Below are positions 1 through 64,000 of a stretch of DNA of 64,000 nt, in pieces. The notes beneath the pieces were generated by a model, which saw nothing but the letters and a program-made list of their open reading frames with translations, was not told the origin of the DNA and did not search any database. This DNA is from Pseudomonadota bacterium (GTDB lineage: Archaea; Thermoplasmatota; SW-10-69-26; JACQPN01; JAJPHT01). Position numbers and translations under genes: made by a program. Location: positions 1 to 64,000 of the forward strand of contig JAJPHT010000051.1 in the NCBI GenBank assembly GCA_021325135.1. The letters run 5' to 3'. Every line of letters begins with the position of its first letter. Positions within the stretch are counted from its first letter, which is position 1.

Positions 1-2
1 GC

Positions 3-380
3 GCTGCGGATCGTGAGGCTGAAGCGCATCCCGCGCTCCACGGGGCACGCTCTCGTCCCAAGGCCGACGCCGCGGACGATGACCTGCGCGTCGCTCCACT
101 GGAGCACGCGGAGGTTGCAGGCGCTGTTCGCATCGGACGCGATCCAGGGCGCCACGTTGGCATCGCCGCTCGTGCCAAGGCTGACCAAGGGCTGGGTCCC
201 CGGCCCAGGATAGCTCGCGCCGAAGCCGCCGCCCGTCACGAGGAGGAGCGGGTTGGCCTGGAACCCCATGGGCGTGACGAGGCTGACGGTCACCGTTCCC
301 TGCGCAGCTGCGGGCGGAAGGAGAGGCGCCACGAGCGTGAGTACAATGACGGTGGCGACGAACGATCCACGGCTGGACAA
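3..380 (-). CDS. secreted protein, partial (C-terminus beyond window)
   Basis: On the minus strand a reading frame starts at a TTG (378-380) and stays open to the window edge, about 126 codons. The first ~28 residues form a signal peptide: a short polar start, a hydrophobic stretch (VATVIVLTLVAPLLPP) and an Ala-rich cleavage site ending AAAQG. The mature part has Gly-rich beta-type sequence with TGGGFGASY and a later WSDAQVIVRGVG, which recalls IPT/TIG immunoglobulin-like domains; that assignment is inference. A TATA-like box sits about 40 bases upstream. The protein is truncated by the window, so its full size is unknown. Confidence 0.55.
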   Translation of the reverse strand, partial: MSSRGSFVATVIVLTLVAPLLPPAAAQGTVTVSLVTPMGFQANPLLLVTGGGFGASYPGPGTQPLVSLGTSGDANVAPWIASDANSACNLRVLQWSDAQVIVRGVGLGTRACPVERGMRFSLTIRS

Positions 381-418
381 GGCTACAGCCCCGCTGCGGC
401 GGAAGGTGGGCGGGTCTG

Positions 419-425
419 CTATAAC
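419..425 (-). promoter_or_regulatory. TATA-like box for the secreted protein
   Basis: On the minus strand this reads GTTATAG, preceded by a GC-rich stretch, about 40 bases before the TTG start at 380. It is the only AT-rich patch in the vicinity. Positions 381-687 (about 300 bases) otherwise show no convincing gene; they hold this promoter and, at the far end, the first copy of the recurring motif. Confidence 0.4.
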
Positions 426-659
426 GGTTCGGACGCACGTCGTGTTGGTCTATGCGGATTCTCCTCGCGCACGGAGAACCTTGAGGGCGAATCGCCAGGG
501 CGAGGCGTGGTCCCGTATCAAGGGTACGCATACGGAAGGGTGGCCCTCTCACCGAAAGAAAAACTCCTTCGCTCCGTCATGAGCCGCGCCTCTCAAGGCG
601 CAACTCTCCCTCCTCCATGACCCAATCCTCGGGCACGAGCATGCCCGCAGGTTTTCAAA

Positions 660-672
660 TTGGACCAAGCCC
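660..672 (+). promoter_or_regulatory. recurring motif copy 1 (TTGGACCAAGCCC)
   Basis: The sequence TTGGACCAAGCCC lies 15 bases before the ATG at 688. It contains the palindrome TTGG-A-CCAA followed by GCCC and is one of a family of near-identical sites upstream of genes in 1-24 kb. Confidence 0.6.
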
Positions 673-687
673 CGCCTTAGAACACTC

Positions 688-765
688 ATGTCGCACAGCA
701 AAGCTCTGAATCTCAGTCCTTCCCGCACATTCGTCACGGCGTCCAGCCCAGAGGTGTCTGAATGA
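688..765 (+). CDS. leader micro-ORF (25 aa)
   Basis: This short frame begins at the ATG placed 15 bases after a perfect copy of the recurring motif and ends in a TGA that overlaps the ATG of the next gene (ATGA at 762-765). The 25-residue product is Ser/Pro rich with no recognisable domain. Spacing and overlap suggest either translational coupling to the downstream gene or a real small protein. A similar leader precedes the gene at 8024. Confidence 0.4.
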   Translation: MSHSKALNLSPSRTFVTASSPEVSE

Positions 766-1316
766 TTGCACAAGAGCCCATCGTCTTGACGCTGATCGGC
801 AAGACCCATGCCTTGGACGACGAGGGCGGAGTCTATGCCGGAACCCACGTCACAATCCACCTGACGCACGCATGGGCGGACGCGCTTCTCGACACCATGC
901 GTCGCTGCGCGAGCCTTGCCACGTGGCCTCTCCTGGCGAAGAACGCGCACGCCGCCCGCCTCCACGACATCCGCATCTGGAATCCCATCAGACTCCAGCC
1001 CTGGACGTGCGACGAGGAGGCCGATTGGGACGCCGCGACACGGCCAGCGTTCGAGGGCCTCGACCTCCTCGGCCAAGCGTGGAGCGCGGAGACCGACGCC
1101 TGGTTCCTTCTGCCCGGTGAGGTGCCCATCCTCGAAGACGCTGCCTCGCGCGACGAATTCGCTTACGCGAGCGAGCTGGAATTCCTCCACGTGAGCCCCG
1201 AGGACGCTGCGTGGCGCTTCAACGTGAAGCATACGAGCGTCGTGATCCAGACTCCCGACCTCACGCTGCGCACTCTCGAAGACGCCCTTAGGCGCCTCGA
1301 TCCATCCAGCCCCTAG
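762..1316 (+). CDS. hypothetical protein (184 aa)
   Basis: I do not recognise this protein. It is soluble (no signal peptide or membrane segment), acidic and Trp-rich, with alternating strand/helix character and a C-terminal segment (about residues 150-180) that looks like two strands and a helix. Its ATG overlaps the stop of the 25-codon leader by ATGA, so it is probably the second gene of a two-gene transcript started at the motif at 660. The next motif copy begins 75 bases after its stop. Confidence 0.6.
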   Translation: MIAQEPIVLTLIGKTHALDDEGGVYAGTHVTIHLTHAWADALLDTMRRCASLATWPLLAKNAHAARLHDIRIWNPIRLQPWTCDEEADWDAATRPAFEGLDLLGQAWSAETDAWFLLPGEVPILEDAASRDEFAYASELEFLHVSPEDAAWRFNVKHTSVVIQTPDLTLRTLEDALRRLDPSSP

Positions 1317-1390
1317 GCACTCCTGGACACCAAACCGCAGACGGGGCCGAACGTTCGTCCGCACGATCGCGCCTCATCCTCGCGCCCCCC

Positions 1391-1403
1391 TTGGACCAAG
1401 CCC
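1391..1403 (+). promoter_or_regulatory. recurring motif copy 2 (TTGGACCAAGCCC)
   Basis: A perfect copy of the motif, 14 bases before the ATG at 1418. Its TTG could be read as an in-frame start, but the constant motif-to-ATG spacing elsewhere argues that 1418 is the real start. Confidence 0.6.
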
Positions 1404-1417
1404 ACAGCCTTGAAGCC

Positions 1418-2176
1418 ATGTTGAAACTCCATTCACCGAGCGCAAGCAAGCGAACCTCCGCGTTGTCTGCGAAGCAGAAACCGCGACCGAAATCATGGCT
1501 GACCCTCGGCAACGCCAAAGTTGGTGCGTGGACACCCACGTTCAATCTCCTGCCTGGCGATCCCGCGGAGGTGGCGGGGGGGACGTGCCCAGGCGCGTCT
1601 GCCTGGTGCGGCCAAAGATGTTACGCCCGTAGAGGCCGCCAAGCCTGGCCCAGTGTACGCAACCGCTACGCCTCCAACTTCCAACGCATCCAAGAGGAAG
1701 GTCTCGATGCCTTTGTCAAGGGCGTCGTCGCGGAGATTCGCGGACGGGCGGTTGGCATCGTCCGCCTTCACGCCGCGGGAGACTTCTTCGGCGAGGCGTA
1801 CGCGGACGCTTGGGTGCGCATTGTGCGGGCCTGCCCGCACACGCGCTTCTGGGCGTACACGCGCTCGTACCGCGTCCCCGCTCTCCTCCCCCATTTGGAA
1901 CGCCTACACGCGCTGCCCAACATGCAGCTCTTCGCCAGCATCGATCCCAGTATGCCGATCGTGAACCCCGATGCGCAAGACCTGGCGGCTCGCTACGGCG
2001 CGCCCCTCGGCTGGCGCGTCGCCTTGCTGACCACCCAGATCGAGCCGGGCACGAGCCCCCTGGTCTGCCCCCAGCAGGTCGGGAAGATGCCATCCTGCGC
2101 CGCCTGCCAGTTCTGCTTCTCCCGCACACCCGGCGAGAGCGAGACGCAAGGCCACGTCGCCTTCATCCCCCACTGA
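1418..2176 (+). CDS. Gp88-like phage protein (Cys-rich, 252 aa)
   Basis: It resembles the 'gene product 88' family of phages. An N-terminal LGNAKVGAW-type motif is followed by a cluster of cysteines in a CPGA...WCGQRCYAR context (about residues 58-75), and a second cluster CAACQFC lies near the C-terminus. The middle has an (H/D)-rich segment including RLHAAGDFF. The family's biochemical role is not established; the conserved cysteines suggest metal or Fe-S binding. The start at 1418 is chosen over the TTG at 1391 because that TTG is the first base of the regulatory motif. A PAPS-reductase-like gene follows 23 bases downstream with its own motif copy. Confidence 0.7.
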   Translation: MLKLHSPSASKRTSALSAKQKPRPKSWLTLGNAKVGAWTPTFNLLPGDPAEVAGGTCPGASAWCGQRCYARRGRQAWPSVRNRYASNFQRIQEEGLDAFVKGVVAEIRGRAVGIVRLHAAGDFFGEAYADAWVRIVRACPHTRFWAYTRSYRVPALLPHLERLHALPNMQLFASIDPSMPIVNPDAQDLAARYGAPLGWRVALLTTQIEPGTSPLVCPQQVGKMPSCAACQFCFSRTPGESETQGHVAFIPH

Positions 2177-2185
2177 ACAACGCCC
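2174..2185 (+). promoter_or_regulatory. recurring motif copy 3 (TGAACAACGCCC variant)
   Basis: The variant TGAACAACGCCC overlaps the stop codon of the Gp88-like gene and sits 14 bases before the ATG at 2200, the same spacing as the other copies. Confidence 0.5.
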
Positions 2186-2199
2186 TTCAGCTTCTTCTC

Positions 2200-3261
2200 A
2201 TGCCACAGACGACCCTGGAGAGCTACGCCTCTCCTCCAAAACGCAATCTCCGCCCAGAACCAAGGCTGACCGTCTTGAGTTTCGGAGCAGGTCAGGACTC
2301 CACCGCGATGCTCTACCTCTACCGCTACGACGATGCCTGGCGCGCCCGCTGGGCACCACGGGACTTCCTCGTCGTGTTCAGCGACACCGGAGACGAGCAC
2401 CCCGAGACGTACGCCCACATCGAGCGCACGCGCGCCTGGTGCGCCAAGGAGAACATCGCGTTCGAGACCATCACGAAAGACCGAGGGTATCACGCACCCT
2501 CCTGGAGGGACCTCATCACTCACTACCGCGAGTACGAGACGGTCCAAGTCCACGGCTTCTCCGGCGCGTGCACGCAGCAGCTCAAGATCGCGCCCATCTA
2601 CAAGTTTCTCGACGACTGGATCGGCCAGACCTACGGGTATCCCAGCGGCCAGAAGCGGGCCATCCACGCCTTCGGCCGGGAGCATGGGAAGATCCGCGTC
2701 CTCTTGGGCATGGCCGCCAAGGAGACAAAGCGCGTCCCTTACGAGAAGCGGAAGCCCGAACACCAGACGCTCGCCCTCACGCGGGGCCGGGCCAAGAAAC
2801 CCCTCACCCCGCAGGAGCGCGCCGCGCGAAACAACCCGAGCCTGTGGGGCTACTGGATCGACCAGTGCTTCCCGCTCTACGAGGAGGATATCGACCGCGC
2901 GGGCGCCCAGGCCATCATCAAGCGGTACGGCTGCGAGGTTCCCCCTCCTTCGAACTGCATGCGCTGCCACTACCAGAGTCCCATCGAACTGGTCTGGCTC
3001 TGGCGCTTCCATCCCGACAAGTTCCACGAATGGGAGCAGCTTGAGGAGGCGAAGATCCAGCGCGATGCCGCGGGCCGCCCCGACCGCGAGGGCGGGCTGC
3101 GCGTCATCCCACTCGCGGAGTTCCATGGCGTGTACGGCCACAAGCGATTGCGCGAACGACTCAACGAAGCCCTCGCGCAGCACGGCCACATGACCGACGC
3201 GGAGCTTCACGAGTACAAAATGAGCCACGGCCATTGCACCATGACCAACTGGGGCGGATGA
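2200..3261 (+). CDS. PAPS reductase-like PP-loop ATPase superfamily protein
   Basis: The N-terminus carries a PP-loop nucleotide-binding motif, SFGAGQDSTA (about residues 27-36), as in the phosphoadenosine phosphosulfate reductase/adenine nucleotide alpha-hydrolase fold. Downstream are an ACTQQLKIAPI segment (a Cys before a Lys-Ile-Pro, usual in phage 'PAPS reductase' proteins) and a CMRC pair near residue 260. These proteins are common in phages and in DNA-modification loci (the related DndC acts in phosphorothioation), but no dnd partner is visible here. A cytoplasmic enzyme is likely; its substrate is unknown. The stop lies 4 bases from the stop of the convergent metalloprotease-like gene. 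Confidence 0.75.
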   Translation: MPQTTLESYASPPKRNLRPEPRLTVLSFGAGQDSTAMLYLYRYDDAWRARWAPRDFLVVFSDTGDEHPETYAHIERTRAWCAKENIAFETITKDRGYHAPSWRDLITHYREYETVQVHGFSGACTQQLKIAPIYKFLDDWIGQTYGYPSGQKRAIHAFGREHGKIRVLLGMAAKETKRVPYEKRKPEHQTLALTRGRAKKPLTPQERAARNNPSLWGYWIDQCFPLYEEDIDRAGAQAIIKRYGCEVPPPSNCMRCHYQSPIELVWLWRFHPDKFHEWEQLEEAKIQRDAAGRPDREGGLRVIPLAEFHGVYGHKRLRERLNEALAQHGHMTDAELHEYKMSHGHCTMTNWGG

Positions 3262-3264
3262 CGC

Positions 3265-4020
3265 CTAACCGCCCGGGGTTGTGGACGTCGGGTCGTCCTG
3301 GTGATGATCATGGCGCCGCGCCTCCTCGGGCGAGGTGCCAAGGAGACGGGACAGATTCTCGTAGAATCCCCGTCCATGGGCGTTCCCGTAGCCTCGGCGC
3401 TTGTGCGAGCGGCTCAGGTGGCTGACTTCGTGCGCCATCAAGCGCGCGGGCTCGGTGACCGGATGCCGCCGCATGAGGTGGTCCACGTAGGAGCGCGACA
3501 CGCAGATGTCTCCCCGATGGTGGACCCAGCGCCTGCGCTTCAAGTGGACCAGTTCGCCCTTGATGCGACGCCAGCCCGGCGCGTAACCGACCGGGTGGGT
3601 GTGCACGTGGGCGCGCACGACTCGCGCGCACGCGCCCGGCGTGCCCGCCCAACGCACGGTCGGACGCACGACGCCAAGCGTCGTCGCGAAAGCTTCGGCC
3701 TCCCGTTGGAGGCGTGCCAAGAGCGCGGCCTCGTCCGCCTCCGCAGTCTCCCTCGTCTGCTCCTCCAACGCTTGGAAAAGCGTGGCAGGCTCGTGCACGG
3801 GTTCAGGCGGGGGCTCGGCGGCGCGGCGTTCCACGACGCGCCGGAGCGCGCGAGCGCTGCGCTCATGCCTCTTCATGAGCGTCGTGAGACGCTTGATCTT
3901 CGTAGCCAACTCTCGAACTTTCGTCTCAGCGAGAGCAAGGCGTTCCTCGGGAGTCTTCTTTGCGGCGCGGCGCTGCTTGGGCGTTGATATCACCGTGAAC
4001 GTAACGCCTTGCGAGGACAT
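3265..4020 (-). CDS. coiled-coil/SprT-like zinc metallopeptidase-domain protein
   Basis: The C-terminal third has a zincin motif: HEVSH at residues 197-201 and a third candidate ligand His215 in NAHGRGF, the arrangement of SprT/WLM-type metallopeptidases. Residues 15-115 are a charged, probably coiled-coil region rich in Lys, Arg and Glu. The tail is His/Thr/Pro rich. SprT-like proteases cleave DNA-protein crosslinks in other systems; a role here is inference. It is one of the few minus-strand genes in this region and is flanked by plus-strand units on both sides. Confidence 0.65.
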   Translation of the reverse strand: MSSQGVTFTVISTPKQRRAAKKTPEERLALAETKVRELATKIKRLTTLMKRHERSARALRRVVERRAAEPPPEPVHEPATLFQALEEQTRETAEADEAALLARLQREAEAFATTLGVVRPTVRWAGTPGACARVVRAHVHTHPVGYAPGWRRIKGELVHLKRRRWVHHRGDICVSRSYVDHLMRRHPVTEPARLMAHEVSHLSRSHKRRGYGNAHGRGFYENLSRLLGTSPEEARRHDHHQDDPTSTTPGG

Positions 4021-4136
4021 CTTTCCGTCGGCACGAGCGCGTTTGAGCGCATCGCAACAGTTGAAGCGATGAACACGCGGCGTGATATCACCAGCGCACG
4101 CTCATCGAACTTGAACTTGTTGTGGACACCTCGCGC

Positions 4137-4149
4137 TTGGACCAAGCCC
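4137..4149 (+). promoter_or_regulatory. recurring motif copy 4 (TTGGACCAAGCCC)
   Basis: A perfect copy, 15 bases before the ATG at 4165 of a small zinc-ribbon gene. It lies in the divergent gap between the minus-strand metalloprotease-like gene and the plus-strand operon. Confidence 0.6.
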
Positions 4150-4164
4150 TTCTGCGTTGCTTGA

Positions 4165-4338
4165 ATGAACGATCCATTTGTCTGCATTCGATGTGGAAAG
4201 CCTGCCTACGGCTTCCCCACCCAGGCGGTGTGCCGCGCATGCCGCGGCGCTCCCCGGTCGCCCCCCCGAGTGCTGCGGCCCGATCCCGACGAGTTCCTCC
4301 CCGACCTCCCTGAAGTCCCGATGCCGGAGGCGACATGA
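4165..4338 (+). CDS. small zinc-ribbon protein (57 aa)
   Basis: This 57-residue protein has two CxxC knuckles 12 residues apart (CIRC at 7-10 and CRAC at 23-26), the pattern of a minimal zinc ribbon, followed by a Pro/Asp-rich tail. Its stop overlaps the next ATG (ATGA at 4335-4338). The motif at 4137 precedes its ATG by the standard spacing, which supports it as a real gene and first member of the 4165-6089 operon. Confidence 0.6.
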   Translation: MNDPFVCIRCGKPAYGFPTQAVCRACRGAPRSPPRVLRPDPDEFLPDLPEVPMPEAT

Positions 4339-4739
4339 GGCCACCCAACCCCATCACGGCCCAGCAGAGCGCGGCCATCGACGATCTTCTCGAGGCCTCC
4401 GACGAAGTCGCACGCCTGCTGGACGTCTCCCTCCCCGACCTCATGCCGGCCATCCGGCGCCGCCTGGAGCGTCGGCCGCGTCTCATCTCACGCGAGGAGT
4501 TCGTCGAGCGCCTGCGCACCAACCGCTCGCTCCACGAGCAGGCCACCGAAACGCTGCGCGACCTGAGCCTCGCCTTCGAGCTGCGTGCGGAGGAGCACGA
4601 GGACGCACTCCTGCGCGCCTTGGGCCACGACACCACGGCGCTGGCCAACCTGCGGGAAGAAGCCCACCAATTCCACGCCGCCCTGGCGCGCAGACGAGCC
4701 GACCTCCGCCTGAGCCCGGTCAGGAGCCCGGAGGGATGA
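4335..4739 (+). CDS. hypothetical helical protein (134 aa)
   Basis: No family recognised. It is almost entirely alpha-helical by composition, with Leu/Glu/Arg-rich segments and likely coiled coil over residues 70-125. It begins at an ATGA overlap with the zinc-ribbon gene and ends 4 bases before the GTG of the DpdA-like gene, so it is translated as part of that operon. It could be a partner or adaptor for the transglycosylase-like enzyme; that is inference from position only. Confidence 0.6.
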   Translation: MRPPNPITAQQSAAIDDLLEASDEVARLLDVSLPDLMPAIRRRLERRPRLISREEFVERLRTNRSLHEQATETLRDLSLAFELRAEEHEDALLRALGHDTTALANLREEAHQFHAALARRRADLRLSPVRSPEG

Positions 4740-4743
4740 GCGC

Positions 4744-5655
4744 GTGGCCCGCCTGCGTCGGCGCCCCTTCATCGTCTACGCCGGCAGCGTCGCCGGCCTC
4801 CACGCCCTCCGGGAGCTCATCAAGTTCCAGATGGGGCGCTTGATCGCCGCCACCGCCTGGAAGAACCCGGAGCCTCGCATTCCGTGGTGCTTCGACAACG
4901 GTGCCTACCACGCCTACAGGAAGGCCCTGCGCACGGGCAAGACACCCGTGTTCCCCGAGCGCGAGTTCACCCAATGCCTCTGGGACGAGACGGTGGGGGT
5001 GGGCAAGATCGAGATGGGCCTCTGGGGCGCCACGTTGCGCAGTGTCAAGAACCCCCGCCGCAAGCCCCTCAACACGGGCTTCGCCTCCTGGCCCGACTTC
5101 GGCGTCTGCCCCGACATCGTCATGGGCGGTCGGGAGAGTCTCCACTTCAGCCTCGGCTGGATCGACCGCCTTCCGCGCCAGATCCCATGGCTCTTCGCGG
5201 CCCAAGACGGCATGAGCCTGCGCGACATCGCCTACGCCTGGGAATATGCCCTGGAACTGGAGTGCCCCTTCTCGGGCATCTTCGTGGGCGGCAGCGACGC
5301 CTTCAAGGACGAGATGACGCCCAGCCTGGTGCGCTTCGTGGCGCGCCGGGCCAACGACTACGAGCCCGATCCCTACTGCCACGTGGGTCGGGTCAGCCGT
5401 GTCGAGCGGATTGCCTGGGCCATACGCGTGGGCGCCACGAGCGTCGACAGCAGCGCCTTCGGCCGCGCCCACACCTACCAGCGGGCCCAAGAAGCACGCA
5501 ACCTCGTCCGCGTCCAACGCCACCTGGCGGACCGCGTCACGTTCGAGGAGGATCTCCTCTCCCAGGAGCCCTCGCCCCGATTCGTGAGCCGCAAGCGGCG
5601 CAGGATTCAGCCGACACGGACCCGTGGAAGAAGCCTCCCAGGAACCCCCAGATGA
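4744..5655 (+). CDS. DpdA-like (TGT-fold) deazapurine DNA-modification candidate
   Basis: The sequence matches the pattern of the phage transglycosylase-like proteins related to DpdA/TGT: PWCFDNGAY (about residues 47-55), a C-P-D-I-V segment (about 122), AAQDG (about 151), GIFVGGS followed by a Lys (about 178-186), and a terminal HVGRVSRVER...GATSVDSSAF block (about 213-240). DpdA enzymes replace guanine in DNA with preQ0-type 7-deazaguanines. Start is GTG 4744, just after the upstream stop. No queC/D/E or folE is visible; an archaeal host making archaeosine could supply preQ0. The catalytic residues were not verified, so a TGT-fold protein of other function remains possible. Confidence 0.6.
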   Translation: MARLRRRPFIVYAGSVAGLHALRELIKFQMGRLIAATAWKNPEPRIPWCFDNGAYHAYRKALRTGKTPVFPEREFTQCLWDETVGVGKIEMGLWGATLRSVKNPRRKPLNTGFASWPDFGVCPDIVMGGRESLHFSLGWIDRLPRQIPWLFAAQDGMSLRDIAYAWEYALELECPFSGIFVGGSDAFKDEMTPSLVRFVARRANDYEPDPYCHVGRVSRVERIAWAIRVGATSVDSSAFGRAHTYQRAQEARNLVRVQRHLADRVTFEEDLLSQEPSPRFVSRKRRRIQPTRTRGRSLPGTPR

Positions 5656-6089
5656 CAGAATGGATCAGCGACATCGTATTCTCCTTTGACCAAAACCGAC
5701 GCATCACGAGCGTGCCCTGCCCAGATTGTCCCAGCCGGGAGGGAGAGGTGTGCGTCGGTGTCCCTCAGGGATCTCACCACTTCCGCCGCGTCCAGGCCGC
5801 CGGCGTCCCCACGCCCATCGACGTGGGCCTCTCGGCCTACCTCGACGAAGCCCAGGCCAAGGCGGCCGCCCTCCTGACGCACCCCCCAGCCGCGCTGGCC
5901 GCGGACCTGCGCGCAGGCTACCTCGACGTGCTCGCTCGGGCCTTGGCTCTCCTGGCCGTCTTGGAGCGGAGCGGGCGACGCGACATCCTCGACACAGAAC
6001 CCATGGACATGCTCAGCGAGGCCTTGGAGGAAACGGCGTTCCTGATCCTCGTGGCCCACCACATGGCGGCACGCGACTCCCCCTCATAG
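5652..6089 (+). CDS. phage-type zinc-binding protein (145 aa)
   Basis: Near the N-terminus it has CPDC, then a third Cys (about residue 33), a Gly, and a His-His-x-x-Arg; this CxxC-x(5-6)-C-x(n)-H-x2-R pattern is the one repeated in the 700-residue protein at 13411 and in phage zinc-binding domains. The rest is helical, Ala/Leu rich. Its ATG overlaps the stop of the DpdA-like gene (ATGA at 5652-5655), making it the last member of that operon. Function unknown; nucleic-acid or protein binding through zinc is the simplest guess. Confidence 0.55.
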   Translation: MTEWISDIVFSFDQNRRITSVPCPDCPSREGEVCVGVPQGSHHFRRVQAAGVPTPIDVGLSAYLDEAQAKAAALLTHPPAALAADLRAGYLDVLARALALLAVLERSGRRDILDTEPMDMLSEALEETAFLILVAHHMAARDSPS

Positions 6090-6124
6090 ACTGCGCACCC
6101 CGAGAGCACGTTGGAACCGCCAGT

Positions 6125-6138
6125 CTGAACCAAGTCCC
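6125..6138 (+). promoter_or_regulatory. recurring motif copy 5 (CTGAACCAAGTCCC)
   Basis: The variant CTGAACCAAGTCCC, 13 bases before the ATG at 6152, shows the CTGAA form of the 5' half. Confidence 0.55.
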
Positions 6139-6151
6139 GACAGAGAAAACC

Positions 6152-6748
6152 ATGAGCCACCAGACCGAGACCATTCTGCACTCCCCCTACGAGACGCCCT
6201 ATGAGGACGCCTGCTTCTACCCAGCCGGAATCCTGGCCACGATCCGAGGCCCCAAGGGCAGCTTTGACATCGAAGCCCAAGGAGAACTCCGCGTCCTCAA
6301 CCACGAAACGGGCCAGGAGATCCGAGACTCGGACGAACTCCGCCGCGCGTTCCCCACGGGTCGTCTCCCGGACGAGACTGGCGAGGAGACGCCCTGGGAG
6401 GTCTCCTCCAACCGCTGGTGGGCCCTGATCCATCCCAACGACCCCTGTGGTGAACTCGACGACGTCTGCGACAGCTTCCACGGTGCCCTTGAGGCCGCCT
6501 TGGAGGCCGCGGGAGTGCCCTCCATGCCCTTTGACGAATTCGTCCAGCGCGATGGAGATGCCTGCCCGCACTGCTGGCTCAATCTCTCTGGCCGCGAATC
6601 CGCCAGCTTCGTCGAGGCCAGCCCCGGCAGCGTCCAGCGCGTCGGCACGTGCCCTGCCTGCAGAACGAGCTGGACCGAGCTGTGGAACCTCCGGGGCTAC
6701 GCCATCCTGACGCCCCAGCCGGAACCCACGCCCACCTCAAACGCATAG
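6152..6748 (+). CDS. hypothetical protein with C-terminal zinc ribbon (198 aa)
   Basis: No family recognised. It is acidic (many Glu/Asp), with a Trp-Trp pair near residue 89 and, toward the C-terminus, CPHC (about 147-150) and CPAC (about 174-177), a likely zinc ribbon. The start is the ATG 13 bases after the motif at 6125; the frame is open much further upstream, but that part overlaps the previous gene and has no coding character. Confidence 0.55.
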   Translation: MSHQTETILHSPYETPYEDACFYPAGILATIRGPKGSFDIEAQGELRVLNHETGQEIRDSDELRRAFPTGRLPDETGEETPWEVSSNRWWALIHPNDPCGELDDVCDSFHGALEAALEAAGVPSMPFDEFVQRDGDACPHCWLNLSGRESASFVEASPGSVQRVGTCPACRTSWTELWNLRGYAILTPQPEPTPTSNA

Positions 6749-6800
6749 GCCCGTCGGCACGACGCCTTCTTGGGGTCCCACCCCCTTGCAGAGGCCAGGC

Positions 6801-7388
6801 ATGACGGCGCCGCCACCCTCCTCGAGGAACACCCCCTCCGCTGAGGGGAAGGCCCGGTGGCCCACGCCCCAAGCGCTGGGCCGGATCCGAGTCCCAGCAG
6901 ACGTCCAGGAGGCTTGGCGCAGCATTCCTGAAGTGGCATGTAAGGGGCTCTGCCAGGCTTCCTGCCGGGCCTGGAGCGCGACCCAAGCCGAGGGCCGCAT
7001 CTTGGAGAGCGCCGTAGGCCCGGTCCAAGTCGAGGGCCCAACATGCCCCTTCTTGACCACAAAGGGGCGCTGCGGAGTTTACCGCCTGCGCCCCCTCGTG
7101 TGCCGCGCCTTCGGCGCAGTCCCGAGCCTTCCTTGCCCACACGGATGCGAGCCAAAAGACGGCATGCTGCTCTCGGATTTTGCCTTCTACGAGATCCACG
7201 CGCGCCTTGCTGGGAAGGGACCCAAGTATTCTCCCTGGGCCAGCGACGCTTGCCTTGCCTGTGGAGGCGCTTTGGACGCCGAGGCGCGGCAACGGGGCGA
7301 CCTGGAATGCGGGACGTGCCTCCTGAGGAACTTGGCCCAACGCGCGCCCGTCCTCTGGCAGCAACAAGAGGCCATGAACCTCGACTGA
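6801..7388 (+). CDS. YkgJ-type Cys-cluster (CxxxCxxxC) protein
   Basis: The protein has the cysteine array of the YkgJ/UPF0153 zinc- or iron-chelating family: C47, C51, C55, then C82, C91 and C101 followed by FGAVP, and C112/C116. An additional CLAC and CGTC pair near the C-terminus suggests an extra ribbon. The family's role is not settled. ATG 6801 is preferred; a TTG 15 bases upstream is also in frame. No clear recurring-motif copy precedes it. Confidence 0.6.
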   Translation: MTAPPPSSRNTPSAEGKARWPTPQALGRIRVPADVQEAWRSIPEVACKGLCQASCRAWSATQAEGRILESAVGPVQVEGPTCPFLTTKGRCGVYRLRPLVCRAFGAVPSLPCPHGCEPKDGMLLSDFAFYEIHARLAGKGPKYSPWASDACLACGGALDAEARQRGDLECGTCLLRNLAQRAPVLWQQQEAMNLD

Positions 7389-7410
7389 GCCAGCGGTCCC
7401 CGCCCTCAGG

Positions 7411-7692
7411 CTACGCGCTTGCCTCGCGGGCGCGCAGTCGGGCCGCGAAGGCGTCTAGGTCGTGCTCCCGGGCGAGCTTGACCCGGATCGTCTCGACGAG
7501 CGCCTCCACTTGCGGCCTGGTGAACACGAAGCTCACGCCCGTGTTCCCCGTCGTCGATTCGAGGAGCCAGTCCTCGCCATCCCGGCGCAGGACGATTCCT
7601 TCGGCGATCTCGACCTCCGCATTGACGAAGCGAATGTCGGCCATCATCCGCGCATCCTCTTCAGGCGTCAGGTCTCTTGCAGGTTCAACCAT
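7411..7692 (-). CDS. hypothetical protein (93 aa)
   Basis: A minus-strand 93-residue protein with no recognised domain. The N-terminal half contains beta-type sequence (EVEIAEGIVLRRDGEDWLLE) and the C-terminal half is helical. It converges on the YkgJ-like gene. Coding character (GC-biased third positions, no rare clusters) supports it moderately. Confidence 0.45.
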   Translation of the reverse strand: MVEPARDLTPEEDARMMADIRFVNAEVEIAEGIVLRRDGEDWLLESTTGNTGVSFVFTRPQVEALVETIRVKLAREHDLDAFAARLRAREASA

Positions 7693-7913
7693 GCGCTCCT
7701 CGTGACCAGGAGGTATCTTGAGAGTGCCGGTGGCCCCTCCCTCGAACCGCCGGAGGGCTCAAGACCCCCACCACTGCAGCGCTGCGCCCGCGCTCGCCCA
7801 CCATTCGCCGAGGCCGCGTCTAAGCCTTCGGCACTCGCCCCTTCCCGCCGCAACAGCGCTCCTGCGATGAGAGAGCTGGCGCTGCACGTGTCCGAAGACT
7901 CCTGTTGACAACC

Positions 7914-8024
7914 ATGATCCCAACCGAATCCCCAGCCGTCTCCACCTCAAGTCCGCAAGACACGTCCCGTGTTCCGCCGACACCGAACCGGGCCCGCTCG
8001 GTTCTCCTCAGGAGGAAGGCCTGA
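7914..8024 (+). CDS. leader micro-ORF (36 aa)
   Basis: ATG 7914 opens a 36-codon frame rich in Ser, Thr and Pro that ends with TGA overlapping the ATG at 8024 (TGATG). The last codons also contain the AGGAGG ribosome binding site of the following gene. Like the leader at 688, it may couple translation. The 220 bases before it hold no convincing gene. Confidence 0.3.
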   Translation: MIPTESPAVSTSSPQDTSRVPPTPNRARSVLLRRKA

Positions 8025-8365
8025 TGCGAATCCGCCTTTCCGTCGAGGGCCCCGAGGATGAGGCCGCCTTGGTCGAGAGAGTGCGTCTCCTGGAAAAGGC
8101 AGAGGGCCACCCCGCATGGTACGCCCTGGTCAAGCTGCGCGACGGCCGAACCCTCTTCGGCACCTACGGCGCCGACGCGGAGGGGTGCATTCTCCTCACG
8201 AACGACTGGAACCTCGACAACCTCCCTGATCTCGCGCACGTGGCCCGACGCCACGGCTGGCTCGCCAGCGAGACCCGTGTCGCACTCCACCCCAGCAAGA
8301 TCCACTGGCTGGAGTTCGTCCCCGAAGGAAGCCCCTTCTTCTACTCGGGCGCGCGGCACGAGTAG
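8024..8365 (+). CDS. hypothetical protein (113 aa)
   Basis: This 113-residue protein has a strong Shine-Dalgarno (CAGGAGG) 7 bases before its ATG, unusual for this region. The middle (WYALVKLRDGRTLFGTYG, about residues 31-48) looks like a small beta-barrel, comparable to the DUF6338/Sm-like 'interaction with DNA/RNA' folds, but no family is claimed. No signal peptide or membrane segment. Confidence 0.55.
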   Translation: MRIRLSVEGPEDEAALVERVRLLEKAEGHPAWYALVKLRDGRTLFGTYGADAEGCILLTNDWNLDNLPDLAHVARRHGWLASETRVALHPSKIHWLEFVPEGSPFFYSGARHE

Positions 8366-8383
8366 CCTCTCGTCTCTCATCGC

Positions 8384-8396
8384 CTGAACCAAGCCC
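8384..8396 (+). promoter_or_regulatory. recurring motif copy 6 (CTGAACCAAGCCC)
   Basis: CTGAACCAAGCCC, 15 bases before the ATG at 8412. Confidence 0.6.
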
Positions 8397-8411
8397 CTTG
8401 AGAACCATTCC

Positions 8412-8946
8412 ATGTCTTCCGACCAAACGACAGGCCCGAACAACCCCACTGCCCCGAACCACGCTGGCGCTCTCCTCCTGCTCGGCTCCCTCTTGGACCA
8501 GGACCACGTCGCCGCGACGCGCGCGAAGCTGAAGGAGGCGATGGAGAATCCCTGGTGGCTTCCCTACCAAGTCCACCACCCAGAGGGGGTGAGCGGCAAC
8601 GTTCGCCTCGCTCGGCGGCACGTGGCTGACGCGTGGACGTGGTCGCCCCCCAACGGGCATCATCTTCGACTGGGTCTGACACGACATCTGGCGCGACCTC
8701 GACCCCCGGAACCTCCTCGAATACGACCGGCTCACGCGCCGTTTCAAGAGCATCGCGAAGCGTCAGGAATGCTGGGCCGAGGCCTTCCTCGCTCGCCTCG
8801 CCAACATCTACGACGGGCTGGAGAGCGCGGTGGCCGAGGCCAACCGCGCCACGCGCGCCCTCAACGAGGAGCGCTACCACTCCCTCCTCAAGATCCTCGG
8901 GCTGGATGCCGCGCCCGCCACGCCCCCTTCCCGGGAGGGCACTTGA
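8412..8946 (+). pseudogene. frameshifted gene with an in-frame TGA
   Basis: From ATG 8412 a plausible protein runs to about residue 75. Coding character then moves to another frame near the six-C run at about 8644-8650. In that frame the sequence reads TGIIFDWV, a TGA, then HDIWRDLDPRNLL and a good helical tail (ANIYDGLESAVAEANRA) ending at TGA 8944-8946. The first frame instead becomes an Arg/Pro/His-rich shadow. One indel plus one nonsense change, or assembly errors, would explain this. The intact product would be about 175 residues of unknown function. Confidence 0.5.
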
Positions 8947-9094
8947 TGGCCACGGAGCAGCGCCTCTGGCCTCCAGACCCTTGAAAGCGGCAGGCGCCGC
9001 ATCGCTTCGCAAGAGCCCAGGTCGCATTCCACCGAGCGTTTGAAGCAGTCGGCCTGTATCACCCATCTACCCATCCCCCTGCCAAGGAGTCAAA

Positions 9095-9538
9095 ATGCCG
9101 TCTGTGAAAACCCGAGAATTCCAAGTTGTGGCAGCCCGCGAGGCCGACGTCTACCGCGACTTCGCCAGAATCCACGAGTCGGCGCGCAAGGACGGACGAG
9201 GCAGGCCAATGCTGGAGGGAACCATTGCGCGGGTCAGAGTCCATGGAGGCAAGCGAGCGCTCGTGATTCTCCGCGGTGACGAAGAGGGAAAAGGCCTGGT
9301 GCCTCCCAGAATCCGAATCGATGACGCAACACGCCAGAAGCTCGGCCTGGCCAAAGGCATCACAGTCAGCCTGGAACTTTCCAAACCCCGCATTCTTGGG
9401 ACCTGGCGTTGGGCATGGTCCGCGACCGATCCGGCGTACCGCGTTGCTGCCCGACTCGCCTTCATCTCCTTGGTCCTGGGATTGCTCGTGGGGATCCTGG
9501 GACTCGTCCTGGGCATCATCCCCTTCTTCATGCGCTGA
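9095..9538 (+). CDS. hypothetical C-terminal membrane protein (147 aa)
   Basis: The first ~100 residues are soluble, with strand-rich sequence including GTIARVRVHGGKRALVILRG. The last ~30 residues (VAARLAFISLVLGLLVGILG and beyond) form one long or two short membrane segments ending FFMR. It is therefore likely tail-anchored in the cytoplasmic membrane. No family recognised. A purine-rich AAGGAG lies 7 bases before the ATG. Confidence 0.6.
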   Translation: MPSVKTREFQVVAAREADVYRDFARIHESARKDGRGRPMLEGTIARVRVHGGKRALVILRGDEEGKGLVPPRIRIDDATRQKLGLAKGITVSLELSKPRILGTWRWAWSATDPAYRVAARLAFISLVLGLLVGILGLVLGIIPFFMR

Positions 9539-9565
9539 GATGCACTTCCGAGGCTCTGAGGGCCG

Positions 9566-10915
9566 ATGGACGAACACGAAGCCCGCGAACTCAACGAGGC
9601 CGTTCAGCAGGACGCAGCCGATTGTACGACCTTTCACCTCCTCGACATGCTGGTGAACGACGTCAGCGTCTACCGGATGATCCTGGGCTGGGACGATTCG
9701 CCGCTCCCCGCATGGTTCTGCACCCGCAAGGCACCGAGCTACGCCCTCAAGACGCGGCTCCTGAGCCGAGGCGAGGCTGAGGCAACCATCGATGCCTCGC
9801 GCTTCATCGAGGTGCGCAGGCACGAACCCGAGATCATCAGCTGGACGCCGGACATTCCCAGCATGGAGGATCATGGCATCCTTCTCCCAGGCGCTGTCTA
9901 TGAGTTCTGGGCTCGTCCGGAAGAATTCGCCGCCAAACACGCCGCCTGGGTCCAAGCCGACGTCGCGTTTCCCACGGGCGGGTTCCGACCTCGACCCGGC
10001 TACGCAGGCTCCACCATTGTGGTCCTCCCTCGGAAGCGGCCCTTCCTGAGGGGAGTTCATGAATTGGTGGTGCCTGGCGGCCTGGCGCAGGCCCAGCCAT
10101 TGGTCCTCAGTGAGACGCTCATGGACGGCCCCGTCCACCTCTCGACGAGCAGCACCCCCGTCCGCATCGCGCACGACGCCGACCACGAGGACCACAACCT
10201 ACACCTTCAGCTCGCTGAGTGCGAGCAGACCTTCGCCGCGATTCACGCGGCCACGCCTACATGGGACGTCCACGTTCGCAGGCCAACACGCTTCCGCACA
10301 CGATCCGCCCGCGACATGCGACTCGACCTCTCTCAAGGCGGGGACCATCTCTCCTCCGCGAGCGTAGGACTGATCGGCGAAATTCGCATGTCGTTCGCCG
10401 CCGGCGACGCAAACGCATTGATCAGCGAACTACGCTCCATCGCAACCGAACAGCCTTGGCGGACGCGCGTTCCGGAATTCGGCTTTTCGCCTGATGCCCA
10501 ACTCCTCTACATCCCTGCAAGAAGCGACCCTCAAGCCCTTGCCATGGCACGTCTCTGGTTCCAGTCCGATGACGGCCCCATCGCCCTGTGCGATCCCTAC
10601 GCATCGCCCGAAAGCATCACCGCCTACCTTGGCAAGACGCGCAAGCTTCGGGTTCTCATGGGCTCGCGGCAATGGCGAGAGTTGACAGCCATCCGGCAGC
10701 GTGACCTTCGCAAGCAGGCAACGGAGTTGCGCACGCTCCCCAAAGAGATCCACGACCGGTTCTTGATCACCGCCGAGTCTGCATACGTCCTGGGATGCTC
10801 GCTCAACGCAATCGGCAGCGCGCACTCCTTCATCGTCCGCGTCGACCACCGTCACCGCCTCGAACTCGAAGGCATCTTCAACACACTCTGGGAGAACGCC
10901 ACGCCGCCCGCGTGA
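9566..10915 (+). CDS. large hypothetical protein with PLD-like C-terminal motif (449 aa)
   Basis: The first ~300 residues match nothing I recognise. The last ~60 residues have the layout of a phospholipase-D-like half-site as found fused to helicases and restriction-type proteins: IHDRFLIT (about 395-402), then YVLGCSLNAIGSAHSF and a hydrophobic strand. Only one such half-motif is visible, so activity would need a dimer or a diverged first site (perhaps GSRQW near residue 370). It starts 27 bases after the membrane protein at 9095 and may share its transcript. Confidence 0.5.
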   Translation: MDEHEARELNEAVQQDAADCTTFHLLDMLVNDVSVYRMILGWDDSPLPAWFCTRKAPSYALKTRLLSRGEAEATIDASRFIEVRRHEPEIISWTPDIPSMEDHGILLPGAVYEFWARPEEFAAKHAAWVQADVAFPTGGFRPRPGYAGSTIVVLPRKRPFLRGVHELVVPGGLAQAQPLVLSETLMDGPVHLSTSSTPVRIAHDADHEDHNLHLQLAECEQTFAAIHAATPTWDVHVRRPTRFRTRSARDMRLDLSQGGDHLSSASVGLIGEIRMSFAAGDANALISELRSIATEQPWRTRVPEFGFSPDAQLLYIPARSDPQALAMARLWFQSDDGPIALCDPYASPESITAYLGKTRKLRVLMGSRQWRELTAIRQRDLRKQATELRTLPKEIHDRFLITAESAYVLGCSLNAIGSAHSFIVRVDHRHRLELEGIFNTLWENATPPA

Positions 10916-10981
10916 ATTCCCGGAGCGGAGCACCCTTTCCTGACACGACCGCACAGCGCCCCCTCAGGCGCACCTGTGCCC

Positions 10982-10995
10982 CCTGAACCAAGCCC
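10982..10995 (+). promoter_or_regulatory. recurring motif copy 7 (CCTGAACCAAGCCC)
   Basis: CCTGAACCAAGCCC, 13 bases before the ATG at 11009 of the DNA methyltransferase gene. Confidence 0.6.
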
Positions 10996-11008
10996 TTTTG
11001 GCATTCTC

Positions 11009-12175
11009 ATGGTAGTCCAAGGACACGCCAGCAGCAAGCCTGATTCCCACTTTCCTCACCAGACTTTCCAGACGCATCTAGGCGCTCTGCCACCTGCCCA
11101 GAAGACTAGTCCCTCCATCGCCCTCTGGGAAGCCAATGTTCTCGCCGACCTCGCTACAATGTCCTATGAAGAGGTCTCCGCGAAGCATGGCATCAGCCGA
11201 GGCAAGATCTGGAAACTCGCCCTCCGCCACAACGCGAGAAAGAACGAAGCACGAATCCAAGAACGCGCAGCCGCACGCGCCCGGCGACGGAAAGAGTTCC
11301 TTCAGGAGCTCCTCAACGCGTCCACGACGAGCGACGTCCTGGATTTCCTGGATGGGCTGCCGGATGAGTCGGTGGCGCTTCACATCACGTCGCCTCCCTA
11401 TAATGTGGGCAAGCCGTACGGCGACGCGCACCTGATCGACAAGCACCGCTTCCACTACTACATCGGCTGGCTTCTCCAAGTCGTCAGCGAGCTGGCCCGG
11501 ACGACGGCGCAGGGCGGGGTGATCTGTCTCCAGGTGGGCAACACGCACACGGACCAAGGCGCGCGCTACCCCCTTGACTGCGTCCTCTTCGAGCACCTCT
11601 GCGCCATGGGCCTGACCTACCAGGACCGCGTCGTCTGGGAATTCCCCCACGGCCTCACGCCCAAGAACCGGCTCGCCGAGCGCTACGAAGTCATGCTCAT
11701 TTTCAGCAAGGGCGCGCCCAAGACCTTCAACGCCACGCCCGCCCGCACGCCCCAGAAGGAACCCGACAAGCGCGCCTTCAAAGGACCCAACAAAGGCAAG
11801 TTGAGCGGCAACCCCTTCGGCGCCCACCCCACGAACGTGTGGCGCATCCGCCACCTGGGCCACAACCACAAGGAGCGAACCGGCCACCCCGCCCAGTTCC
11901 CCGAGGAGCTCGCCCGACGCGCCGTGCTTCTCTACACCATGCCCGGCGATCTCGTGGCCGATGTCTTTTCCGGAAGCGGGACAGCCCTGGCCGTCGCCAA
12001 GAAAACAGGTCGCGCCTTCGTCGGAGCCGACCTATACTACGAGGATCTCCGCGCGCAGCGGCTTGCCGCCATCGAGCCCGACCTCGCTAGCACCCTTCCC
12101 GGCGTGACGCCTGAGTCCATCGCCATCTGGGCGGCCGAAGCCCGAGCCGTCACGGCGAGCGCCACCCCATCCTGA
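11009..12175 (+). CDS. N4-cytosine/N6-adenine DNA methyltransferase
   Basis: This is a beta-class-type amino-methyltransferase: the catalytic motif TSPPYNVGKPYG lies at about residues 127-138 and the SAM-binding motif VFSGSGTAL at about 318-326, in that order. A GGVICLQVGN strand and a target-recognition region (about 205-290) lie between. The N-terminus has a helix-turn-helix-like segment (YEEVSAKHGISRGKIWKLAL, about 52-71). No restriction endonuclease is adjacent, so it looks like a solitary (orphan) methyltransferase, as often carried by viruses and plasmids. ATG 11009 is chosen by motif spacing; an upstream in-frame start overlaps the motif. Confidence 0.85.
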   Translation: MVVQGHASSKPDSHFPHQTFQTHLGALPPAQKTSPSIALWEANVLADLATMSYEEVSAKHGISRGKIWKLALRHNARKNEARIQERAAARARRRKEFLQELLNASTTSDVLDFLDGLPDESVALHITSPPYNVGKPYGDAHLIDKHRFHYYIGWLLQVVSELARTTAQGGVICLQVGNTHTDQGARYPLDCVLFEHLCAMGLTYQDRVVWEFPHGLTPKNRLAERYEVMLIFSKGAPKTFNATPARTPQKEPDKRAFKGPNKGKLSGNPFGAHPTNVWRIRHLGHNHKERTGHPAQFPEELARRAVLLYTMPGDLVADVFSGSGTALAVAKKTGRAFVGADLYYEDLRAQRLAAIEPDLASTLPGVTPESIAIWAAEARAVTASATPS

Positions 12176-12188
12176 GCGCGATCGCCGG

Positions 12189-12419
12189 GTGCCCCGGCTC
12201 ATCGACACATCCGATCCAGCCCTGTTGCACGAAGACCTCCACTACCAGCGGAGACACGGCGCAAGCTGCGCGGGACTCCAGCGGGAGGCCGATCAACTCG
12301 AAACATCGTCGAGCTACGGGGCGCGGCCGGCTGCGGCCCAGGCCTCGCCCGCCGCAGACCCAAGGAGGAACGCATCGTACGTCGCCAAACCCGCCTCGAC
12401 GTACCCCCAAGCTTCCTGA
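12189..12419 (+). CDS. possible small protein (76 aa)
   Basis: A GTG 13 bases after the methyltransferase stop opens a 76-codon frame whose first ~50 residues look protein-like (LLHEDLHYQRRHGASC). The 3' third overlaps the end of the convergent minus-strand gene and turns Ala/Pro rich, so it may be spurious. Confidence 0.25.
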   Translation: MPRLIDTSDPALLHEDLHYQRRHGASCAGLQREADQLETSSSYGARPAAAQASPAADPRRNASYVAKPASTYPQAS

Positions 12420-13063
12420 ACTGACAGGGTCCGGCCGGCCAGTTTGAAGGGCTCCTGGAAGACCACGCCGGTGCCTTGGATCAGGGCGTATCCGTGGGAC
12501 CACCCGTTCCGCATGTCGGTGAGCGACCACGCGCCCCCGTGGTACCACCCCAGGTCCCAAAAGTGGGCCCAGAGGCGCTCGGGCTCGCGCGCGGCCCGGA
12601 CCTGCGCATCCTTGAGCGCTTCATCCCACGAGACCTTCACCATGTCGTTGAGCAGCTCGTTGAGCAACTCCAGACCGGTGAAGACCGCGAAGACGTTCTG
12701 GTGGTTCACGGGCTCGTCCACGATCAGGCGCAAATTCGTTTCGATGGCCCGCGTCCGTCCGGATGGGCGGTACGCGACGCCTCGCCAATGCCCCCTCGCG
12801 GAGGCGTTCGGCATCGCCCGGCGCACAGCCGCGCTGGCGGCCGCGTAGGCGTCCCAGGCATCGCCAACCAGGAGCTTGGCCCGCCGCGTCTCCGTCCATA
12901 GCACGTCAGCCAAGCGTGCATCGTCGATCGCGCGCCCCGGCCCGTGCGCCGCGCTCATGGTCCGGTGAATCTCGCCGAAGACGGGTCCGCCCTGGCGCCT
13001 CGCGAAGTCGAGGAAAATCTCGATCCGCTTCGCGCGACCCAATCCAGCCCCATCCTGGCCCAT
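12314..13063 (-). CDS. hypothetical protein (249 aa)
   Basis: Unrecognised soluble protein. It is largely helical, with a Trp/His-rich stretch in its second half (WAHFWDLGWYHGGAWSLTDM) and a C-terminal helical hairpin (SVQEAWGYVEAGLATYDAFLLG). ATG 13063 is preferred; the frame continues upstream to 13153 but that part has no coding character. It converges on the methyltransferase unit and diverges from the small ribbon gene at 13156. Confidence 0.5.
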   Translation of the reverse strand: MGQDGAGLGRAKRIEIFLDFARRQGGPVFGEIHRTMSAAHGPGRAIDDARLADVLWTETRRAKLLVGDAWDAYAAASAAVRRAMPNASARGHWRGVAYRPSGRTRAIETNLRLIVDEPVNHQNVFAVFTGLELLNELLNDMVKVSWDEALKDAQVRAAREPERLWAHFWDLGWYHGGAWSLTDMRNGWSHGYALIQGTGVVFQEPFKLAGRTLSVQEAWGYVEAGLATYDAFLLGSAAGEAWAAAGRAP

Positions 13064-13127
13064 GCCGCCGCCAGGACGACGCACAGGCCATAATCCTTCC
13101 GGGGCGCCGCATCCTCGCCGCGCCGTG

Positions 13128-13142
13128 TTGAACAAACCGCCC
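13128..13142 (+). promoter_or_regulatory. recurring motif copy 8 (TTGAACAAACCGCCC variant)
   Basis: A degenerate copy (TTGAACAAACCGCCC) exactly 13 bases before the ATG at 13156. A second partial copy (TTGGACACCACCC) directly abuts that ATG. Confidence 0.4.
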
Positions 13143-13155
13143 TTGGACACCACCC

Positions 13156-13371
13156 ATGGACTCCAACCTGAGTTTCCTCGCCACCTACTGTGAGCTTTGC
13201 ACCTCCGGGCGTCGTGCGTTCACGTTCTCCTACGACTTGGGCGGCGGCCGTCGCGTCCGGGTCAAGGCGTGCACGCGATGCACGCGGCGTGAACAGCGGC
13301 GTCGCCCACGTCTGCGGCCCCGGCCGCTCAACCTGCCCACCACGACCCGACGCCAGCGCGAGCTGCGCTAG
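13156..13371 (+). CDS. small zinc-ribbon protein (71 aa)
   Basis: Two CxxC pairs (C12-C15 and C39-C42) flank a beta-hairpin-like segment (AFTFSYDLGGGRRVRVKA), the layout of a zinc ribbon. The tail is Arg/Pro-rich and basic, suggesting nucleic-acid contact. It is followed after 13 bases by the next motif copy. Confidence 0.6.
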   Translation: MDSNLSFLATYCELCTSGRRAFTFSYDLGGGRRVRVKACTRCTRREQRRRPRLRPRPLNLPTTTRRQRELR

Positions 13372-13384
13372 ACGCTCCATCCCC

Positions 13385-13397
13385 TTGGACAAAGCCC
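13385..13397 (+). promoter_or_regulatory. recurring motif copy 9 (TTGGACAAAGCCC)
   Basis: TTGGACAAAGCCC lies 13 bases before the ATG at 13411. An earlier ATG at 13399 is only 1 base away, so by the family's spacing rule 13411 is the start. Confidence 0.55.
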
Positions 13398-13410
13398 CAT
13401 GCAAACTTGT

Positions 13411-15513
13411 ATGACACGACAATCACGAGCCAGTCCCGAACGTCACAAGAAGATCGAGCGCGACTCCGAGCGTGCCCTCGAGGTCATGCGCCTGATCGCC
13501 CAGATTGAGACGAACAACCACAACGTCCCGTACGCGGGCATCCACGGCGCAGCGGCCGTGCCCTGCAGCACGTGCTACGCCCTGCCCCCGCATCCGTGCC
13601 TTCGCCCCAGCGGGCACGTCACGCGAGCGGGCTTCGGCGCCTTCCACGCCGCCCGACGTGCGTTGGCCGAACGCGTCAGCCTCGTGGGCCTGATCTGCCA
13701 GGATTGCAGCACCCCCGACGGGCCAGCCCACGACGACGAGGACGTCGGGCACTACGTTGCCGCCGTGGCCGACAGCGAAGAGAACCACAAGGCCGACCTC
13801 CCCATCGGGCGCCTGCTGTGCGGCCCCTGTTTCGCCAAGCGCGTCGGCACGGACCCACTCCCCCTGAAGCCCAAGCGAACCACGAAGAAGCACCTGAAAG
13901 ACCCGCAGCATCCCCCCAAGACAGACAAGCCGGCCGCCGAAGCGCCCTTCGAGACCGAGGGCTGGGTGCTCCTGGAGCACACCGTCACCATGGATGACGG
14001 ACGCACCTCGACGACACGCTTCTTCGTCAAGAAGGACCGGCCCCCCAAGACCGGGAGACCCATCCCATTGCCCGCGGACAGCGCCGTCGTCTGGACTCCT
14101 GCGGGGCCCGAACTGCGCGCAGCTCTACGACGCGGGCCCAGAGGGCGCCAGGCGCTCGCCCCGCTCCCGCATGAGCAGGCGTTGCCGCGCCTAGGGGGTC
14201 CGCATGACGCCCTCCGCGATGTGGAACTGTTCGGCCTCGACTCCGGACGACCCGAGAATGACGAGGCCGAAGCAAGGGCGCGCCGCACCTTCCTCGCTGA
14301 GGCCCACGCGGAGCGTTCCGACGCAGAGGCAGAGTTCGCTCGGTTGGCCGCCCAAGCATCCCTCATCGGAAAGCCGCTAGCGCAACCGACGACGACATCG
14401 AAACACTCGGACGGAGAGGCCGAGGGTCAGGTTCTCGTCATGGTGCGCGAAGCAGCGGAGCGCCACTTCCTCGTCTTCCGCGCCATCTTCGGGGAGCGCC
14501 GCGTCCGGAAATCTGGTCCTCCCTTCGCGTGGGGCAATCGGAGCCTTCTCGAAACGATCCTTCCTGCCTGCCTCGCGTTCGCGCGGGTCCACGGCGCGGC
14601 GCGCTTCCGCGTCGTGACCCCCGACGGGATGGGTCGCGAGTACGCCATCAAGGGCACCGAGGAGGCCACGCGCCTGAAGCCGATCGCGACGGGCCGGCGG
14701 CTCATGTACACGCGGCCTCCAACCGAGGCCGAATGCCAAGAGGCCGTCGAACTCGCCTTGGAGGTCGCCTGCTGCGTCTGCGCGGCCCCGCCCCACGTGA
14801 CTTGCAAGGGCGGCAAGCTACACGCGCCCCGCTTCGAGGCTGGCTGCCCGCCCTGTGTCGGATGGAATGGCCAACTCACACAGGCGCGAGGCACCCAGCC
14901 CGACAGCCCCACGGTCGCGAAGCCGGAGACCGCGACGTGCGCCACATGCGGACGCGACGACCTACGACAACGGACGAACGGCAACCTCGTCGCGCACGAC
15001 ACGCCGACAGGCGCACGTTGCGATGGCCAGCGGGCCCTGGGTGAGGATACCGCCCGCCGACACCTCTTGGCCCGCACCACGATGGAGGCCTACGCCGCCC
15101 GGCGCGATGCCCTCCTGAGCATCGCGCCGACTCCCGACCAGTGGGAGCCGCGCCAAGTCGAACTCCGGGAGGAGATCCAGCGCTGGATCAGCCTGGGCTT
15201 CCGCATCGGCACCGAGCCCTTCGAACGCTTCTGCCCGGACTGCCACGCTCCGCCATTCCTGTTGTGCATCGACAACGGCAAGCCGTGGGATGCCCCCGGC
15301 CTGAGCCCAACCCAGACCCACGCGGCCCGCCGTGCCGGTCCCACAGTCCAGGCCAGTGCCTCTACCCCACCGGCCCTGGCTAGTACCCCCAAGCCACAGA
15401 TCCCGGCATCAACTCAGCCTGCGGAGCCTCGACCGGCCTCACTGGAAGGATGGAAGCCCACCATCCAGGCGCGCCTGACCCGGTGGGTCGCCGACAGCCC
15501 AGCGACCCCGTAG
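13411..15513 (+). CDS. multi-zinc-finger phage-type protein (700 aa)
   Basis: At least three copies of the pattern CxxC-x(4-7)-C-x(n)-Gly-x(n)-His-x2-Arg are visible, starting at Cys52, Cys454 and Cys608; the last two have A-P-P between the Cys pair and the third Cys. A diverged fourth begins at Cys510. Between them lie a second N-terminal Cys set (CQDC/CGPC), a charged linker and a ~120-residue region (about 340-440) with mixed alpha/beta character. The Cys pattern is that of phage zinc-binding domains. No catalytic motif was found. It may be a scaffold or nucleic-acid-binding protein; this is inference. Confidence 0.6.
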   Translation: MTRQSRASPERHKKIERDSERALEVMRLIAQIETNNHNVPYAGIHGAAAVPCSTCYALPPHPCLRPSGHVTRAGFGAFHAARRALAERVSLVGLICQDCSTPDGPAHDDEDVGHYVAAVADSEENHKADLPIGRLLCGPCFAKRVGTDPLPLKPKRTTKKHLKDPQHPPKTDKPAAEAPFETEGWVLLEHTVTMDDGRTSTTRFFVKKDRPPKTGRPIPLPADSAVVWTPAGPELRAALRRGPRGRQALAPLPHEQALPRLGGPHDALRDVELFGLDSGRPENDEAEARARRTFLAEAHAERSDAEAEFARLAAQASLIGKPLAQPTTTSKHSDGEAEGQVLVMVREAAERHFLVFRAIFGERRVRKSGPPFAWGNRSLLETILPACLAFARVHGAARFRVVTPDGMGREYAIKGTEEATRLKPIATGRRLMYTRPPTEAECQEAVELALEVACCVCAAPPHVTCKGGKLHAPRFEAGCPPCVGWNGQLTQARGTQPDSPTVAKPETATCATCGRDDLRQRTNGNLVAHDTPTGARCDGQRALGEDTARRHLLARTTMEAYAARRDALLSIAPTPDQWEPRQVELREEIQRWISLGFRIGTEPFERFCPDCHAPPFLLCIDNGKPWDAPGLSPTQTHAARRAGPTVQASASTPPALASTPKPQIPASTQPAEPRPASLEGWKPTIQARLTRWVADSPATP

Positions 15514-15598
15514 ACGCTCTGCGCGTCTTGACGAAGCGCGCCAAGGAGAAGTCTCCTGGACGTGACGCCCATCGGCATGCGGTCCATGCGGTCGGGGA

Positions 15599-16066
15599 CT
15601 ACTTCGCCAGGAGCCTGATCGCGCGCTCCAAAGCCAGCATCGCGGCGCACGTGGCGGCCTCGGCGCGCTTCGTGGGCTCCGCGAGGTCCATACTCGCGCG
15701 CTCGGCGTCCTGGATGGCGAAGACGGCGTGCCTGACGGCCTCCGTGGCGGCCTCCAAGGCGTCAGAGCGGTTGGCGGCCAACGCCTCGCGGGAGAGGGCG
15801 CCGGCCTTCTCCACGATGGCCTCTGCCTCCGTCAAGCGCGTGCGCGCGAGGTCCCGCGGTGAGGCGGCCACGGGCGGGCCAGCCGGGACGCAAGGGATGA
15901 GGTTTGGCGGGCTGCACGCCCTCGGGTGCGGCCACCATCTTGCGGCAAGCAGGAGGTTCGCCCCTCCCGAGAAGAAGGCCGACGGGCTGGGGGCCGGGCT
16001 CGCCCTCGGATGTCTCGCCTCGTTGGCCCTGGTCATGCGCTCCCGCCGGGAGCCATAGCGGGCCAT
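15599..16066 (-). CDS. hypothetical helical protein (155 aa)
   Basis: The C-terminal ~85 residues are strongly helical and Ala/Glu/Arg rich (LTEAEAIVEKAGALSREALA), consistent with a helical bundle. The first ~55 residues are low in predicted structure, basic and Pro-rich, with a possible short hydrophobic patch near residue 30. ATG 16066 or ATG 16036 are the candidate starts. No family recognised. Confidence 0.4.
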   Translation of the reverse strand: MARYGSRRERMTRANEARHPRASPAPSPSAFFSGGANLLLAARWWPHPRACSPPNLIPCVPAGPPVAASPRDLARTRLTEAEAIVEKAGALSREALAANRSDALEAATEAVRHAVFAIQDAERASMDLAEPTKRAEAATCAAMLALERAIRLLAK

Positions 16067-16147
16067 CAGGGGAGGCCCAAGGCCGGCGAGGCTGTTGGCA
16101 CGCGGAGGCGATCCTCCAGCTCGCGCGGCGCCAAGCATCACCCGCCC

Positions 16148-16858
16148 ATGTATTGCAGAAGCGCTTTCAACCCGGATAGTGTGCCCGCCCCCGTGGGCCC
16201 TGCTCGCTCCAAGCCGCTCCGGCAAGGAAGCGGCGTGGTGGCACTCGTGCGCCCGAGGATCAAGCGCATCGTCAGGGAAATCTACGAACTTCGAATCACC
16301 TTGGGGGGTATCGACCCGCCCGTGTGGCGGTTGGTTCACGTGCCGGCCGACGCCACGCTCCATCAACTCCACGATCTCATCCAAGCGATCATGCCCTGGA
16401 ACGGCGCGCACCTCTACGAGTTCTGGGCCCGCGACCAACGCATTGGCCTGCCCGACGAGGAAGCCGAGGACAACGAGGACGTCTTGGACTCGCGAGAAGT
16501 CCGACTCCTCGACTTGGGCCTGCGCCGAAGATCTTGGTTCATCTACGTCTGGGACTTCGGGGATGATTGGCGTCACACGATCCAGCTCGTAAACCGATTC
16601 CCGGCCGAGTCGGACGCCACCTACCCGTATTGCGTGGACGGGGGACGAGCTGCTCCACCCGACGACTGCGGAGGCCCAAGCGGCTACTTGCACATGCTCT
16701 CGGCCCTTCGCGACCCCGCGCATGCGGAACACGAGAGTTGGAAAACGTGGGTCGGGGACTCGTTCGATCCCGAAGCCTTCGACGTGGACATCGCGAACCA
16801 TGATCTTCGAGTCCTTTCTCGGTCCTGGCGAGGGCCACAGCGGAAAAGCCCTCGTTGA
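16148..16858 (+). CDS. pRiA4b ORF-3-like protein
   Basis: It matches the plasmid pRiA4b ORF-3-like family: YELRITLGGIDPPVWRLVHV (about residues 40-59), an HDLIQAIMPW helix, a WFIYVWDFGDDWRHTIQL segment, then a Cys/Gly/Pro loop with PPDDCGGPSGY and a final W...FDPEAFD. The family is frequent on plasmids and mobile elements; its function is unproven. The start could be ATG 16148 or a later GTG near 16236, just before the conserved domain. The first ~30 residues look dispensable. Confidence 0.8.
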   Translation: MYCRSAFNPDSVPAPVGPARSKPLRQGSGVVALVRPRIKRIVREIYELRITLGGIDPPVWRLVHVPADATLHQLHDLIQAIMPWNGAHLYEFWARDQRIGLPDEEAEDNEDVLDSREVRLLDLGLRRRSWFIYVWDFGDDWRHTIQLVNRFPAESDATYPYCVDGGRAAPPDDCGGPSGYLHMLSALRDPAHAEHESWKTWVGDSFDPEAFDVDIANHDLRVLSRSWRGPQRKSPR

Positions 16859-16997
16859 ACCTTGATGCATCGAAGTCGCTCCATCAGGGGGCCGTTCCTA
16901 CTATGCCGGCAGGGCGGTGTCCACCAAGGCCGTCGAGCCAAACTGAGTGTGGATGGTTCCACCAAAGGTCGATGCACGTGCTCTACGCTCCACGCCC

Positions 16998-17849
16998 GTG
17001 AGACTCCTCCTCCGCGCTCTGATCCTTCTCGCCCTGCTTTCTCCCCTCCTCATGCCCTCCTTGGGAGAGGCGCAAGGCGTCCCGTCCAATCTCGACCCCA
17101 CGCAGGGGCCCCTCATGACCCGCGCGACAGGAGCCTACCCCGCCTTGGACCCCATCGTGATCCCACCCGCATCCCAAGGCGGCTTCACGGTGTTCATTCT
17201 CCTGGCCAGCAACAAGGGAACGGCGGACTTCTCGGGCGATCTTCATGCCCAAATCCCCGAGTTCGGCATCGACGTGCGCGTGCCCTTCCCCATCCCATTG
17301 GGCAGCGTTGAGTTCGAGGTCGTCCCGGTCGACGTGCCCATGGATGCGCCGGATCTTGTGCACGTGCGCCTCGCGTTCGACGAGAACGGCACCGAGGTCG
17401 GGCACGGCGAGGAGCGGACGTTCCAAGTCGTCCCCGCCAACACGGACCCCTGCCAAGGCGCCGTCGGCATCGTGAGAAGCTCGGGAGCCAAGGCGGCCCT
17501 CGTGGGCGACGCCGCGCGATACGCCTACGTCGCCTGTAACGGTTCAAACACCACGCAGACGTTCGACGTCTCCTTCCACGACGCAACCACCCAGCGACCC
17601 CTCTGGACTCACGAGGAGGCCATCGCCTTCTTCGCCAACGCCACGAACGGCGCCATCGTGACTGACACGGTCGATCCCTACCATTTCACGCTCCCGCCCC
17701 ACGGGATTGAGTCATTCCTGTTCTCGATTGACGACGCGCCCCCGCCCAGCCAAATCAAGCCAATCGCAGAGCTTCGGATTAACAACGGGACGCCGAGTCA
17801 ACAATCAGGACTTGACCCGGTCACATTCGCTCCTCCCGCGTTCGGTTGA
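16998..17849 (+). CDS. secreted protein of unknown function (283 aa)
   Basis: A classical signal peptide starts at GTG 16998 (LLLRALILLALLSPLLMPSL, cleavage near GEAQG). The rest has no membrane segment and resembles two beta-sandwich domains, rich in Val, Asp, Thr and Asn with several N-x-S/T sites. The C-terminus has no anchor, so the product is probably released or held by other surface proteins. With the partial gene at 3-380 it is one of two exported proteins in this region. Confidence 0.6.
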   Translation: MRLLLRALILLALLSPLLMPSLGEAQGVPSNLDPTQGPLMTRATGAYPALDPIVIPPASQGGFTVFILLASNKGTADFSGDLHAQIPEFGIDVRVPFPIPLGSVEFEVVPVDVPMDAPDLVHVRLAFDENGTEVGHGEERTFQVVPANTDPCQGAVGIVRSSGAKAALVGDAARYAYVACNGSNTTQTFDVSFHDATTQRPLWTHEEAIAFFANATNGAIVTDTVDPYHFTLPPHGIESFLFSIDDAPPPSQIKPIAELRINNGTPSQQSGLDPVTFAPPAFG

Positions 17850-18149
17850 ATCGGGACGTGTCCGTCCCCGAGGCAAGCTCCCAATTGTTGACGCGACCCG
17901 CGACCCCAGCGGGTAGCTGGGCCCGTGGCTGTGTTTCGTCGGACCCGACCGCCTCTGCATGAAGGATTGGAGGGTTGCCGCGCGGCTTTGGGGAAGCTTC
18001 TCTCGCGGCAACCCGTAACGCCCGCGCTTTCGCGGCGCGGGCCATGGGGCAAAGAATGCAGCATGCTTAACCGCCCCATCACGAGCCGTGATGAATTGCA
18101 AACCAACCTCCAAAGAATGGGCCGCCGGCGGCCCATCCCACGATGCTCC
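17850..18149. other. intergenic region without a recognised gene
   Basis: About 300 bases between the secreted-protein stop and the GNAT fragment. I see no convincing coding frame. It contains imperfect inverted repeats (for example GGTTGCCGCG near 17,972 against CGCGGCAACC near 18,006) that could act as a transcription terminator. Confidence 0.4.
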
Positions 18150-18440
18150 TCAGGGGAGTTCGATTCTCATGATGTTTGACCCGCTCACGGGTTGGAAGCC
18201 GCACTTGGCGTAGAATGCTCGCTGGCGTTCAAGGTCAGCGGCATAGCCGCCCGGTTCCACGAGAACCACGGCAGGGCCTTGCCGCCGGATGGCTTCCAGG
18301 AGCCGCTTGACCATGCGCTCCCCAAGGCCTCGGCCTCGCTGGGCCGGATCGCGGACGACGACCCGAGTGACGTACCACTCCAAGCCCACGCGCGAGGCCT
18401 GAGCCGTCGCGATCGGAACGCCGGGACGACCGAGATGAAC
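18150..18440 (-). pseudogene. GNAT acetyltransferase remnant (N-terminus lost)
   Basis: The minus strand encodes the core of a GNAT fold: TRVVVRDPAQRGRGLG (acetyl-CoA-binding loop R/Q-x2-G-x-G/A), VVLVEPGGY and the final AFYAKCGFQPVSG strand-helix. The frame looks coding from about 18440 (HLGRPGVPIATAQASR), but there is no ATG/TTG start there; the first possible start is GTG 18389, inside the fold. Other frames upstream show no good continuation. It is therefore probably a truncated or frameshifted acetyltransferase. Confidence 0.5.
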
Positions 18441-18686
18441 TGAGGATGCTCCATGACTGCCAACTCGGGGCTGGCTTCTCCCGCGGCCTCAGTCGGCGCG
18501 GATCCATCGATCACGACGCTTCACCCAAAACGAGAATCATAAACGTTCCCAGAAGAATCCCAAGAAGAGTGGGGTGCTCGACCCACGAACGCCCCTGCTT
18601 TCCCATGGCTCTGCGAAGGGACTACTTTCGTCCCGCCCACCAGAACCTTTGCTTCGTCTAAATGACTATTCCGGGGCAATTCGGAT

Positions 18687-19604
18687 GTGGTGGCCGTGGA
18701 CGCGCGGTCGAGTGTTGCCCAACTTCTCGCGCAAGGGGAGCAGTTGGAGCGGGACGTCGCCGGCTTGATGAAGCCGCGGGACCGGAAGGTGGTGGGGCAG
18801 TTCGGCCGTGCCGCGGCCCGTGAACTGAGCTTGCCACCCCTCGCGCAAACCGTTTCGGGACTCTTTTTTGACGGCAAGCTCAAGGAGCGACAGGCCGAAC
18901 TCGAGGCTCGCTGCAACGCGCTCTACACCCAAGCTCGTTCCGTCTTGGGGCAGGTCTCGGTCTACAAGCCATCGATCAAGATCGGCGGCAACAGCGCTGA
19001 GCTCGTACGTCAACTCGCCAAGGCGAACGATGGCGTCAAGCTCCTAACTCGAATCCGGAACCTGAATCGCGTGCTGCGCCGCCTTTCTGAGGCGGATCTC
19101 GTCTACAACGCCCACATCCCGGCGCGGATCAAGGAGGAGCAAATCCGAACGTGGCACGAGGAACGCGAACGTCGGGCATTGCGCTACGTGGACCTCTCCG
19201 ACTTGCCACCCGGCTTCGTCTCGATCAAGTTCCCCAACCGCGAAGCCCTCCTGAGCCGATTGGGCGGATACCCCGCCGTGCGGGAGATCATGGAGGGCGC
19301 CATCCACGCCGCCTCCGGGGATGCCCCTGATGGCCGCCAACAAGCGCTCGGCTCCTGCCGACGCGCTTTGGAAGCCCTGGGGCGCGAACTGACGGGAAAA
19401 GGCGACTGGCGCGAGATTGTCCTCCGCGTCGCCGACCCCGACGTTGGCGCCTTGCTACGCAAGCTCTACTCACTCCTTAGCGCAAAGGGCGCCCACGGAG
19501 GCAAACGCGCCTCCGAAGCGGATGTCGAACTAGGCATGCAACAGACCTTCGGAGCTCTCTTCTGGATGATCGAACACCGCACCAGCTTGGGGAGCAGAAG
19601 ATAG
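18687..19604 (+). CDS. helical protein, possible Abi/HEPN-like defence component (305 aa)
   Basis: Mostly helical. The C-terminal ~90 residues (RRALEALGRELTG..., LSAKGAHGG, then ASEADVELGMQQTFGALFW) resemble the helical C-terminal domains of abortive-infection proteins, in which a Gly-His motif precedes a long hydrophobic helix; this is a weak similarity. The start is GTG 18687, about 30 bases after an AT-rich TAAATGACTATT that could be a TATA box. It begins a run of genes with defence-like features up to 23013. Confidence 0.45.
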   Translation: MVAVDARSSVAQLLAQGEQLERDVAGLMKPRDRKVVGQFGRAAARELSLPPLAQTVSGLFFDGKLKERQAELEARCNALYTQARSVLGQVSVYKPSIKIGGNSAELVRQLAKANDGVKLLTRIRNLNRVLRRLSEADLVYNAHIPARIKEEQIRTWHEERERRALRYVDLSDLPPGFVSIKFPNREALLSRLGGYPAVREIMEGAIHAASGDAPDGRQQALGSCRRALEALGRELTGKGDWREIVLRVADPDVGALLRKLYSLLSAKGAHGGKRASEADVELGMQQTFGALFWMIEHRTSLGSRR

Positions 19605-19637
19605 GTTCCCAGCACGCGTCGCATGGGATGACCACCA

Positions 19638-19646
19638 TCCAAGCCC
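19638..19646 (+). promoter_or_regulatory. recurring motif, partial copy 10 (CCAAGCCCC)
   Basis: Only the 3' half (ATCCAAGCCCC) is kept, about 14 bases before the ATG at 19661. An in-frame ATG also exists upstream at 19628, so this copy is uncertain. Confidence 0.3.
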
Positions 19647-19660
19647 CTCAAAATGAGTCA

Positions 19661-20965
19661 ATGACCCGAGCCTGGAACGGCGGTTCCTTCATCAGGGTCT
19701 TGCGGGTTTCGGCGGGCATGTCATCCACAAGTCCTCGGTTGTGGGTCGTGACGATCCGTGCGACGTCCTCGATTCGGCTCAAGGACGATACCATCCTCTA
19801 CGTGCAGGCGGGCCCCGATTCGTCGCTGCCCGTCCGCGGCGTACGCTTGCGGAACTGGCGTAGCGAGGGTCAGGATGGAGCGATGGGACTCTTGGCCCAG
19901 GCCGCGGGCGAGTATGCCAGTGCCGAGGCCGCCGTCGCCACGCTGGCCAATCTGGCCTCGCCCTACCTTCAATTGGCGGCCATCGCGGCCAACGCGACGA
20001 TCAGCGAACCATTCGAGGTGATGGCCTCCGCCCCACCTCGAATGCCGACTGACACAGGCACCTTCGTCGTGGAGCGCCCCATCCAGCCCCAGTGGTCGCC
20101 GTGGGTAAGGCGGGAGCTTGACGCGAACGCCCTCAAGGAGTTCAGCCAAGCCGTCGAAGCCCACCCCCGCAAGGACCGGCTCCACCGAGCGATGGCCCAC
20201 TACAGCCTCGCCCTGGACAAGCTCGATCCAGGGAACTGGATCATGGCCGCGGAGCACCTCTACATGGCCGTGGAAAACCTCGGCCGCGTCGTCCACCAAC
20301 GCCTGCTCCAAGCCGGCGGGCTACCCGACACGGGCGAAAGCAAACACAAGCTCGCCATCGCCCACGGCTTCCAACCCGCGAACGAGAAGGACCGCTCCCA
20401 CCTCAATCGGTATGACGCCTGGGTCCGTGAAACTCACGTCTTTGGTGGCGACCGCGACTGCTACAAGAAGCTCCTCGACGCCAGCGACAAGCTCGAACAC
20501 GGCCTCTCCGGTTTCGATGAAATCCGCGGCCACGCCGACCAGGCCACCCTGAAAGCCTACGGCTACGTACGGCGCGCCATCCTCCGCGAGGCTGGCGTCC
20601 CCAAATCCTCGGAACTCTTCGCCAAGCGCCTGGACCTCCCCCTGGGACCGCTGCGGCCGATCATGGTTCTCGAAGGCACGTACACCGACACCTCGACGAC
20701 GCCCGAGCCCAACCCAGACCCTATCCAGGAGCCTTGGCCCATCTTCGATGGGCTCCAGCTCGCCGTGGAGATCGACCAAGTGACAGACGGTAAGGAGGAT
20801 GCGCGCCACGTCCAGCTCAAAGTGAACGGAGACGGCAGCCCCTTGAGCCCGGCGCAGACCGTCCACAGCCTCAAGCACACGCTCCTCTACCAGCATCCTG
20901 AAAAGGGAACGGTCACGATCCCAGTGTCGCCCACCGAAATCACCGTCCATGAACGTGCGCCGTGA
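19661..20965 (+). CDS. HEPN-like/helical hypothetical protein (434 aa)
   Basis: The middle (about residues 175-290) is a helical region with HYSLALDKLDPGNWIMAAEH, the kind of Asn-Trp helix pair seen in HEPN-type and ApeA-like proteins; this is inference. The N-terminal part is beta-rich (DDTILYVQAGPDSSLPVRGV) and the C-terminal ~90 residues are strands separated by a Pro-rich linker. It follows the Abi-like gene by about 56 bases on the same strand. ATG 19628 is an alternative start. Confidence 0.5.
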   Translation: MTRAWNGGSFIRVLRVSAGMSSTSPRLWVVTIRATSSIRLKDDTILYVQAGPDSSLPVRGVRLRNWRSEGQDGAMGLLAQAAGEYASAEAAVATLANLASPYLQLAAIAANATISEPFEVMASAPPRMPTDTGTFVVERPIQPQWSPWVRRELDANALKEFSQAVEAHPRKDRLHRAMAHYSLALDKLDPGNWIMAAEHLYMAVENLGRVVHQRLLQAGGLPDTGESKHKLAIAHGFQPANEKDRSHLNRYDAWVRETHVFGGDRDCYKKLLDASDKLEHGLSGFDEIRGHADQATLKAYGYVRRAILREAGVPKSSELFAKRLDLPLGPLRPIMVLEGTYTDTSTTPEPNPDPIQEPWPIFDGLQLAVEIDQVTDGKEDARHVQLKVNGDGSPLSPAQTVHSLKHTLLYQHPEKGTVTIPVSPTEITVHERAP

Positions 20966-20982
20966 AGCGTTCCAGCCGCGGG

Positions 20983-21792
20983 TTATCTCGGCTTGGGGCT
21001 TTCTGTGGGGTCGAGCTGCATTGTGGAGACGCTGAGGAAGCGGCCCTGGGGCGGCGTCCAGACGGCGCGGACCCACTCCGGAACATCCGCGTGGCGGCCC
21101 GCAAGGCTCGCGCGCGCTTGTCGGCCGGCAGCGTAGGCGACGAAGTCGGCCACTTCGACGCCAGGCTCGGCGAGCTTGCTGGGCGAGAAGAACTTCTCGG
21201 TCGGGATGGGGTGCAGCCCAGTATCGTTCTGGATGGCGAAGTGATAGGTTCCAAAGACGCGGCTGTATCTGGCGCGCAGCCGGTCGGTGGCCTCGAAGAT
21301 CATGAACGCGCGGGCGTACGATGTCGTGGGAATCGCCTCGGCGATCTTTGGCATGAGCGCCAGCGCGAAGGAGGCCATGAGCTCGTCGTTCCCGCGCAAG
21401 TCGCTTGAGGCCTCGACAAGCTGCTGGCCTGGATGCGTTGTGGCGTGGGTGAAGCCGCGGCCAACGCGGTTGAAATCACTGTGCAGGAAGAAGTCACGGA
21501 TCGGGTCGAGGAGATCGCGTGGGGCGCCGTTGAGGTCCTTGGCGTGCAGGTGCGTGTCAGCCCTGCCGAAGTGTTCCTCCTTCATGCGGCGCCACGGCCC
21601 ACGGATGAGAGCGAGGTAGTTGGCCACGGTGGTGACGACCGCGCCCATGCAGAAAACGGGCGATCCATCGCCAGAGGCCGTGGGAACCTCGTGGCCGCTC
21701 TCGTCGAGGAAGACCACGACATCAGAAGGGTCTGGTTGGACGGATTCCTGCCCGATGTTCAGGGTCCAAGTCCAACCTCCCGAAGCAGGCAC
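20983..21792 (-). CDS. DUF3800-family protein
   Basis: It has the DUF3800 signature: a first strand ending VVVFLDESG (about residues 24-32, acidic pair on a strand), GADTHLHAKDL-type central sequence, and a final VEVADFVAYAAGRQAR helix with Asp. The fold is considered RNase H-like, and members are common in phage-defence loci and mobile elements. Start GTG 21792 lies about 25 bases from the TATA box at 21815, which fits a leaderless transcript and places the start after the longer open frame seen upstream. It converges with the gene ending at 20965. Confidence 0.75.
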   Translation of the reverse strand: MPASGGWTWTLNIGQESVQPDPSDVVVFLDESGHEVPTASGDGSPVFCMGAVVTTVANYLALIRGPWRRMKEEHFGRADTHLHAKDLNGAPRDLLDPIRDFFLHSDFNRVGRGFTHATTHPGQQLVEASSDLRGNDELMASFALALMPKIAEAIPTTSYARAFMIFEATDRLRARYSRVFGTYHFAIQNDTGLHPIPTEKFFSPSKLAEPGVEVADFVAYAAGRQARASLAGRHADVPEWVRAVWTPPQGRFLSVSTMQLDPTESPKPR

Positions 21793-21814
21793 ACGACGCG
21801 ACAGAATCGCCGGG

Positions 21815-21824
21815 CTATATATGG
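21815..21824. promoter_or_regulatory. shared divergent TATA box
   Basis: CTATATATGG reads as a TATA box on both strands. It lies about 25-30 bases before the DUF3800 start (minus) and about 50 bases before the DUF4917 start (plus), so one symmetric box may serve both genes. Confidence 0.55.
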
Positions 21825-21870
21825 CCTCGTTAGTGCGGGATCGTGGCGAGTCCTGAGGGGGCCTGAATCT

Positions 21871-23013
21871 GTGGCGGTCCACGTCCTCGACTACCTCAAA
21901 GAAGTCCTGCCCACAGGGCCCAAGGCCCCGTGGCCCACGGAAGGGGGACGCATTCTCCTCTTGGGGAACGGCTTCAGCATCGACCGCGACTCGGCGTTCC
22001 ACTACGACTCACTCTGGAACGTTGCCAGCGCAGCCGGCGCCCTTTCTCCCCGCGCGAAGGACTTGGCGGCCAAGCTGGGCACGACGAACTTCGAGACGGT
22101 CCTCGCCGCGCTCGAAACCCAACGCGGCCGCGACAAAGACATCGACGAGGACATCCAAGGCGTCCGGCTGGCTCTCATCACCGCGCTCAAGAAAATCCAC
22201 CTGGAACCCCATGTCGCTTTCAGTGAGCACGAGATCGCCTCGTGCGCCTTCTTCCTGGGCCAATTCAAGGAAGTCTTCACCACCAACTACGATCTCCTCC
22301 TCTACTGGATCTCCAACAAGAAGCACAAGCTCCTGGGCACCGGCGAGGAAGGCGCCTTGATCCAGTTGTTCAAGGACGGCTTCTGCCTCGAGGGGCAAGT
22401 CCCTGACGCTCTCGCCTTCGCACGCAGCGTCATGCTCCACCCCAAGGAGGGCACGCCCCAGCGCGGCTTCCACTTCCTGCATGGCGCCCTGCATCTGCTC
22501 CAGCAGGACGGTGTGGCGTGGAAGCGTCGCGTCCGCACCGCCGAATTGATGGGCCACAAGTTCAAGCTCGACTACCTGCGCCGCGACATCGTCGCGGCCA
22601 TCGAGAGGGGTCACCTGCCCCTCTTCGTCTCGGAGGGCGACAGCCAACGCAAGCTGGGACGCATCCGCGCCAACAATTACCTCCGCTTCTGCTACGACCG
22701 GCTCCAAAAAGGCGTCACTGGTGATCTTGTGACGTTCGGCTTCTCCTTCTCCGCGCAGGACGATCACATCCTCGAAGCCATCGCCAGAAACGCAGCCATC
22801 CGGCGCATCTTCGTGGGCGCCCGTCTCTACGAAGCTCAACCCAAGGAGGACCTGGTCAAACGCGTCGAACACCTGCGCGCCCGGCGCGAGGCCATCGCGA
22901 CCACGGCGCTGCTCCCGTACGAGCCGCTCGATGTCCTTTACTATGACGCGAGCACCGCATGCCCGTGGAACTCGCCTCTGGGGAAGGGCGATCACCCGCA
23001 TTGGAAGAAGTAG
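21871..23013 (+). CDS. DUF4917-family protein (SIR2-like defence candidate)
   Basis: The N-terminus has LLLGNGFSIDRDSAFHYDSL (about residues 30-49), the hallmark of DUF4917 and related SIR2-like proteins, with VFTTNYDLLLYW near residue 135 and later FHFLHGALHLL and FGFSFSAQDDHIL. These motifs form a Rossmann-type NAD(+)-binding pattern, and such proteins are often found in anti-phage islands where they deplete NAD. The NADase role is inference. Start GTG 21871 is preceded by GAGGGGG. It is divergent from the DUF3800 gene. Confidence 0.7.
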   Translation: MAVHVLDYLKEVLPTGPKAPWPTEGGRILLLGNGFSIDRDSAFHYDSLWNVASAAGALSPRAKDLAAKLGTTNFETVLAALETQRGRDKDIDEDIQGVRLALITALKKIHLEPHVAFSEHEIASCAFFLGQFKEVFTTNYDLLLYWISNKKHKLLGTGEEGALIQLFKDGFCLEGQVPDALAFARSVMLHPKEGTPQRGFHFLHGALHLLQQDGVAWKRRVRTAELMGHKFKLDYLRRDIVAAIERGHLPLFVSEGDSQRKLGRIRANNYLRFCYDRLQKGVTGDLVTFGFSFSAQDDHILEAIARNAAIRRIFVGARLYEAQPKEDLVKRVEHLRARREAIATTALLPYEPLDVLYYDASTACPWNSPLGKGDHPHWKK

Positions 23014-23117
23014 TCGCTCGCGGGAATCATACGTTTCCTTCCGCAGGATGGGCCTCCGGTTGCACGGTGCCCATCAAGCCCTTCTCCGCGACGCATCGAA
23101 GGTGGGACCGACTGCGT

Positions 23118-23324
23118 TCACGGGCTCGCAAGTTCGTGCTTTGCCCGCCGGGGGTCATGGATGGCACGCACGACGTCCATCAGGCGCAGCCACTTGCCGC
23201 AAGAGGGGCAGGCCGTGCCGCCAGCGCGGGTCACGCTAATGAGGTGAACGCCGTGCGAGGCGGCGCAGATGGGGCAAACGAAAGGCACGAGCACGATGGC
23301 CTTGGACTCCGGAATACGACCCAC
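23118..23324 (-). CDS. small zinc-ribbon protein (68 aa)
   Basis: The minus-strand frame from GTG 23324 encodes two CxxC pairs (CPIC near residue 17 and CPSC near residue 39) around a strand-rich segment (HGVHLISVTRAGGTA), a textbook zinc ribbon. The C-terminal part is helical and basic. The 250 bases that follow (23325-23575) show no convincing gene. Confidence 0.5.
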   Translation of the reverse strand: MGRIPESKAIVLVPFVCPICAASHGVHLISVTRAGGTACPSCGKWLRLMDVVRAIHDPRRAKHELASP

Positions 23325-23575
23325 CCCCGTGGGGGCCTAACAAGCAAGAACTTGGTCATAAACGCTCTTGCGCCCATGCCGCCCAGGGCAGGCCAGCCCG
23401 CCAGTCCCTCTCTCAGGATGGCTCGTAGAAACCGTACCTAATCCGGCTGGCCGAACGCCTGGCGCAACGCGACCCATATGAACCCGACGCGGGTTTCATG
23501 CGAACTTCTAAGGCCCGGCTCGCCCACGGTTGCTCCGAGGGCACCCCGCGCGCCCTCCAGTCCCTGAACAAAGCC

Positions 23576-24148
23576 ATGCATCCAAGGGACTCCCATGCAA
23601 ACCGACAACCACGCCAAGTCTGCCTCCAGCACGCTGGAGGCGATGATCTGAACTTCTGGCCCCTCGCGTGGGCCAGCCTCCTGCTGGCTCTCACCCTCAA
23701 GTTCCGGCTCGTGCAACGCCTCACCGCGTCGATCCGCCGAGCACCTGCCCAAAGCCCTGCACCCACGTCACCCATGGATCCTATTCCTGAGCCCCTGCCG
23801 CACGCCAATGACCTAATCATCGTCCCCCTCCGCACAGCTTCCCCCTCGCTCCTGGAGCGCATGGAAGCCGCCGGCGAAGTCGCCCTCGCCGATCACAAAG
23901 CCCGCATGGCCCGCCTTGACGCGCTCTGTCTCGCCGTCGCGGACGCCCACGAAGAACGCGACGCGATCCTCCGCCTCGTCCCCGAAACGCAAGAGTGCCC
24001 CGCGTGGCCGCCTGCAGAGGCCCTCGCCGATATGTTCCGCGAGACTCCCGCTGTGGAGCTCCTACGTCGCCTCCCCATGGACCTCGACCTCCGCCCCGAC
24101 GACCATCGCCCCCTGAGCGCGTGGCAGGAGAGAGCCACATGGAACTAG
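23576..24148 (+). CDS. hypothetical protein upstream of parB-like gene (190 or 124 aa)
   Basis: The frame starts at ATG 23576 immediately after a motif-like CTGAACAAAGCC, but a second motif-like CTGCCCAAAGCCC lies 16 bases before the in-frame ATG 23774, which by the spacing rule may be the true start (124 residues). The longer form adds a membrane-like segment (FWPLAWASLLLALTLKF). The common C-terminal part is helical, acidic and Pro-rich. It ends 25 bases before the ParB-domain gene and is likely co-transcribed with it. No family recognised. Confidence 0.45.
   Translation: MHPRDSHANRQPRQVCLQHAGGDDLNFWPLAWASLLLALTLKFRLVQRLTASIRRAPAQSPAPTSPMDPIPEPLPHANDLIIVPLRTASPSLLERMEAAGEVALADHKARMARLDALCLAVADAHEERDAILRLVPETQECPAWPPAEALADMFRETPAVELLRRLPMDLDLRPDDHRPLSAWQERATWN
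23744..23757 (+). promoter_or_regulatory. recurring motif, variant copy 11 (CTGCCCAAAGCCC)
   Basis: The variant CTGCCCAAAGCCC precedes ATG 23774 by 16 bases. It lies inside the longer version of the gene, so it supports the shorter start. A second variant (CTGAACAAAGCC, 23564-23575) directly abuts ATG 23576. Confidence 0.3.
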
Positions 24149-24173
24149 CCAACCCACCCCCGCGCGAGGTCCC

Positions 24174-25322
24174 ATGACGAGCCCCGCCGCCCCACGGGAC
24201 ATCGGGCCCGTCCAATACCTCTCCCCAAGCGTCCTCTTCGTCAGCCCCTTCAACGTGCGCTACGGCTTCCCCGTCGAACTCACTGACGAGGACGTCGCCG
24301 AGGTTCGCGCCCACGGCATCCGAACACCCCTGACCACGCGACCCTCCAAGAAAAAGCCTGGACACTACGAAGTCGTCTGCGGGGCCCGCCGCCTCGCTGC
24401 GGCGCAGGCCGCGGGGCTTGAGCGCGTGCCTTGCTCCATCAACGCGACGATGACCGACGAGGAGGCCCTTATCGAGTCGCACAACGAGAACGACAAACGC
24501 AAGGACCCGGACGCCATCCAAACCGCCCTCATCTACAAGAAAATGCTCGCCCAAACCAACGAGCGCGGGGAACGCATCTTCCCCACAAGCGCCGCCCTGG
24601 CCGCACGCCTCCACAAGGCCGAACCCACCATCGCCGACTACATGACAATCCTGACCCTGGCCCCCGAAACCCAGAAGCTCGTCAGCTCGCGCACCATCGG
24701 GTTCAAGGCCGCAGTCCGCCTCGCCTACGGCTTCAAGGAGCGCCCCGAGGACCAAGCGAAGCTCGCCGGCCTCGTCCAGGGCCTGCCCATCGAGGAGCAG
24801 ATCCGGATCGTGGACGCCGTGCGATCTGAACCCTCCCTTCTCAACCTCTCCTCCCACGAGTTCCGAACCTACATCGAAGGAATCCTCAGCGAGTTCACGC
24901 CCGAGGAGCGACGCCTCCTCGCCGTGCTCTACAAGAAGTGCGGCCTCGACTCGTCCGGCATCAAGTGGAGCAAGATGACACGCAAGCAGTACGAGCTTGA
25001 AGTCGTCAGCAAGCAACGCTTCCTGGAGGGCCGTCGAGGCGGCGCCCTTCTCGATCCCCACGTCGCCAGGAACTCAAGGAAGCTTGAGAGGGTCGAGGTC
25101 AAGCTCGCGGATCTTCCGCCAGCGAAACAACTCGACGAACTCGACGCCCAACTCGCCCAACTACTTGAAGAGATGTACGACATCACGCTGACCGTCGTCA
25201 TACAGAATCGGACGATCAGCGTTCCCCTGGCCATGCTCCGCCTCCAGGAAAGCCATTACGAGATGCTCAAGGCCCTCTTGGCAAGCCACATCCTCACTGA
25301 GACCGACGCTACGAGCACATAG
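24174..25322 (+). CDS. ParB/RepB-like nuclease-domain protein
   Basis: The N-terminal ~110 residues are a ParB domain: NVRYGFPVELTDEDVAEVRAHGIRTPL-type sequence (about residues 24-50; shown in part), HYEVVCGARRLAAAQAAGL (about 64-82) and a conserved ESHNENDKRKD box. A helix-turn-helix follows (SAALAARLHKAEPTIADYMT, about 141-160). The C-terminal half is helical and probably mediates dimerisation. ParB-like proteins act in plasmid or virus partition, or as transcription regulators of mobile elements. No parA gene is visible in the window. Confidence 0.75.
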   Translation: MTSPAAPRDIGPVQYLSPSVLFVSPFNVRYGFPVELTDEDVAEVRAHGIRTPLTTRPSKKKPGHYEVVCGARRLAAAQAAGLERVPCSINATMTDEEALIESHNENDKRKDPDAIQTALIYKKMLAQTNERGERIFPTSAALAARLHKAEPTIADYMTILTLAPETQKLVSSRTIGFKAAVRLAYGFKERPEDQAKLAGLVQGLPIEEQIRIVDAVRSEPSLLNLSSHEFRTYIEGILSEFTPEERRLLAVLYKKCGLDSSGIKWSKMTRKQYELEVVSKQRFLEGRRGGALLDPHVARNSRKLERVEVKLADLPPAKQLDELDAQLAQLLEEMYDITLTVVIQNRTISVPLAMLRLQESHYEMLKALLASHILTETDATST

Positions 25323-25361
25323 CGGGACTCGCGCTTCTCCCCGAGATGCACCCGTGACCCT

Positions 25362-25913
25362 TCACCGCGGGACCGAGGTGGCTGGCGAGACGGAGGCAAG
25401 GTAGGGACTCGCACGTTCCAGAAGGACTTCCTTAGTCAAGGGGACCACGATCTCGCGGTGCTTCTTGCCCTCCTTGGCGATCCCCTCGCGGACGCGGTGG
25501 ATGACGTCGGACGCGACGAGGGCATTGCCAGCCACCCACGCGAGGCGGAGGCCGACAGGGCGCGCGCCCTTGCGCTCCTCCAGGATGAAAACCGGCTCCC
25601 CGTGGAGGACGCAATCCGCCAGCGCGACAGCGGCGGCGAAGTCGTCCGCCGCGTCGTAGGCATCCATCACCATGGACAACGGCCCCGCAACCGTCTCGTT
25701 GACCACGACCTCGCGGCCTGCGTACCGGACCCTCGTACGGAGGTTCACGATGCCGGGGGCGTCCTCGGTCGCGCGCCCCTCTCGCAGGAGGAACTTGCCC
25801 AAGGTCTCCAAGGCGAGGGAGGCTGCCGGATCATCCAGGATGAAGGGCCGCTGGCCGAAGCTGTTCACGAAGGCGCGACGGGGCAATCGGGGATAAAGGT
25901 CTGTCTCCACCAA
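25362..25913 (-). CDS. hypothetical protein (183 aa)
   Basis: Unrecognised soluble alpha/beta protein. It contains an internal helical region (DAYDAADDFAAAVALADCVL) and a strand pair with GEPVFILEERKGARPVGLRL. The stop lies 40 bases from the stop of the ParB-like gene (convergent). It is the last accessory-type gene before the high-GC chromosomal part. Confidence 0.5.
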   Translation of the reverse strand: MVETDLYPRLPRRAFVNSFGQRPFILDDPAASLALETLGKFLLREGRATEDAPGIVNLRTRVRYAGREVVVNETVAGPLSMVMDAYDAADDFAAAVALADCVLHGEPVFILEERKGARPVGLRLAWVAGNALVASDVIHRVREGIAKEGKKHREIVVPLTKEVLLERASPYLASVSPATSVPR

Positions 25914-26296
25914 GCTTGAGCCCCATGTGGGCAGGTCTGGCCGCGTTCCGCTTCAGGGAAGCCATCATCGAGGCGACGGCAACCCGGGGTCGTGGCTTCC
26001 GACGCCTCGCGCCTTTTTGGTTGCCCGTCACGGCCCTTGCCGGCTGCAGGTCGCGCGCCGCCCCGCCCAGCCGGGCGTCCCGGCGTCCCGCGGGGACGCG
26101 CGTCGGGATTGCGGAGTTCGGAATCGGCTGAGTCGGGTGGTAGTGACGGCCTGGTGAGCGTCCGGTTCACCGGGCTATGCAGGGCTACCCAAGCCGTGGA
26201 TTTCCACAGAAAAAAGGAGTCGTGAACCGACCCGCAAGGGTTTTCTACGGGTCGGGCAATTCGCTCTTAAGCGCGGGATGGGCTAGCTACTTCGCT
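25914..26296. other. boundary intergenic region with a hairpin
   Basis: About 380 bases with no convincing gene. It marks the change from the accessory region to the higher-GC chromosomal genes. Within it an 8-bp perfect inverted repeat (CCGACCCG at 26227-26234 and CGGGTCGG at 26248-26255) flanks a 13-base loop containing TTTTC, a possible terminator for either side. No tRNA or clear attachment-site repeat was found. Confidence 0.35.
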
Positions 26297-26503
26297 TCAC
26301 TTCTTCCCCAGCACGAACATGCCAGTCTCGGTCTGCATGAGCTGGCGGTCCTTGGGGATCTCGGTGAGCTTCTTCCAGCCCTTCTTGGTGTCGTTGCGGG
26401 AGCCGACGTACATCATGTAGGGGCGCTCCTCGTTCTGGAAGATGGCCTTGTCGGCGGGGAGGCTGGTGAACACCTTGTTGTTCTTGGCGCTGGTCTTGGC
26501 CAT
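26297..26503 (-). CDS. small conserved-looking protein (68 aa)
   Basis: A 68-residue basic protein with Lys-rich N-terminus (KTSAKNNK) and an aromatic segment RPYMMYVGSRND, ending FVLGKK. It reads like a compact folded protein and has no signal peptide. The very long open frame that continues upstream is only the antisense of the ABC transporter genes. A palindromic GCTTAAGC (26558-26565) upstream may be its promoter. Function unknown. Confidence 0.55.
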   Translation of the reverse strand: MAKTSAKNNKVFTSLPADKAIFQNEERPYMMYVGSRNDTKKGWKKLTEIPKDRQLMQTETGMFVLGKK

Positions 26504-26683
26504 GGGACGGTCACTCTCTCCCCCGAGGGGGAACGGAGGCGTAAGCCGGCGCTCCAGGCTTAAGCCCAGCCGGTCCAACCCGGCGGGCCTTCCCTTGTTT
26601 CGGGTGGAAGGCCCCTTCCTGGCCGCGGCGTTTCGGGGGGTTTTTCCCTGGCTGGCGGCGTTGGGGGCGGGCAGGTCGTCCCG

Positions 26684-27520
26684 ATGACTCGACGCCGGAG
26701 CCTCTTCACCCTCGTCCTTCTTGCGGTCCTCGTCCTGGCGGGCTGCGCGACGAACAACACGGGCGGGACGCCCTCCACGTCCACCCCGTCCGGCTCGACG
26801 CCGGCCGCCAGCACGCCCGCGGGCACGACGCCCACCTCGCCGACGCTCACCATCAGGAGCATCAAGGTGGGCACCGAGGCGGACTACCCGCCCTTCGAGG
26901 ACACGACGCCGGATGGCAAGATCGTGGGCTTCGACATCGACCTCATGACGGAGATCGGAAACCGGACGGGCATCAACGTGAGCTATCAGAACGCGCAGTT
27001 CACGGCCATCATCCCCTCCATCCAGAGCGGGCAGTTCGACGCGGGCATCAGCGCGTTCACCATCACCGACGAGCGCAAGCAGCAGGTGGACTTCTCGGTG
27101 TCGTACTACGACAACTCGCTCATGGTGGGCGTGCGCTCCGGCAGCGCGGACATCAACAAGCCCGAGGACCTCCAGGCGCACAAGGTCTGCACGCAGACCG
27201 GCACGACGTCCTACGACTACCTGGTGGCGCACGGGCAGAAGAACGAGTCGATGCTGCTGGAGGACCACTTCCCCGACTGCGTGCCGGCGCTGGAGCGCGG
27301 CGACGTGGACGCGATGATGATCGACCGCGCCGTTGTGCGCACGCTCATCACGAGCTCCAACGGGCAGCTCAAGAAGGCCTTCGAGGTCCCCACGGAGGAG
27401 CAGTTCGGCATCGCCATCGCGAAGGGCAAGCCCGAGCTGCTGACCGCCATCAACGGCGCGCTGGTGTCCATGAAGCAGGACGGGACGCTCCAGACCCTCG
27501 CCGACAAGTGGCAGGTGTAG
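26684..27520 (+). CDS. amino-acid ABC transporter substrate-binding lipoprotein
   Basis: A lipobox LAGC (Cys21) follows a hydrophobic signal segment, then a Thr/Ser/Pro/Gly linker of about 30 residues typical of archaeal binding proteins. The mature domain is a family-3 solute-binding protein: VGTEADYPPFEDTTPDGKIVGFDIDL-type start, QNAQFTAIIPSIQSGQFDAG, and ALERGDVDAMMIDR. It should capture a polar amino acid outside the membrane and pass it to the permease encoded 6 bases downstream. Confidence 0.9.
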   Translation: MTRRRSLFTLVLLAVLVLAGCATNNTGGTPSTSTPSGSTPAASTPAGTTPTSPTLTIRSIKVGTEADYPPFEDTTPDGKIVGFDIDLMTEIGNRTGINVSYQNAQFTAIIPSIQSGQFDAGISAFTITDERKQQVDFSVSYYDNSLMVGVRSGSADINKPEDLQAHKVCTQTGTTSYDYLVAHGQKNESMLLEDHFPDCVPALERGDVDAMMIDRAVVRTLITSSNGQLKKAFEVPTEEQFGIAIAKGKPELLTAINGALVSMKQDGTLQTLADKWQV

Positions 27521-27526
27521 GCGCCC

Positions 27527-28824
27527 ATGCGCCGCGGCCGCGCGAGCCTCGTCCTCCTCGCGGCGCTCCTCGCGGCGCCGCCGCTGGCGGGCGCGCAGCG
27601 CGACGCGCCGCTGGCCTACTTCACCCTGGACCAGGCGAAGGTCGGCACGGGGGAGAAGGTCCTCGCGGACGCCTCCGAGTCCATCGCGTCCTCCGGCGCC
27701 CGCATCGCGGAGTACGCGTGGCGCTGGGACGAGGGCGCGGCCTACGTCGCGGGCAACCTCACCGAGCCGCACGCGTACTCCCAGGGCGGGCTGCACGTCG
27801 TGGGCCTGCGCGTGACGGACAGCGCCGGGCGCGTCGCGTTCGTGAACCAGACGCTCCTCGTCATCGGCGCGCGCCCCGAGGCCAACTTCATCATCGCGCG
27901 GCAGGAGCCGCAGAACGGCGGGCTCCTCATCGTCGTGAACGCGACGTTCAGCCAGCCCAGCCGCGGCGCCACGCGCATCGTCTCCTACGAGTGGGACTGG
28001 GGCGAGCCCGGAGGACCCGGCTTCGTCCCGGGCAACGTGACCGAGACGCACGTCTTCGCCGTCGCCTCCGCCTACGACGTGCGGCTGCGCGTGACCGACG
28101 ACCAGGGGCGCAACGACACGTTCCTGGAGCCCGTCGTCGTGAAGTCGACGTTCCTCACGCGCCTCCTGGAGGTGTGGGGCATCCGCGACGCGTTCCTGCG
28201 CGGCGCAACCTTCACGGTGGAATTGGCCGTCGTGACGACGATCCTGGGCTTCGTGCTCGCCGTCGTGCTCGCCCTCATGCGCGTGAGCCGATGGCGCATC
28301 CTGCGCTGGCCTGCCGCCGCGTACATCGAGGTCATCCGCGGCACGCCGCTGCTCGTCCAGATCCTCATCGCGTGGCTCGTGCTCCCCTTCGTGGGCCTGA
28401 AGCTCCCCATCCTCATCGCCGGCGGGCTCGCGCTCACGGTGAACACCAGCGCGTACCAGGCGGAGGCGATGCGCGCCGGCATCCAGGCCATCCCCACGGG
28501 GCAGATGGAGGCCAGCATCAGCCTGGGCATGACGTACCTCCAGGCGATGCGCCACATCATCGTGCCCCAGGCGTTCCGCCTCGCCATCCCGCCCCTGGGC
28601 AACGAGTTCGTGACGCTCCTCAAGGACACCTCCCTCGTCTCGGTCATCGGCGTCGTGGAGCTGACGCAGGTCGCGCGCATCTTCTCCGCGCAGACGTTCA
28701 TCGTGCTGGAGGCGTTCCTGGGCGTCGCGCTGATCTACTTCGTCATGACGTACTCCATCACCACCGCGCTTCGCTATCTTGAGCGCCGCCTCGCGATCCC
28801 GGGGCTCGGGCTGGGGGCCGCGCC

Positions 28825-28828
<4 letters not shown>
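27527..28828 (+). CDS. PKD-domain/amino-acid ABC permease fusion
   Basis: After a signal peptide ([15 protein letters not shown]) come two PKD-type beta-sandwich domains (about residues 28-112 and 115-205) with YAWRWDEG and YEWDWGEP cores and [13 protein letters not shown] ends. The rest is a HisM/GlnP-type permease with several membrane helices; the EAA loop [18 protein letters not shown] lies near residue 328. PKD domains on a permease are unusual and would project outside, perhaps holding the binding protein. The stop overlaps the GTG of the ATPase gene. Confidence 0.85.
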
Positions 28829-29559
<731 letters not shown>

Positions 29560-29605
29560 GGATGACGCGGGAAGGTTCATGGGAAGGAGGGGTCTCGCAC
29601 CCCTG

Positions 29606-30073
29606 ATGAGCCGCCCCTTGCGCGTCGGCGAGGAAGCGCCCCCGTTCCGCGCGCCCGACGCCACGGGCCGCACGTGGACGCTGGACGACCTGCGGGGCCG
29701 CGCGTTCGTCCTCTACTTCTACCCCAAGGACGAGACGCCGGGCTGCATCGTGGAGGCGTGCGCGTACCGCGACGCGTGGGAGGATTTCCAGGACGCGCGC
29801 GTGCTCGTCATCGGCGTCTCGCGCGACGACCTGGAGAGCCACCGCCGCTTCGTGGAGCACCGCAAGCTCCCCTTTGCGCTCCTCTCCGACGGCAGCGGCC
29901 GCATGCACGACGACTACGGCGCCACCATGCTCGGCGGCCTCCCCCGCCGCGTGAGCTACCTCGTGGGCCCCGACGGGCGCGTGGCGGCCGCGTTCGACTC
30001 GCACCTGAGGCCCGAGGCGCACGCCATGAAGATGCTGGCCGCGGCGCGCGAGCTTGGGTACGCGCGGGCGTGA
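29606..30073 (+). CDS. thioredoxin-dependent peroxiredoxin (BCP type)
   Basis: AhpC/TSA-fold peroxidase with YFYPKDETPGC (peroxidatic Cys47) and Cys52 five residues later, the spacing of many bacterioferritin-comigratory-protein-type enzymes, and VSRDDLESHRRFVE downstream. It reduces H2O2 or organic peroxides in the cytoplasm. ATG 29606 is preferred over an upstream GTG/ATG at 29579, because the family starts a few residues before VGEEAPPF. Confidence 0.88.
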   Translation: MSRPLRVGEEAPPFRAPDATGRTWTLDDLRGRAFVLYFYPKDETPGCIVEACAYRDAWEDFQDARVLVIGVSRDDLESHRRFVEHRKLPFALLSDGSGRMHDDYGATMLGGLPRRVSYLVGPDGRVAAAFDSHLRPEAHAMKMLAAARELGYARA

Positions 30074-30080
30074 CGGCTCC

Positions 30081-30177
30081 CACCGCCTCCGGCGGGGAAA
30101 CCCGCGAATCTCCGAATCTCAGAATCACCGTCGGAGATTCGGCGATTCGGAGATTCGTGGATCCCCCCGCCGGAGGC
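30081..30177. repeat. nested palindromic repeat, family A copy 1
   Basis: The outer arms CCGCCTCCGGCGGGG (30081-30095) and CCCCGCCGGAGGCGG (30163-30177) are perfect inverted repeats. Inside, CGAATCTCCGAATC (30103-30116) pairs with GATTCGGAGATTCG (30142-30155). The inner part is nearly identical, in inverted orientation, to the copy at 60,829-60,873. It lies between the convergent peroxiredoxin and polymerase genes, so it may terminate both transcripts. Confidence 0.75.
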
Positions 30178-30180
30178 GGC

Positions 30181-32391
30181 TCAAGAGAAGTCGAACAGCT
30201 TGACCTGCTTGGTCGGGCGCCAATCGATGTCAAGGCGATCGAGCACCGTCTCGATGAGCCCCTTGTAGTATTCCTTGTCGAGGCGCTTGAAGGCCTCCTC
30301 GGTGGGGGGCTCGTAGCCCTGGCTCGTCTTGACGTACTCCAATTGCTCGCCCTTCTTGATCTCGCGGCCGTACTTCTCCTGGTACTTGCGCGCGACCTGG
30401 GCGCCCACGGCGTTCTCGGCCGCATAGTCCGAGAGCGACTTCCCCAGGCGCACGCGCATGACGAAGTCCTCGTTGGGATACTGCGCGAGGTCGAACGCGG
30501 CGCGGCCCACGGTCTTGGGGTCGGCGCGGCGCGTGAGGAGCGCGTCGGAGACGGCGGCCAGCGTCTTGTCGAACACGCCGCACTGCGAGGAGGCCTTGAA
30601 CGCGACGCCGTGCTTCTCGATGCGGCCGTCGTGGTGGAGAAGAAGGTACGACTTCCGCTCGTGGAAGTAGCCCGCCTTGTACGCGTCCATCTCCAGGCGC
30701 ATGAAGTTCTCGCCGCCCAGCTCGTGGGAGACGAACCCTTCGACGACGCGGTTGATGCCCTCGACGTCGATGGGCTTCGCGGTGTAGATGCCGTCGGTGT
30801 CCGTCTCGACCTTGCCGTCCCCGATGAACTCCTCGCACACGCGGATGAGCCGGCGCGCGACGCCCACGATGGCGACGGCCACTGGGAGCGAGCCGTAGCG
30901 GGAGAAGCCGCTGGCCATGTTGCCGTAGATGGAGTTGAGGACGACCTTGATGACGTTCTGCTGGGCGACGAGGCGGTCGCGCTCGTCGGGGTCCGTCGTC
31001 TCCTTGGCCTTCTTCTTCAGCTCCAGGCGCAGCTTCAGGAGGCGCCGCATCTCCAGCGCCATGGGGCTGACGCCATCGACCTCCACGAGGAGGTTCACGC
31101 CGCGGCTCTCGTCGGGGATGCTGTAGATGCGCTTCGCGCCGTCGCGCCGGCTGCTGAGCGACTTGGTCAACTCCTCGGTGCCGATGAAGCGCGTGTTGTC
31201 CGCGCCGCAGCCCAGGGAGACCATGATGCTGGGGTACATCGACGAGAAGTCGACCTTCCAGAGCGGCTCGAAGAGGCCGCGCTGGTAGATCTCCACGATG
31301 CCACCCACGAAGGCGACGCCGCCGGTCTGGCCGAAGAGGTCCTTGTAGCGCTCCTCGTTGGTGCCGTCGCTCACGATGCGCGGGCTCGCGTTCTTGAAGA
31401 CGCGCCCCTGGAGGATGTTGGTGTGGAAGATGCTCGTGCTGCGGAGGACCACGTTGAGGGGCGCGCCGTAGAACTCCGCCAGCGCGATGAAGTTCCTCCA
31501 GTAGATGCGCGCCAGGTTGCGCGTGAGCCGCACGTCGTTCTTGTTGTAGTCCGCGAGGCGCTGCGTGCCCACGAGGCTGCGCGTGTCCGTCATGTCCTCC
31601 TTGACGACGGGGAACTTCATCCAGGCCGCGACGGTCTTCAGCTTGAGGTCCTTGATGCCGTGGAGCGTCTGGTCCAGCTTGACGCTGGTGAAGACGTCGT
31701 ACACCAGGCGGCCGTCGAGGACGATCTCGTCCTCCTCCTCGTCGGGCGTGCGGTTGCCGCGCCCCAGGCGGCTCGCCTGCATGCCGTTCTGCTTGAGGCG
31801 CTTGATGATCATGGGCAGGTCGTAGCCCGTGACGTTGTAGCCCACCAGCACGTCGGGGTCGTGCTTCTTGATGGCCGCGAGGAACGCCTCCAGGATGGGG
31901 ACGTCCGACTTGCCGTCGCCCAGCGCGACCTCCGGCTCCAGGTCGTCCACGGTCCAGCCGATGGCGATGAGCGGGTCCTTCTCCGTGGGGAAGCCGCTCC
32001 CGGAGGTCAATTGCTCGATGTCGATGAACATGAGGCGCGGCTCGCGGCCCAGGGGGAAGCGGCGGAAGAAGTCGGGCTCGTCCATGAGGACGCGCTCGAC
32101 GTAGGGGTTGTGGTTGTCCGCCATCTCCAGCGGCTTCTCCTCGCGGTTCATGTCGGCGACGCCGCGCACCGTGGGGAAGTCGTACTGGTACCACGTCTCG
32201 GGCTTCAGCGACGAGACGGGCTTGAGCGTCACCTCGCGGACGTTCGCGGCATTGGGCACGTCGCGGCGGCGCTTCGAGAAGCAGTAGGGAAGGAAGGGCG
32301 CAGGCACGCGCTCCAGCCCGTTGGCCGCCCAGACGTCGACCTGCTGGCGGTCGTTGACGATGCTGCGGTAGGCCGCGAGCGGGACTTGCAC
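30181..32391 (-). CDS. polB: family-B DNA polymerase (PolB)
   Basis: A 736-residue replicative-type polymerase. The 3'-5' exonuclease motifs are intact: D124-I-E126 (Exo I), N186...Y190-D191 (Exo II) and Y282-x3-D286 (Exo III). Polymerase motifs follow: A, DFSSMYPSIM (about 381-390); B, KVVLNSIYG (about 482-490); C, DTDG (531-534). The last residues QVKLFDFS form a PIP-box-like tail for the sliding clamp. No intein is present. It is on the minus strand behind a 51-residue zinc-finger gene. Confidence 0.93.
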   Translation of the reverse strand: MQVPLAAYRSIVNDRQQVDVWAANGLERVPAPFLPYCFSKRRRDVPNAANVREVTLKPVSSLKPETWYQYDFPTVRGVADMNREEKPLEMADNHNPYVERVLMDEPDFFRRFPLGREPRLMFIDIEQLTSGSGFPTEKDPLIAIGWTVDDLEPEVALGDGKSDVPILEAFLAAIKKHDPDVLVGYNVTGYDLPMIIKRLKQNGMQASRLGRGNRTPDEEEDEIVLDGRLVYDVFTSVKLDQTLHGIKDLKLKTVAAWMKFPVVKEDMTDTRSLVGTQRLADYNKNDVRLTRNLARIYWRNFIALAEFYGAPLNVVLRSTSIFHTNILQGRVFKNASPRIVSDGTNEERYKDLFGQTGGVAFVGGIVEIYQRGLFEPLWKVDFSSMYPSIMVSLGCGADNTRFIGTEELTKSLSSRRDGAKRIYSIPDESRGVNLLVEVDGVSPMALEMRRLLKLRLELKKKAKETTDPDERDRLVAQQNVIKVVLNSIYGNMASGFSRYGSLPVAVAIVGVARRLIRVCEEFIGDGKVETDTDGIYTAKPIDVEGINRVVEGFVSHELGGENFMRLEMDAYKAGYFHERKSYLLLHHDGRIEKHGVAFKASSQCGVFDKTLAAVSDALLTRRADPKTVGRAAFDLAQYPNEDFVMRVRLGKSLSDYAAENAVGAQVARKYQEKYGREIKKGEQLEYVKTSQGYEPPTEEAFKRLDKEYYKGLIETVLDRLDIDWRPTKQVKLFDFS

Positions 32392-32428
32392 GGATCGCCC
32401 AGCGTGGGCTTCGCCCTAAAGCGTTCCG

Positions 32429-32584
32429 TCAGATGGTGTTGCCGCGGATGGTGGCCGTCAGCCGGCTCACGCCGCAGATGGGGCAGGAGACGCGGGCGCC
32501 ACCGGACACGCGGTCCCAGGTCACGGGAAGCTCGCGGGGGCCGCCCTGGCGGCAGGCGTGGTGGTAGTGGACCGCGTGGGTCAT
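32429..32584 (-). CDS. small protein with one CxxC (51 aa)
   Basis: A 51-residue frame just upstream of polB on the same strand, with a His-rich N-terminus (HAVHYHHAC) and a CPIC pair near residue 34. The His/Cys set could bind one zinc. The frame is open further upstream, but ATG 32584 matches the start of good coding character. The 37-base gap to polB suggests co-transcription. Confidence 0.5.
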   Translation of the reverse strand: MTHAVHYHHACRQGGPRELPVTWDRVSGGARVSCPICGVSRLTATIRGNTI

Positions 32585-32681
32585 GCAACCTGGCCTCGGC
32601 GCGTCGGCGGATATGAAGCTTCGGAAAGCGGCGTTGGGGACCCCCGCAATCCCCAAGGGGGCATGCGCGGGTGAAACCCTC

Positions 32682-32885
32682 ATGCCCGCGAAGACGCCCG
32701 CCCCGCCCACGCCCCCCGACCTCGCCGCGGCGCTGGCGGAGCGCCCCGAGGCCCGGGAGCGCTGGGAGCGCCTGCCCCCGTCGCACCGGCGCGAGCACCT
32801 GCGCTACGTGGACGAGGCGAAGCGGCCCGAGACGCGGGCGCGCCGCATCGCGAAGACCGTCGAGGACCTCGCGGCCAAAGCTTGA
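32682..32885 (+). CDS. YdeI/OmdA C-terminal-domain-like protein (67 aa)
   Basis: The pattern LAAALAERPEARERWERLPPS followed by HRREHLRYVDEAKRPETR and RRIAKTVEDL is that of the bacteriocin-protection YdeI/OmpD-associated C-terminal helical domain (first run shown slightly shortened elsewhere). At 67 residues the protein is only this domain. Function in archaea is unknown. ATG 32682 is the likely start; the upstream in-frame extension lacks coding character. Confidence 0.65.
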   Translation: MPAKTPAPPTPPDLAAALAERPEARERWERLPPSHRREHLRYVDEAKRPETRARRIAKTVEDLAAKA

Positions 32886-32921
32886 AGAACGGAACCCCCG
32901 CTTGCCCGCCGGGACACCCCC

Positions 32922-33320
32922 ATGGCCGGCGCGACGAAGATCCCCGACAACCTCCGCTACACCGAGGACCACGAGTGGGTCGAGGTCCACGGGAGCCGCG
33001 TCAAGGTGGGCATCACGGACTACGCGCAGGAGGCGCTCACGGACGTCGTGTACGTGGAGCTTCCCGACGTGGGCGAGGAGTTCGGCCACCACGACTCCAT
33101 GGGCGTCGTCGAGTCGGTGAAGTCGGTGAACGACATCTTCGCGCCCCTGGCCGGCAAGGTCGTCGAGGTCAACGGCGCGCTGGACGACGAGCCCGAGCTC
33201 ATGAACCAGGACCCCTACGGCAAGGGCTGGTTCTGCGTCATCGAGGTGGCGGACAAAGCGGGCCTCGCGAGCCTCATGGACGCGGCGGCGTACCGCAAGT
33301 TCCTGGAGACCGCGCACTAG
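32922..33320 (+). CDS. gcvH: glycine cleavage system H protein
   Basis: It carries the H-protein core: YTEDHEWVEV near the N-terminus, VGITDYAQEALTDVVYVELP, and the lipoylation loop ESVKSVND with the lipoyl-Lys at residue 67. Length (132) is normal. It shuttles the aminomethyl group among the glycine cleavage enzymes; none of the P, T or L genes is in the window. Its stop overlaps the stop of the convergent membrane-protein gene by 4 bases. Confidence 0.93.
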   Translation: MAGATKIPDNLRYTEDHEWVEVHGSRVKVGITDYAQEALTDVVYVELPDVGEEFGHHDSMGVVESVKSVNDIFAPLAGKVVEVNGALDDEPELMNQDPYGKGWFCVIEVADKAGLASLMDAAAYRKFLETAH

Positions 33321-34015
33321 GGCCTCAGGTCCTCGCGCCGGAAGAGGCGCCGCGGGGCTTCGCTCTTCGGCCGCTCGGCCACCTTGTCCTGGCCGTGCTT
33401 GCGGCCGTATGCCGTCGCGAAGGCGACGGAGACCGCGCCCACGAGCCCACCCGCGGCGTCCATGAGGAGGTCGAGCATCGTGTCGGTGTTGCCGTTCTGC
33501 TCCTGCGTGTGGAAGAACGTGTCCATGCCGAACTCCAGGATCTCCCAGAGGGCGCCCAGGGCGAGCACCATGGAGAAGCAGTAGATGGCGACCTCCACGG
33601 GCGTCACGCGGCGCCACTGCCAGATCCAGTCCACGGACTGCGAGAGCGCGAAGAGCACGAACGCGAGGGCGAGGGGCTCCGCGAAGTGCAGCGCCTTGTC
33701 GTACCACGCGAACTGCGCGTAGAAGCCCAGCGCGTGCCCCATGACGTGGAGCAGGAAGAGCGCCAGCACGGTCGCCTCGGCGGCCTTCAGCGTGCGGGGG
33801 CGCCGCGTCGGGACGAAGGCGAAGCCCAGGCTGCACGCGAGGCCCAGGAGCGCGGAGACGACCAGCAGCGGGCGCGTCGTGTAGCGCGGCGTCACCACGA
33901 GGCTGTAGGCGGCGAGGCAGGCGAGGAGCCCCCTCAGGAGCCACACGACGATGGCCTCGGGGAAGCCCGCCTCGGGCGTCAGCGCCGCGCGCCAAGGGCT
34001 TGGTCGCCAATCCAT
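33317..34015 (-). CDS. DUF2238/YjdF-like membrane protein
   Basis: About six membrane helices. The family signature is clear: WYDKALHFAEPLALAFVLF, VDWIWQWRRVTPVEVAIYC, then ALWEILEFGMDTFF and the acidic loop TDTMLDLLMDAAGG. Function unknown. ATG 34015 is preferred; an upstream in-frame start at 34093 would add a basic, non-conserved tail. Confidence 0.75.
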   Translation of the reverse strand: MDWRPSPWRAALTPEAGFPEAIVVWLLRGLLACLAAYSLVVTPRYTTRPLLVVSALLGLACSLGFAFVPTRRPRTLKAAEATVLALFLLHVMGHALGFYAQFAWYDKALHFAEPLALAFVLFALSQSVDWIWQWRRVTPVEVAIYCFSMVLALGALWEILEFGMDTFFHTQEQNGNTDTMLDLLMDAAGGLVGAVSVAFATAYGRKHGQDKVAERPKSEAPRRLFRREDLRP

Positions 34016-34119
34016 AGGCCCAGGCTGGCTGCGCACGGCTTTGGCCTTCCCGCGGGCTCGTCGATCCTTCCAGCCCTGATCCACGAGCCTCAAGGCGCCT
34101 CCGCCCCTCGGTTCGAGCC

Positions 34120-34986
34120 ATGTCCGCCAGCCTGGAAGCGATGCGCGCCGAGCTGCGTCGCGCCTGGCCCTATGCCCTCGTCCTCGCCCTCGGGCTGGGG
34201 ACGGTCGTCGTGGTCGGCGCCAACCTCAGCAACGCGTTCCCCTCCCAGTCGCGCCCCTTCGGGTGGCCCGGCCCCGCGAGCCTGGAGAACGGCGTCGCCA
34301 TGGTGCGGACCGAGATCGTCCTGGCCTGCACGCTGCCGGCGCTCCTCCTGGGCGCCACCGCGCTGCGCGGCCGCGACCCGCGGGAGGACCCGGCGCGGAC
34401 GCTGCTGCCCGCCCTCGCGACGGACGCGGCGCTCCTCGTCGTCGCGGCCTTCCTGGCGGCCCTCATCGCCTTCGTGGGCGCGGCGCGCAGCCCGCCGGCC
34501 GCCCTCCTGGCCTTCGGGAGCGCGGAGTCGCTGCTGGCCCTCGCGTTCTTCTCCATGGGCTACCTCGCGGCCGCGGTCGCGTCGCGCCACGCCGTCGCCG
34601 CCGCGTTCGGCGTCTGGGCGTTCTTCACGCTGGTCTACGAGAACTGGACCCGCGTGATCCTCTTCCGCCAGGTGGGCTACGACCCGCTGGCGTCGGGGGA
34701 TTTCCCTACGTGGTTCTGGGTGTCGCAGGGGCTCTCGCCGCTCACGGCGTACCGCGGCGTGCTGATCCTCTGGCGGCCGGGCTTCATGGACTACCTGGAG
34801 AAGGCTGCGCTCTCCGGCGCCGCGCTCCCCGCATGGATGACGCCCGCCACGTTCGCGGGCATCCTCCTGGTCATGTGGGTGCTGGCGCCCGTCGCGCTCG
34901 CGCTGGGCGCGTGGTGGGTCCGCGGCCGCATCGCCCGCGCCGGGTCGCCATCAGGCTTATGGCAGAAGGCCGGGATCGCCCGTTGA
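34120..34986 (+). CDS. ABC-2-type membrane protein (permease-like)
   Basis: Six or so membrane helices spread over 288 residues, with a large loop after the first helix (about residues 35-60) and the last helix before a basic tail. This is the layout of ABC-2/NosY-type permeases; no ATPase gene adjoins it, so transport partner and substrate are unknown. Confidence 0.5.
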   Translation: MSASLEAMRAELRRAWPYALVLALGLGTVVVVGANLSNAFPSQSRPFGWPGPASLENGVAMVRTEIVLACTLPALLLGATALRGRDPREDPARTLLPALATDAALLVVAAFLAALIAFVGAARSPPAALLAFGSAESLLALAFFSMGYLAAAVASRHAVAAAFGVWAFFTLVYENWTRVILFRQVGYDPLASGDFPTWFWVSQGLSPLTAYRGVLILWRPGFMDYLEKAALSGAALPAWMTPATFAGILLVMWVLAPVALALGAWWVRGRIARAGSPSGLWQKAGIAR

Positions 34987-34991
34987 TCCCC

Positions 34992-35480
34992 ATGCTCAAC
35001 GTCGGCGACACGGTGCCTGACTTCGAACTCCCCCTGGCCTTCGCGGACGGCAAGAAGGAGAAGGTCCAGTTCAAGACCCTCCTGGGAAAGGGCCCCGTCG
35101 TCATCGCGTTCTACCCCCTGGCGTTCACCGGCGTCTGCACGACGGAGAACTGCCAGCTTCGCGACGCGCAGGCGCACCTCGACCACCTCCAGGCGACCGT
35201 CGTCGGCTTCAGCGCGGACACGCCCCACTCCAACGCGGCCTTCGCCCACGCGAACCGCATGTGGCACGGCCTCTACAGCGACGCGAACCACGAGGTCCTC
35301 GACAAGATCTGGCAGACCATGACCGTGGGCGGCGTCGCGCGCCGCGCCAAGCGCGGCTGGATGGTCGTCGACCCCCACGGCAAGGTCGCCGCCAAGTGGG
35401 TCAGCGAAGACCCCGCCGTCTGGTCGGGCCTGGAGCCCATCCAGAAGGCGCTGGAGCCCTTCCACACCCACAAGCACTGA
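34992..35480 (+). CDS. peroxiredoxin, paralogue 1
   Basis: A 162-residue AhpC/TSA-type peroxiredoxin with FTGVCTTENC (Cys49 and Cys54). ATG 34992 (NVGDTVPDFELP) aligns exactly with the start of the paralogue at 35636, which rules out the upstream in-frame ATG 34959. A GCTTATG box about 30 bases upstream fits the promoters of this genome. It and its paralogue flank the gene-less inverted-repeat element at 35486. Confidence 0.88.
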   Translation: MLNVGDTVPDFELPLAFADGKKEKVQFKTLLGKGPVVIAFYPLAFTGVCTTENCQLRDAQAHLDHLQATVVGFSADTPHSNAAFAHANRMWHGLYSDANHEVLDKIWQTMTVGGVARRAKRGWMVVDPHGKVAAKWVSEDPAVWSGLEPIQKALEPFHTHKH

Positions 35481-35485
35481 TCCTT

Positions 35486-35591
35486 GGTCAAGGGTCCAAA
35501 GAACGCGACGAGCGCAAAGAGCGCAAAGGACGCGACGAAAGAAAACTTGGCGACCTTGGCGCTCTTTGCGCTCGTCGCGTTCTTTGGACCC
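35486..35591. repeat. gene-less inverted-repeat element (MITE-like)
   Basis: Two ~38-base arms, GGGTCCAAAGAACGCGACGA... (from 35492) and its inverse ending ...CGTTCTTTGGACCC (to 35591), flank only ~24 bases. The arms match the terminal repeats of the GxxExxY element at 59231-59810 over most of their length. It looks like an internally deleted copy of that element and lies between two peroxiredoxin paralogues. Confidence 0.8.
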
Positions 35592-35635
35592 GAACACCGA
35601 AAGAGGAAAATCCCTCTGCGTGGCTTGTTGAAGAG

Positions 35636-36121
35636 ATGATCCACGTCGGCCAGAAGGTCCAGGACTTCGAGCTCCCCGTCGGCCGCGCCGACCTGCACCG
35701 CGAGAAGGTCCGCCTCTCCTCGCTCCTCGCCAAGGGCCCCGTCGTCATCAGCTTCTTCCCGCTGGCGTTCACGCGCGTCTGCACGACGCAGATGTGCGAC
35801 GCCCGCGACCACCTGGGCGCCATCGCGGGCCTGGGCGCGCAAGTCGTGGGCTTCTCCTGCGACTCGGCCTACGCCAACGCGGCCTTCGCCAAGGAGCAGG
35901 GGCTCCCCTTCCCCATCCTCAGCGACGCGAACCGCGAGGTCGTGGACGCCCTCTGGGAGACGCAGGACGTGGCCGGCGTCGCGCGCGTGCCCAAGCGCGG
36001 CTGGATGCTCGTCGCGCCCGACGGCACCGTCGCCGAGCGCTGGGTCGCCGAGGTCCCCGGCGCCGCGTGGCCCGGGAACGGGCCCATCGAGGCGGCGCTC
36101 TCGAAGCTCGCCAGCGGGTGA
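35636..36121 (+). CDS. peroxiredoxin, paralogue 2
   Basis: A 161-residue peroxiredoxin closely similar to the one ending at 35480 (same FTRVCTTQMC layout, Cys49/Cys54, same length), so the two probably arose by tandem duplication. It ends 5 bases before the GTG of the acyl-CoA dehydrogenase gene. Confidence 0.87.
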   Translation: MIHVGQKVQDFELPVGRADLHREKVRLSSLLAKGPVVISFFPLAFTRVCTTQMCDARDHLGAIAGLGAQVVGFSCDSAYANAAFAKEQGLPFPILSDANREVVDALWETQDVAGVARVPKRGWMLVAPDGTVAERWVAEVPGAAWPGNGPIEAALSKLASG

Positions 36122-36126
36122 GCCGA

Positions 36127-37317
36127 GTGGTGGACTTCGCCCTCCCCGACGAGGTCCGCATGATCCGCGAGGGCGTCGCGGCCTTCGTGGAGAAGGAGGT
36201 CGTCCCCGAGGAGCGGCGCCTCGCGCGCTTCCTGGACGACGAGCGGCACGCCCTCGCGGAGGACGGCCGGCTGCGCCCCGAGGTCGTGGAGGCCGTGAAG
36301 CGCATCCGCCGCAGGAGCGCGCAGGCCGGCTGGTACGCCATGCACATGCCGGAGAGCGTGGGTGGCGCGGGCGTGAGCAAGGTCGCGACGTACCTCGCGT
36401 GGCGCGAGGTGATGAAGCGCGGCCCGGGCCTCAACATGGCGACGCTCTCCTTCGTCGAGGGCCCGACCCCGCTCTTCCTGAGGATGACGCCGCAGCAGCA
36501 GGAGACGTGGCTTGCGCCCCTCGTGCGCGGCGAGCGGAGCAGCGCGTTCTGCCTCACCGAGCCTGGCGCGGGCAGCGACGTCGCGGCGCTGGAGACGACC
36601 GCGCGGCGCGAGGGGGACGAGTACGTGATCGACGGGACGAAGACGTTCGTCACCAACGGCCCCTACGCGGACTTCCTCCAGGTGTTCGCCAAGACCGACC
36701 CCGCGGCCGGGCTCGCGGGCCTCTCGTGCTTCATCGTCCCGGCCGACGCGCCCGGCGCGCGCAGGGGGCGCGTCCAGCAGAGCATCATGGACGACGGCGG
36801 CCAGTGCGAGTGGGTCTTCGAGGGGTGCCGCGTGCCGGCGGAGAACCGCGTGGGCGAGGAGGGGGACGGCTTCGCGCTGGCCATCGGCAACATCGGCGAC
36901 ACGCGCGTGACCATCGGCGGCCAGTGCGTGGGCCTCGCCGAGACGTGCCTCGCGCGCATGGTGGAGTACGCCAGCCAGCGCAAGGCGTTCGGCCGCGCGA
37001 TCGGCAAGCAGGGCCAGCTCCAGGCCATGGTCGCGGACACGGCGATCGACCTGTACGCCGCGGACAACATGGTGCTCAACACCTGCTGGCGCATCGACCA
37101 GGGCATGGACGTGGTGATGGAGAGCAGCGCCGTCAAGGTGTTCTGCACCGAGATGCTCTTCCGCGCCGCGGACCGCGCGATCCAGGTCCACGGCGGGACG
37201 GGCCTCATGAAGGAGGTTGGGCTGGAGCGCATCTTCCGGTTCGCGCGCCTCCTGCGCATTCCGGAAGGCACGAGCGAGATCCAGCGCTGGACGATCGCGA
37301 AGGCGCTGGGGCTCTAG
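36127..37317 (+). CDS. acyl-CoA dehydrogenase
   Basis: A full-length flavoprotein dehydrogenase (396 residues): N-terminal helical domain, FAD-binding segments AFCLTEPGAGSDVAAL and IDGTKTFVTNG, then the C-terminal helical domain with VHGGTGLMKEV and the IPEGTSEIQR end, whose Glu is where catalytic residues lie in several family members. It oxidises an acyl-CoA to enoyl-CoA. GTG 36127 (or the adjacent GTG 36130) is the start. No other beta-oxidation gene is nearby. Confidence 0.9.
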   Translation: MVDFALPDEVRMIREGVAAFVEKEVVPEERRLARFLDDERHALAEDGRLRPEVVEAVKRIRRRSAQAGWYAMHMPESVGGAGVSKVATYLAWREVMKRGPGLNMATLSFVEGPTPLFLRMTPQQQETWLAPLVRGERSSAFCLTEPGAGSDVAALETTARREGDEYVIDGTKTFVTNGPYADFLQVFAKTDPAAGLAGLSCFIVPADAPGARRGRVQQSIMDDGGQCEWVFEGCRVPAENRVGEEGDGFALAIGNIGDTRVTIGGQCVGLAETCLARMVEYASQRKAFGRAIGKQGQLQAMVADTAIDLYAADNMVLNTCWRIDQGMDVVMESSAVKVFCTEMLFRAADRAIQVHGGTGLMKEVGLERIFRFARLLRIPEGTSEIQRWTIAKALGL

Positions 37318-37330
37318 GGACGGGAGAGGG

Positions 37331-37558
37331 TCACTCGTCGCGCCCGTCGAGGGTCGCGTCCACGCCCGCGTGCTTCAGCCTCTTGCGCTCCTTCGTCGTG
37401 AGCCGCGCGGCGAGGGGCAGGTCCTCCGGAGGCGGGGGCGGCGGCGCGGTGGGCTCGGCCACGTCGATGGGCGGGTAGGGCGTCTTGTAGCCCAGCGCGT
37501 CCTGCCGCGCGACGTAGGCCTGCTCCTTGAGCGTCTTGTGACGGCGGCCGTGCTTCAT
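37331..37558 (-). CDS. hypothetical protein (75 aa)
   Basis: Short basic protein with a Pro-rich middle (TAPPPPPPEDLP) and a C-terminal RLTTKERKRLKHAG helix. Its ATG overlaps the stop of the DUF1801 gene (ATGA), so it is translated from the same minus-strand message. Family unknown. Confidence 0.5.
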   Translation of the reverse strand: MKHGRRHKTLKEQAYVARQDALGYKTPYPPIDVAEPTAPPPPPPEDLPLAARLTTKERKRLKHAGVDATLDGRDE

Positions 37559-37938
37559 GCGACCTTCACCGCCGCGCGCTTCGCCGCCTGCTTGACGAGC
37601 CTCGCGAGCTTCGCCTTGGAGACCGCGCCCACGGCGGCGACCTTGACGTGGCGCAGCCCCTTGCCCGTGCCCTCCAGGAGGCCGTCGGGGTCGCTCATCT
37701 GCGCGCCCTCCACGAAGCCGAGGTTGACGTGGCGGCTGTGCGCGGCGACGTAGCAGAAGACGACGCCCTCGCCGACGCAGAACTTGGGGCTGCCGTGGTG
37801 GATCGCCTCGGTGGATGCGGGGACGGCGCCGCGCACGAGGTCCACGAGCCAGCGCGTGGTCTCGCCCAGGGCGCCCGGCTGCTCCTGGACGTAGGCCTCC
37901 ACCTCGGGGTCGCGGGGCCGCGCGCGCTGGATCCTCAC
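37555..37938 (-). CDS. DUF1801 (YdhG-like) protein
   Basis: The pattern VDLVRGAVPASTEAIHHGSP followed by FCYVAAHSRHVNLGF and a DPDGLLEGTGKGLRHVK block is that of DUF1801 proteins. The family has an MTH938/frataxin-like fold of unknown role. Start is GTG 37938; the longer open frame upstream is antisense to the next gene. Confidence 0.75.
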   Translation of the reverse strand: MRIQRARPRDPEVEAYVQEQPGALGETTRWLVDLVRGAVPASTEAIHHGSPKFCVGEGVVFCYVAAHSRHVNLGFVEGAQMSDPDGLLEGTGKGLRHVKVAAVGAVSKAKLARLVKQAAKRAAVKVA

Positions 37939-37971
37939 GCCGTTGGATCGGCCCCGGCCTATGAAAGCTTC

Positions 37972-38457
37972 ATGCTCCCCGCCCGGACTCGCGCCCCCAT
38001 GCCCCTGCCCATGCACGCGGACGCGCACAAGTGGAACGAGCTGCCGGCCAAGTTCACGCTCCACGACGCGCCCGCCGAGCTGCGCCTCCAGTGCTTCCTC
38101 CTCATCCGCGACGAGCACGACCGCGTCGCGCTGGCGAAGCTCCAGGACACCGAGGGGTGGGCGTTCCCCGCCGAGACGATGCGCTTCAACGAGTCGCCCG
38201 ACGAGGCGGTGGCGCGCGTCGCCCGCTCGTGGTTCGAGGTCCCGCCCTCCGAAGTGTGGCTGGAGCGCGTGCTCTCCTTCCCCGCCACCGGGCCCGAGGA
38301 CAGCCGGTGGTACGTCCTGTTCGTCTACGGCGCGAAGGCGCCCGGCGACCTGAAGCCCACGCCCGACACGGAGAAGCTCTCCTTCTTCGCCATGGACAAG
38401 CCGCCCGAGCGCCTCGCGTTCTCGCACGTCGACGTCTGGCGCGCGTTGCAGGAGTAG
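37972..38457 (+). CDS. Nudix-fold-like protein, catalytic box degenerate
   Basis: Strand/helix order fits a Nudix fold: RLQCFLLIRDEHDRVALAKL, then a Gly-Trp strand and helix (GWAFPAETMRFNESPDEAVA) where the Nudix box should be. The box keeps the Gly and a Glu-like spacing, but the canonical REUxEE Glu residues are replaced (VARVARSWFEV), so hydrolase activity is doubtful. ATG 37972 or ATG 37999 may start it; CCTATGAAA upstream could be the TATA box. Confidence 0.5.
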   Translation: MLPARTRAPMPLPMHADAHKWNELPAKFTLHDAPAELRLQCFLLIRDEHDRVALAKLQDTEGWAFPAETMRFNESPDEAVARVARSWFEVPPSEVWLERVLSFPATGPEDSRWYVLFVYGAKAPGDLKPTPDTEKLSFFAMDKPPERLAFSHVDVWRALQE

Positions 38458-38472
38458 ACATCGTCGTCTCCG

Positions 38473-38588
38473 CCGCGCCGCAGCGCGGCCAAAATGGGGG
38501 GTTTCAGGGGGGCTCGCCCCCCTGACGTTTTCGTCGTCTGCCGGAACGGGACTTCACGTCAGGGGGCTGCGCCCCCCGAACCCCCCTC
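38473..38588. repeat. G/C-rich palindromic repeat, family B copy 1
   Basis: It contains CCGCGCCGCAGCGCGG, then GGTTTCAGGGGGG-CTCG-CCCCCCTGACG, a ~30-base spacer and CGTCAGGGGG-CTGCG-CCCCC. The whole ~115 bases recur in inverted orientation at 62317-62431. It lies between convergent genes and could be a terminator or a small mobile repeat. Confidence 0.75.
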
Positions 38589-39120
38589 ACTCGTGGGCGA
38601 CGTCGCCAGTCTCCGCCACGGTGGGGCGCGCGCCCGCGTCGGTGAGGAAGCGCTGCAGGTGCGCGAAGTACGCCCGCGCCCGCAGGCCCGACCAGGAATC
38701 GAGGAGAAGCAGCACGGCGCCTTCGGCCGCGAGCGCGAGCCCCACCGAGAGCCACGGCGTGGACGCGCGCAGGGCGATGGCCAGCGCGGCGCCCACGGAC
38801 AGGAGGAGCGCCTCGAACCCCAGCGTGAAGCGCAGCGCGGAGAGCGCGTGGCCGACGCGCGCCGCCTCCTGGTGCTGGAAGCGGCCCGGGTCCTGCGCGA
38901 GGAGGACGGCGAGGCGCTCGCGGCGCCGCCCCGCGGCGGCGAAGTGCGCGGCGGCGCCCATCACCTGCGCCGCGCCGACCAGCGCCAGCGGGATGCCCGC
39001 CGCCGCGTAGGGCGTGCCCAGCAGGCGCAGCGCGAGGGCCAGGGCGGCGAGGCCCGCGAGCGTCGCCACGACGGCCTCGCGCCGCTCGCCCGCCGCGTCC
39101 GCGCGCATCTCCTCACGCAT
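38587..39120 (-). CDS. hypothetical membrane protein (177 aa)
   Basis: Four predicted membrane helices in two pairs (about residues 18-60 and 95-145), separated by a basic cytoplasmic loop with RRRERLAVLL, and an acidic C-terminal tail. No family recognised. Confidence 0.5.
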   Translation of the reverse strand: MREEMRADAAGERREAVVATLAGLAALALALRLLGTPYAAAGIPLALVGAAQVMGAAAHFAAAGRRRERLAVLLAQDPGRFQHQEAARVGHALSALRFTLGFEALLLSVGAALAIALRASTPWLSVGLALAAEGAVLLLLDSWSGLRARAYFAHLQRFLTDAGARPTVAETGDVAHE

Positions 39121-39179
39121 GCCCGCGCATCGCGCCGCCGCCGCAAGGAGCTATCCGTGCGCCCGGCGATGGCCGCCGC

Positions 39180-39818
39180 ATGGATGCGGTCGTGGCGGGC
39201 GGGACCGGGCTCGTGGGGCGCGCCCTCCTGGCGGAGCTTGCCGCCGACGCGTCGTTCGGCCGCGTGGCCGCCCTCTCGCGCCGCCCCTTCGACGCGCCCG
39301 CCCGCGTGGAGGCGCGCGTGCTGGACCTCGCGACGCTGGAGCCCGAGGAGATGCCGCCCGCCGACGCGGGCTTCTGCTGCCTGGGGACCACCATCAAGGC
39401 CGCGGGCTCGCAGGAGGCGTTCCGCGCGGTGGACCACGGCCTCGTGCTGCGCTTCGCCCGCGCGTGCCGCGACTCGGGCGTCTCCTCCTTCCACGTCGTG
39501 AGCGCGCTGGGCGCCAACGCGGAGTCGCGCGTCTTCTACAACCGCGTGAAGGGCGAGATGGAGCGCGACGTCGCGGCCTTGGGCTTCGAGACGCTGCGCG
39601 TCTACCGCCCCTCGCTCCTCCTGGGCGAGCGCCAGGAGCCGCGCCGCGGCGAGCGCGCGGGCATCGCCGTGGCGAAGGCGCTGCGGCCGCTCATTCCCAG
39701 GCGATATCGCGGCGTGCCGGCCGAGGTCGTGGCGCGGGCCATGGCGCGCGGCGCCAAGGAGGGCGGCCCCGGGCTCCGCGTCGTGGAGTCGGACGATATC
39801 GCGCGCCTTGGCGCGTGA
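39180..39818 (+). CDS. NAD(P)-binding oxidoreductase (atypical SDR)
   Basis: Rossmann fold with VVAGGTGLVGRALLAEL at the N-terminus, FCCLGTTIKAAGS, then FHVVSALGANAES followed by FYNRVKGEMER (Tyr-x3-Lys: YNRVK) and a RPSLLLGER strand. This is the pattern of atypical SDRs such as TIP30/HTATIP2-like or YwnB-like proteins. Substrate unknown. ATG 39180 is close to the divergent membrane-protein gene. Confidence 0.8.
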   Translation: MDAVVAGGTGLVGRALLAELAADASFGRVAALSRRPFDAPARVEARVLDLATLEPEEMPPADAGFCCLGTTIKAAGSQEAFRAVDHGLVLRFARACRDSGVSSFHVVSALGANAESRVFYNRVKGEMERDVAALGFETLRVYRPSLLLGERQEPRRGERAGIAVAKALRPLIPRRYRGVPAEVVARAMARGAKEGGPGLRVVESDDIARLGA

Positions 39819-39839
39819 TCGCCGCCCTCCAGGAAGCGC

Positions 39840-41018
39840 CTACCCCCCGAGGGTCCGCTCGTAGATGCGCCGGTGGAGCCAGTGGGGCCCCTCCTCCTCG
39901 CGCGGCGCGAAACGGCCCCGCGGCGCGAAGCCGGAGGCCACGCCGCGGCCCACCTGCGTCATGGCGTCCACGTCCTCCAGGTCGACGTCGGTGTTCATCC
40001 AGACGCTCTCGCGCTGCGCGTACTTCTCCCGGTCCCAGGCGTGGTGGTACCACAGGAAGAGCGTGCGGCGCGGCTTGCCGGGGACGGGCATGTAGACGTT
40101 GACCGAGAGGCCCCACGGGTAGAAGTTGAGCGCCAGGTTGGGGAAGACGAGCCACCACAGGGCGAAGACGCGGCGGCCGCGCGCGTCGCGGAAGCGGTCC
40201 GGCAGCAGCGCGGGGTCGAAGCCGTGGGCGGGGTCCTTGGCGTAGGCCCACTGGAGCGCGGCCTCGCCGTGGATCTCGGTTTGATAGCTTGATAGCTCCA
40301 GCGCGTCGGCGAGGCCTCCGGGCTTGCGGTGGATGAAGGGGATGTGGAACTTGTCCATGTAGTTCCACGCGTGCTGCTTCCAGTTGCCGTCCAGCTCGCG
40401 CACCTCGCCCGCGAGGGGCTGGCGCTGGAGCGCGTCCAGGGGGAGGCGGCCCAGCGAGGCGCGCACGGGGCCCAGCGCGTCGTCGAAGGAGACGGCGGGC
40501 TTGCCGAGGCACGCGAAGAGGAGCTTCGACCACTCGGCGACCTCGAAGGGCTGGAGGTGGTCGCGCTCGCCGGGGAACCCGGGACAATCCTCGAAGCCGG
40601 GCTGCGTCACGAAGCGGCCGTGCGCATCGAACTGGCGCCCGTGCTGCGGGCAGGTGATGGTGCGCGCGCGGTCGGGCCCCTGGACGAGGGTGTGCCACGC
40701 GTGCGTGCAGACGTTGGGGAACGCGCGCAGGCCGCCCTCCCAGTCGCGCTGGAGGAAGAGGGGCGCGTCGAGGAGCGAGACGGGCGCCCGCGCGCCGCGC
40801 CGCGAGACGAGGTCGGCCAGCGAGCGCGGGTCGTCGCGCATCTCGGCCGCCGTGCGGTCGGGGACCAGCAGCCACGAGGAGCGGAAGATCGTCCGCAGCT
40901 CCAGGTCCAGGAACGCGGGGTCGACGAACGCCGCGGGTGGCAGCGTGAGGGCGCGCGCGATGCTCGCGTCGACGTGGTACTCCTCCCGGTCGAAGGCCGC
41001 GGCCATCGAGGCGCGCAT
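39840..41018 (-). CDS. Rieske non-heme iron oxygenase, alpha subunit
   Basis: The Rieske [2Fe-2S] motif is C104-T-H106...C123-P-Q-H126. The catalytic domain has the 2-His facial set, D222/H225/H230 in YMDKFHIPFIH, with an Asp in the ED/VD cluster around 349-351 as third ligand. This is an aromatic-ring or related hydroxylase. No ferredoxin or reductase gene is adjacent. Such genes are uncommon in archaea and may have come from bacteria. It is divergent from the broken APC permease. Confidence 0.88.
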   Translation of the reverse strand: MRASMAAAFDREEYHVDASIARALTLPPAAFVDPAFLDLELRTIFRSSWLLVPDRTAAEMRDDPRSLADLVSRRGARAPVSLLDAPLFLQRDWEGGLRAFPNVCTHAWHTLVQGPDRARTITCPQHGRQFDAHGRFVTQPGFEDCPGFPGERDHLQPFEVAEWSKLLFACLGKPAVSFDDALGPVRASLGRLPLDALQRQPLAGEVRELDGNWKQHAWNYMDKFHIPFIHRKPGGLADALELSSYQTEIHGEAALQWAYAKDPAHGFDPALLPDRFRDARGRRVFALWWLVFPNLALNFYPWGLSVNVYMPVPGKPRRTLFLWYHHAWDREKYAQRESVWMNTDVDLEDVDAMTQVGRGVASGFAPRGRFAPREEEGPHWLHRRIYERTLGG

Positions 41019-41059
41019 GGCGGCGTTGGCTCTTTAGCCCTCCCGGCGGATGGCGCGGC

Positions 41060-42280
41060 GTGGCGGGCTGGCGCGAGCGGTGGTTCCGTCGGCCCCGCGT
41101 CGCGGACCTCCGTGCCGCCGCGGAGGCCTCTCCCCTGCGGCGCTCGCTGGGCGCGGGGCGCCTCTTCGCGCTGGGCCTGGGCGCCGTGGTGGGCGCCGGC
41201 GCCTTCTCGGTCCTGGGCCTCGCGGCGCAGGCGGCGGGCCCCCTGGTCGCGCTCTCCGTCGCGCTTGTCGCCGCGGCGTGCGCGCTGGTGGCGCTCTGCT
41301 ACGCGGAGCTTGCGACGCTCCTGCCCGTGAGCGGAAGCACCTACTCCTACGCGCTGGCCTCCATGGGGCCCCTCGCGGCGTGGCTCGTGGCATGGTCCGT
41401 CGCGCTCTCCTACGTCATCGGCAACGGCGCGGTGGCCGCGAGCTTCAGCGCCAACGCCTAGGGCGCGCTGGCCTCGGCGGGGCTGCGGCTCCCTCCGTGG
41501 CTCTCCGCCCCGCCCGCGGGGGGCGGCGTGGTGGACGCGCCCGCCCTCCTCGCCGTGCTGGGCCTCACGGTCCTCCTGCTGCGCCCCGTCAAGGAGAGCG
41601 CGACGCAGAACGCCATCCTCGTGGCGGCGCGAGGCGCGATCCTGGCAGTCTTCGTCGGGATCGCGCTGCTCGCCGGCCGCCCCGCCGCGCTCCAGCCCGT
41701 GGCTCCCCACGGCGCGGGCGGCGCGCTCGCGGCGGCGGGGCTCGTCTTCTTCGCGTTCCTGGGCTTCGAGACGGTGAGCGCCGCGGCGCAGGAGGCGAAG
41801 GACCCCGCCCGCGACGTGCCGCGCGCGATGCTCTGGACCGTGGGCGCTGCGGCGGCGGTCTATGCGGCGCTGGCGCTCCTCCTCCTGGCCCTCGCGCCGC
41901 CGTGGCTGGCCCAGGTCCACGCGCGCCACGGCACGCCCAACCGCATGACGCTCCTCGTGGGCGGCGCCACGGCCCTCAGCGCCGCGCTCCTTCCGCTGGG
42001 CTTCCTCGTCTCGCTCACCAACGAGGCGAACCTCCTCTTCTTCGCCGCCATCGCGCTGGCGGTCCCGCTGCTGCGCCGCGCGGCCCCCGACGCGCCCCGC
42101 CCCTTCCGCTGCCCCGGCTCGCCGTGGGTCCCCCTCCTCGCGGCCGGCGCGTGCGTGGCGCTCGTGGCGACCTTCCCGCTGGCGATCCACCTGGGCTTCC
42201 TCGCGTGGCTCGGCCTGGGCACCATGGTCTTCGCCCGCCCACGTAACATCCAACGTGGAGCCTTGTCGCCTCCGCCATAA
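41060..42280 (+). pseudogene. APC-family amino-acid permease interrupted by in-frame TAG
   Basis: Helices 1-4 (FALGLGAVVGAGAFSVLG, the APC substrate loop) run to a TAG at 41459-41461. The same frame continues at once with clear permease sequence (GALASAGLRLPP..., FAFLGFETVSAAAQEAKDP, LTNEANLLFF) to 42280. The stop replaces one codon in a loop, where Tyr or Trp would be usual. It may be a nonsense mutation, a sequencing error or, less likely, readthrough. The two halves together (about 406 codons) make one transporter of normal size. Confidence 0.75.
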
Positions 42281-42341
42281 CAAATTAACCTCGGGCGCGG
42301 GCTAGCAGCGCCCCCGCGATCGCGGGAGGTTGAACTCCGCC

Positions 42342-42620
42342 ATGACCCCCACTCCCACCACCACCCACCAGCGCGCCGGCACGTCCCTCTTCCCCGGAAG
42401 CCCCTGGGGCTACGACGAGAACGGCCGCCTCGTCTATCTCCCCCTCTGGGACCCCGTGCCCGAGAACGTCCGCCCGGAGACGCGCGACATCCTCATCGGC
42501 CTCGCCATCCAGGACCTCGCCTCGAAGCTGAGCCGCGCGGAGGTCCGCGAGGGCATCCAGAAGTACGCCCACGAGGCGATCCAGGGCGCCGCCCTTCAGC
42601 AGTCCGGCAAGATGCGCTGA
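42342..42620 (+). CDS. hypothetical protein (92 aa)
   Basis: Small soluble protein: Thr/Pro-rich start, GYDENGRLVYLPLWDPVPE middle and a C-terminal helix. A GGGAGG lies about 13 bases before ATG 42342, and an AT-rich ACAAATTAAC (about 42280) may be the TATA box. Family unknown. Confidence 0.5.
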   Translation: MTPTPTTTHQRAGTSLFPGSPWGYDENGRLVYLPLWDPVPENVRPETRDILIGLAIQDLASKLSRAEVREGIQKYAHEAIQGAALQQSGKMR

Positions 42621-42703
42621 GGGCCCTCATCGCCGGCGGGCCGCGCGGGGAGCCTCCGGGTCCGCCGCGAGGGCCCGGCCTCTCCCCGCAAGATCCGGCT
42701 CGT

Positions 42704-44539
42704 TCACTCGGCGAACTTCGCCAGGATGACGTCGTACACCTTCTTCTCGGCGCCGGAGGCCTTGCTCTGGAGACGCCTCAGGATGAACTCCGGCGTGCTC
42801 CGCGCGCGGTAGTTCATGCGCGGGCTCCGGTCCACGACGAGGTTGAAGTGCTCGTCGAGCCCGCGCGCCTCGATGCCGTCGATGCGCACCGAGGTGTATT
42901 GCGACACCTGCTCGGCCATGTGGGTGACGCAGACGCCGAAGCTGCCGGTGTCCTTGAGCATCTCGATGAAGGTGCCCACGATCTTGCTGGCGGCCTCCAG
43001 CTCGGTCATGGCCTCCAGCTCGTCGGCCAGCACGAGCTTGGCGCCCTTGCTGGTGACGATGGGGAGGAAGCCGCGCAGGAAGCTCTCGAAGGCGCCCGCG
43101 TCCAGGCTGCGCTTCTGCGTGAAGAAGTAGACGCCCTCGACCGCGGGGACGGTCGCGCTCCTGGCGTTCACGGGGAGGCCCAGGTGCGCGAGGATGGCCA
43201 CCTGCGCGAGCGTCTCCAGGAGCGTCGTCTTGCCGCCGGAGTTGGCGCCGGTGAGGAGCGCCACCTGGCTCTCCTTGTCCAGCAGGTAGTCGATGGGCAC
43301 GCCGCCCACGCGGGCGAGGTTGAGGTGCACGGCGCCCTCGACGCGAAGCTCCTTGCCAAAGGCCGCGGGCTCCAGGCCGTACTCCAGGGCAAAGCTGCCC
43401 AGGGCGAAGGCGTAGTCGAACTCCAGGAGGGAGAGCACCTCGGCCTCGGCCTTCTCGCGCAGGCCGCCCAGCTTGCGGGCGGCGTCGACCTTGCCGCGGA
43501 ACGCGACGCGCTTCTTGCGGGCCTCAAGCTCCTGGCGCTTGCGCTCCATGGCCTCGTCGTCGACCTTCACCGGGAAGCCGTCGGTGAAGACGCTGGTGAA
43601 GTCCTCGCCGGTCTCCTTGAGGATGCGCTCGCGCCCCTCGCGGAGCACCGCCGCGTGGAGGTCGCGCACCTTGCGCGGCGTCTTGCCGGCCATCATCTCC
43701 AGCACCTCGTCGCCGCTCATGGAGAGCGACTTGGTGCGCGCGGCGATCTCGGCGTTGATCCACGCCACCGCGTCGTTCACGCCCTTCTCCACGGCCTCGA
43801 AGCTGAACTCCTTCTGCTGGAGCCCGTCCAGGGTGTCCAGGATGCTCCGCATGACGCTGGGCTTGCCCAGGATGCCTTGCAGCTCCAGCGCGGCCTCCCA
43901 GATGGCGCGGTTCTCGCGGTAGTACGCCAGCGCGGCGTCGGGGACGAGGTCCGCGACGTGGCGGCTGAAGGGGACCTGGATGACGTTCTCGGCGCCCGTC
44001 AAGTCCAGAAGGCCCTGCGAGTAGGCGTAGATAAGGACCTCGTTGCCCGGGGTGCCGTCCTCGGCGGTGCTGACCTGGCAGACGCGGTCGACGCCGGCCT
44101 TCACCAGGGCGTCGTAGTCGGCCTGCGTGTCCACGACGACGCACACGCTGCTGTCGAACTTGGGGCGCGGGTGGCGGGGGCGCGCGACGCGGCCCAGGAG
44201 CTTCGCCACGGCGGCGCGGTCCAGGGAGGCCACGCGCTTGCGGGCGTCCAGGACGAAGGCGAGGCGCTCCTTGGCCTCCTTCTGCGGGAGGGGGACGAGA
44301 AGGCTGACCTTGTTGCGGGCGTGGGAGGTGTTGGCGAAGCTGGAGATGCGCGCGAGGACGTCCTCGTAGAGCGTCTCCGCGCGGGGCGTGCGGAGGAAGT
44401 CCGAGGGGGCGCGACCTTGGATGGAGAGAACAAGCTCCACGGCCTTGCGCTCGGAGATGCCCTCCACCGCCGCGATGCGGTCGACCTGCGACTCGCGGGC
44501 GGCCTGGTAGAAGGCCTCGGCGCTGCCGAACTCCTTCAC
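42704..44539 (-). CDS. MutS2-like DNA-binding ATPase with HhH N-terminus
   Basis: The C-terminal ATPase has Walker A GANSGGKTTLLE, a long linker, Walker B KLVLADELEAMTE and an H-loop GVCVTHMAEQ, as in the archaeal MutS2-like branch. Residues 1-35 are the end of a helix-hairpin-helix. The matching first half (LTELHGVGDALAERL) lies in frame upstream of the first in-frame GTG (44539), and no ATG, GTG or TTG precedes it. The true start may be a CTG near 44,600 or a start lost to a sequencing error. Role: probable recombination or repair ATPase. Confidence 0.85.
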   Translation of the reverse strand: MKEFGSAEAFYQAARESQVDRIAAVEGISERKAVELVLSIQGRAPSDFLRTPRAETLYEDVLARISSFANTSHARNKVSLLVPLPQKEAKERLAFVLDARKRVASLDRAAVAKLLGRVARPRHPRPKFDSSVCVVVDTQADYDALVKAGVDRVCQVSTAEDGTPGNEVLIYAYSQGLLDLTGAENVIQVPFSRHVADLVPDAALAYYRENRAIWEAALELQGILGKPSVMRSILDTLDGLQQKEFSFEAVEKGVNDAVAWINAEIAARTKSLSMSGDEVLEMMAGKTPRKVRDLHAAVLREGRERILKETGEDFTSVFTDGFPVKVDDEAMERKRQELEARKKRVAFRGKVDAARKLGGLREKAEAEVLSLLEFDYAFALGSFALEYGLEPAAFGKELRVEGAVHLNLARVGGVPIDYLLDKESQVALLTGANSGGKTTLLETLAQVAILAHLGLPVNARSATVPAVEGVYFFTQKRSLDAGAFESFLRGFLPIVTSKGAKLVLADELEAMTELEAASKIVGTFIEMLKDTGSFGVCVTHMAEQVSQYTSVRIDGIEARGLDEHFNLVVDRSPRMNYRARSTPEFILRRLQSKASGAEKKVYDVILAKFAE

Positions 44540-44725
44540 CAGGCGCTCGGCCAGGGCGTCGCCGACGCCGTGCAGCTCGGTGAGCGCGGGCTTCTCAGGC
44601 TCTTTGGGTGGCGCCAGGACGGCCAGGGTGCATCCCCGCTCCCGGCCGAGGGCGCCGGGAGGGATTGCCTTTCAGGGGGGCGCGCCGAAAGTTAAGCCGG
44701 GGCGCGTTCGGGCCTCGCGCTCGCC

Positions 44726-45412
44726 CTACATGACGAAGCGTTCCAGCAGGTCGACCTCGACCTGGACCGCCTGGCCCTGGCCCCCCACGGTGATCGTCCA
44801 GGCGCCGCTCTCGGGCATCTCAAGGGCGGCCGTGTACTTCTTCGCCAGCGGCGCCGCGGGATCGACGCCGACGCTGCTGCCGCTGCCGGCGAGGGTGAAG
44901 GTCTTGGTCGTGTTGGCGCCCTTCATCTGGAGCGTGACGTCGCCCTGCCCGCCGGGGCCCAGCGCCAGGTAGGGGCCCTGGCCGGTGTCGTTGACGTACA
45001 CCGTGGCGAAGAGCGTCATCGTGCCCTCGTCCAGGGCGACGGTGGCCTTCTGGTCGGTCCCCTGGAGGTTGAGCGCGATCTTGACCGGCGTCAGGGCCTG
45101 GTCCGGGCGGGGTCCCGCGTTGGCCTCCTGGGCCTTGGCGTAGGCCTCGGCCTGCGCCGCGGTGCAGCCGGGCATGTCCATGCCGCGCATGCATGAGCTC
45201 GGGTCGTCGGGCATGCTGGGGTCCTTGGCCGGGGCGGTCTGGTTCGCCGTGGCGTTCGTCCCGGCGGTGGCGTTCACGGGGGCGCTCGCGGACTCGTTCG
45301 TGGCCGCCGTCGTCTCCGGCCCGTTCTCCGGGGCGGGCTCCCCCTTGCTGGCGCACCCGGCCAGGAGGAGGACGGCCCCAAGGGAGAGAGCGAGGAGGGT
45401 GGGACGACGCAT
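44726..45412 (-). CDS. lipoprotein of unknown function (228 aa)
   Basis: Signal peptide with lipobox LAGC (Cys20), then an Ala/Thr/Asn linker with many N-x-S/T sites. A small Cys/Met-rich patch (SCMRGMDMPGC) may bind a metal. The C-terminal beta-sandwich includes ALGPGGQGDVTLQMKGANTT. No family recognised; it should sit on the outer face of the membrane. Confidence 0.6.
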   Translation of the reverse strand: MRRPTLLALSLGAVLLLAGCASKGEPAPENGPETTAATNESASAPVNATAGTNATANQTAPAKDPSMPDDPSSCMRGMDMPGCTAAQAEAYAKAQEANAGPRPDQALTPVKIALNLQGTDQKATVALDEGTMTLFATVYVNDTGQGPYLALGPGGQGDVTLQMKGANTTKTFTLAGSGSSVGVDPAAPLAKKYTAALEMPESGAWTITVGGQGQAVQVEVDLLERFVM

Positions 45413-45481
45413 GCCTCCGGACCTGGAGAAGGGGGTCTTGGGTCTTGTGGCATGAGGCTCCTCAGGCCCCAGGGGGGAGCC

Positions 45482-45919
45482 CTAGTCCTGCGTCGCCATG
45501 AGCACGACGCTGTTGCGATAGCGGACGTGCTCCCCCAGCCGCGCCGCGAGGACGGGCTCCCCAGCGAGGAAGCGCGCGAGGCCGGGCCCGGTGATGGTGG
45601 CCACGTCGGCGAGGCGCCCCGCCTTCTGGAGCTCGCGGGCGATCAGGGCCTTGTCGAAGACGCACGAGGGCTGGAGGCGCGCGATCACGCTGGCGTCGCC
45701 CGCGCGGAAGCGGCCGCGGGGCGCCTCGCGGGTGAGGGCCGCGCTGGCGGTCAGCTCCAGCTCGGCGCGGAGGTACGCAAGCTGGTCCTCGATCTCCCGG
45801 CGCTTGCGCGTCAGCTCCACGTAGCGGCGCACCAGGTCCTCGGGCGCGGCGAGGAGGGCGGGCTCGGCGCGCTCGTCCGCGAAGGTCAGCGCCCTGGGCA
45901 GCGAGGGGGAGGATGTCAT
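45482..45919 (-). CDS. hypothetical coiled-coil protein (145 aa)
   Basis: Helical, with a coiled coil over about residues 30-60 (LVRRYVELTRKRREIEDQLA) and a basic middle. No family recognised. ATG 45919 is preferred; an in-frame ATG at 45946 adds nine residues. Confidence 0.45.
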   Translation of the reverse strand: MTSSPSLPRALTFADERAEPALLAAPEDLVRRYVELTRKRREIEDQLAYLRAELELTASAALTREAPRGRFRAGDASVIARLQPSCVFDKALIARELQKAGRLADVATITGPGLARFLAGEPVLAARLGEHVRYRNSVVLMATQD

Positions 45920-46002
45920 CGCCCCCCGGAGGCGTTGCGTCGACATCCCTTTTGTCCCGGGATCACTGGAAGTTTCATGGCGGGAGGGCCGTCTCCCTGC
46001 CC

Positions 46003-46943
46003 GTGGCCCGCCTCGTCCGCATCCCTCTGGCGCGGGAGTTCCCCGTCCCCGTCGACGCCGCGTGGGCGTGGCTCACCGACTACAGCGAGCAGGACGGCGA
46101 CCTGGCGGGCGACGTCGTCCACGCCCGCAATGTGCTGGAGCGCTCCGAGGGGCGCGCGCTCCTCCAGACCTTCGTCACGACGCCCACGGGGAAGGTGCAG
46201 GAGCGCATCCAGGAGGTCCTCCTCGACGCGGCGACGCGCACCTGGCATTCGCGCATCGTGGAGGGCGCCGGCAAGGGGAGCCGCAACGACTACCGCCTCG
46301 TGCCGACGCCCCAGGGCGGCTCGCGGCTGGAGATCGACTACCACCTCACCTTCGGCACCGCGCTGGAGCGCCTCCTCCTCTCGGCGGGCAAGCCCCTCGC
46401 GCGCCGCCGCCTGCACCGCATGTGGGACGGCTACGAGGAGGCCATGCTCCGCGACCTCGGGGTGGCGAAGCGAAGGAGACGTTCGTCGACGTCGCGTACC
46501 GGCGCACGTTCCCCCACGACGTCGCGCGCGTCTACGCCTGGCTCACGGACTACCGGGACGACGACCACGAGCGGGCGGGCGCCATCGTGCAGCGCCGCAC
46601 CGTGCTGCGCCGCGAGGGCGACGTCGTCTTGCTGGAGGGGCACAACGTCACGCTGGGACGCCACGCCCGAGGACAGGCCGAGGTGCGCCTCTTCCCCGAG
46701 GAGCGCCGCTGGGAAGCGCGCATCCTGTCGGGCAACGGCCGCGGCAGCGTCTACACGTACCGCCTGACGCCCACGCCCTCGGGGCACGCGCGCCTGGAGG
46801 TGCACTACAAGACGTGCGTGCGGCGCCTCAAGGGGCTCCTCCTCCTGAACCTCGCGAGGCCCGCCATCAAGCGCGAGGTCGCGCGCATGTGGGACGGGTT
46901 CGCGGAGGCGATGGAGAAGGACCTGGCCGCTCAGAGGTCCTGA
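46003..46943 (+). pseudogene. tandem SRPBCC/polyketide-cyclase-like gene with frameshift
   Basis: Two homologous START-like domains lie end to end. The first (GTG 46003) has FPVPVDAAWAWLTDYSEQD and ends with MWDGYEEAMLRDLG. The second, in the next frame from about 46470, has FPHDVARVYAWLTDYRDDD and ends with MWDGFAEAMEKDL at 46943. The frame changes near 46455-46475 with no start codon for the second. A single indel would restore one two-domain protein (about 310 residues). The domain binds small hydrophobic ligands in relatives. It converges on HicA by 13 bases. Confidence 0.65.
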
Positions 46944-47146
46944 CGGGAGCCGTCGTCGATCTCCGCTTGGCGAAGGATCGCCGCGACCGTGCCGGTCCTG
47001 AGGCGCGCATGCCGGGGGACGCTGACCTGCGTCCCGTCCTTGCCGACGACGGTGTGCCTGGCGCCCTCGCGCACGACGCTCCATCCGTGATGACGCAGGA
47101 ATCGGAGGAGCCTGTCGTGGGAGACGCCGCGGGGCAGCTTAGGCAT
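46931..47146 (-). CDS. hicA: HicA-type mRNA-interferase toxin
   Basis: A 71-residue YcfA/HicA protein with LLRFLRHHGWSVVREGARHTV, the catalytic His of the dsRBD-like fold in the segment RHTVVGKDG, then VPRHARLRTGTVAAILRQ. It cuts mRNA when free of antitoxin. It overlaps the end of hicB by 8 bases, giving the order antitoxin-toxin on the minus strand. Confidence 0.85.
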   Translation of the reverse strand: MPKLPRGVSHDRLLRFLRHHGWSVVREGARHTVVGKDGTQVSVPRHARLRTGTVAAILRQAEIDDGSRQDL

Positions 47147-47348
47147 CGACTTCGACCGACTCGAAGCTCGCCTGGAGGCGTCGGGCCTCCTCGCGGCGGA
47201 CCTCGAGGACGAGGGCGATGGCCTCCTGGACGTTGGCCAAGGCCTCCTCGCGCGTGTCCCCTTCGGAGATGGCGCCGGGGACCTCGATGCACTGGGCGGT
47301 GAATCCGCCATCGGGGTCGGCCACCAGGGAGACGGTGAATCGCATCAT
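47139..47348 (-). CDS. hicB: HicB-type antitoxin (short form)
   Basis: A 69-residue HicB core: FTVSLVADPDGGFTAQCIEV, GAISEGDTREEALANVQEAI. It lacks the C-terminal DNA-binding domain of long HicB, so it acts by protein contact alone. Start ATGATG (47343-47348). The much longer upstream open frame is antisense to other genes. Confidence 0.85.
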   Translation of the reverse strand: MMRFTVSLVADPDGGFTAQCIEVPGAISEGDTREEALANVQEAIALVLEVRREEARRLQASFESVEVDA

Positions 47349-47411
47349 CGCCCCATGGGATGGGCGAGGTCGAAATAGTTTTTCTCCGGGAATCACCCAT
47401 CGCGCATCCCG

Positions 47412-47762
47412 ATGCCCCGCCGCACGGGCGCGTTCCTCAAGGAGTTCGTCGTCCTCTTCGGGTTCCTCAACGGCGTGTGGATCGCCGTGGGCGTGAACCC
47501 GGGCCAGGAGTTCCTCTCCATCCTCCGCGGCGTGGTGGAGAGCCTCGCGGGCGCCAACGGCGCGGTGGAGTTCCTCTTCACCGCGATCCCGCTGGCGCTC
47601 CTGGTCGCGGCGCTGGCGGCGATCTGGCGCCGCGGGGGGTGGCTGGGGCTCGTCGCCGTGGCGCTGGGCTTCGTCTCGGGGCTCTACGTGGTCGCCGAGC
47701 CGCGCTTCTCCTTCGGCGCGCTCCTCGTCGCGCTGGCGCTGGGCTGGTTCGCGACGCGGTGA
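47412..47762 (+). CDS. hypothetical membrane protein (116 aa)
   Basis: Three membrane helices (about residues 8-28, 55-75 and 78-112). No charged motif or known family. The stop faces the stop of the surface-protein gene 2 bases away. Confidence 0.5.
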   Translation: MPRRTGAFLKEFVVLFGFLNGVWIAVGVNPGQEFLSILRGVVESLAGANGAVEFLFTAIPLALLVAALAAIWRRGGWLGLVAVALGFVSGLYVVAEPRFSFGALLVALALGWFATR

Positions 47763-47764
47763 CC

Positions 47765-49828
47765 TCAGCGGCGGCGGCGCGCGCCCAGGACGACCAGCGC
47801 GACGCCGGCCGCGCCCAGGAGCATGATGGCGTCGGGGCCGGGCGACTTCTTGGCGTCGTTCTTGGCGGCCAGGAAGACCTTGGTCTCGTCGCTGGAGGCG
47901 TTGCCGGTGGTGGCGACGGTGGTCTTCGTGCGCGCGAGGGCCATCTTGGAGGGGTCGCTCTTGGCGTGGGCGAAGACGAGGACCTCGAGGCTCTGGCCGT
48001 CCTTGAAGTCGGGCGGGATGGAGACGCCCAGCGTGACCTGCTTGGTCTCCTTGGCGGCCAGGGTGACCTCGCCGTTGGGCACGAGGTTGCCGCGCTTGGC
48101 GTCGGTGCCCGCCGTCTCCAGGACGAACGTGTCGTCGGTGAAGCCGGTGTTCTGGAGGTCGAAGGTGTAGGTGAGCAGCGTGCCGGGGCGGCCCGCCTTC
48201 TCCACGGGGCCGTCGGCCTTGAGGTCCACCGCGCTGGCGGCCTCGCTGATGCCGGTGAGGCGGTCCGCGTACTCGTTGAGCGGCAGGACCATCTTGAAGC
48301 CGTCCACCTGGAGCGTGGGCTCCTCGTTGCTGCTGATGCAGCAGAAGTAGGGCGTCGCGCCCGACTGGCTCAGGTCGATGATGAGGCCCAGGTTCTGGTG
48401 CGAGTCGAAGGGGATGTAGTCCGACTCGGGCGTCGGCGTCATCTGGAGCTTGAAGGGCGACGCCGTGTTGAGGGAGAGCGAGACGTCCTGGCTGTTGGAC
48501 TTCGCCAGCACGAGGGGCTTGGAGCCGCCGTTGTCGGTGCGCACGAGGACGAGCTTCGCGCTGACGGTGGCCGAGCCCACCGTGTGGCCCACGATGTTGC
48601 CCGCGATGGAGCCCGTGCGGGCGAGGTCCATGTCGATGCCGATCTGGAGCTGCGGGTTGAGGGGGATGTACCAGCCGTTGGCGTTGTCGGGGGTGTAGCC
48701 CATGGAGAGCTGCTGGGACGCCTCCTCCGGCTTGGGGGCCTCGGTGTTCATGACGCCCGTCGTGTAGGGGAACACCGTGCCGCTCACGCCCGAGTTGGAG
48801 AAGTCGGGGTGGATGTAGATCTCGCTGTGGTGGCCGGCGGGCTGCGGGATGGGCGTGTGGAGGATGCCCATGCGCAGCACGGCGTTGGAGTTGGGGTCGG
48901 TCTGGCTCTGCGCCGAGAGGTTGAACGCGCTGAAGCCGCCGTGGACGTGCGCGAAGGGCACGGAGGCGAGCACGCTGAACGTCTTGAGGCCGTGGCCGGG
49001 GACCTTGATGGGGGTCTCCACGGTGCCGTTCCAGCCCGCGGGCATGTCGCGCAGCGCGAGGTCCACGGTGTCCGTGGAGTCCGCGTTGTTGGAGAGCGTG
49101 ACGGTGTAGACGAAGGTGGCCGCGCCTCCGTTGGAGACGCGGATGCGGTCGGGGCTGGAGAGGGAGAGGTGGCCGTGGCTCTCGTCGCCGATCTGCACGG
49201 TGTAGCGCACGGCGTCCGCGTCGGGCATGCGGTCCTCGACGCTGCCGCAGCCGGTGCAGAAGAGGCTGTCCTGCGACTCGACGTAGATGTTGGTGAAGTT
49301 GTCCCCGCGGCTGGGCAGGCGCTTGAGGCCGTCGAGGACGTAGGCCTTCTGGATCTCGAAGGAGAGCTTGGCGTTCGCCGCGTCCTCCTTCACCACGAGG
49401 CTCGCGACGTAGGAGCCGTAGCTGGAGTAGTAGTTGCCCTTGTCGTCGCTGGAGACGGCGGTGAGGTCGCCGGCCACGTAGTGGTCGCCCGTGGGCAGGA
49501 TCTGGCGCGTCACGAACGCGGTGTAGCTCATGTTGCGGAAGTCGAAGTGGACCTGGTACTGGCTGAAGTCCACGCTGCTGGAGAAGCCCGCGACCTGGAG
49601 CGTCATGTCGTAGGCCATGTCGGTCTCCTGGAGGTCCAGCGAGAGGAGGTCCGCGCTGGCCACGGCCTGGTTGCCGACGGGGACGCCCGTGGGCGCGCCC
49701 GCGACGTTGAACGTGGTGTCGCCCGTCCCGTCCTGGAGGAAAGGCTTGGACGCGCCCGCCGCGCTGGCGGCGGGGGCCGCGAAGCTCGCGGCGAGGAGGG
49801 CCATCGTGAGGAGCCAGGCGGAGCGCAT
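47765..49828 (-). CDS. large surface protein with archaeosortase-type C-terminus
   Basis: A 687-residue exported protein. It has an N-terminal signal (LLTMALLAASFAAPAAS), repeated beta-sandwich domains of which one near residue 530 is NEW3/CARDB-like (TLLTYTFDLQNTGFTDDTFV), several Asn glycosylation-type sites and one CCIS/CTGC set. The last 27 residues are SPGP, a membrane segment and RRRR, the layout of PGF-CTERM-type sorting signals. It is probably anchored to the cell surface. The TATA box GCATTTTATACC lies about 45 bases upstream. Confidence 0.8.
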   Translation of the reverse strand: MRSAWLLTMALLAASFAAPAASAAGASKPFLQDGTGDTTFNVAGAPTGVPVGNQAVASADLLSLDLQETDMAYDMTLQVAGFSSSVDFSQYQVHFDFRNMSYTAFVTRQILPTGDHYVAGDLTAVSSDDKGNYYSSYGSYVASLVVKEDAANAKLSFEIQKAYVLDGLKRLPSRGDNFTNIYVESQDSLFCTGCGSVEDRMPDADAVRYTVQIGDESHGHLSLSSPDRIRVSNGGAATFVYTVTLSNNADSTDTVDLALRDMPAGWNGTVETPIKVPGHGLKTFSVLASVPFAHVHGGFSAFNLSAQSQTDPNSNAVLRMGILHTPIPQPAGHHSEIYIHPDFSNSGVSGTVFPYTTGVMNTEAPKPEEASQQLSMGYTPDNANGWYIPLNPQLQIGIDMDLARTGSIAGNIVGHTVGSATVSAKLVLVRTDNGGSKPLVLAKSNSQDVSLSLNTASPFKLQMTPTPESDYIPFDSHQNLGLIIDLSQSGATPYFCCISSNEEPTLQVDGFKMVLPLNEYADRLTGISEAASAVDLKADGPVEKAGRPGTLLTYTFDLQNTGFTDDTFVLETAGTDAKRGNLVPNGEVTLAAKETKQVTLGVSIPPDFKDGQSLEVLVFAHAKSDPSKMALARTKTTVATTGNASSDETKVFLAAKNDAKKSPGPDAIMLLGAAGVALVVLGARRRR

Positions 49829-49868
49829 GGAACCAGCTTCCGTTCTCTGGCCGCGACTCGGGACCCGG

Positions 49869-49877
49869 TATAAAATG
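49869..49877 (-). promoter_or_regulatory. TATA box of the surface-protein gene
   Basis: On the minus strand TTTTATACC, about 45 bases before ATG 49828, in the divergent gap with the TatC gene. Confidence 0.55.
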
Positions 49878-49930
49878 CATTATGTACCGAACCTTGAACG
49901 GATTGGAAGATTCCACCCCCGCCGCGGAAC

Positions 49931-49938
49931 GCTTATGA
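49931..49938 (+). promoter_or_regulatory. TATA-like box GCTTATGA of tatC
   Basis: GCTTATGA sits about 25-30 bases before ATG 49962. The same GCTTAWG type of box precedes other genes (34955, 59298). Its own ATG (49935) is in frame but would add nine residues before the signal peptide. Confidence 0.45.
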
Positions 49939-49961
49939 AGGACCCGCCCGTCGGCCCCGGC

Positions 49962-51383
49962 ATGGCCGCGTGGAGCCGCGTCGGGGGCCCCCTCCTCCTC
50001 GCGCTCCTGCTTCTGGCCCCCCTGGCGGCGGCCCAGGCCCCGGGGGGCGCCCGCGTCTCCCTGGAGGCCGCGGGCGACGTGGAGAACGGCCTCTCCCAGC
50101 GAGCGGCATCCGGGGCGGGCTTCTACGACGTGTGGGTGCCCCCCGACGCGCGGCTTCACGCCGTGGAGGCCGTGACGCCCTCGGGCAACGTGAGCGCCCC
50201 CTGGCGGGCCTCCGGCGCGTCGTCGCTCCGGGTGGAGGCCCCCGCCAACGCCACCGCCGTCCAGGTCTCCTTCGACGTGCGCGTGGGGCCCCTGGCGTCG
50301 CTGGCCTACGCGGCCCCCGACTCGCCCTCCCGCGTGGATGTGGAGGTGAAGGCCCCTGAAGGGCAGGCCGTCCTGGGGTTCGCGCAGGGGCCGGACGGCC
50401 TCTGGCGGGCCAGCCTGGAGTCGCCCCGCCCAGGGGACACGCTCCAGGTGCGACTCGTGGACGCCGACCGCGTGGGCGAGCTTCCCATCCTCGCCACCGT
50501 GGCGGTGGTCGCCGGGCTCTCCTTCGCGGGCATCCTCCTCTGGCACCGCCTTCGGCCCCCCCTGGACGGGCGCCCGGCGCGGACCTTCCTGGAGCACCTG
50601 GGCGAGCTTCAGCAGCGGCTCCTCCCCCCGGTCCTCGTCTTCGCGTTCCTCAACTTCTGGTACTTCGCCTCGGGGCTGCGCCTCGTGCGCTGGCAGGGCG
50701 TGACGCTGGTGGCGCCCACCTTCAGCGTGGACGCGAGCCTCGCCTCCCGTGCGTTCGAGGCCTTCTCCGAGCGCCTCGTCCCGGCCGGCGTCCAGCTCGT
50801 GGTGCTGCGCCCCGCGGACGCGGTGCTGGCCCAGGTGCAGATGACGCTCTTCCTGGCCTTCGTGAGCGTGCTGCCCGTCCTCCTCTACGAGCTTGCGGTC
50901 TTCGTGGGGCCCGCGCTCCAGGCCCGCGAGCGGAGGATGGCGCTGCGGAGCATCCCGCTGGTCTCTGCCCTCTTCGTCGTGGGCGCCCTCTTCGGCTACC
51001 TCGTCATGGCGCCGCTCATGATCCGCACGCTCTACGGCTTCGCGCCCTCCACGGGCGCCACGGCGCTCCTGGTCATCGGGGACCTCGTGAGCTTCAGCCT
51101 CGTGGTCATCGTCGCCTTCGGCCTCGCCTTCGAGCTTCCCGTCCTCATGTACGTCACCGCGCGGCTGGGCCTCGTCCAGGCGCGCACCTACCGCCGCTAC
51201 CTGCGCCACGCCATCGTGATCATCGTCGTCGTTGCGGGCGTCGTCACGCCCGACCCCAGCGTCGTGAGCCAGCTGCTGGTGGCCGTGCCCGTGACCACCC
51301 TCTACGTGCTGGGCATGGTGGCGGCCAGCTTCGCGGAGCGCCGCCGGGCGCGGGCCGCGGACGCGCGCGCCGCCGGGGCCTAG
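49962..51383 (+). CDS. tatC: TatC with N-terminal signal peptide and ectodomain
   Basis: Residues 1-26 are a signal peptide (LLLALLLLAPLAAAQA). Residues ~30-170 form an extracellular beta-rich domain, then a membrane segment (ILATVAVVAGLSFAGILLW, about 175-195). The C-terminal ~250 residues are the TatC core: EHLGELQQRLLPP at about 210, several helices, and the family signature GVVTPDPSVVSQLL near 430. TatC is the twin-arginine translocase receptor. The added exported domain is unusual. ATG 49962 is chosen for its signal peptide and its spacing to the TATA-like box. No tatA gene was seen nearby. Confidence 0.85.
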   Translation: MAAWSRVGGPLLLALLLLAPLAAAQAPGGARVSLEAAGDVENGLSQRAASGAGFYDVWVPPDARLHAVEAVTPSGNVSAPWRASGASSLRVEAPANATAVQVSFDVRVGPLASLAYAAPDSPSRVDVEVKAPEGQAVLGFAQGPDGLWRASLESPRPGDTLQVRLVDADRVGELPILATVAVVAGLSFAGILLWHRLRPPLDGRPARTFLEHLGELQQRLLPPVLVFAFLNFWYFASGLRLVRWQGVTLVAPTFSVDASLASRAFEAFSERLVPAGVQLVVLRPADAVLAQVQMTLFLAFVSVLPVLLYELAVFVGPALQARERRMALRSIPLVSALFVVGALFGYLVMAPLMIRTLYGFAPSTGATALLVIGDLVSFSLVVIVAFGLAFELPVLMYVTARLGLVQARTYRRYLRHAIVIIVVVAGVVTPDPSVVSQLLVAVPVTTLYVLGMVAASFAERRRARAADARAAGA

Positions 51384-51526
51384 GCATCCAGGCATCATCC
51401 GCAGATTCATGATTGCCGCGTCTGTTAGCGCGCCGCGGCGATTCACAATTTTCCTTGCATAGGGTCATGGCGCCCCCCAGGATTGTTTCCGGCGCAGGGC
51501 CATCAAGCGCCTTGCGACGTGAGACC

Positions 51527-51940
51527 ATGACGTACTTCAAGCCCCTCTTTGCCCCCGTGCACAGCGACCGCGAGTCCGCCGGCTGCTGCTTCTACTTCGA
51601 CAACGCCGGCAACCAGGTCTACTACTACCCCAGCTCGGGCAACCCCGGCCCCGGGACCTACGCGACCGTGAACGACAAGGGCGCCTCCATCACGCTCATC
51701 TGCGGCAGCACGGGGACGTTCCTCACGCAGCCCCAGACCTTCGGCATCCCCGCCGGGACCAGTGGCGTCAACGCCGCCGTCTCCAACGACGGCTGCGGGA
51801 CCGCCGCGGTGGGCCCGAGCCTCGGCGTCTCCGCCGGCGGCGCGCAGGTGCTCCAGGTGCCGCTCCCCACCGGCGTCACGCCTGTGCAGTTCTGCGCCCG
51901 GCTCCCGACCTGCTCCGGCACTCCGGTGTGCACGGGCTGA
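51527..51940 (+). CDS. Cys-rich small protein (137 aa)
   Basis: No signal peptide. The composition is Gly/Ser/Thr/Tyr-rich with eight cysteines, most in pairs (GCCFYF near the start, DGCG, FCARLPTCSG, PVCTG at the end). It could be exported by a non-classical route or bind metal. Low in charge. No family recognised. It converges with ubiE. Confidence 0.5.
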   Translation: MTYFKPLFAPVHSDRESAGCCFYFDNAGNQVYYYPSSGNPGPGTYATVNDKGASITLICGSTGTFLTQPQTFGIPAGTSGVNAAVSNDGCGTAAVGPSLGVSAGGAQVLQVPLPTGVTPVQFCARLPTCSGTPVCTG

Positions 51941-51956
51941 GCGCGCGCTGCGGGCC

Positions 51957-52712
51957 CTAGGCGGCCTTCTCCGCGACGAAGAGGACCACGGCGCCGCGCA
52001 GGAGCGGCGTCGCCTCCACGTGCGCGAAGCCGGCCTCGCCCATGCGGCGCGCGATGACGTCGGGAGGGTCCACGCGCGCGACGGAGTCCGCGAGATAGCC
52101 ATACGCCTCCGGGTTGCCCGAGAGGCGGCGCATGACGCGGGGCATGACGCCCAGGAAGTAGAACCGGTACAGGGGCCCGAAGACGCGGCCGGGGGGACGG
52201 TTGATCTCCAGGCTCACGAGGCGCCCCCCGGGCTGGAGCGCGCGCAGCGCCTCGCGGAAGAAGGCGCCCTGGTCCGCGAGGTTGCGCAGCACGAAGGCGT
52301 TGGTGATCCCCTCGAAGGCGCCCTCCCGCGCGGGGATGGCGAGGCCCGACGCGTGGACCATGCCCATCCGGTGGGGGTCGAACGCCTTCTTGGCGCGCCC
52401 CCGGGCGAGCATGCCCCGGGCGAGGTCGAGGCCCAGCACGCGGGCGCGGGGCGCGGCGCGGGCCAGGGCGAAGGTGAGGTCCCCGGTGCCGGCGCCCACG
52501 TCCAGGAAGGGCCCGCGGCCTGCTCCCACGGCCTCCCGCGCGGCGCGGCGGCGCCAGCGCTGGTCCAGGTTCGCCGCCATGAGACGGTTCAGGAGGTCGT
52601 AGCGCGGGGCGATGCTGTCGAACATCCCCTGCACGTAGGCCTCCTTCTCCTGGGGGGAATCGAACTGGGAGACGCCCTTCGCCACGCGTGCGCCACCGCG
52701 GGAGCCCTTCAA
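51957..52712 (-). CDS. ubiE: UbiE/MenG-type methyltransferase
   Basis: Class-I SAM-dependent methyltransferase of the demethylmenaquinone/ubiquinone type: MFDSIAPRYDLLNRLMAAN near residue 29, motif I LDVGAGTGDLT (about 70-80), GLDLARGML, NAFVLRNLADQ, and PGGRLVSLEINRP. Length 251 is normal. It would methylate demethylmenaquinone to menaquinone. No other quinone genes are in the window. Confidence 0.88.
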   Translation of the reverse strand: MKGSRGGARVAKGVSQFDSPQEKEAYVQGMFDSIAPRYDLLNRLMAANLDQRWRRRAAREAVGAGRGPFLDVGAGTGDLTFALARAAPRARVLGLDLARGMLARGRAKKAFDPHRMGMVHASGLAIPAREGAFEGITNAFVLRNLADQGAFFREALRALQPGGRLVSLEINRPPGRVFGPLYRFYFLGVMPRVMRRLSGNPEAYGYLADSVARVDPPDVIARRMGEAGFAHVEATPLLRGAVVLFVAEKAA

Positions 52713-52796
52713 ATGCGTTGCCCACGGGGGCTCAGGGCGCCGCGGGGCGGGGCCGGCTCCGGCGTTCGCGCGATATCAGCGGAAAACGATCGCACC

Positions 52797-52804
52797 TTTA
52801 TACC
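52797..52804 (+). promoter_or_regulatory. TATA box of the peptide-transporter operon
   Basis: TTTATACC, about 200 bases before the first transporter gene and about 135 bases before a small leader ORF. This would leave a long 5' leader. Confidence 0.5.
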
Positions 52805-52933
52805 ATGACCCTGCGCGGGGAGCGGTCAGCGCCAACTTCACACCAGAGTGAAAACTCCAGTGGAAACGCTCGGGTCGCGCCCCGCGACCGAACGAACGCC
52901 GTCAATGCGTGCGACCTAGCGAAAGAGTCAAAC

Positions 52934-53005
52934 ATGGACCCGGGCCTCTTTCGACGAAACCCTCTCCTCGTCCGCTATCGAGGCGGGTTGTGGTGGAACC
53001 GATGA
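52934..53005 (+). CDS. leader micro-ORF (23 aa)
   Basis: ATG 52934 opens 23 codons, Arg/Leu/Trp rich, ending in TGA that overlaps the ATG of the binding protein (ATGA at 53002-53005). It lies in the long leader of the operon and might couple or regulate translation. Confidence 0.3.
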   Translation: MDPGLFRRNPLLVRYRGGLWWNR

Positions 53006-54831
53006 TCAGACGAACGCTCACGATTGCGATCACCGCGGTGTTCCTGGGCATGGCCCTGGCGGGCTGCGCCACGAACAACGGCACCAACCCAGGAAACACG
53101 ACCACGACGACGACAAGCCCGACCTCCGGCGGAACCGGCGTGAAGAACCCCGACGTGTTCACCACGCTCACCATCAGCGAGGCCGAGTCCCTGGACCCGG
53201 CCTACGACTACGAGTCGGCGGGCGGCCAGATCCTCCAGAACGTCTACAACACGCTCTACTTCTACAAGGGGAGCAGCGCCACCGACCTCGTCCCCGTCCT
53301 CGCCAGCGCCATGCCCAACTTCAGCGCGGACAAGAAGGAGGTCACCATCCCCCTGCGCGCCGACGCGAAGTTCCACGACGGGAACCTCATGACGGCGGAC
53401 GACGTGGTCTTCTCCCTCAACCGCGTCATCCTCATGAACGACCCCGACGGCCCCGCGGCCATCCTCAACAGCGTCGCGGGCGCCACGGCCTACAACGGCG
53501 GCGACGGCTCCGCCGCGGCCCGCACCACCTACCTCGCGGCCGGCGGCATCACCAAGGTGGACGACCACACGGTGAAGATCAAGCTCGACTACCCCGACCC
53601 CGCCCTCCTCTACAAGCTCGCCTTCACCCTGGGCAGCGTCGTGGAGAAGAGCTACGTCTGCGCGCACAAGGGCGCGGACTTCGGCGCGGACTGCCTCCCG
53701 CCCCCGGGCAAGACCCGCGATCCCTGGATGGACGAGCACGAGATGGGCACGGGCGCCTTCATGCTGGACAGCTGGCAGAAGGGCCAGCAGCTCTCCATGA
53801 AGCGCTGGGACCAGTTCTTCGGCACCAAGGCGCTCGTGAGCCAGGTCATCGTGAAGAAGGTCGACGACGTGAACACGCGCGAGCTGGCCCTCTTCAGCGG
53901 CGACGCGGACGACGTCTACATCCCCGTGGACCACGCCGGCGACCTGCAGGGCAAGTCGGGCCTCCGCATCGTGGAGAACGACTCCTTCACGGTGGCGTTC
54001 ATCGGGTTCAACCAGCACTTCTGCGGCGACAAGAACGTCAACCTCACCGCGTACACGACGTGCATGGCGACCAACGGCGTGAACGCCCCCAAGGGCGCCA
54101 ACGGCGCGCCGGACACGGACTTCTTCGCCGACAAGAACATGCGCCTGGCGTGGATCAACGCGTTCGACTACGACCAGTACATCAACGACATCCTGGGCCA
54201 CCACGGGTCGCTCCTCAACGGCGTCATCCCCAAGGGCATGTTCGGCTACGACTCGTCCATCCCCGTGCCGCACCGCGACATGACCAAGGCGAAGGACTAC
54301 TACTCGAAGTCGAACCACAGCGACGGCTTCACGCTGACGATCTTCTACAACACGGGCAACACCGTGCGCGAGAAGACCGCCGAGCTGCTCGCGCAGAACC
54401 TCGCCGAGCTGGGCCCCAACATCCACGTGGACACCAAGGGCCTCGACTTCAGCACGGCGTTCCTCGCGGCGCAGCGCGCGAAGGCCCTCCCCGTGTTCTA
54501 CCTCGGCTGGGCGCCCGACTACGCGTTCCCCGACGACTACACGACGCCCTTCGCGGACAGCCAGGCCGGCGTGTACGCGAAGCGCGTCGGGTACGCGAAC
54601 CCCGCCATGGACGACCTGCTCCACTCGCTGCTGCGCGAGACGGACCAGACGAAGCTCCAGCAGGGCTACAGCCAGGTGACGAAGATGCTCAACGACGACG
54701 CGGCGTACATCTTCCTGGCGCAGGCGTCGGCGTACCACGTCGAGCGCGACTGGGTGCACGGGTTCTACTTCAACCCGATGCAGAACGGGGCGCCCAACGT
54801 CGGCGACTTCTCGACGGTCTCCAAGCAATAG
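53002..54831 (+). CDS. peptide ABC transporter substrate-binding lipoprotein
   Basis: Signal peptide with lipobox LAGC (Cys22) and a Thr/Ser linker, then a family-5 solute-binding protein (609 residues): SLDPAYDYESAGGQILQNVY, LRADAKFHDGNLMTADDVVF and DFVAAQR-type late segments. It should bind oligopeptides outside the membrane. It is the first gene of a five-gene operon on the plus strand. Confidence 0.9.
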   Translation: MIRRTLTIAITAVFLGMALAGCATNNGTNPGNTTTTTTSPTSGGTGVKNPDVFTTLTISEAESLDPAYDYESAGGQILQNVYNTLYFYKGSSATDLVPVLASAMPNFSADKKEVTIPLRADAKFHDGNLMTADDVVFSLNRVILMNDPDGPAAILNSVAGATAYNGGDGSAAARTTYLAAGGITKVDDHTVKIKLDYPDPALLYKLAFTLGSVVEKSYVCAHKGADFGADCLPPPGKTRDPWMDEHEMGTGAFMLDSWQKGQQLSMKRWDQFFGTKALVSQVIVKKVDDVNTRELALFSGDADDVYIPVDHAGDLQGKSGLRIVENDSFTVAFIGFNQHFCGDKNVNLTAYTTCMATNGVNAPKGANGAPDTDFFADKNMRLAWINAFDYDQYINDILGHHGSLLNGVIPKGMFGYDSSIPVPHRDMTKAKDYYSKSNHSDGFTLTIFYNTGNTVREKTAELLAQNLAELGPNIHVDTKGLDFSTAFLAAQRAKALPVFYLGWAPDYAFPDDYTTPFADSQAGVYAKRVGYANPAMDDLLHSLLRETDQTKLQQGYSQVTKMLNDDAAYIFLAQASAYHVERDWVHGFYFNPMQNGAPNVGDFSTVSKQ

Positions 54832-54927
54832 GCCGCCATGGCGGGAGGCCTCCCGTGGGGCCTCCCGCCCTTCCCCCTGCTATCCTGTCAATACGTTCAT
54901 GGTCCGAAGCGTGAAAGGTCCCTTGGC

Positions 54928-55980
54928 ATGGCCCTCTGGCAATACGTCGCCCGGCGCCTCGTGCTCCTCGTGCCCGTCCTCCTGGGCATCAGCGTGATCA
55001 CGTTCGGCCTCGCCTGGTTCGCGACGCACGGCCATCTGGAGGTGCAATACCTCCGCCAGTCGGACCGCCTGCACGAGGACCAGGTGCAGCGCATCATCCA
55101 GCAGCACGGCTTCGACAAGCCCGCCTACGTGCAGTATTTCCTCTACCTCAAGGACGTGCTGCACGGCGACCTGGGCCTCTCCACATCGGTCAACGACCCG
55201 GTGCTGGACGTCATCAAAAGCAAGTTCCCCGCCAGCGTGGAATTGGCCCTCGTGGCCATGGTCTTCGCCGTCCTCCTGGGCATCCCGTGGGGCATCCTCT
55301 CCGCCACGCGCCGCGACAAGCCCGCCGACCACGTGACGCGCTTCCTCGCGCTCTCGGGGGTGAGCGTGCCGGTCTTCTGGCTGGCGCTCATCCTGCAGCT
55401 GTTCCTCTCGTACTACCTCTCGCAGCAGGGCTTCTCGTGGTTCCCGCTCTTCGGGCGCTACGACGCCATCCTCGCCGGCTCGCACCCCTCGCTCCTCAAC
55501 GGCCCCACGCACTTCCTCCTCGTGGACACGCTCCTCGCGGGCGACCTCGTCGCGTTCGGCGACGTCGTGCGCCACCTCGTCCTCCCCGGCTTCACGCTGG
55601 GCTTCGTCACCCTCGCCATCATCACGCGCATGATGCGCGCCTCCATGCTGGAGGTCCTGGGCCTCGACTACGTGCGCACCGCCCGAGCCAAGGGGCTGGA
55701 GGAGAAGGTCGTCGTGAACCGCCACGCGCGCCGCAACGCCCTCATCCCCACCACCACCGTCATCGGCCTCTCCCTGGGGAGCCTCATGGGCGGCGCCGTC
55801 CTCACCGAGACGATCTTCCAGTGGCCCGGCCTCGGCTACTGGGCCGCGAAGGGCATCCTCTCCGTGGACACGGCCGCCATCATGGGCTTCGTGGGCCTCA
55901 CCGCGCTCATCTACGTGCTCGCGAACCTCCTGGTGGACGTGATCTACGCCTACCTCGACCCGCGCGTGAGGCTGGACTGA
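54928..55980 (+). CDS. peptide ABC transporter permease (DppB-type)
   Basis: Six membrane helices. The N-terminus matches DppB/OppB (ARRLVLLVPVLLGISVITFG) and the cytoplasmic EAA loop is YVRTARAKGLEEKVVVNRHA. Large external loop after helix 1 is normal for this subunit. ATG 54928 is chosen by family length. The next permease begins 1 base after the stop. Confidence 0.9.
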   Translation: MALWQYVARRLVLLVPVLLGISVITFGLAWFATHGHLEVQYLRQSDRLHEDQVQRIIQQHGFDKPAYVQYFLYLKDVLHGDLGLSTSVNDPVLDVIKSKFPASVELALVAMVFAVLLGIPWGILSATRRDKPADHVTRFLALSGVSVPVFWLALILQLFLSYYLSQQGFSWFPLFGRYDAILAGSHPSLLNGPTHFLLVDTLLAGDLVAFGDVVRHLVLPGFTLGFVTLAIITRMMRASMLEVLGLDYVRTARAKGLEEKVVVNRHARRNALIPTTTVIGLSLGSLMGGAVLTETIFQWPGLGYWAAKGILSVDTAAIMGFVGLTALIYVLANLLVDVIYAYLDPRVRLD

Positions 55981-55981
55981 C

Positions 55982-56911
55982 ATGGTCGCCCTCACCGAGA
56001 AGGAGGTCCGCCTCACGGGCTTCCGCGCCGCCATGGCCCCGCGCCTGCGGGAGTGGAAGTACGGCCTCTACCGCCTCTGGCAGAGCAAGCTCGCCATCGT
56101 GGGGCTCGCGCTGGTCGTGCTCTACGTCGCCGTGGCCCTCTTCGCGCCGCTGATCTCCCCCAGCGAGGCGGGGTCGCTGGACGACTACCGCATGCGCCTC
56201 CACTTCTCCGAAGGGCTCCAGCCCCCCGGCTGGCACGGCAAGCCCTTCGGCACGGGGGAGAACGGCATCGACCTCTTCCACGGCGTCGTGTGGGGCACGC
56301 GCATCTCCATGGTCATGGGCCTCGCCATCACGGCGTTCGGCGCCGTCGTGGGCACGATCCTGGGCGGCCTCGCCGGCTACTTCGGCGGGAAGACCGACGA
56401 GGCCATCATGCGCTTGACCGACGTGTTCCTCGCCATGCCCATCCTCATCCTGGCCATGGCCGTGACCGTCGCCCTGGGGCCGGGCCTCTTCAACATCGGC
56501 CTCGCGCTCGCGCTCACGTGGTGGCCCAGCTACACGCGCCTCGTGCGCGGCACCGTGCTATCAATCCGGGAGAACCAGTACGTCGAGGCGGCGCGCGCCG
56601 TGGGCGCCTCCGACATGCGCATCATCCTGCGCCACATCATCCCCAACAGCCTCTCCCCCATCCTCGTGCAGGCCACGCTGGACATCGGCTCCGTGGTGCT
56701 GCTCTCCGCCGCGCTCTCCTTCATCGGCTTCGGCCCCAGCGGCAGCAACTTCTCCGAGTGGGGCAACCTCGTCTCCCGCGGCCAATCCTACATGCTGGGG
56801 CACTGGTGGGTCGTCACGATCCCCGGGCTCGCCATCTTCGGGTTCGTCCTGGCGTTCAACCTGCTTGGGGACGGCCTTCGCGACCTGCTTGATCCGAGGT
56901 TGAGGAAGTGA
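55982..56911 (+). CDS. peptide ABC transporter permease (DppC-type)
   Basis: DppC/OppC-like: a short cytoplasmic start, helix 1 (LAIVGLALVVLYVAVALFAP), HPFGTGE-like segment (KPFGTGENGIDLFHGVVWG), and the EAA loop YVEAARAVGASDMRIILRHI. It pairs with the DppB-type subunit. The stop overlaps the start of the ATPase gene (GTGA). Confidence 0.92.
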   Translation: MVALTEKEVRLTGFRAAMAPRLREWKYGLYRLWQSKLAIVGLALVVLYVAVALFAPLISPSEAGSLDDYRMRLHFSEGLQPPGWHGKPFGTGENGIDLFHGVVWGTRISMVMGLAITAFGAVVGTILGGLAGYFGGKTDEAIMRLTDVFLAMPILILAMAVTVALGPGLFNIGLALALTWWPSYTRLVRGTVLSIRENQYVEAARAVGASDMRIILRHIIPNSLSPILVQATLDIGSVVLLSAALSFIGFGPSGSNFSEWGNLVSRGQSYMLGHWWVVTIPGLAIFGFVLAFNLLGDGLRDLLDPRLRK

Positions 56912-56913
56912 GC

Positions 56914-58181
<1,268 letters not shown>

Positions 58182-58185
<4 letters not shown>

Positions 58186-59201
58186 GCGAAGCCCTGCTGG
58201 AGGTCGAGGACCTCAAGAAACACTTCCCCATCCGCGGCGGCTTCATCCGGCGCAACGTGAACCACGTGCGCGCCGTGGACGGCGTGTCCTTCGACATCCC
58301 GCAGGGCCAGACGTTGGGCCTCGTGGGCGAGAGCGGCTGCGGCAAGACCACCGTGGGCCGCACGCTGCTGCGCCTCACCGACCCCACCGCGGGGAGCATC
58401 CGCTTCCGCGGCCAGGAGATCGCCACCCTCTCGCGGCGCCGCATGCGCGAGCTTCGGCCCAAGATGCAGATCGTCTTCCAGGACCCGATGTCGAGCCTCA
58501 ACCCGCGCATGACGATCAAGCAGATCCTCACCGAGCCGCTGCGCCTCAACGGCGTCGGCCGCGACGCCGCGCACAAGCGCATCGTGGAGCTGCTGGAGAC
58601 GGTGGGCATGACGGCGGAGCAGGCCAACCGCTTCCCCCACGAGTTCTCCGGGGGCCAGCGCCAGCGCATCGGCGTCGCGCGCGCCCTCGCCCTCAACCCC
58701 GACTTCATCGTCCTCGACGAGCCCACGAGCGCGCTGGACGTCTCCGTGCAGGCGCAGGTGCTCAACCTCCTGAGCAGGCTCCAGAAGGAGCTGGACCTCA
58801 CCTACCTCTTCATCAGCCACGACCTCAGCGTGATCCGCCACCTCTGCGACGAGGTCGCCGTCATGTACCTGGGCCGCATCGTCGAGAAGGGCCCCGTGGA
58901 GAAGGTCTTCACCTCGCCGCAGCACCCCTACACGCAAGCGCTCCTCTCGGCCGTCCCCATCCCCGACCCCGAGACGCGCGCGAAGCGCATCATCCTCACC
59001 GGCGACGTGCCCAGCCCCGTGAACCCGCCCAAGGCCTGCCGCTTCCACCCGCGCTGCCCCCGCGCGCAGGCGATCTGCCGCGAGATCGACCCTCCCCTGG
59101 AAGCCAAGGAGGCCGGGCACCTCGCGGCGTGCCACTTCCCCGGGCCCCAGGAGAAGTGGCCCATCACGCAGACGCGCGAGGTCAAGGTGTCCGAGGGATA
59201 G
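58182..59201 (+). CDS. peptide ABC transporter ATPase (DppF-type)
   Basis: Walker [16 protein letters not shown]-loop [12 protein letters not shown], signature [15 protein letters not shown], Walker [13 protein letters not shown] and H-loop ISHDLS; the C-terminal Cys cluster is [18 protein letters not shown] 58182 overlaps the previous stop. Together with the DppD-type subunit it drives the transporter. The inverted-repeat element at 59231 starts 30 bases after its stop. Confidence 0.92.
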
Positions 59202-59230
59202 GCTTCTTGGCCACCGCCTTCGAGTTTTTT

Positions 59231-59286
59231 CTCTGGTCAAGGGTCCAAAGAACGCGATGAGCGCGAAGAGCGCCAAGGTCGCGACG
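59231..59286 (+). repeat. left terminal inverted repeat of the GxxExxY element
   Basis: 56 bases beginning CTCTGGTCAAGGGTCCAAAG. The inverse at 59755-59810 matches with a single mismatch. The arm sequence is also that of the solitary element at 35486-35591. Confidence 0.85.
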
Positions 59287-59327
59287 AGCGGGGAACGACT
59301 TATGATCCGGCTTGCGCCCGCAGGGCG

Positions 59328-59804
59328 GTGCCCCGCGATTGGCTCCAGGACGCGGACGTCGAACTGCCGGCGGAGATCGAAGCGGCGGGAGCCGACGTGC
59401 TTGACGTCGCTTTCAGGGTCCACACCGCCATCGGGCCCGGCGCGCTGGAAAGCGTGTACCAGAAGTGCATGGCGCTCGGCCTCCGCAAGCGCGGCCGCGA
59501 GGTGGAGGAGAGGGTCTGGGTCGACGTCTCGTTCGAGGAGGAGATCATCGAGCGGGTGCTCCAGATCGACCTGCTCGTGGATGGCGCGGTCGTCGTCGAA
59601 ATGAAAGCGGTCGACACCCTCGCAGATGTCCACATGGCCCAGCTCGTCTCGTACTTGCGCCTCGGCCAACACCCGCTGGGCTACCTGCTCAACTTCCACG
59701 TCTCGCGGATGAAAGCCGGAATCCACCGGAGGATCAACAGTCGTGCCCTTCCCCCGTCGCGACCTTGGCGCTCTTTGCGCTCATCGCGTTCTTTGGACCC
59801 TTGA
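59328..59804 (+). CDS. GxxExxY-family protein
   Basis: The namesake motif is GPGALESVY (about residues 36-44), followed by RKRGREVEERVWVDVSFEEE and a VVVEMKAVDTLADVHMAQLV segment, all typical of the family. The fold is nuclease-like (PD-(D/E)xK), and a role in element mobility is only inferred. Start GTG 59328 lies about 25 bases after the TATA-like ACTTATGAT. The last ~20 residues (Arg/Ser/Leu-rich) are encoded by the right inverted repeat itself. Confidence 0.8.
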   Translation: MPRDWLQDADVELPAEIEAAGADVLDVAFRVHTAIGPGALESVYQKCMALGLRKRGREVEERVWVDVSFEEEIIERVLQIDLLVDGAVVVEMKAVDTLADVHMAQLVSYLRLGQHPLGYLLNFHVSRMKAGIHRRINSRALPPSRPWRSLRSSRSLDP

Positions 59805-59810
59805 CCAGAG
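59755..59810 (+). repeat. right terminal inverted repeat of the GxxExxY element
   Basis: Ends ...CTTTGGACCCTTGACCAGAG; inverse complement of 59231-59286 with one mismatch. It overlaps the 3' end of the GxxExxY gene. Confidence 0.85.
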
Positions 59811-59881
59811 AGGCAAGAAAAGACACCATTGACCCAAGACCCAAACGCAACCCCCAAGACCCAAGGCGCCTACCCAGAAGA

Positions 59882-60790
59882 GTGCGCCGCGCCGCGCTCC
59901 TCCTCGTGCTGGTCGCCCTCAGCGGCTGCACCCTGGGCGGAGACCATCCCATCGTGGGGGGCTCGACGCCGGTGAGCACGACGCCGGGGGACGACCCGCA
60001 CTTCCCGCCGCTGCACTTCGGCGGCACGGTGGTGGACGCGTTGAGCGGCGCGCCCGTCACGGACGCCGAGGCGCACCTGGACCTGGCCGCGGTCGTGCCG
60101 TGCCGCAACGAGGGCCTCCTCTGGCAGCAGGACGCGCTGCCCTCGGGGGGCTTCGAGGGGCGCTTCGGTCCCGCCGAGGCGCCGCGTCCGCGCACGGACG
60201 ACTTCGCCTACTTCCTGCACGTCAACGCGCCCGGCTACGCGGAGAACGTCACGTTCATCGGGCCCGCGGAGGCGCGCGGCGACCTGGGCAACCTCACCGT
60301 CGTGCTGCATCCCAGCGCCGCGGTGGAGGGGACCGCGCCGCCGGGCACGGTGGTCGCGCTGGACGCGCCGGGCCACCCGCAACTGGCGGCCGCCGACGCC
60401 AACGGCACGTTCCGCATCGCGCCCGCCCGCGTGCTGCCCGCCTCCTTCGTCGCGGCCCTGGACGTGCCCTACGTGGATGTCGTGGCCGCGCCCGCGAACC
60501 TCACGCTCGCGGAAGGCAACGCCACGGGCTGGCGCGTGCAGGGGAGCGTGCACGCGCAGAGCGGCGCCGCGCTGGCGGCCGACGTGGTGGCGCGCAACGC
60601 GACGGGCGCGCTGGTGGGCGCCGCGCGCACGGCCGACGACGGCTCGTTCACCCTGCACGTCGCGCCCACGCCCGCGGACCTCACCCTCCAGGCCTGGACC
60701 GAGGACGGACGCTACGCCGGCGTGGCGCCGCTTCCCGTGAACGGAGCGCCCGCGACGCGCTTCCCCATCGTGGCGCGCGCGCAGTGCTAG
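59882..60790 (+). CDS. lipoprotein with carboxypeptidase-regulatory-like repeats (302 aa)
   Basis: GTG 59882 begins a signal with lipobox LSGC (Cys16). The mature part holds a carboxypeptidase-regulatory-like beta domain (GGTVVDALSGAPVTDAEAHL) and a second similar unit (VQGSVHAQSGAALAADVVAR, about residue 220). These are surface beta-sandwich folds. The upstream ~20 in-frame codons (ATTGACCCAAGACCC...) lack coding character. Confidence 0.6.
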   Translation: MRRAALLLVLVALSGCTLGGDHPIVGGSTPVSTTPGDDPHFPPLHFGGTVVDALSGAPVTDAEAHLDLAAVVPCRNEGLLWQQDALPSGGFEGRFGPAEAPRPRTDDFAYFLHVNAPGYAENVTFIGPAEARGDLGNLTVVLHPSAAVEGTAPPGTVVALDAPGHPQLAAADANGTFRIAPARVLPASFVAALDVPYVDVVAAPANLTLAEGNATGWRVQGSVHAQSGAALAADVVARNATGALVGAARTADDGSFTLHVAPTPADLTLQAWTEDGRYAGVAPLPVNGAPATRFPIVARAQC

Positions 60791-60791
60791 T

Positions 60792-60925
60792 CTCTTCTTG
60801 CGCCGGGGGGCTCCGCCCCTTCAACCCCCGAATCACCGAATCTCCGACAGGGATTCTGAGATTCGGAGATTCGCGTCTTTCCCAGGGGGAAAGGGGGCGG
60901 AGCCCCCAGCGACAAGAAAAAGAGA
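60792..60925. repeat. nested palindromic repeat, family A copy 2
   Basis: The outer arms are GGGGGCTCCGCCCCTTCAACC (left) and its near-inverse ending GGGGGCGGAGCCCCC, with TCTTCTTG/CAAGAAAAAGA at the ends. The inner part CGAATCACCGAATCTCCGA...GATTCGGAGATTCG is nearly the inverse of copy 1 at 30103-30155. It lies between convergent genes. Confidence 0.7.
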
Positions 60926-61243
60926 TCATTCGCCAGGCTTCGGGACGTAGTGCCCCGTCTGCCCGCCGCGGGCCTTCTCCTCGACGGCGTGGATCTGCTC
61001 GACCATGCGGCGCTCGAACTCCTGCGCCTTCTTGGGGTCGAGCTTGCCCTGGATGACCAGCCCCTGGAACTCCATGATCTTCGTGCGCAGGCGCCCGTGC
61101 TCGGCCTGCATCTCCAGGAAGCTCATGCGCTCGGGCAGGGGGCGGAGGTACTCGGACTCCAGCTCGGCCTCCAGGCGCTTCGCGTTGGCCTCGCGCTCGG
61201 CGGCCTTGCGGGCGCGGCGCTGCTCCGCGGTCTCCTCGGTCAT
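60926..61243 (-). CDS. hypothetical charged helical protein (105 aa)
   Basis: Almost all helical and very charged: RRARKAAEREANAKRLEAEL at the N-terminus, then RMSFLEMQAEHGRLRTKIME and a C-terminal GGQTGHYVPKPGE tail. It may form a coiled coil. Family unknown. Confidence 0.5.
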   Translation of the reverse strand: MTEETAEQRRARKAAEREANAKRLEAELESEYLRPLPERMSFLEMQAEHGRLRTKIMEFQGLVIQGKLDPKKAQEFERRMVEQIHAVEEKARGGQTGHYVPKPGE

Positions 61244-61286
61244 CAGCGGCGCGAGGCGGGGGCCGGTCCTAAATGCTTCTGCCCGC

Positions 61287-61676
61287 TCAGCGCGGCGCGG
61301 AGAAGTGGGCCATGGCGATGCGCAGGCCGTCCTTGGTGTCCACCAGCACGACGCTGGCGAGGCGGGTGGCCGTGACGGCGGTGCCCCAGAGGTCGCGCAC
61401 GGAGATGTCGTAGGCGAACGTCACGAGGGCCGTGCCCCCCTCCAAGGGCTCCACGAGGACGTCGTGCACCTCGACGCGGTCGATGAGGTGGCGCTCGATG
61501 TCGCGCTGGAGGCGGACGCGCACGTCCAGCCAGTCCTTCACGCGCTCGCCGTCGGAGAAGGTGACCAGCGGCTGGGGGTCGCGCAGGAACAGGTCGGAGA
61601 GGCGCTCGACGTCGCGGGCCTCCTGGGCGCGGGCCCAGGCCTGGACCAGCGCGTGGGCTGCGCCTCGGATCTCCAT
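61287..61676 (-). CDS. NTF2-like (SnoaL/DUF4440) protein
   Basis: A 129-residue alpha+beta protein with the layout of the NTF2-like fold: ALVQAWARAQEARDVERLSDLF, a strand-rich middle and a final ASVVLVDTKDGLRIAMAHFS. Relatives bind small ligands or act in metabolism or immunity. ATG 61676 is about 25 bases from the TATA box at 61699, fitting a leaderless gene. Confidence 0.65.
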   Translation of the reverse strand: MEIRGAAHALVQAWARAQEARDVERLSDLFLRDPQPLVTFSDGERVKDWLDVRVRLQRDIERHLIDRVEVHDVLVEPLEGGTALVTFAYDISVRDLWGTAVTATRLASVVLVDTKDGLRIAMAHFSAPR

Positions 61677-61698
61677 CGGCCCGGGGTGCGCCCCGCGA

Positions 61699-61705
61699 CT
61701 ATAAG
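61699..61705 (-). promoter_or_regulatory. TATA box of the NTF2-like gene
   Basis: On the minus strand CTTATAG, about 25 bases before ATG 61676: standard distance for a leaderless archaeal transcript. Confidence 0.6.
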
Positions 61706-61806
61706 AATCTCCTGGCTTTGGGGTCAAAGGGTCGTGTCCGAGCCTGGAAAAAGGCGCCCAACGCTTAAAGCGAGCCGCCTCCTTCGCGCTGGCCGAGGAG
61801 AACGGC

Positions 61807-62316
61807 GTGCGGCGCGACTCGGTGGTGGGCCTGGTGGGCGCCGTCATCCTGCTCGTCGCCCTCGTGGGCGTGTTCCGCTACGAGTCCGCCAACGTGGACA
61901 GCGGGCCTCTGTACGGCCTCGCGGCCGCGAAGACGGTGGGCGGCTTCGAGGGCAACGCGGCCCCCAACCAGCAGTACCTCTCCACCGTGGCGGTGAAGGA
62001 GGCCAACCTCACGCGGCTGGACTTCGTGCTGGACGCCTCCAGCGGCACGTTCAACCTCAGCGTGAAGGACCCCTCGGGCCAGGTGCGCGCCATGCAGGGC
62101 TCGGCTCCCGTGCGCGTGTCCTTCCCCGTGGCGCCCGTGCCCGCCAACGGCACGCAGCCCGCCAACGCGACCGCCGGCCAGGGGGCCTACACGGTCACCG
62201 TGACGCTGGTTTCGGGGGCTTCGGGCCCGCAGGTCCCGGTGACGGTGCCCGTGGTGGGGAGCAGCGGCACGCCGTTCAAGGTGACCGCCATGGCGACCTC
62301 CTACGAGGCGCGCTAA
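61807..62316 (+). CDS. membrane-anchored hypothetical protein (169 aa)
   Basis: An N-terminal membrane helix (VVGLVGAVILLVALVGVF, about residues 6-23) anchors an extracellular beta-rich domain with several Asn-x-Ser/Thr sites and a linker (PANGTQPANATAGQG). No family recognised. Start GTG 61807 has GAGGAG 5 bases upstream; ACGCTTAAAG (61761) may be the promoter. Confidence 0.55.
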   Translation: MRRDSVVGLVGAVILLVALVGVFRYESANVDSGPLYGLAAAKTVGGFEGNAAPNQQYLSTVAVKEANLTRLDFVLDASSGTFNLSVKDPSGQVRAMQGSAPVRVSFPVAPVPANGTQPANATAGQGAYTVTVTLVSGASGPQVPVTVPVVGSSGTPFKVTAMATSYEAR

Positions 62317-62431
62317 AGGGGGGTTCGGGGGGCGAAGCCCCCTGACGTCTTGATCGTCGGATCAAAAACGAAAACGTCAGGGGGCTTCGCCCCCTGAAAC
62401 CCCCTCGGATCGCCGCGCTGCGGCGCGGCCG
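62317..62431. repeat. G/C-rich palindromic repeat, family B copy 2
   Basis: Inverse orientation of the repeat at 38473-38588: GGGGGTTCGGGGGGCGAAGCC, a spacer containing GATCAAAAACGAAAACG, CAGGGGGCTTCGCCCCCTG and a final CCGCGCTGCGGCGCGG. It lies between convergent genes. Confidence 0.7.
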
Positions 62432-62454
62432 AACGACTCCCCGAAACCCCCGCC

Positions 62455-62652
62455 CTAGGCGTTCATGTCCGTGAACACCTTCTCCTTGCGGTACCCGAGC
62501 ACGTCGTACTTGCGTTGGGGCCAGTGCTCGTAGATCATCATCTGCCGGCGCAGGTAGTCCGAGCAGTTGAGAAGGTAGCGCTCGTAGGCGTCGCCCTGCT
62601 TCGGCGGCGCGGGGGAATCCAGGGAGAAGGGGGCGTCGTCGACGGATTCCAA
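62455..62652 (-). CDS. small conserved-looking protein (65 aa)
   Basis: From TTG 62652: an acidic start, then GDAYERYLLNCSDYLRRQMM and YEHWPQRKYDVLGYRKEKVF. The Tyr/Arg/Lys-rich helical sequence looks like a real small protein. The TTG is about 25 bases from the GCTTAAGC box at 62677, matching a leaderless start. Function unknown. Confidence 0.55.
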   Translation of the reverse strand: MESVDDAPFSLDSPAPPKQGDAYERYLLNCSDYLRRQMMIYEHWPQRKYDVLGYRKEKVFTDMNA

Positions 62653-62676
62653 CGTGGAATCAGGGCCCCTCGGATT

Positions 62677-62684
62677 GCTTAAGC
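62677..62684. promoter_or_regulatory. symmetric TATA-like box GCTTAAGC
   Basis: A palindromic GCTTAAGC midway between two divergent genes, 25 bases from the TTG at 62652 and 23 from the GTG at 62707. One box may drive both. Confidence 0.6.
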
Positions 62685-62706
62685 GTTTTGGAGCCGTGCA
62701 GGCGCC

Positions 62707-63990
62707 GTGGCCCGTCGCCGCCCCAGCTTCGCGACGTACGCCCGCCGCCGCTGGCGCGTCGTGGGGCTGCTCGTCGTGCTGCTGGCCGGCTCCCTCCTCA
62801 TCCTGGCCATCACCGACCGGGGGCACGACCCGACCTGGCAGGTCCGGGGGGCCGACACCGAGCAGGCGGCGCTCTCGCCCTCGGGCGACGCGGTGTACGC
62901 CCTGGTGCGCGGGCACGGGAACATCACGGCGCTGGACGCCCGCCGCGGCAGCGACGGGCACCTCCTCTGGGAGAGCCCCCTGAACGCGACGCGGGCGCTC
63001 CTCGTCGCGGGGGACGACGGCGTGGCCCTGGCCACGGACTTCCCGCAGGCGTTCCTCACCTTCTACGCCAAGGACGGCGCCGTCCGCTATCAGGTCCCCC
63101 TGGCCGGCGTGCCCCGCGCCATGGCCGTCGAGGGGCCCCGCGTGGCCCTCGCCCTCACGGCGCCCGACAACCCCGTCGTCGTCTACGACAACGGCACGCA
63201 GGCCATGGTCCACCGCTTCCCGGACTTCGTGAACGCGCTGGACATGCGCGGCGGCCGCCTCGCCGCGGGGACCGGCGCCGGGAGCGTGCGCATCGAGGGC
63301 GCGCTCAACGGCACGCTCCTCTACAACGGCTCCTTCTCCATCTCCGTGCGTAGCCTGCGCCTCGCGGGCGACGGCGGCTCCATGGTGCTTGGCGGGGCGA
63401 GCCTCCTCCAGGGGGACCTCACCGGCATGGTGGCGTTCGTCGACCTGCTCAGCGACCAGCCGGTGCGGTGGTCGAAGCAGACCACCTCGGGCGTAGGCTA
63501 CGTCGACCTGGACCGCGCGGGCCTCTGGGCCATCGCGGCGGAGACCGCGCCCCCCCGCGACGTCGTGCACGCCTACGAGGCCTACACGGGGCGCGAGCGC
63601 TGGAGCCGCGTCGTCGAGGGGGGCCTCGCCCAGGGGGACGCCAACGCGGGAGGCGGCGTCGCGCTCAGCGCCGACGGCCAGACCGTCGCGGTGGGCACGC
63701 TGCACGGCGGCATCGGCGCCTACCGCATGGTGGACGGCGCGCGCCTCTGGAGCTATCGCGCCGAGGGCACGACGCTGGTCGTCTTCGCGGGCGCCAACGG
63801 CGACGCCCTTCTGGCCAACGGCCGCTTCGCCGCGGGCGGCTCGGACTCGGGCCTCTTCTCCTTCTCCGTCGCGCGGGAGCCCTTCGCGGGGCGCCTCCCC
63901 GCGCTGGCGCTCCTGGTCGCCGCGCTGCTCATCGCCGCCGCGGCCGCGATCCTGGGCGTCGGATACTGGCGCCTGCGCCGCTCGTACTGA
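62707..63990 (+). CDS. membrane-anchored beta-propeller (PQQ/WD40-like) protein (427 aa)
   Basis: An N-terminal helix (VVGLLVVLLAGSLLILAI) and a C-terminal helix (ALALLVAALLIAAAAAILGV) bracket a ~330-residue region of repeats ending in motifs like GDAVYALVRGHGNITALDA, YAKDGAVRYQVPLAG, VVVYDNGTQAM and VAVGTLHGGIGAYRMVDGA. These are the repeating beta-sheets of a PQQ/WD40-like propeller. It is probably extracellular, held by both helices. Function unknown. Start GTG 62707 by promoter spacing. Confidence 0.75.
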   Translation: MARRRPSFATYARRRWRVVGLLVVLLAGSLLILAITDRGHDPTWQVRGADTEQAALSPSGDAVYALVRGHGNITALDARRGSDGHLLWESPLNATRALLVAGDDGVALATDFPQAFLTFYAKDGAVRYQVPLAGVPRAMAVEGPRVALALTAPDNPVVVYDNGTQAMVHRFPDFVNALDMRGGRLAAGTGAGSVRIEGALNGTLLYNGSFSISVRSLRLAGDGGSMVLGGASLLQGDLTGMVAFVDLLSDQPVRWSKQTTSGVGYVDLDRAGLWAIAAETAPPRDVVHAYEAYTGRERWSRVVEGGLAQGDANAGGGVALSADGQTVAVGTLHGGIGAYRMVDGARLWSYRAEGTTLVVFAGANGDALLANGRFAAGGSDSGLFSFSVAREPFAGRLPALALLVAALLIAAAAAILGVGYWRLRRSY

Positions 63991-64000
63991 CGCGTGGGGT

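Follow-up and report, generated by a model that had tools for sequence, protein, structure and literature searches.

A fixed-position motif without a TATA box before the genes of two accessory elements of a Thermoplasmatota archaeon, probably a core promoter for leaderless transcripts

The window analysed here is a stretch of 64,000 nucleotides (assembly GCA_021325135.1, contig JAJPHT010000051.1, positions 1 to 64,000 of the forward strand), the left part of which carries an accessory element with the following genes.

688-765, plus strand: frame of 25 residues opened by the ATG that follows the motif described below, just 5' of the gene at 762-1316
1418-2176, plus strand: gene with a phage Gp88 domain (PF17338, E 6e-34) and phage relatives
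2200-3261, plus strand: PAPS-reductase-like gene (PF01507)
4165-4338, plus strand: CxxC protein of 57 residues, with the motif at 4137
11009-12175, plus strand: N6/N4 DNA methyltransferase (PF01555, E 1e-45)
13411-15513, plus strand: protein of 700 residues with a phage zinc-finger domain (PF24623)

The genes at 4335 and 4744 overlap or nearly abut their predecessors, lack the motif and are preceded by GGAGG, and the motif-free right part of the element encodes ParB and DUF4917 proteins. No convincing copies lie between 15600 and 26000, and this stretch, which differs in content by its ParB, DUF3800 and DUF4917 genes (the last matching the candidate defence family PDC-S21), may be a separate island. 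The protein encoded at 9566-10915, beside the methyltransferase gene, weakly matches the VPA1262 family and the candidate defence family PDC-S05.

A sequence-only reading of this DNA had placed copies of a conserved motif at a near-constant distance before nine start codons. All nine are present, with the motif starting 26-28 nt 5' of the ATG in each case, as listed below.

660-672, plus strand: putative promoter motif TTGGACCAAGCCC, ATG 688 at 28 nt; 19.4 bits with a matrix trained on contig C46 (see below)
1391-1403, plus strand: putative promoter motif TTGGACCAAGCCC, ATG 1418 at 27 nt
2173-2185, plus strand: weaker putative promoter motif CTGAACAACGCCC, ATG 2200 at 27 nt; 11.6 bits; overlaps the stop codon of the preceding gene
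4137-4149, plus strand: putative promoter motif TTGGACCAAGCCC, ATG 4165 at 28 nt
6125-6137, plus strand: putative promoter motif CTGAACCAAGTCC, ATG 6152 at 27 nt
8384-8396, plus strand: putative promoter motif CTGAACCAAGCCC, ATG 8412 at 28 nt
10983-10995, plus strand: putative promoter motif CTGAACCAAGCCC, ATG 11009 at 26 nt
13128-13140, plus strand: weak putative promoter motif TTGAACAAACCGC, ATG 13156 at 28 nt; below 11 bits with the C46-trained matrix
13385-13397, plus strand: putative promoter motif TTGGACAAAGCCC, ATG 13411 at 26 nt

Of two further copies that had been described as weak, that before 19661 is no motif at all (0.4 bits), and that before 23774 is doubtful at 10.5 bits. The latter is outscored by a 15.8-bit copy at 23564-23576, which lies 31 nt before the ATG of a very short frame.

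A first weight matrix was trained on the nine window sites alone and then run over the other contigs of the same genome. This revealed a second dense region, at approximately 10-57 kb of contig C46, in which about 33 further genes, encoded on the minus strand, carry the motif at the same spacing, whereas chromosomal control stretches gave scattered matches only. Conversely, a matrix trained on C46 only recovered seven of the nine window sites at 17.8-19.8 bits. The consensus, YTGRACSAAGYCC, is a 12-letter signal of some 12-13 bp. Across 42 sites its first column is mainly C/T and is followed by T G R A C S A A G Y C C, with columns 3, 6 and 8 invariant and columns 2, 5, 9, 10 and 12 almost so. 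In ATG-aligned sites the motif spans approximately -27 to -15 from the A of the ATG and is centred near -21, and every gene-linked copy is oriented in the direction of its gene. The palindromic core TTGG-A-CCAA that had been attributed to the motif is not a general property of it, as the perfect dyad occurs in only 4 of the 42 copies, the dyad pairs 1-9, 3-7 and 4-6 are not kept and the consensus is asymmetric.

The motif is confined almost entirely to these two elements. The 76 kb of element DNA contained 35 copies of at least 16 bits, against three in 1,474 kb sampled elsewhere, and an ATG lay 25-30 nt downstream of 30 of the former and of none of the latter; at a threshold of at least 14 bits, each of 20 column-shuffled matrices gave between zero and three matches. 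A loose pattern combining motif and ATG matched the whole genome 36 times, with 33 matches in the two element regions (C29:1-14 kb or C46:10-57 kb) and the other three on contigs C5, C27 and C31, while the reversed control pattern had no match in the whole genome. The earlier observation that the chromosomal part of the window shows no copy acting as a gene start signal thus holds genome-wide. When 57 sets of loci of the genome were screened de novo for 8-mers recurring at a constant distance upstream of the ATG, the motif emerged in both regions and no comparable word emerged outside them. Taken together, the motif is almost certainly a functional start signal specific to the two elements. 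When 390 genomes of the phylum were searched, none but the source genome gave more than three matches. An exact search of IMG/VR for the motif with its ATG returned 25 contigs with a single match each and no cluster of looser copies, and these were taken as chance occurrences.

The second element encodes a cytosine-5 methyltransferase, an Eco57I-type methyltransferase, an ATP-dependent ligase and a DUF3560 protein, together with an XPG/FEN1-like nuclease and a PF01555 methyltransferase. Judged by their predicted proteins, the two elements appear to share almost nothing recognisable apart from the PF01555 domain, which occurs in both. No common protein was found by blastp at 1e-3, and phmmer, run on mechanically called and partly overlapping ORFs, gave marginal matches (best 1.7e-4 and 4.8e-4) that were not treated as homology. 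Neither capsid nor terminase was recognised in the elements, and their edges showed no tRNA and no exact terminal repeats of at least 13-14 bp resembling attachment sites. Searches of phage and plasmid databases gave distant domain-level matches only, no DUF3560 homologue was present in 389 other genomes of the phylum, and searches for exact peptides of five element proteins among viral contigs, and of one among genome contigs, returned nothing. Structure prediction for two orphan proteins yielded no usable model (pLDDT 32-36). The first 160 kb of C46 has a GC content of 0.66-0.68 versus 0.73 for the rest of the contig and is probably a large accessory region, within which the motif is limited to 10-57 kb.

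AT content is 0.48-0.50 in the spacer between motif and ATG versus 0.31-0.33 farther upstream, and a C occupies position -1 in 37 of 42 motif genes (P 8e-10), a preference tied to the ATG and not to the motif. Shine-Dalgarno (SD) sequences of at least 5 nt precede none of the 42 motif genes versus 8 of 20 motif-less genes (P 4e-5), the scoring of the latter resting on less certain starts. As the sequence-only reading had noted, the motif genes have no TATA box: an A/T run of at least 5 within -35 to -20 was seen in one of 42, and TATA-like hexamers occur at only two positions near the gene starts of the elements. Upstream of the motif no column exceeded 0.4 bit, and hence no BRE-like conservation was detected there. 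The motif genes thus display the pyrimidine-purine initiator at the ATG, the AT-rich melting region and the absence of SD sequences that characterise leaderless starts, and they display neither the A/T-rich box at about -30 to -23 nor the purine-rich BRE of a canonical archaeal promoter. Within C46 the motif precedes 36 of 38 genes separated from their upstream neighbour by at least 30 nt and none of 14 with a gap of at most 20 nt (counted by hand from the gene table and then tested, and inflated to a degree, since gene starts were partly picked by the motif), and no overlapping or abutting gene carries it. There are also one-strand gene arrays with gaps of 36-56 nt and a copy in each gap.

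On these sequence features, we think it likely that the motif is a core promoter of non-TATA type, giving rise to leaderless transcripts. At approximately -27 to -15 it would overlap the place of the TATA box in leaderless archaeal promoters, the AT-rich stretch 3' of it could melt, and the C/A initiator placed at the ATG would let transcription begin there or very close by, giving a leaderless mRNA. The motif would thereby stand at the head of transcription units, with internal genes lacking it and more often relying on a Shine-Dalgarno sequence. Of the options raised earlier (promoter, operator or translation signal), a core promoter is the best reading: the motif lies where a core element would, always in the same orientation and at genes with an upstream gap, and downstream of it come an AT-rich spacer and a C/A initiator. 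A palindromic operator and a translation signal that pairs with rRNA are both disfavoured. Since the host's own genes lack the motif, it would be a private promoter of the elements. Against a core promoter stand the length of 12-13 bp and the centre near -21, which differ from those of the classical TATA box (centred at -27/-28 in Haloferax; PMC5974055), together with the lack of conservation at the BRE place and of a candidate reader protein. The likely TATA box of the class II promoters of halovirus HF2, which start at the A, lies at -19 to -26 (PMC8707807), nearly the same place as the motif.

The regulon-like, element-specific distribution of the motif and the palindromic form of some copies would also suit an operator, bound by an element-encoded repressor or activator and laid over ordinary promoters with degenerate TATA boxes. 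Such boxes are usual in GC-rich Haloferax, where they occur in 98% of promoters (PMC8553660). An operator is nevertheless improbable here, as the dyad is rarely intact, the orientation is fixed relative to the gene, the spacing to the start is held within about 2 nt in the manner of a core element, and no further conserved promoter element lies upstream. The near-constant distance to the ATG, and the occurrence of the motif at genes unable to use translational coupling, could instead reflect a translation-initiation signal in an mRNA leader, to which the ribosome or a translation factor would bind in place of a Shine-Dalgarno sequence. We regard this as quite improbable. Complementarity to 16S rRNA (that of a genome of the same family, with an intact anti-SD, the host 16S being absent from the assembly) was not above that of shuffled controls, with a best pairing run of 7 and only 3-4 nt within the last 30 nt; in addition, the SD sites sit on motif-less genes, and the AT-rich spacer and the C/A initiator suit transcription. 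A translation signal read by a protein is less strongly disfavoured than one that pairs with rRNA. Cleavage of long polycistronic transcripts near the motif, yielding leaderless-like mRNAs, is compatible with the one-strand arrays in which each gap has its own copy, yet it leaves the initiator and the spacer unexplained and no processing enzyme was identified, making RNA processing a most improbable origin of the pattern.

A core promoter of this kind has partial counterparts in known systems. Archaeal BRE/TATA core promoters with leaderless mRNAs have been described in Haloferax volcanii (PMC4983044) and halovirus HF2 (PMC8707807), and the motif is like them in its fixed position just 5' of a start that would coincide with the ATG or lie close to it, in the AT-rich melting region and in the presence of SD sequences mainly at internal genes. 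It is unlike them in being a GC-containing, asymmetric 12-mer with no A/T run and no upstream BRE, and in being found in two elements only. The rod viruses of Sulfolobus are a further case of archaeal mobile elements in which a motif of their own recurs at many promoters, namely a virus-specific signature with a GTC motif downstream of the TATA box (reviewed in PMC5569661); SIRV, however, retains both the TATA box and the BRE, with GTC as an addition, whereas here there is no TATA box and the motif stands in its stead. Promoters with one motif per gene are also described for giant viruses (NCLDV, PMC5294985). These resemble the present case in having a short motif close 5' of many genes that is not a start signal in host genes. 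No transcription machinery of their own was found in the two elements, unlike in the NCLDV. Such giant viruses encode their own transcription machinery. The site of the GvpE activator in haloarchaeal gas-vesicle promoters consists of 8-nt half-sites of sequence TGAACCAA, and part of the motif resembles this half-site. However, the GvpE site is bipartite and located farther upstream than the BRE and TATA box (PMC4390858), whereas the motif is a single site overlapping the TATA position. A 2017 review describes archaeal viruses as having clear TATA and BRE elements and depending on host machinery (PMC5569661). A clean core motif of non-TATA type that recurs in about 40 copies at strict spacing and is missing from host genes would be unusual.

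It thus looks as though nearly every transcription unit of two accessory, mobile-type elements in a salt-environment Thermoplasmatota archaeon is marked by this motif at the place of the TATA box. The motif provides reliable start codons and transcription units for elements that are otherwise unannotatable, a signature for locating more such elements and a probe for finding the protein that reads it.

As to that protein, which the sequence-only reading had suggested could be encoded by the element, neither TBP, TFB nor RNA polymerase was found in either element; for RNA polymerase, no DFDGD-type signature was present and none was among the Pfam matches, many of the proteins being without a match. 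The host genome encodes one TBP and three TFBs, all outside the motif regions, and is therefore archaeal. The host TBP shares 91% identity with the one from a MAG titled Halobacteriales archaeon MAG107, and the next closest are from Thermoplasmata MAGs such as CSSed11_322R1 and SW_10_69_26, which we take to come from hypersaline sites. The TBP gene itself has TATAAA 29 nt before its ATG, indicating that ordinary leaderless TATA promoters exist in the host cell. A promoter profile built from the longest host ORFs was too noisy to give a host consensus. Possible readers of the motif are a host TFB variant, a TBP of relaxed specificity and an unrecognised factor that would bind DNA and bring in the RNA polymerase of the host. 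That two elements with so little common protein both use the motif makes it plausible that the reader is encoded by the host or is a factor exchanged rapidly. More tentatively, and with rather less than even confidence, we suggest that the motif may represent a TATA-independent class of archaeal promoter, in which a dedicated factor, much like an alternative sigma factor, would replace or re-target TBP/TFB for mobile elements and would be common to them through the same host. The three TFB genes, which accompany the single TBP gene, lie on contigs C47, C19 and C12, and one of their products could read the motif.

Follow-up and report, generated by a model that had tools for sequence, protein, structure and literature searches.

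We analysed a window of 64,000 nucleotides, bases 1-64000 of a 71.7-kb contig from a draft genome that totals 3.77 Mb. Four genes that an earlier note on this DNA had placed at 18687-23013, and had taken together as a possible new anti-phage island, are all present as open frames. They are listed here with the features around them.

18687-19604, + strand: ORF1, 305 aa, an orphan protein without a family
19628-20965, + strand: ORF2, 445 aa, a rare family that has no name, with the motif GD..CY...SD..EHG
20983-21792, - strand: DUF3800 gene, predicted RNase H-like fold (PF12686, 7.7e-9)
21815-21824, no strand: CTATATATGG, a TATA box, almost a palindrome, in the gap from which DUF3800 and DUF4917 diverge
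21871-23013, + strand: DUF4917/PDC-S21 gene, 380 aa, SIR2-fold (PF16263, 1.3e-34; PDC-S21, 2.2e-65)
1-26400, no strand: low-GC3 genomic island, defined by GC3 and family matches, truncated on the left where the contig ends

The third-position GC of the four genes is 0.76-0.84, against 0.97 just to the right of ~26.4 kb; within the island GC3 is mostly 0.6-0.9, and for most genes to its right it is 0.95-1.0. This low third-position GC supports the assignment of the four genes to a foreign island. According to family matches the island also carries a ParB-like gene, an N6/N4 DNA methylase, a PAPS-reductase-like gene and a phage-type zinc-finger protein, and DUF4917 is followed downstream by two frames, of 68 aa and 216 aa (the latter without a family), and a ParB-like gene. 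For this foreign island the mobile-element setting proposed in the earlier note is plausible; no integrase was recognised in the left ~26 kb. In relatives, the ParB and zinc-finger proteins found matches over short stretches only, and an empty site, sought via a flanking gene, was not found. The methylase (10976-12175, + strand; PF01555, 1.5e-45) has no restriction partner recognised nearby, and the PAPS-reductase-like protein (1810-3261, + strand) belongs to a phage-linked family (phrog_424, 8e-27). Outside the island, 30181-32391 encodes a B-family DNA polymerase whose best matches among solved structures are archaeal polymerases (Deep Vent and similar); together with the TATA-type promoter, it makes an archaeal host very probable. 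Ribosomal RNA was looked for in 0.75 Mb of the genome and not found.

ORF1 ends 23 bp upstream of ORF2 and the two are likely read as one transcript. ORF1, previously described as Abi-like, gave no match in Pfam or NCBIfam, and its best PADLOC match (0.0069 over 30 residues) is not convincing. No convincing homologue was found in 59 related and 301 Chloroflexota-group genomes, plasmids and viral contigs, where searches returned only short, chance-like matches. Next to it, the frame at 18165-18540 (- strand), which may not be intact, looks by eye like the C-terminal end of a GNAT acetyltransferase. The HEPN-like label given to ORF2 fared no better: Pfam, NCBIfam and PADLOC gave no family match, and the sole weak profile match was PaREP1 (E = 0.095). 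The HEPN R-x4-6-H motif is not conserved among the three known members of the family: all retain the Arg (R267), whereas G, H and K occupy the place of the His. Relatives of ORF2 are rare, with one in 301 Chloroflexota-group genomes and one in 347 Actinomycetota-group genomes (L153, L154), and the motif GD..CY...SD..EHG is conserved across the family. The Chloroflexota-group relative (28% identity over 325 residues) adjoins apparent conjugation genes, DUF4238 and a type III restriction-like helicase; one relative lies on a 6-kb contig without the other three genes, and both distant bacterial relatives are located away from DUF4917. A single-sequence structure model of ORF2 reached a pLDDT of 44.5, too poor for a comparison with HEPN folds.

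The DUF3800 label is borne out by Pfam (36.8 bits against a cut-off of 21), and alignment with other DUF3800 proteins shows that the FLDESG and VADFVAYA motifs are kept in the window protein. Members of this family have an RNase H-like fold (PMC10910872), and some V-A2 and VI-F CRISPR loci include them as accessory proteins (PMC10910872, PMC12669027). The window protein resembles those accessory nucleases in its Pfam family and in the conserved DE and D motifs, but differs from them in its setting, as no Cas genes were recognised near it and no TPR domain in it, and the structured RNA linked to DUF3800 had no match in an Rfam scan.

DUF3800 and DUF4917 are divergent genes that start with GTG codons at 21792 (- strand) and 21871 (+ strand), which are separated by a 78-bp gap. 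The hexamer TATATA occurs once in the 64 kb, inside CTATATATGG; after dinucleotide shuffling the window holds 0.07 copies on average, and 6 of 100 shuffles contained at least one. The box lies ~27 nt from the DUF3800 GTG and ~52 nt from the DUF4917 GTG. The DUF3800 start is placed at GTG 21792 on account of the former distance, which fits a leaderless transcript. For DUF4917, 21871 is the most likely start; the open frame that extends upstream of it to 21433 is antisense to DUF3800. The symmetric TATA box of the earlier note is real, and its service to both genes is a matter of inference: CTATATATGG is a candidate bidirectional promoter, in which one box could make DUF3800 and DUF4917 co-expressed in the window. 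Nothing beyond this common promoter region connects the two genes.

In DUF4917, PF16263 matches residues 29-338 with 120.5 bits (cut-off 28), and two PADLOC profiles of PDC-S21, a candidate from a guilt-by-embedding survey whose products are mostly untested (PMC12988326), match it with up to 219 bits over residues 27-367. The GNGFS and TTNYD motifs noticed earlier are found at residues 32-36 and 137-141. An AlphaFold2 model built from 65 sequences (mean pLDDT 81.6, pTM 0.83) was compared with the PDB using Foldseek, and the top 37 matches were all anti-phage SIR2 systems: SIR2-HerA ranked first (E 5.9e-9), followed by ThsA, DSR2 and KomBC, and the probability of 1.00 against SIR2-HerA, ThsA and DSR2 indicates a SIR2 (Rossmann-type) fold. 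The structural resemblance is incomplete (TM 0.37-0.50; rmsd 7-9 A in most cases), which implies that a large part of DUF4917 is unlike known SIR2 effectors. In a profile search its TTNYDL and LHG motifs align with SIR2-HerA chains (E 0.0022 and 0.024), and N139, D141, H204 and G205 are invariant in all 65 DUF4917 sequences. In DSR2, N133 and H171 are required for NAD+ cleavage and have equivalents in ThsA and other defence sirtuins (PMC11087589); by alignment, this catalytic Asn/His pair corresponds to N139 (TTNYD) and H204 (LHG) of DUF4917. The fold matches, the aligned motifs and the invariant pair make the SIR2-like reading of the earlier note well supported, and we infer that the window protein, a long branch with at most 37% identity to the other members, is an NADase. 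Our literature search found no experiment on any DUF4917 protein.

Among 293 genomes of the host phylum, DUF4917 is present in the window's genome only, with no archaeal relative in the other 292, and by record title the best 80 genome loci of the family are all bacterial. The defence link proposed for this gene was upheld by its neighbours there as well as by the PDC-S21 profile. Across these best 80 loci, HsdS accounts for 15 of the 134 genes adjoining DUF4917, whereas the specificity-subunit family is represented by 0 of 102 genes lying more than 4.5 kb away; 25 of the 80 have an hsdS gene in the same orientation no more than 3 kb away. With hsdS upstream and hsdR downstream, DUF4917 is found in at least 14 of the 80 loci (L016, L017, L026, L028, L029, L030, L042, L045, L056, L063, L065, L072, L075 and L080), a lower bound set by the use of a single HsdR seed. 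This arrangement, DUF4917 between same-strand hsdS and hsdR in type I restriction operons, occurs in many bacterial phyla; among the plasmid copies, that of Methylobacter also adjoins hsdS and hsdR. Its recurrence agrees with how PDC candidates were nominated. The hsd-linked members are scattered on the tree, requiring 8-12 changes, so the linkage was gained or lost repeatedly. On plasmids DUF4917 is usually alone, often beside replication and mobilisation genes, and no common partner recurs in eight other plasmids, while in Vibrio europaeus it forms a one-gene cassette in an integron-type cassette run near the anti-phage gene hhe. The hsd linkage and these single-gene settings are consistent with a self-sufficient defence cargo. 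No hsd genes were detected among the window island proteins scanned.

Considering that the four genes are tightly packed into 4.3 kb within a foreign island, they could be taken as one undescribed defence island acting jointly, as the earlier note suggested. The neighbourhoods make this extremely unlikely: no other locus was found to combine any two of the four, DUF4917 loci elsewhere lack ORF1 and ORF2, and the relatives of ORF2 have conjugation-type and restriction-like genes as neighbours or lie on the short contig described above. This non-recurrence, which the earlier note had named as a refuting outcome, largely refutes a joint system. The note had coupled it with a missing link to defence loci, and such a link does exist for DUF4917 by itself in other genomes. 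A divergent two-gene system, with an RNase H-like protein as the sensor or regulator of a SIR2 effector and one promoter for both, has in its favour the symmetric box shared across the narrow intergenic gap and the role of DUF3800 proteins as CRISPR accessories, and yet we rate it very improbable. Homologues of ORF1, ORF2 and DUF3800 were not detected in the DUF4917 flanks (up to 8 kb) at 132 other loci, the DUF3800 search having used a home-made profile less sensitive than that of Pfam, and in the nine of 30 DUF4917-bearing genomes that do contain DUF3800, it is each time on another contig. If anything less probable is that the pair on its shared TATA box forms an immune module of two components, restricted to this probably archaeal lineage, where the RNase H-like protein would sense foreign RNA or DNA or restrain the SIR2 NADase.

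A non-defence role for the SIR2-fold protein, such as NAD-dependent deacylation that helps to maintain a plasmid or island, would suit the frequent location of DUF4917 on plasmids next to replication and mobilisation genes, and the ParB-like gene in the same island. We regard it as unlikely, given the linkage of the family to type I restriction genes and a structure nearer to defence SIR2 proteins than to sirtuin deacylases, with the first canonical sirtuin appearing only at rank 38 (1s7g, E 0.005).

We therefore favour, as the probable explanation, that DUF4917 is a stand-alone SIR2-fold, NAD+-cleaving abortive-infection effector that was acquired into the foreign island, most likely from bacteria. 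It is a candidate defence effector of a known kind, encoded by a single gene and already listed as PDC-S21; the island carries DUF3800, ORF2 and ORF1 as cargo of their own, and as these three neighbours do not accompany DUF4917 elsewhere, there is no new four-gene system. Its occurrence in one-gene transfer units and its rarity in the host phylum speak for this explanation. An infection signal would release the dormant protein, which would then cleave NAD+, and the loss of NAD+ would stop the infected cell. The position of DUF4917 inside bacterial hsd operons suggests a restraint and release like that of PrrC, which is released when a phage blocks restriction (PMC2610378). There, the type I enzyme might hold DUF4917 in check, and its loss or inhibition, for example when a phage blocks restriction, may be the trigger. 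For the window copy, near which hsd genes were not recognised, guarding cannot apply in this form.

Compared with PDC-S21 and Pfam DUF4917 at large, the window protein shows a near full-length match, every invariant residue and the single-gene setting; it departs from them in its probable archaeal host, its divergent arrangement with DUF3800, its long branch and an island without recognised restriction subunits. With the SIR2 subunit of SIR2-HerA (Nezha, GAO_19), its best structural match, it shares the SIR2 fold and the TTNYD and LHG catalytic motifs, but identity is only ~16% and no HerA ATPase adjoins the gene. ThsA, DSR1/DSR2 and KomC likewise have the defence SIR2 fold and the catalytic Asn/His, whereas the 380-aa window protein lacks an additional sensor domain or partner genes. 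The parallel with PrrC and RloC, effectors inside type I hsd operons, is one of setting and applies to bacterial DUF4917, since PrrC is an anticodon nuclease unrelated to it in sequence and fold.

Fold, catalytic pair and lodging between hsdS and hsdR give this widespread defence candidate a proposed mechanism that is precise and open to testing: by depleting NAD it may serve as a backstop for type I restriction enzymes, the SIR2 counterpart of PrrC. Of all the findings here, the hsdS-DUF4917-hsdR order lends itself best to a test, and the window adds a member of the family in a very probable archaeon, a domain in which tests of defence systems are few.

Finally, at the cut left end of the island, contig bases 1-538 match bases 1-535 of another contig of the same genome (C35; L228) at 89.6% identity and in the same orientation. 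Both contigs open with low-GC3 stretches and this common start sequence, which suggests that a repeat flanks both. At 3895-9136 of the second contig, a run of same-strand genes in low-GC3 DNA, the last of them an ABC-transporter ATP-binding gene, looks by eye like a ribosomal-peptide maturation cluster.
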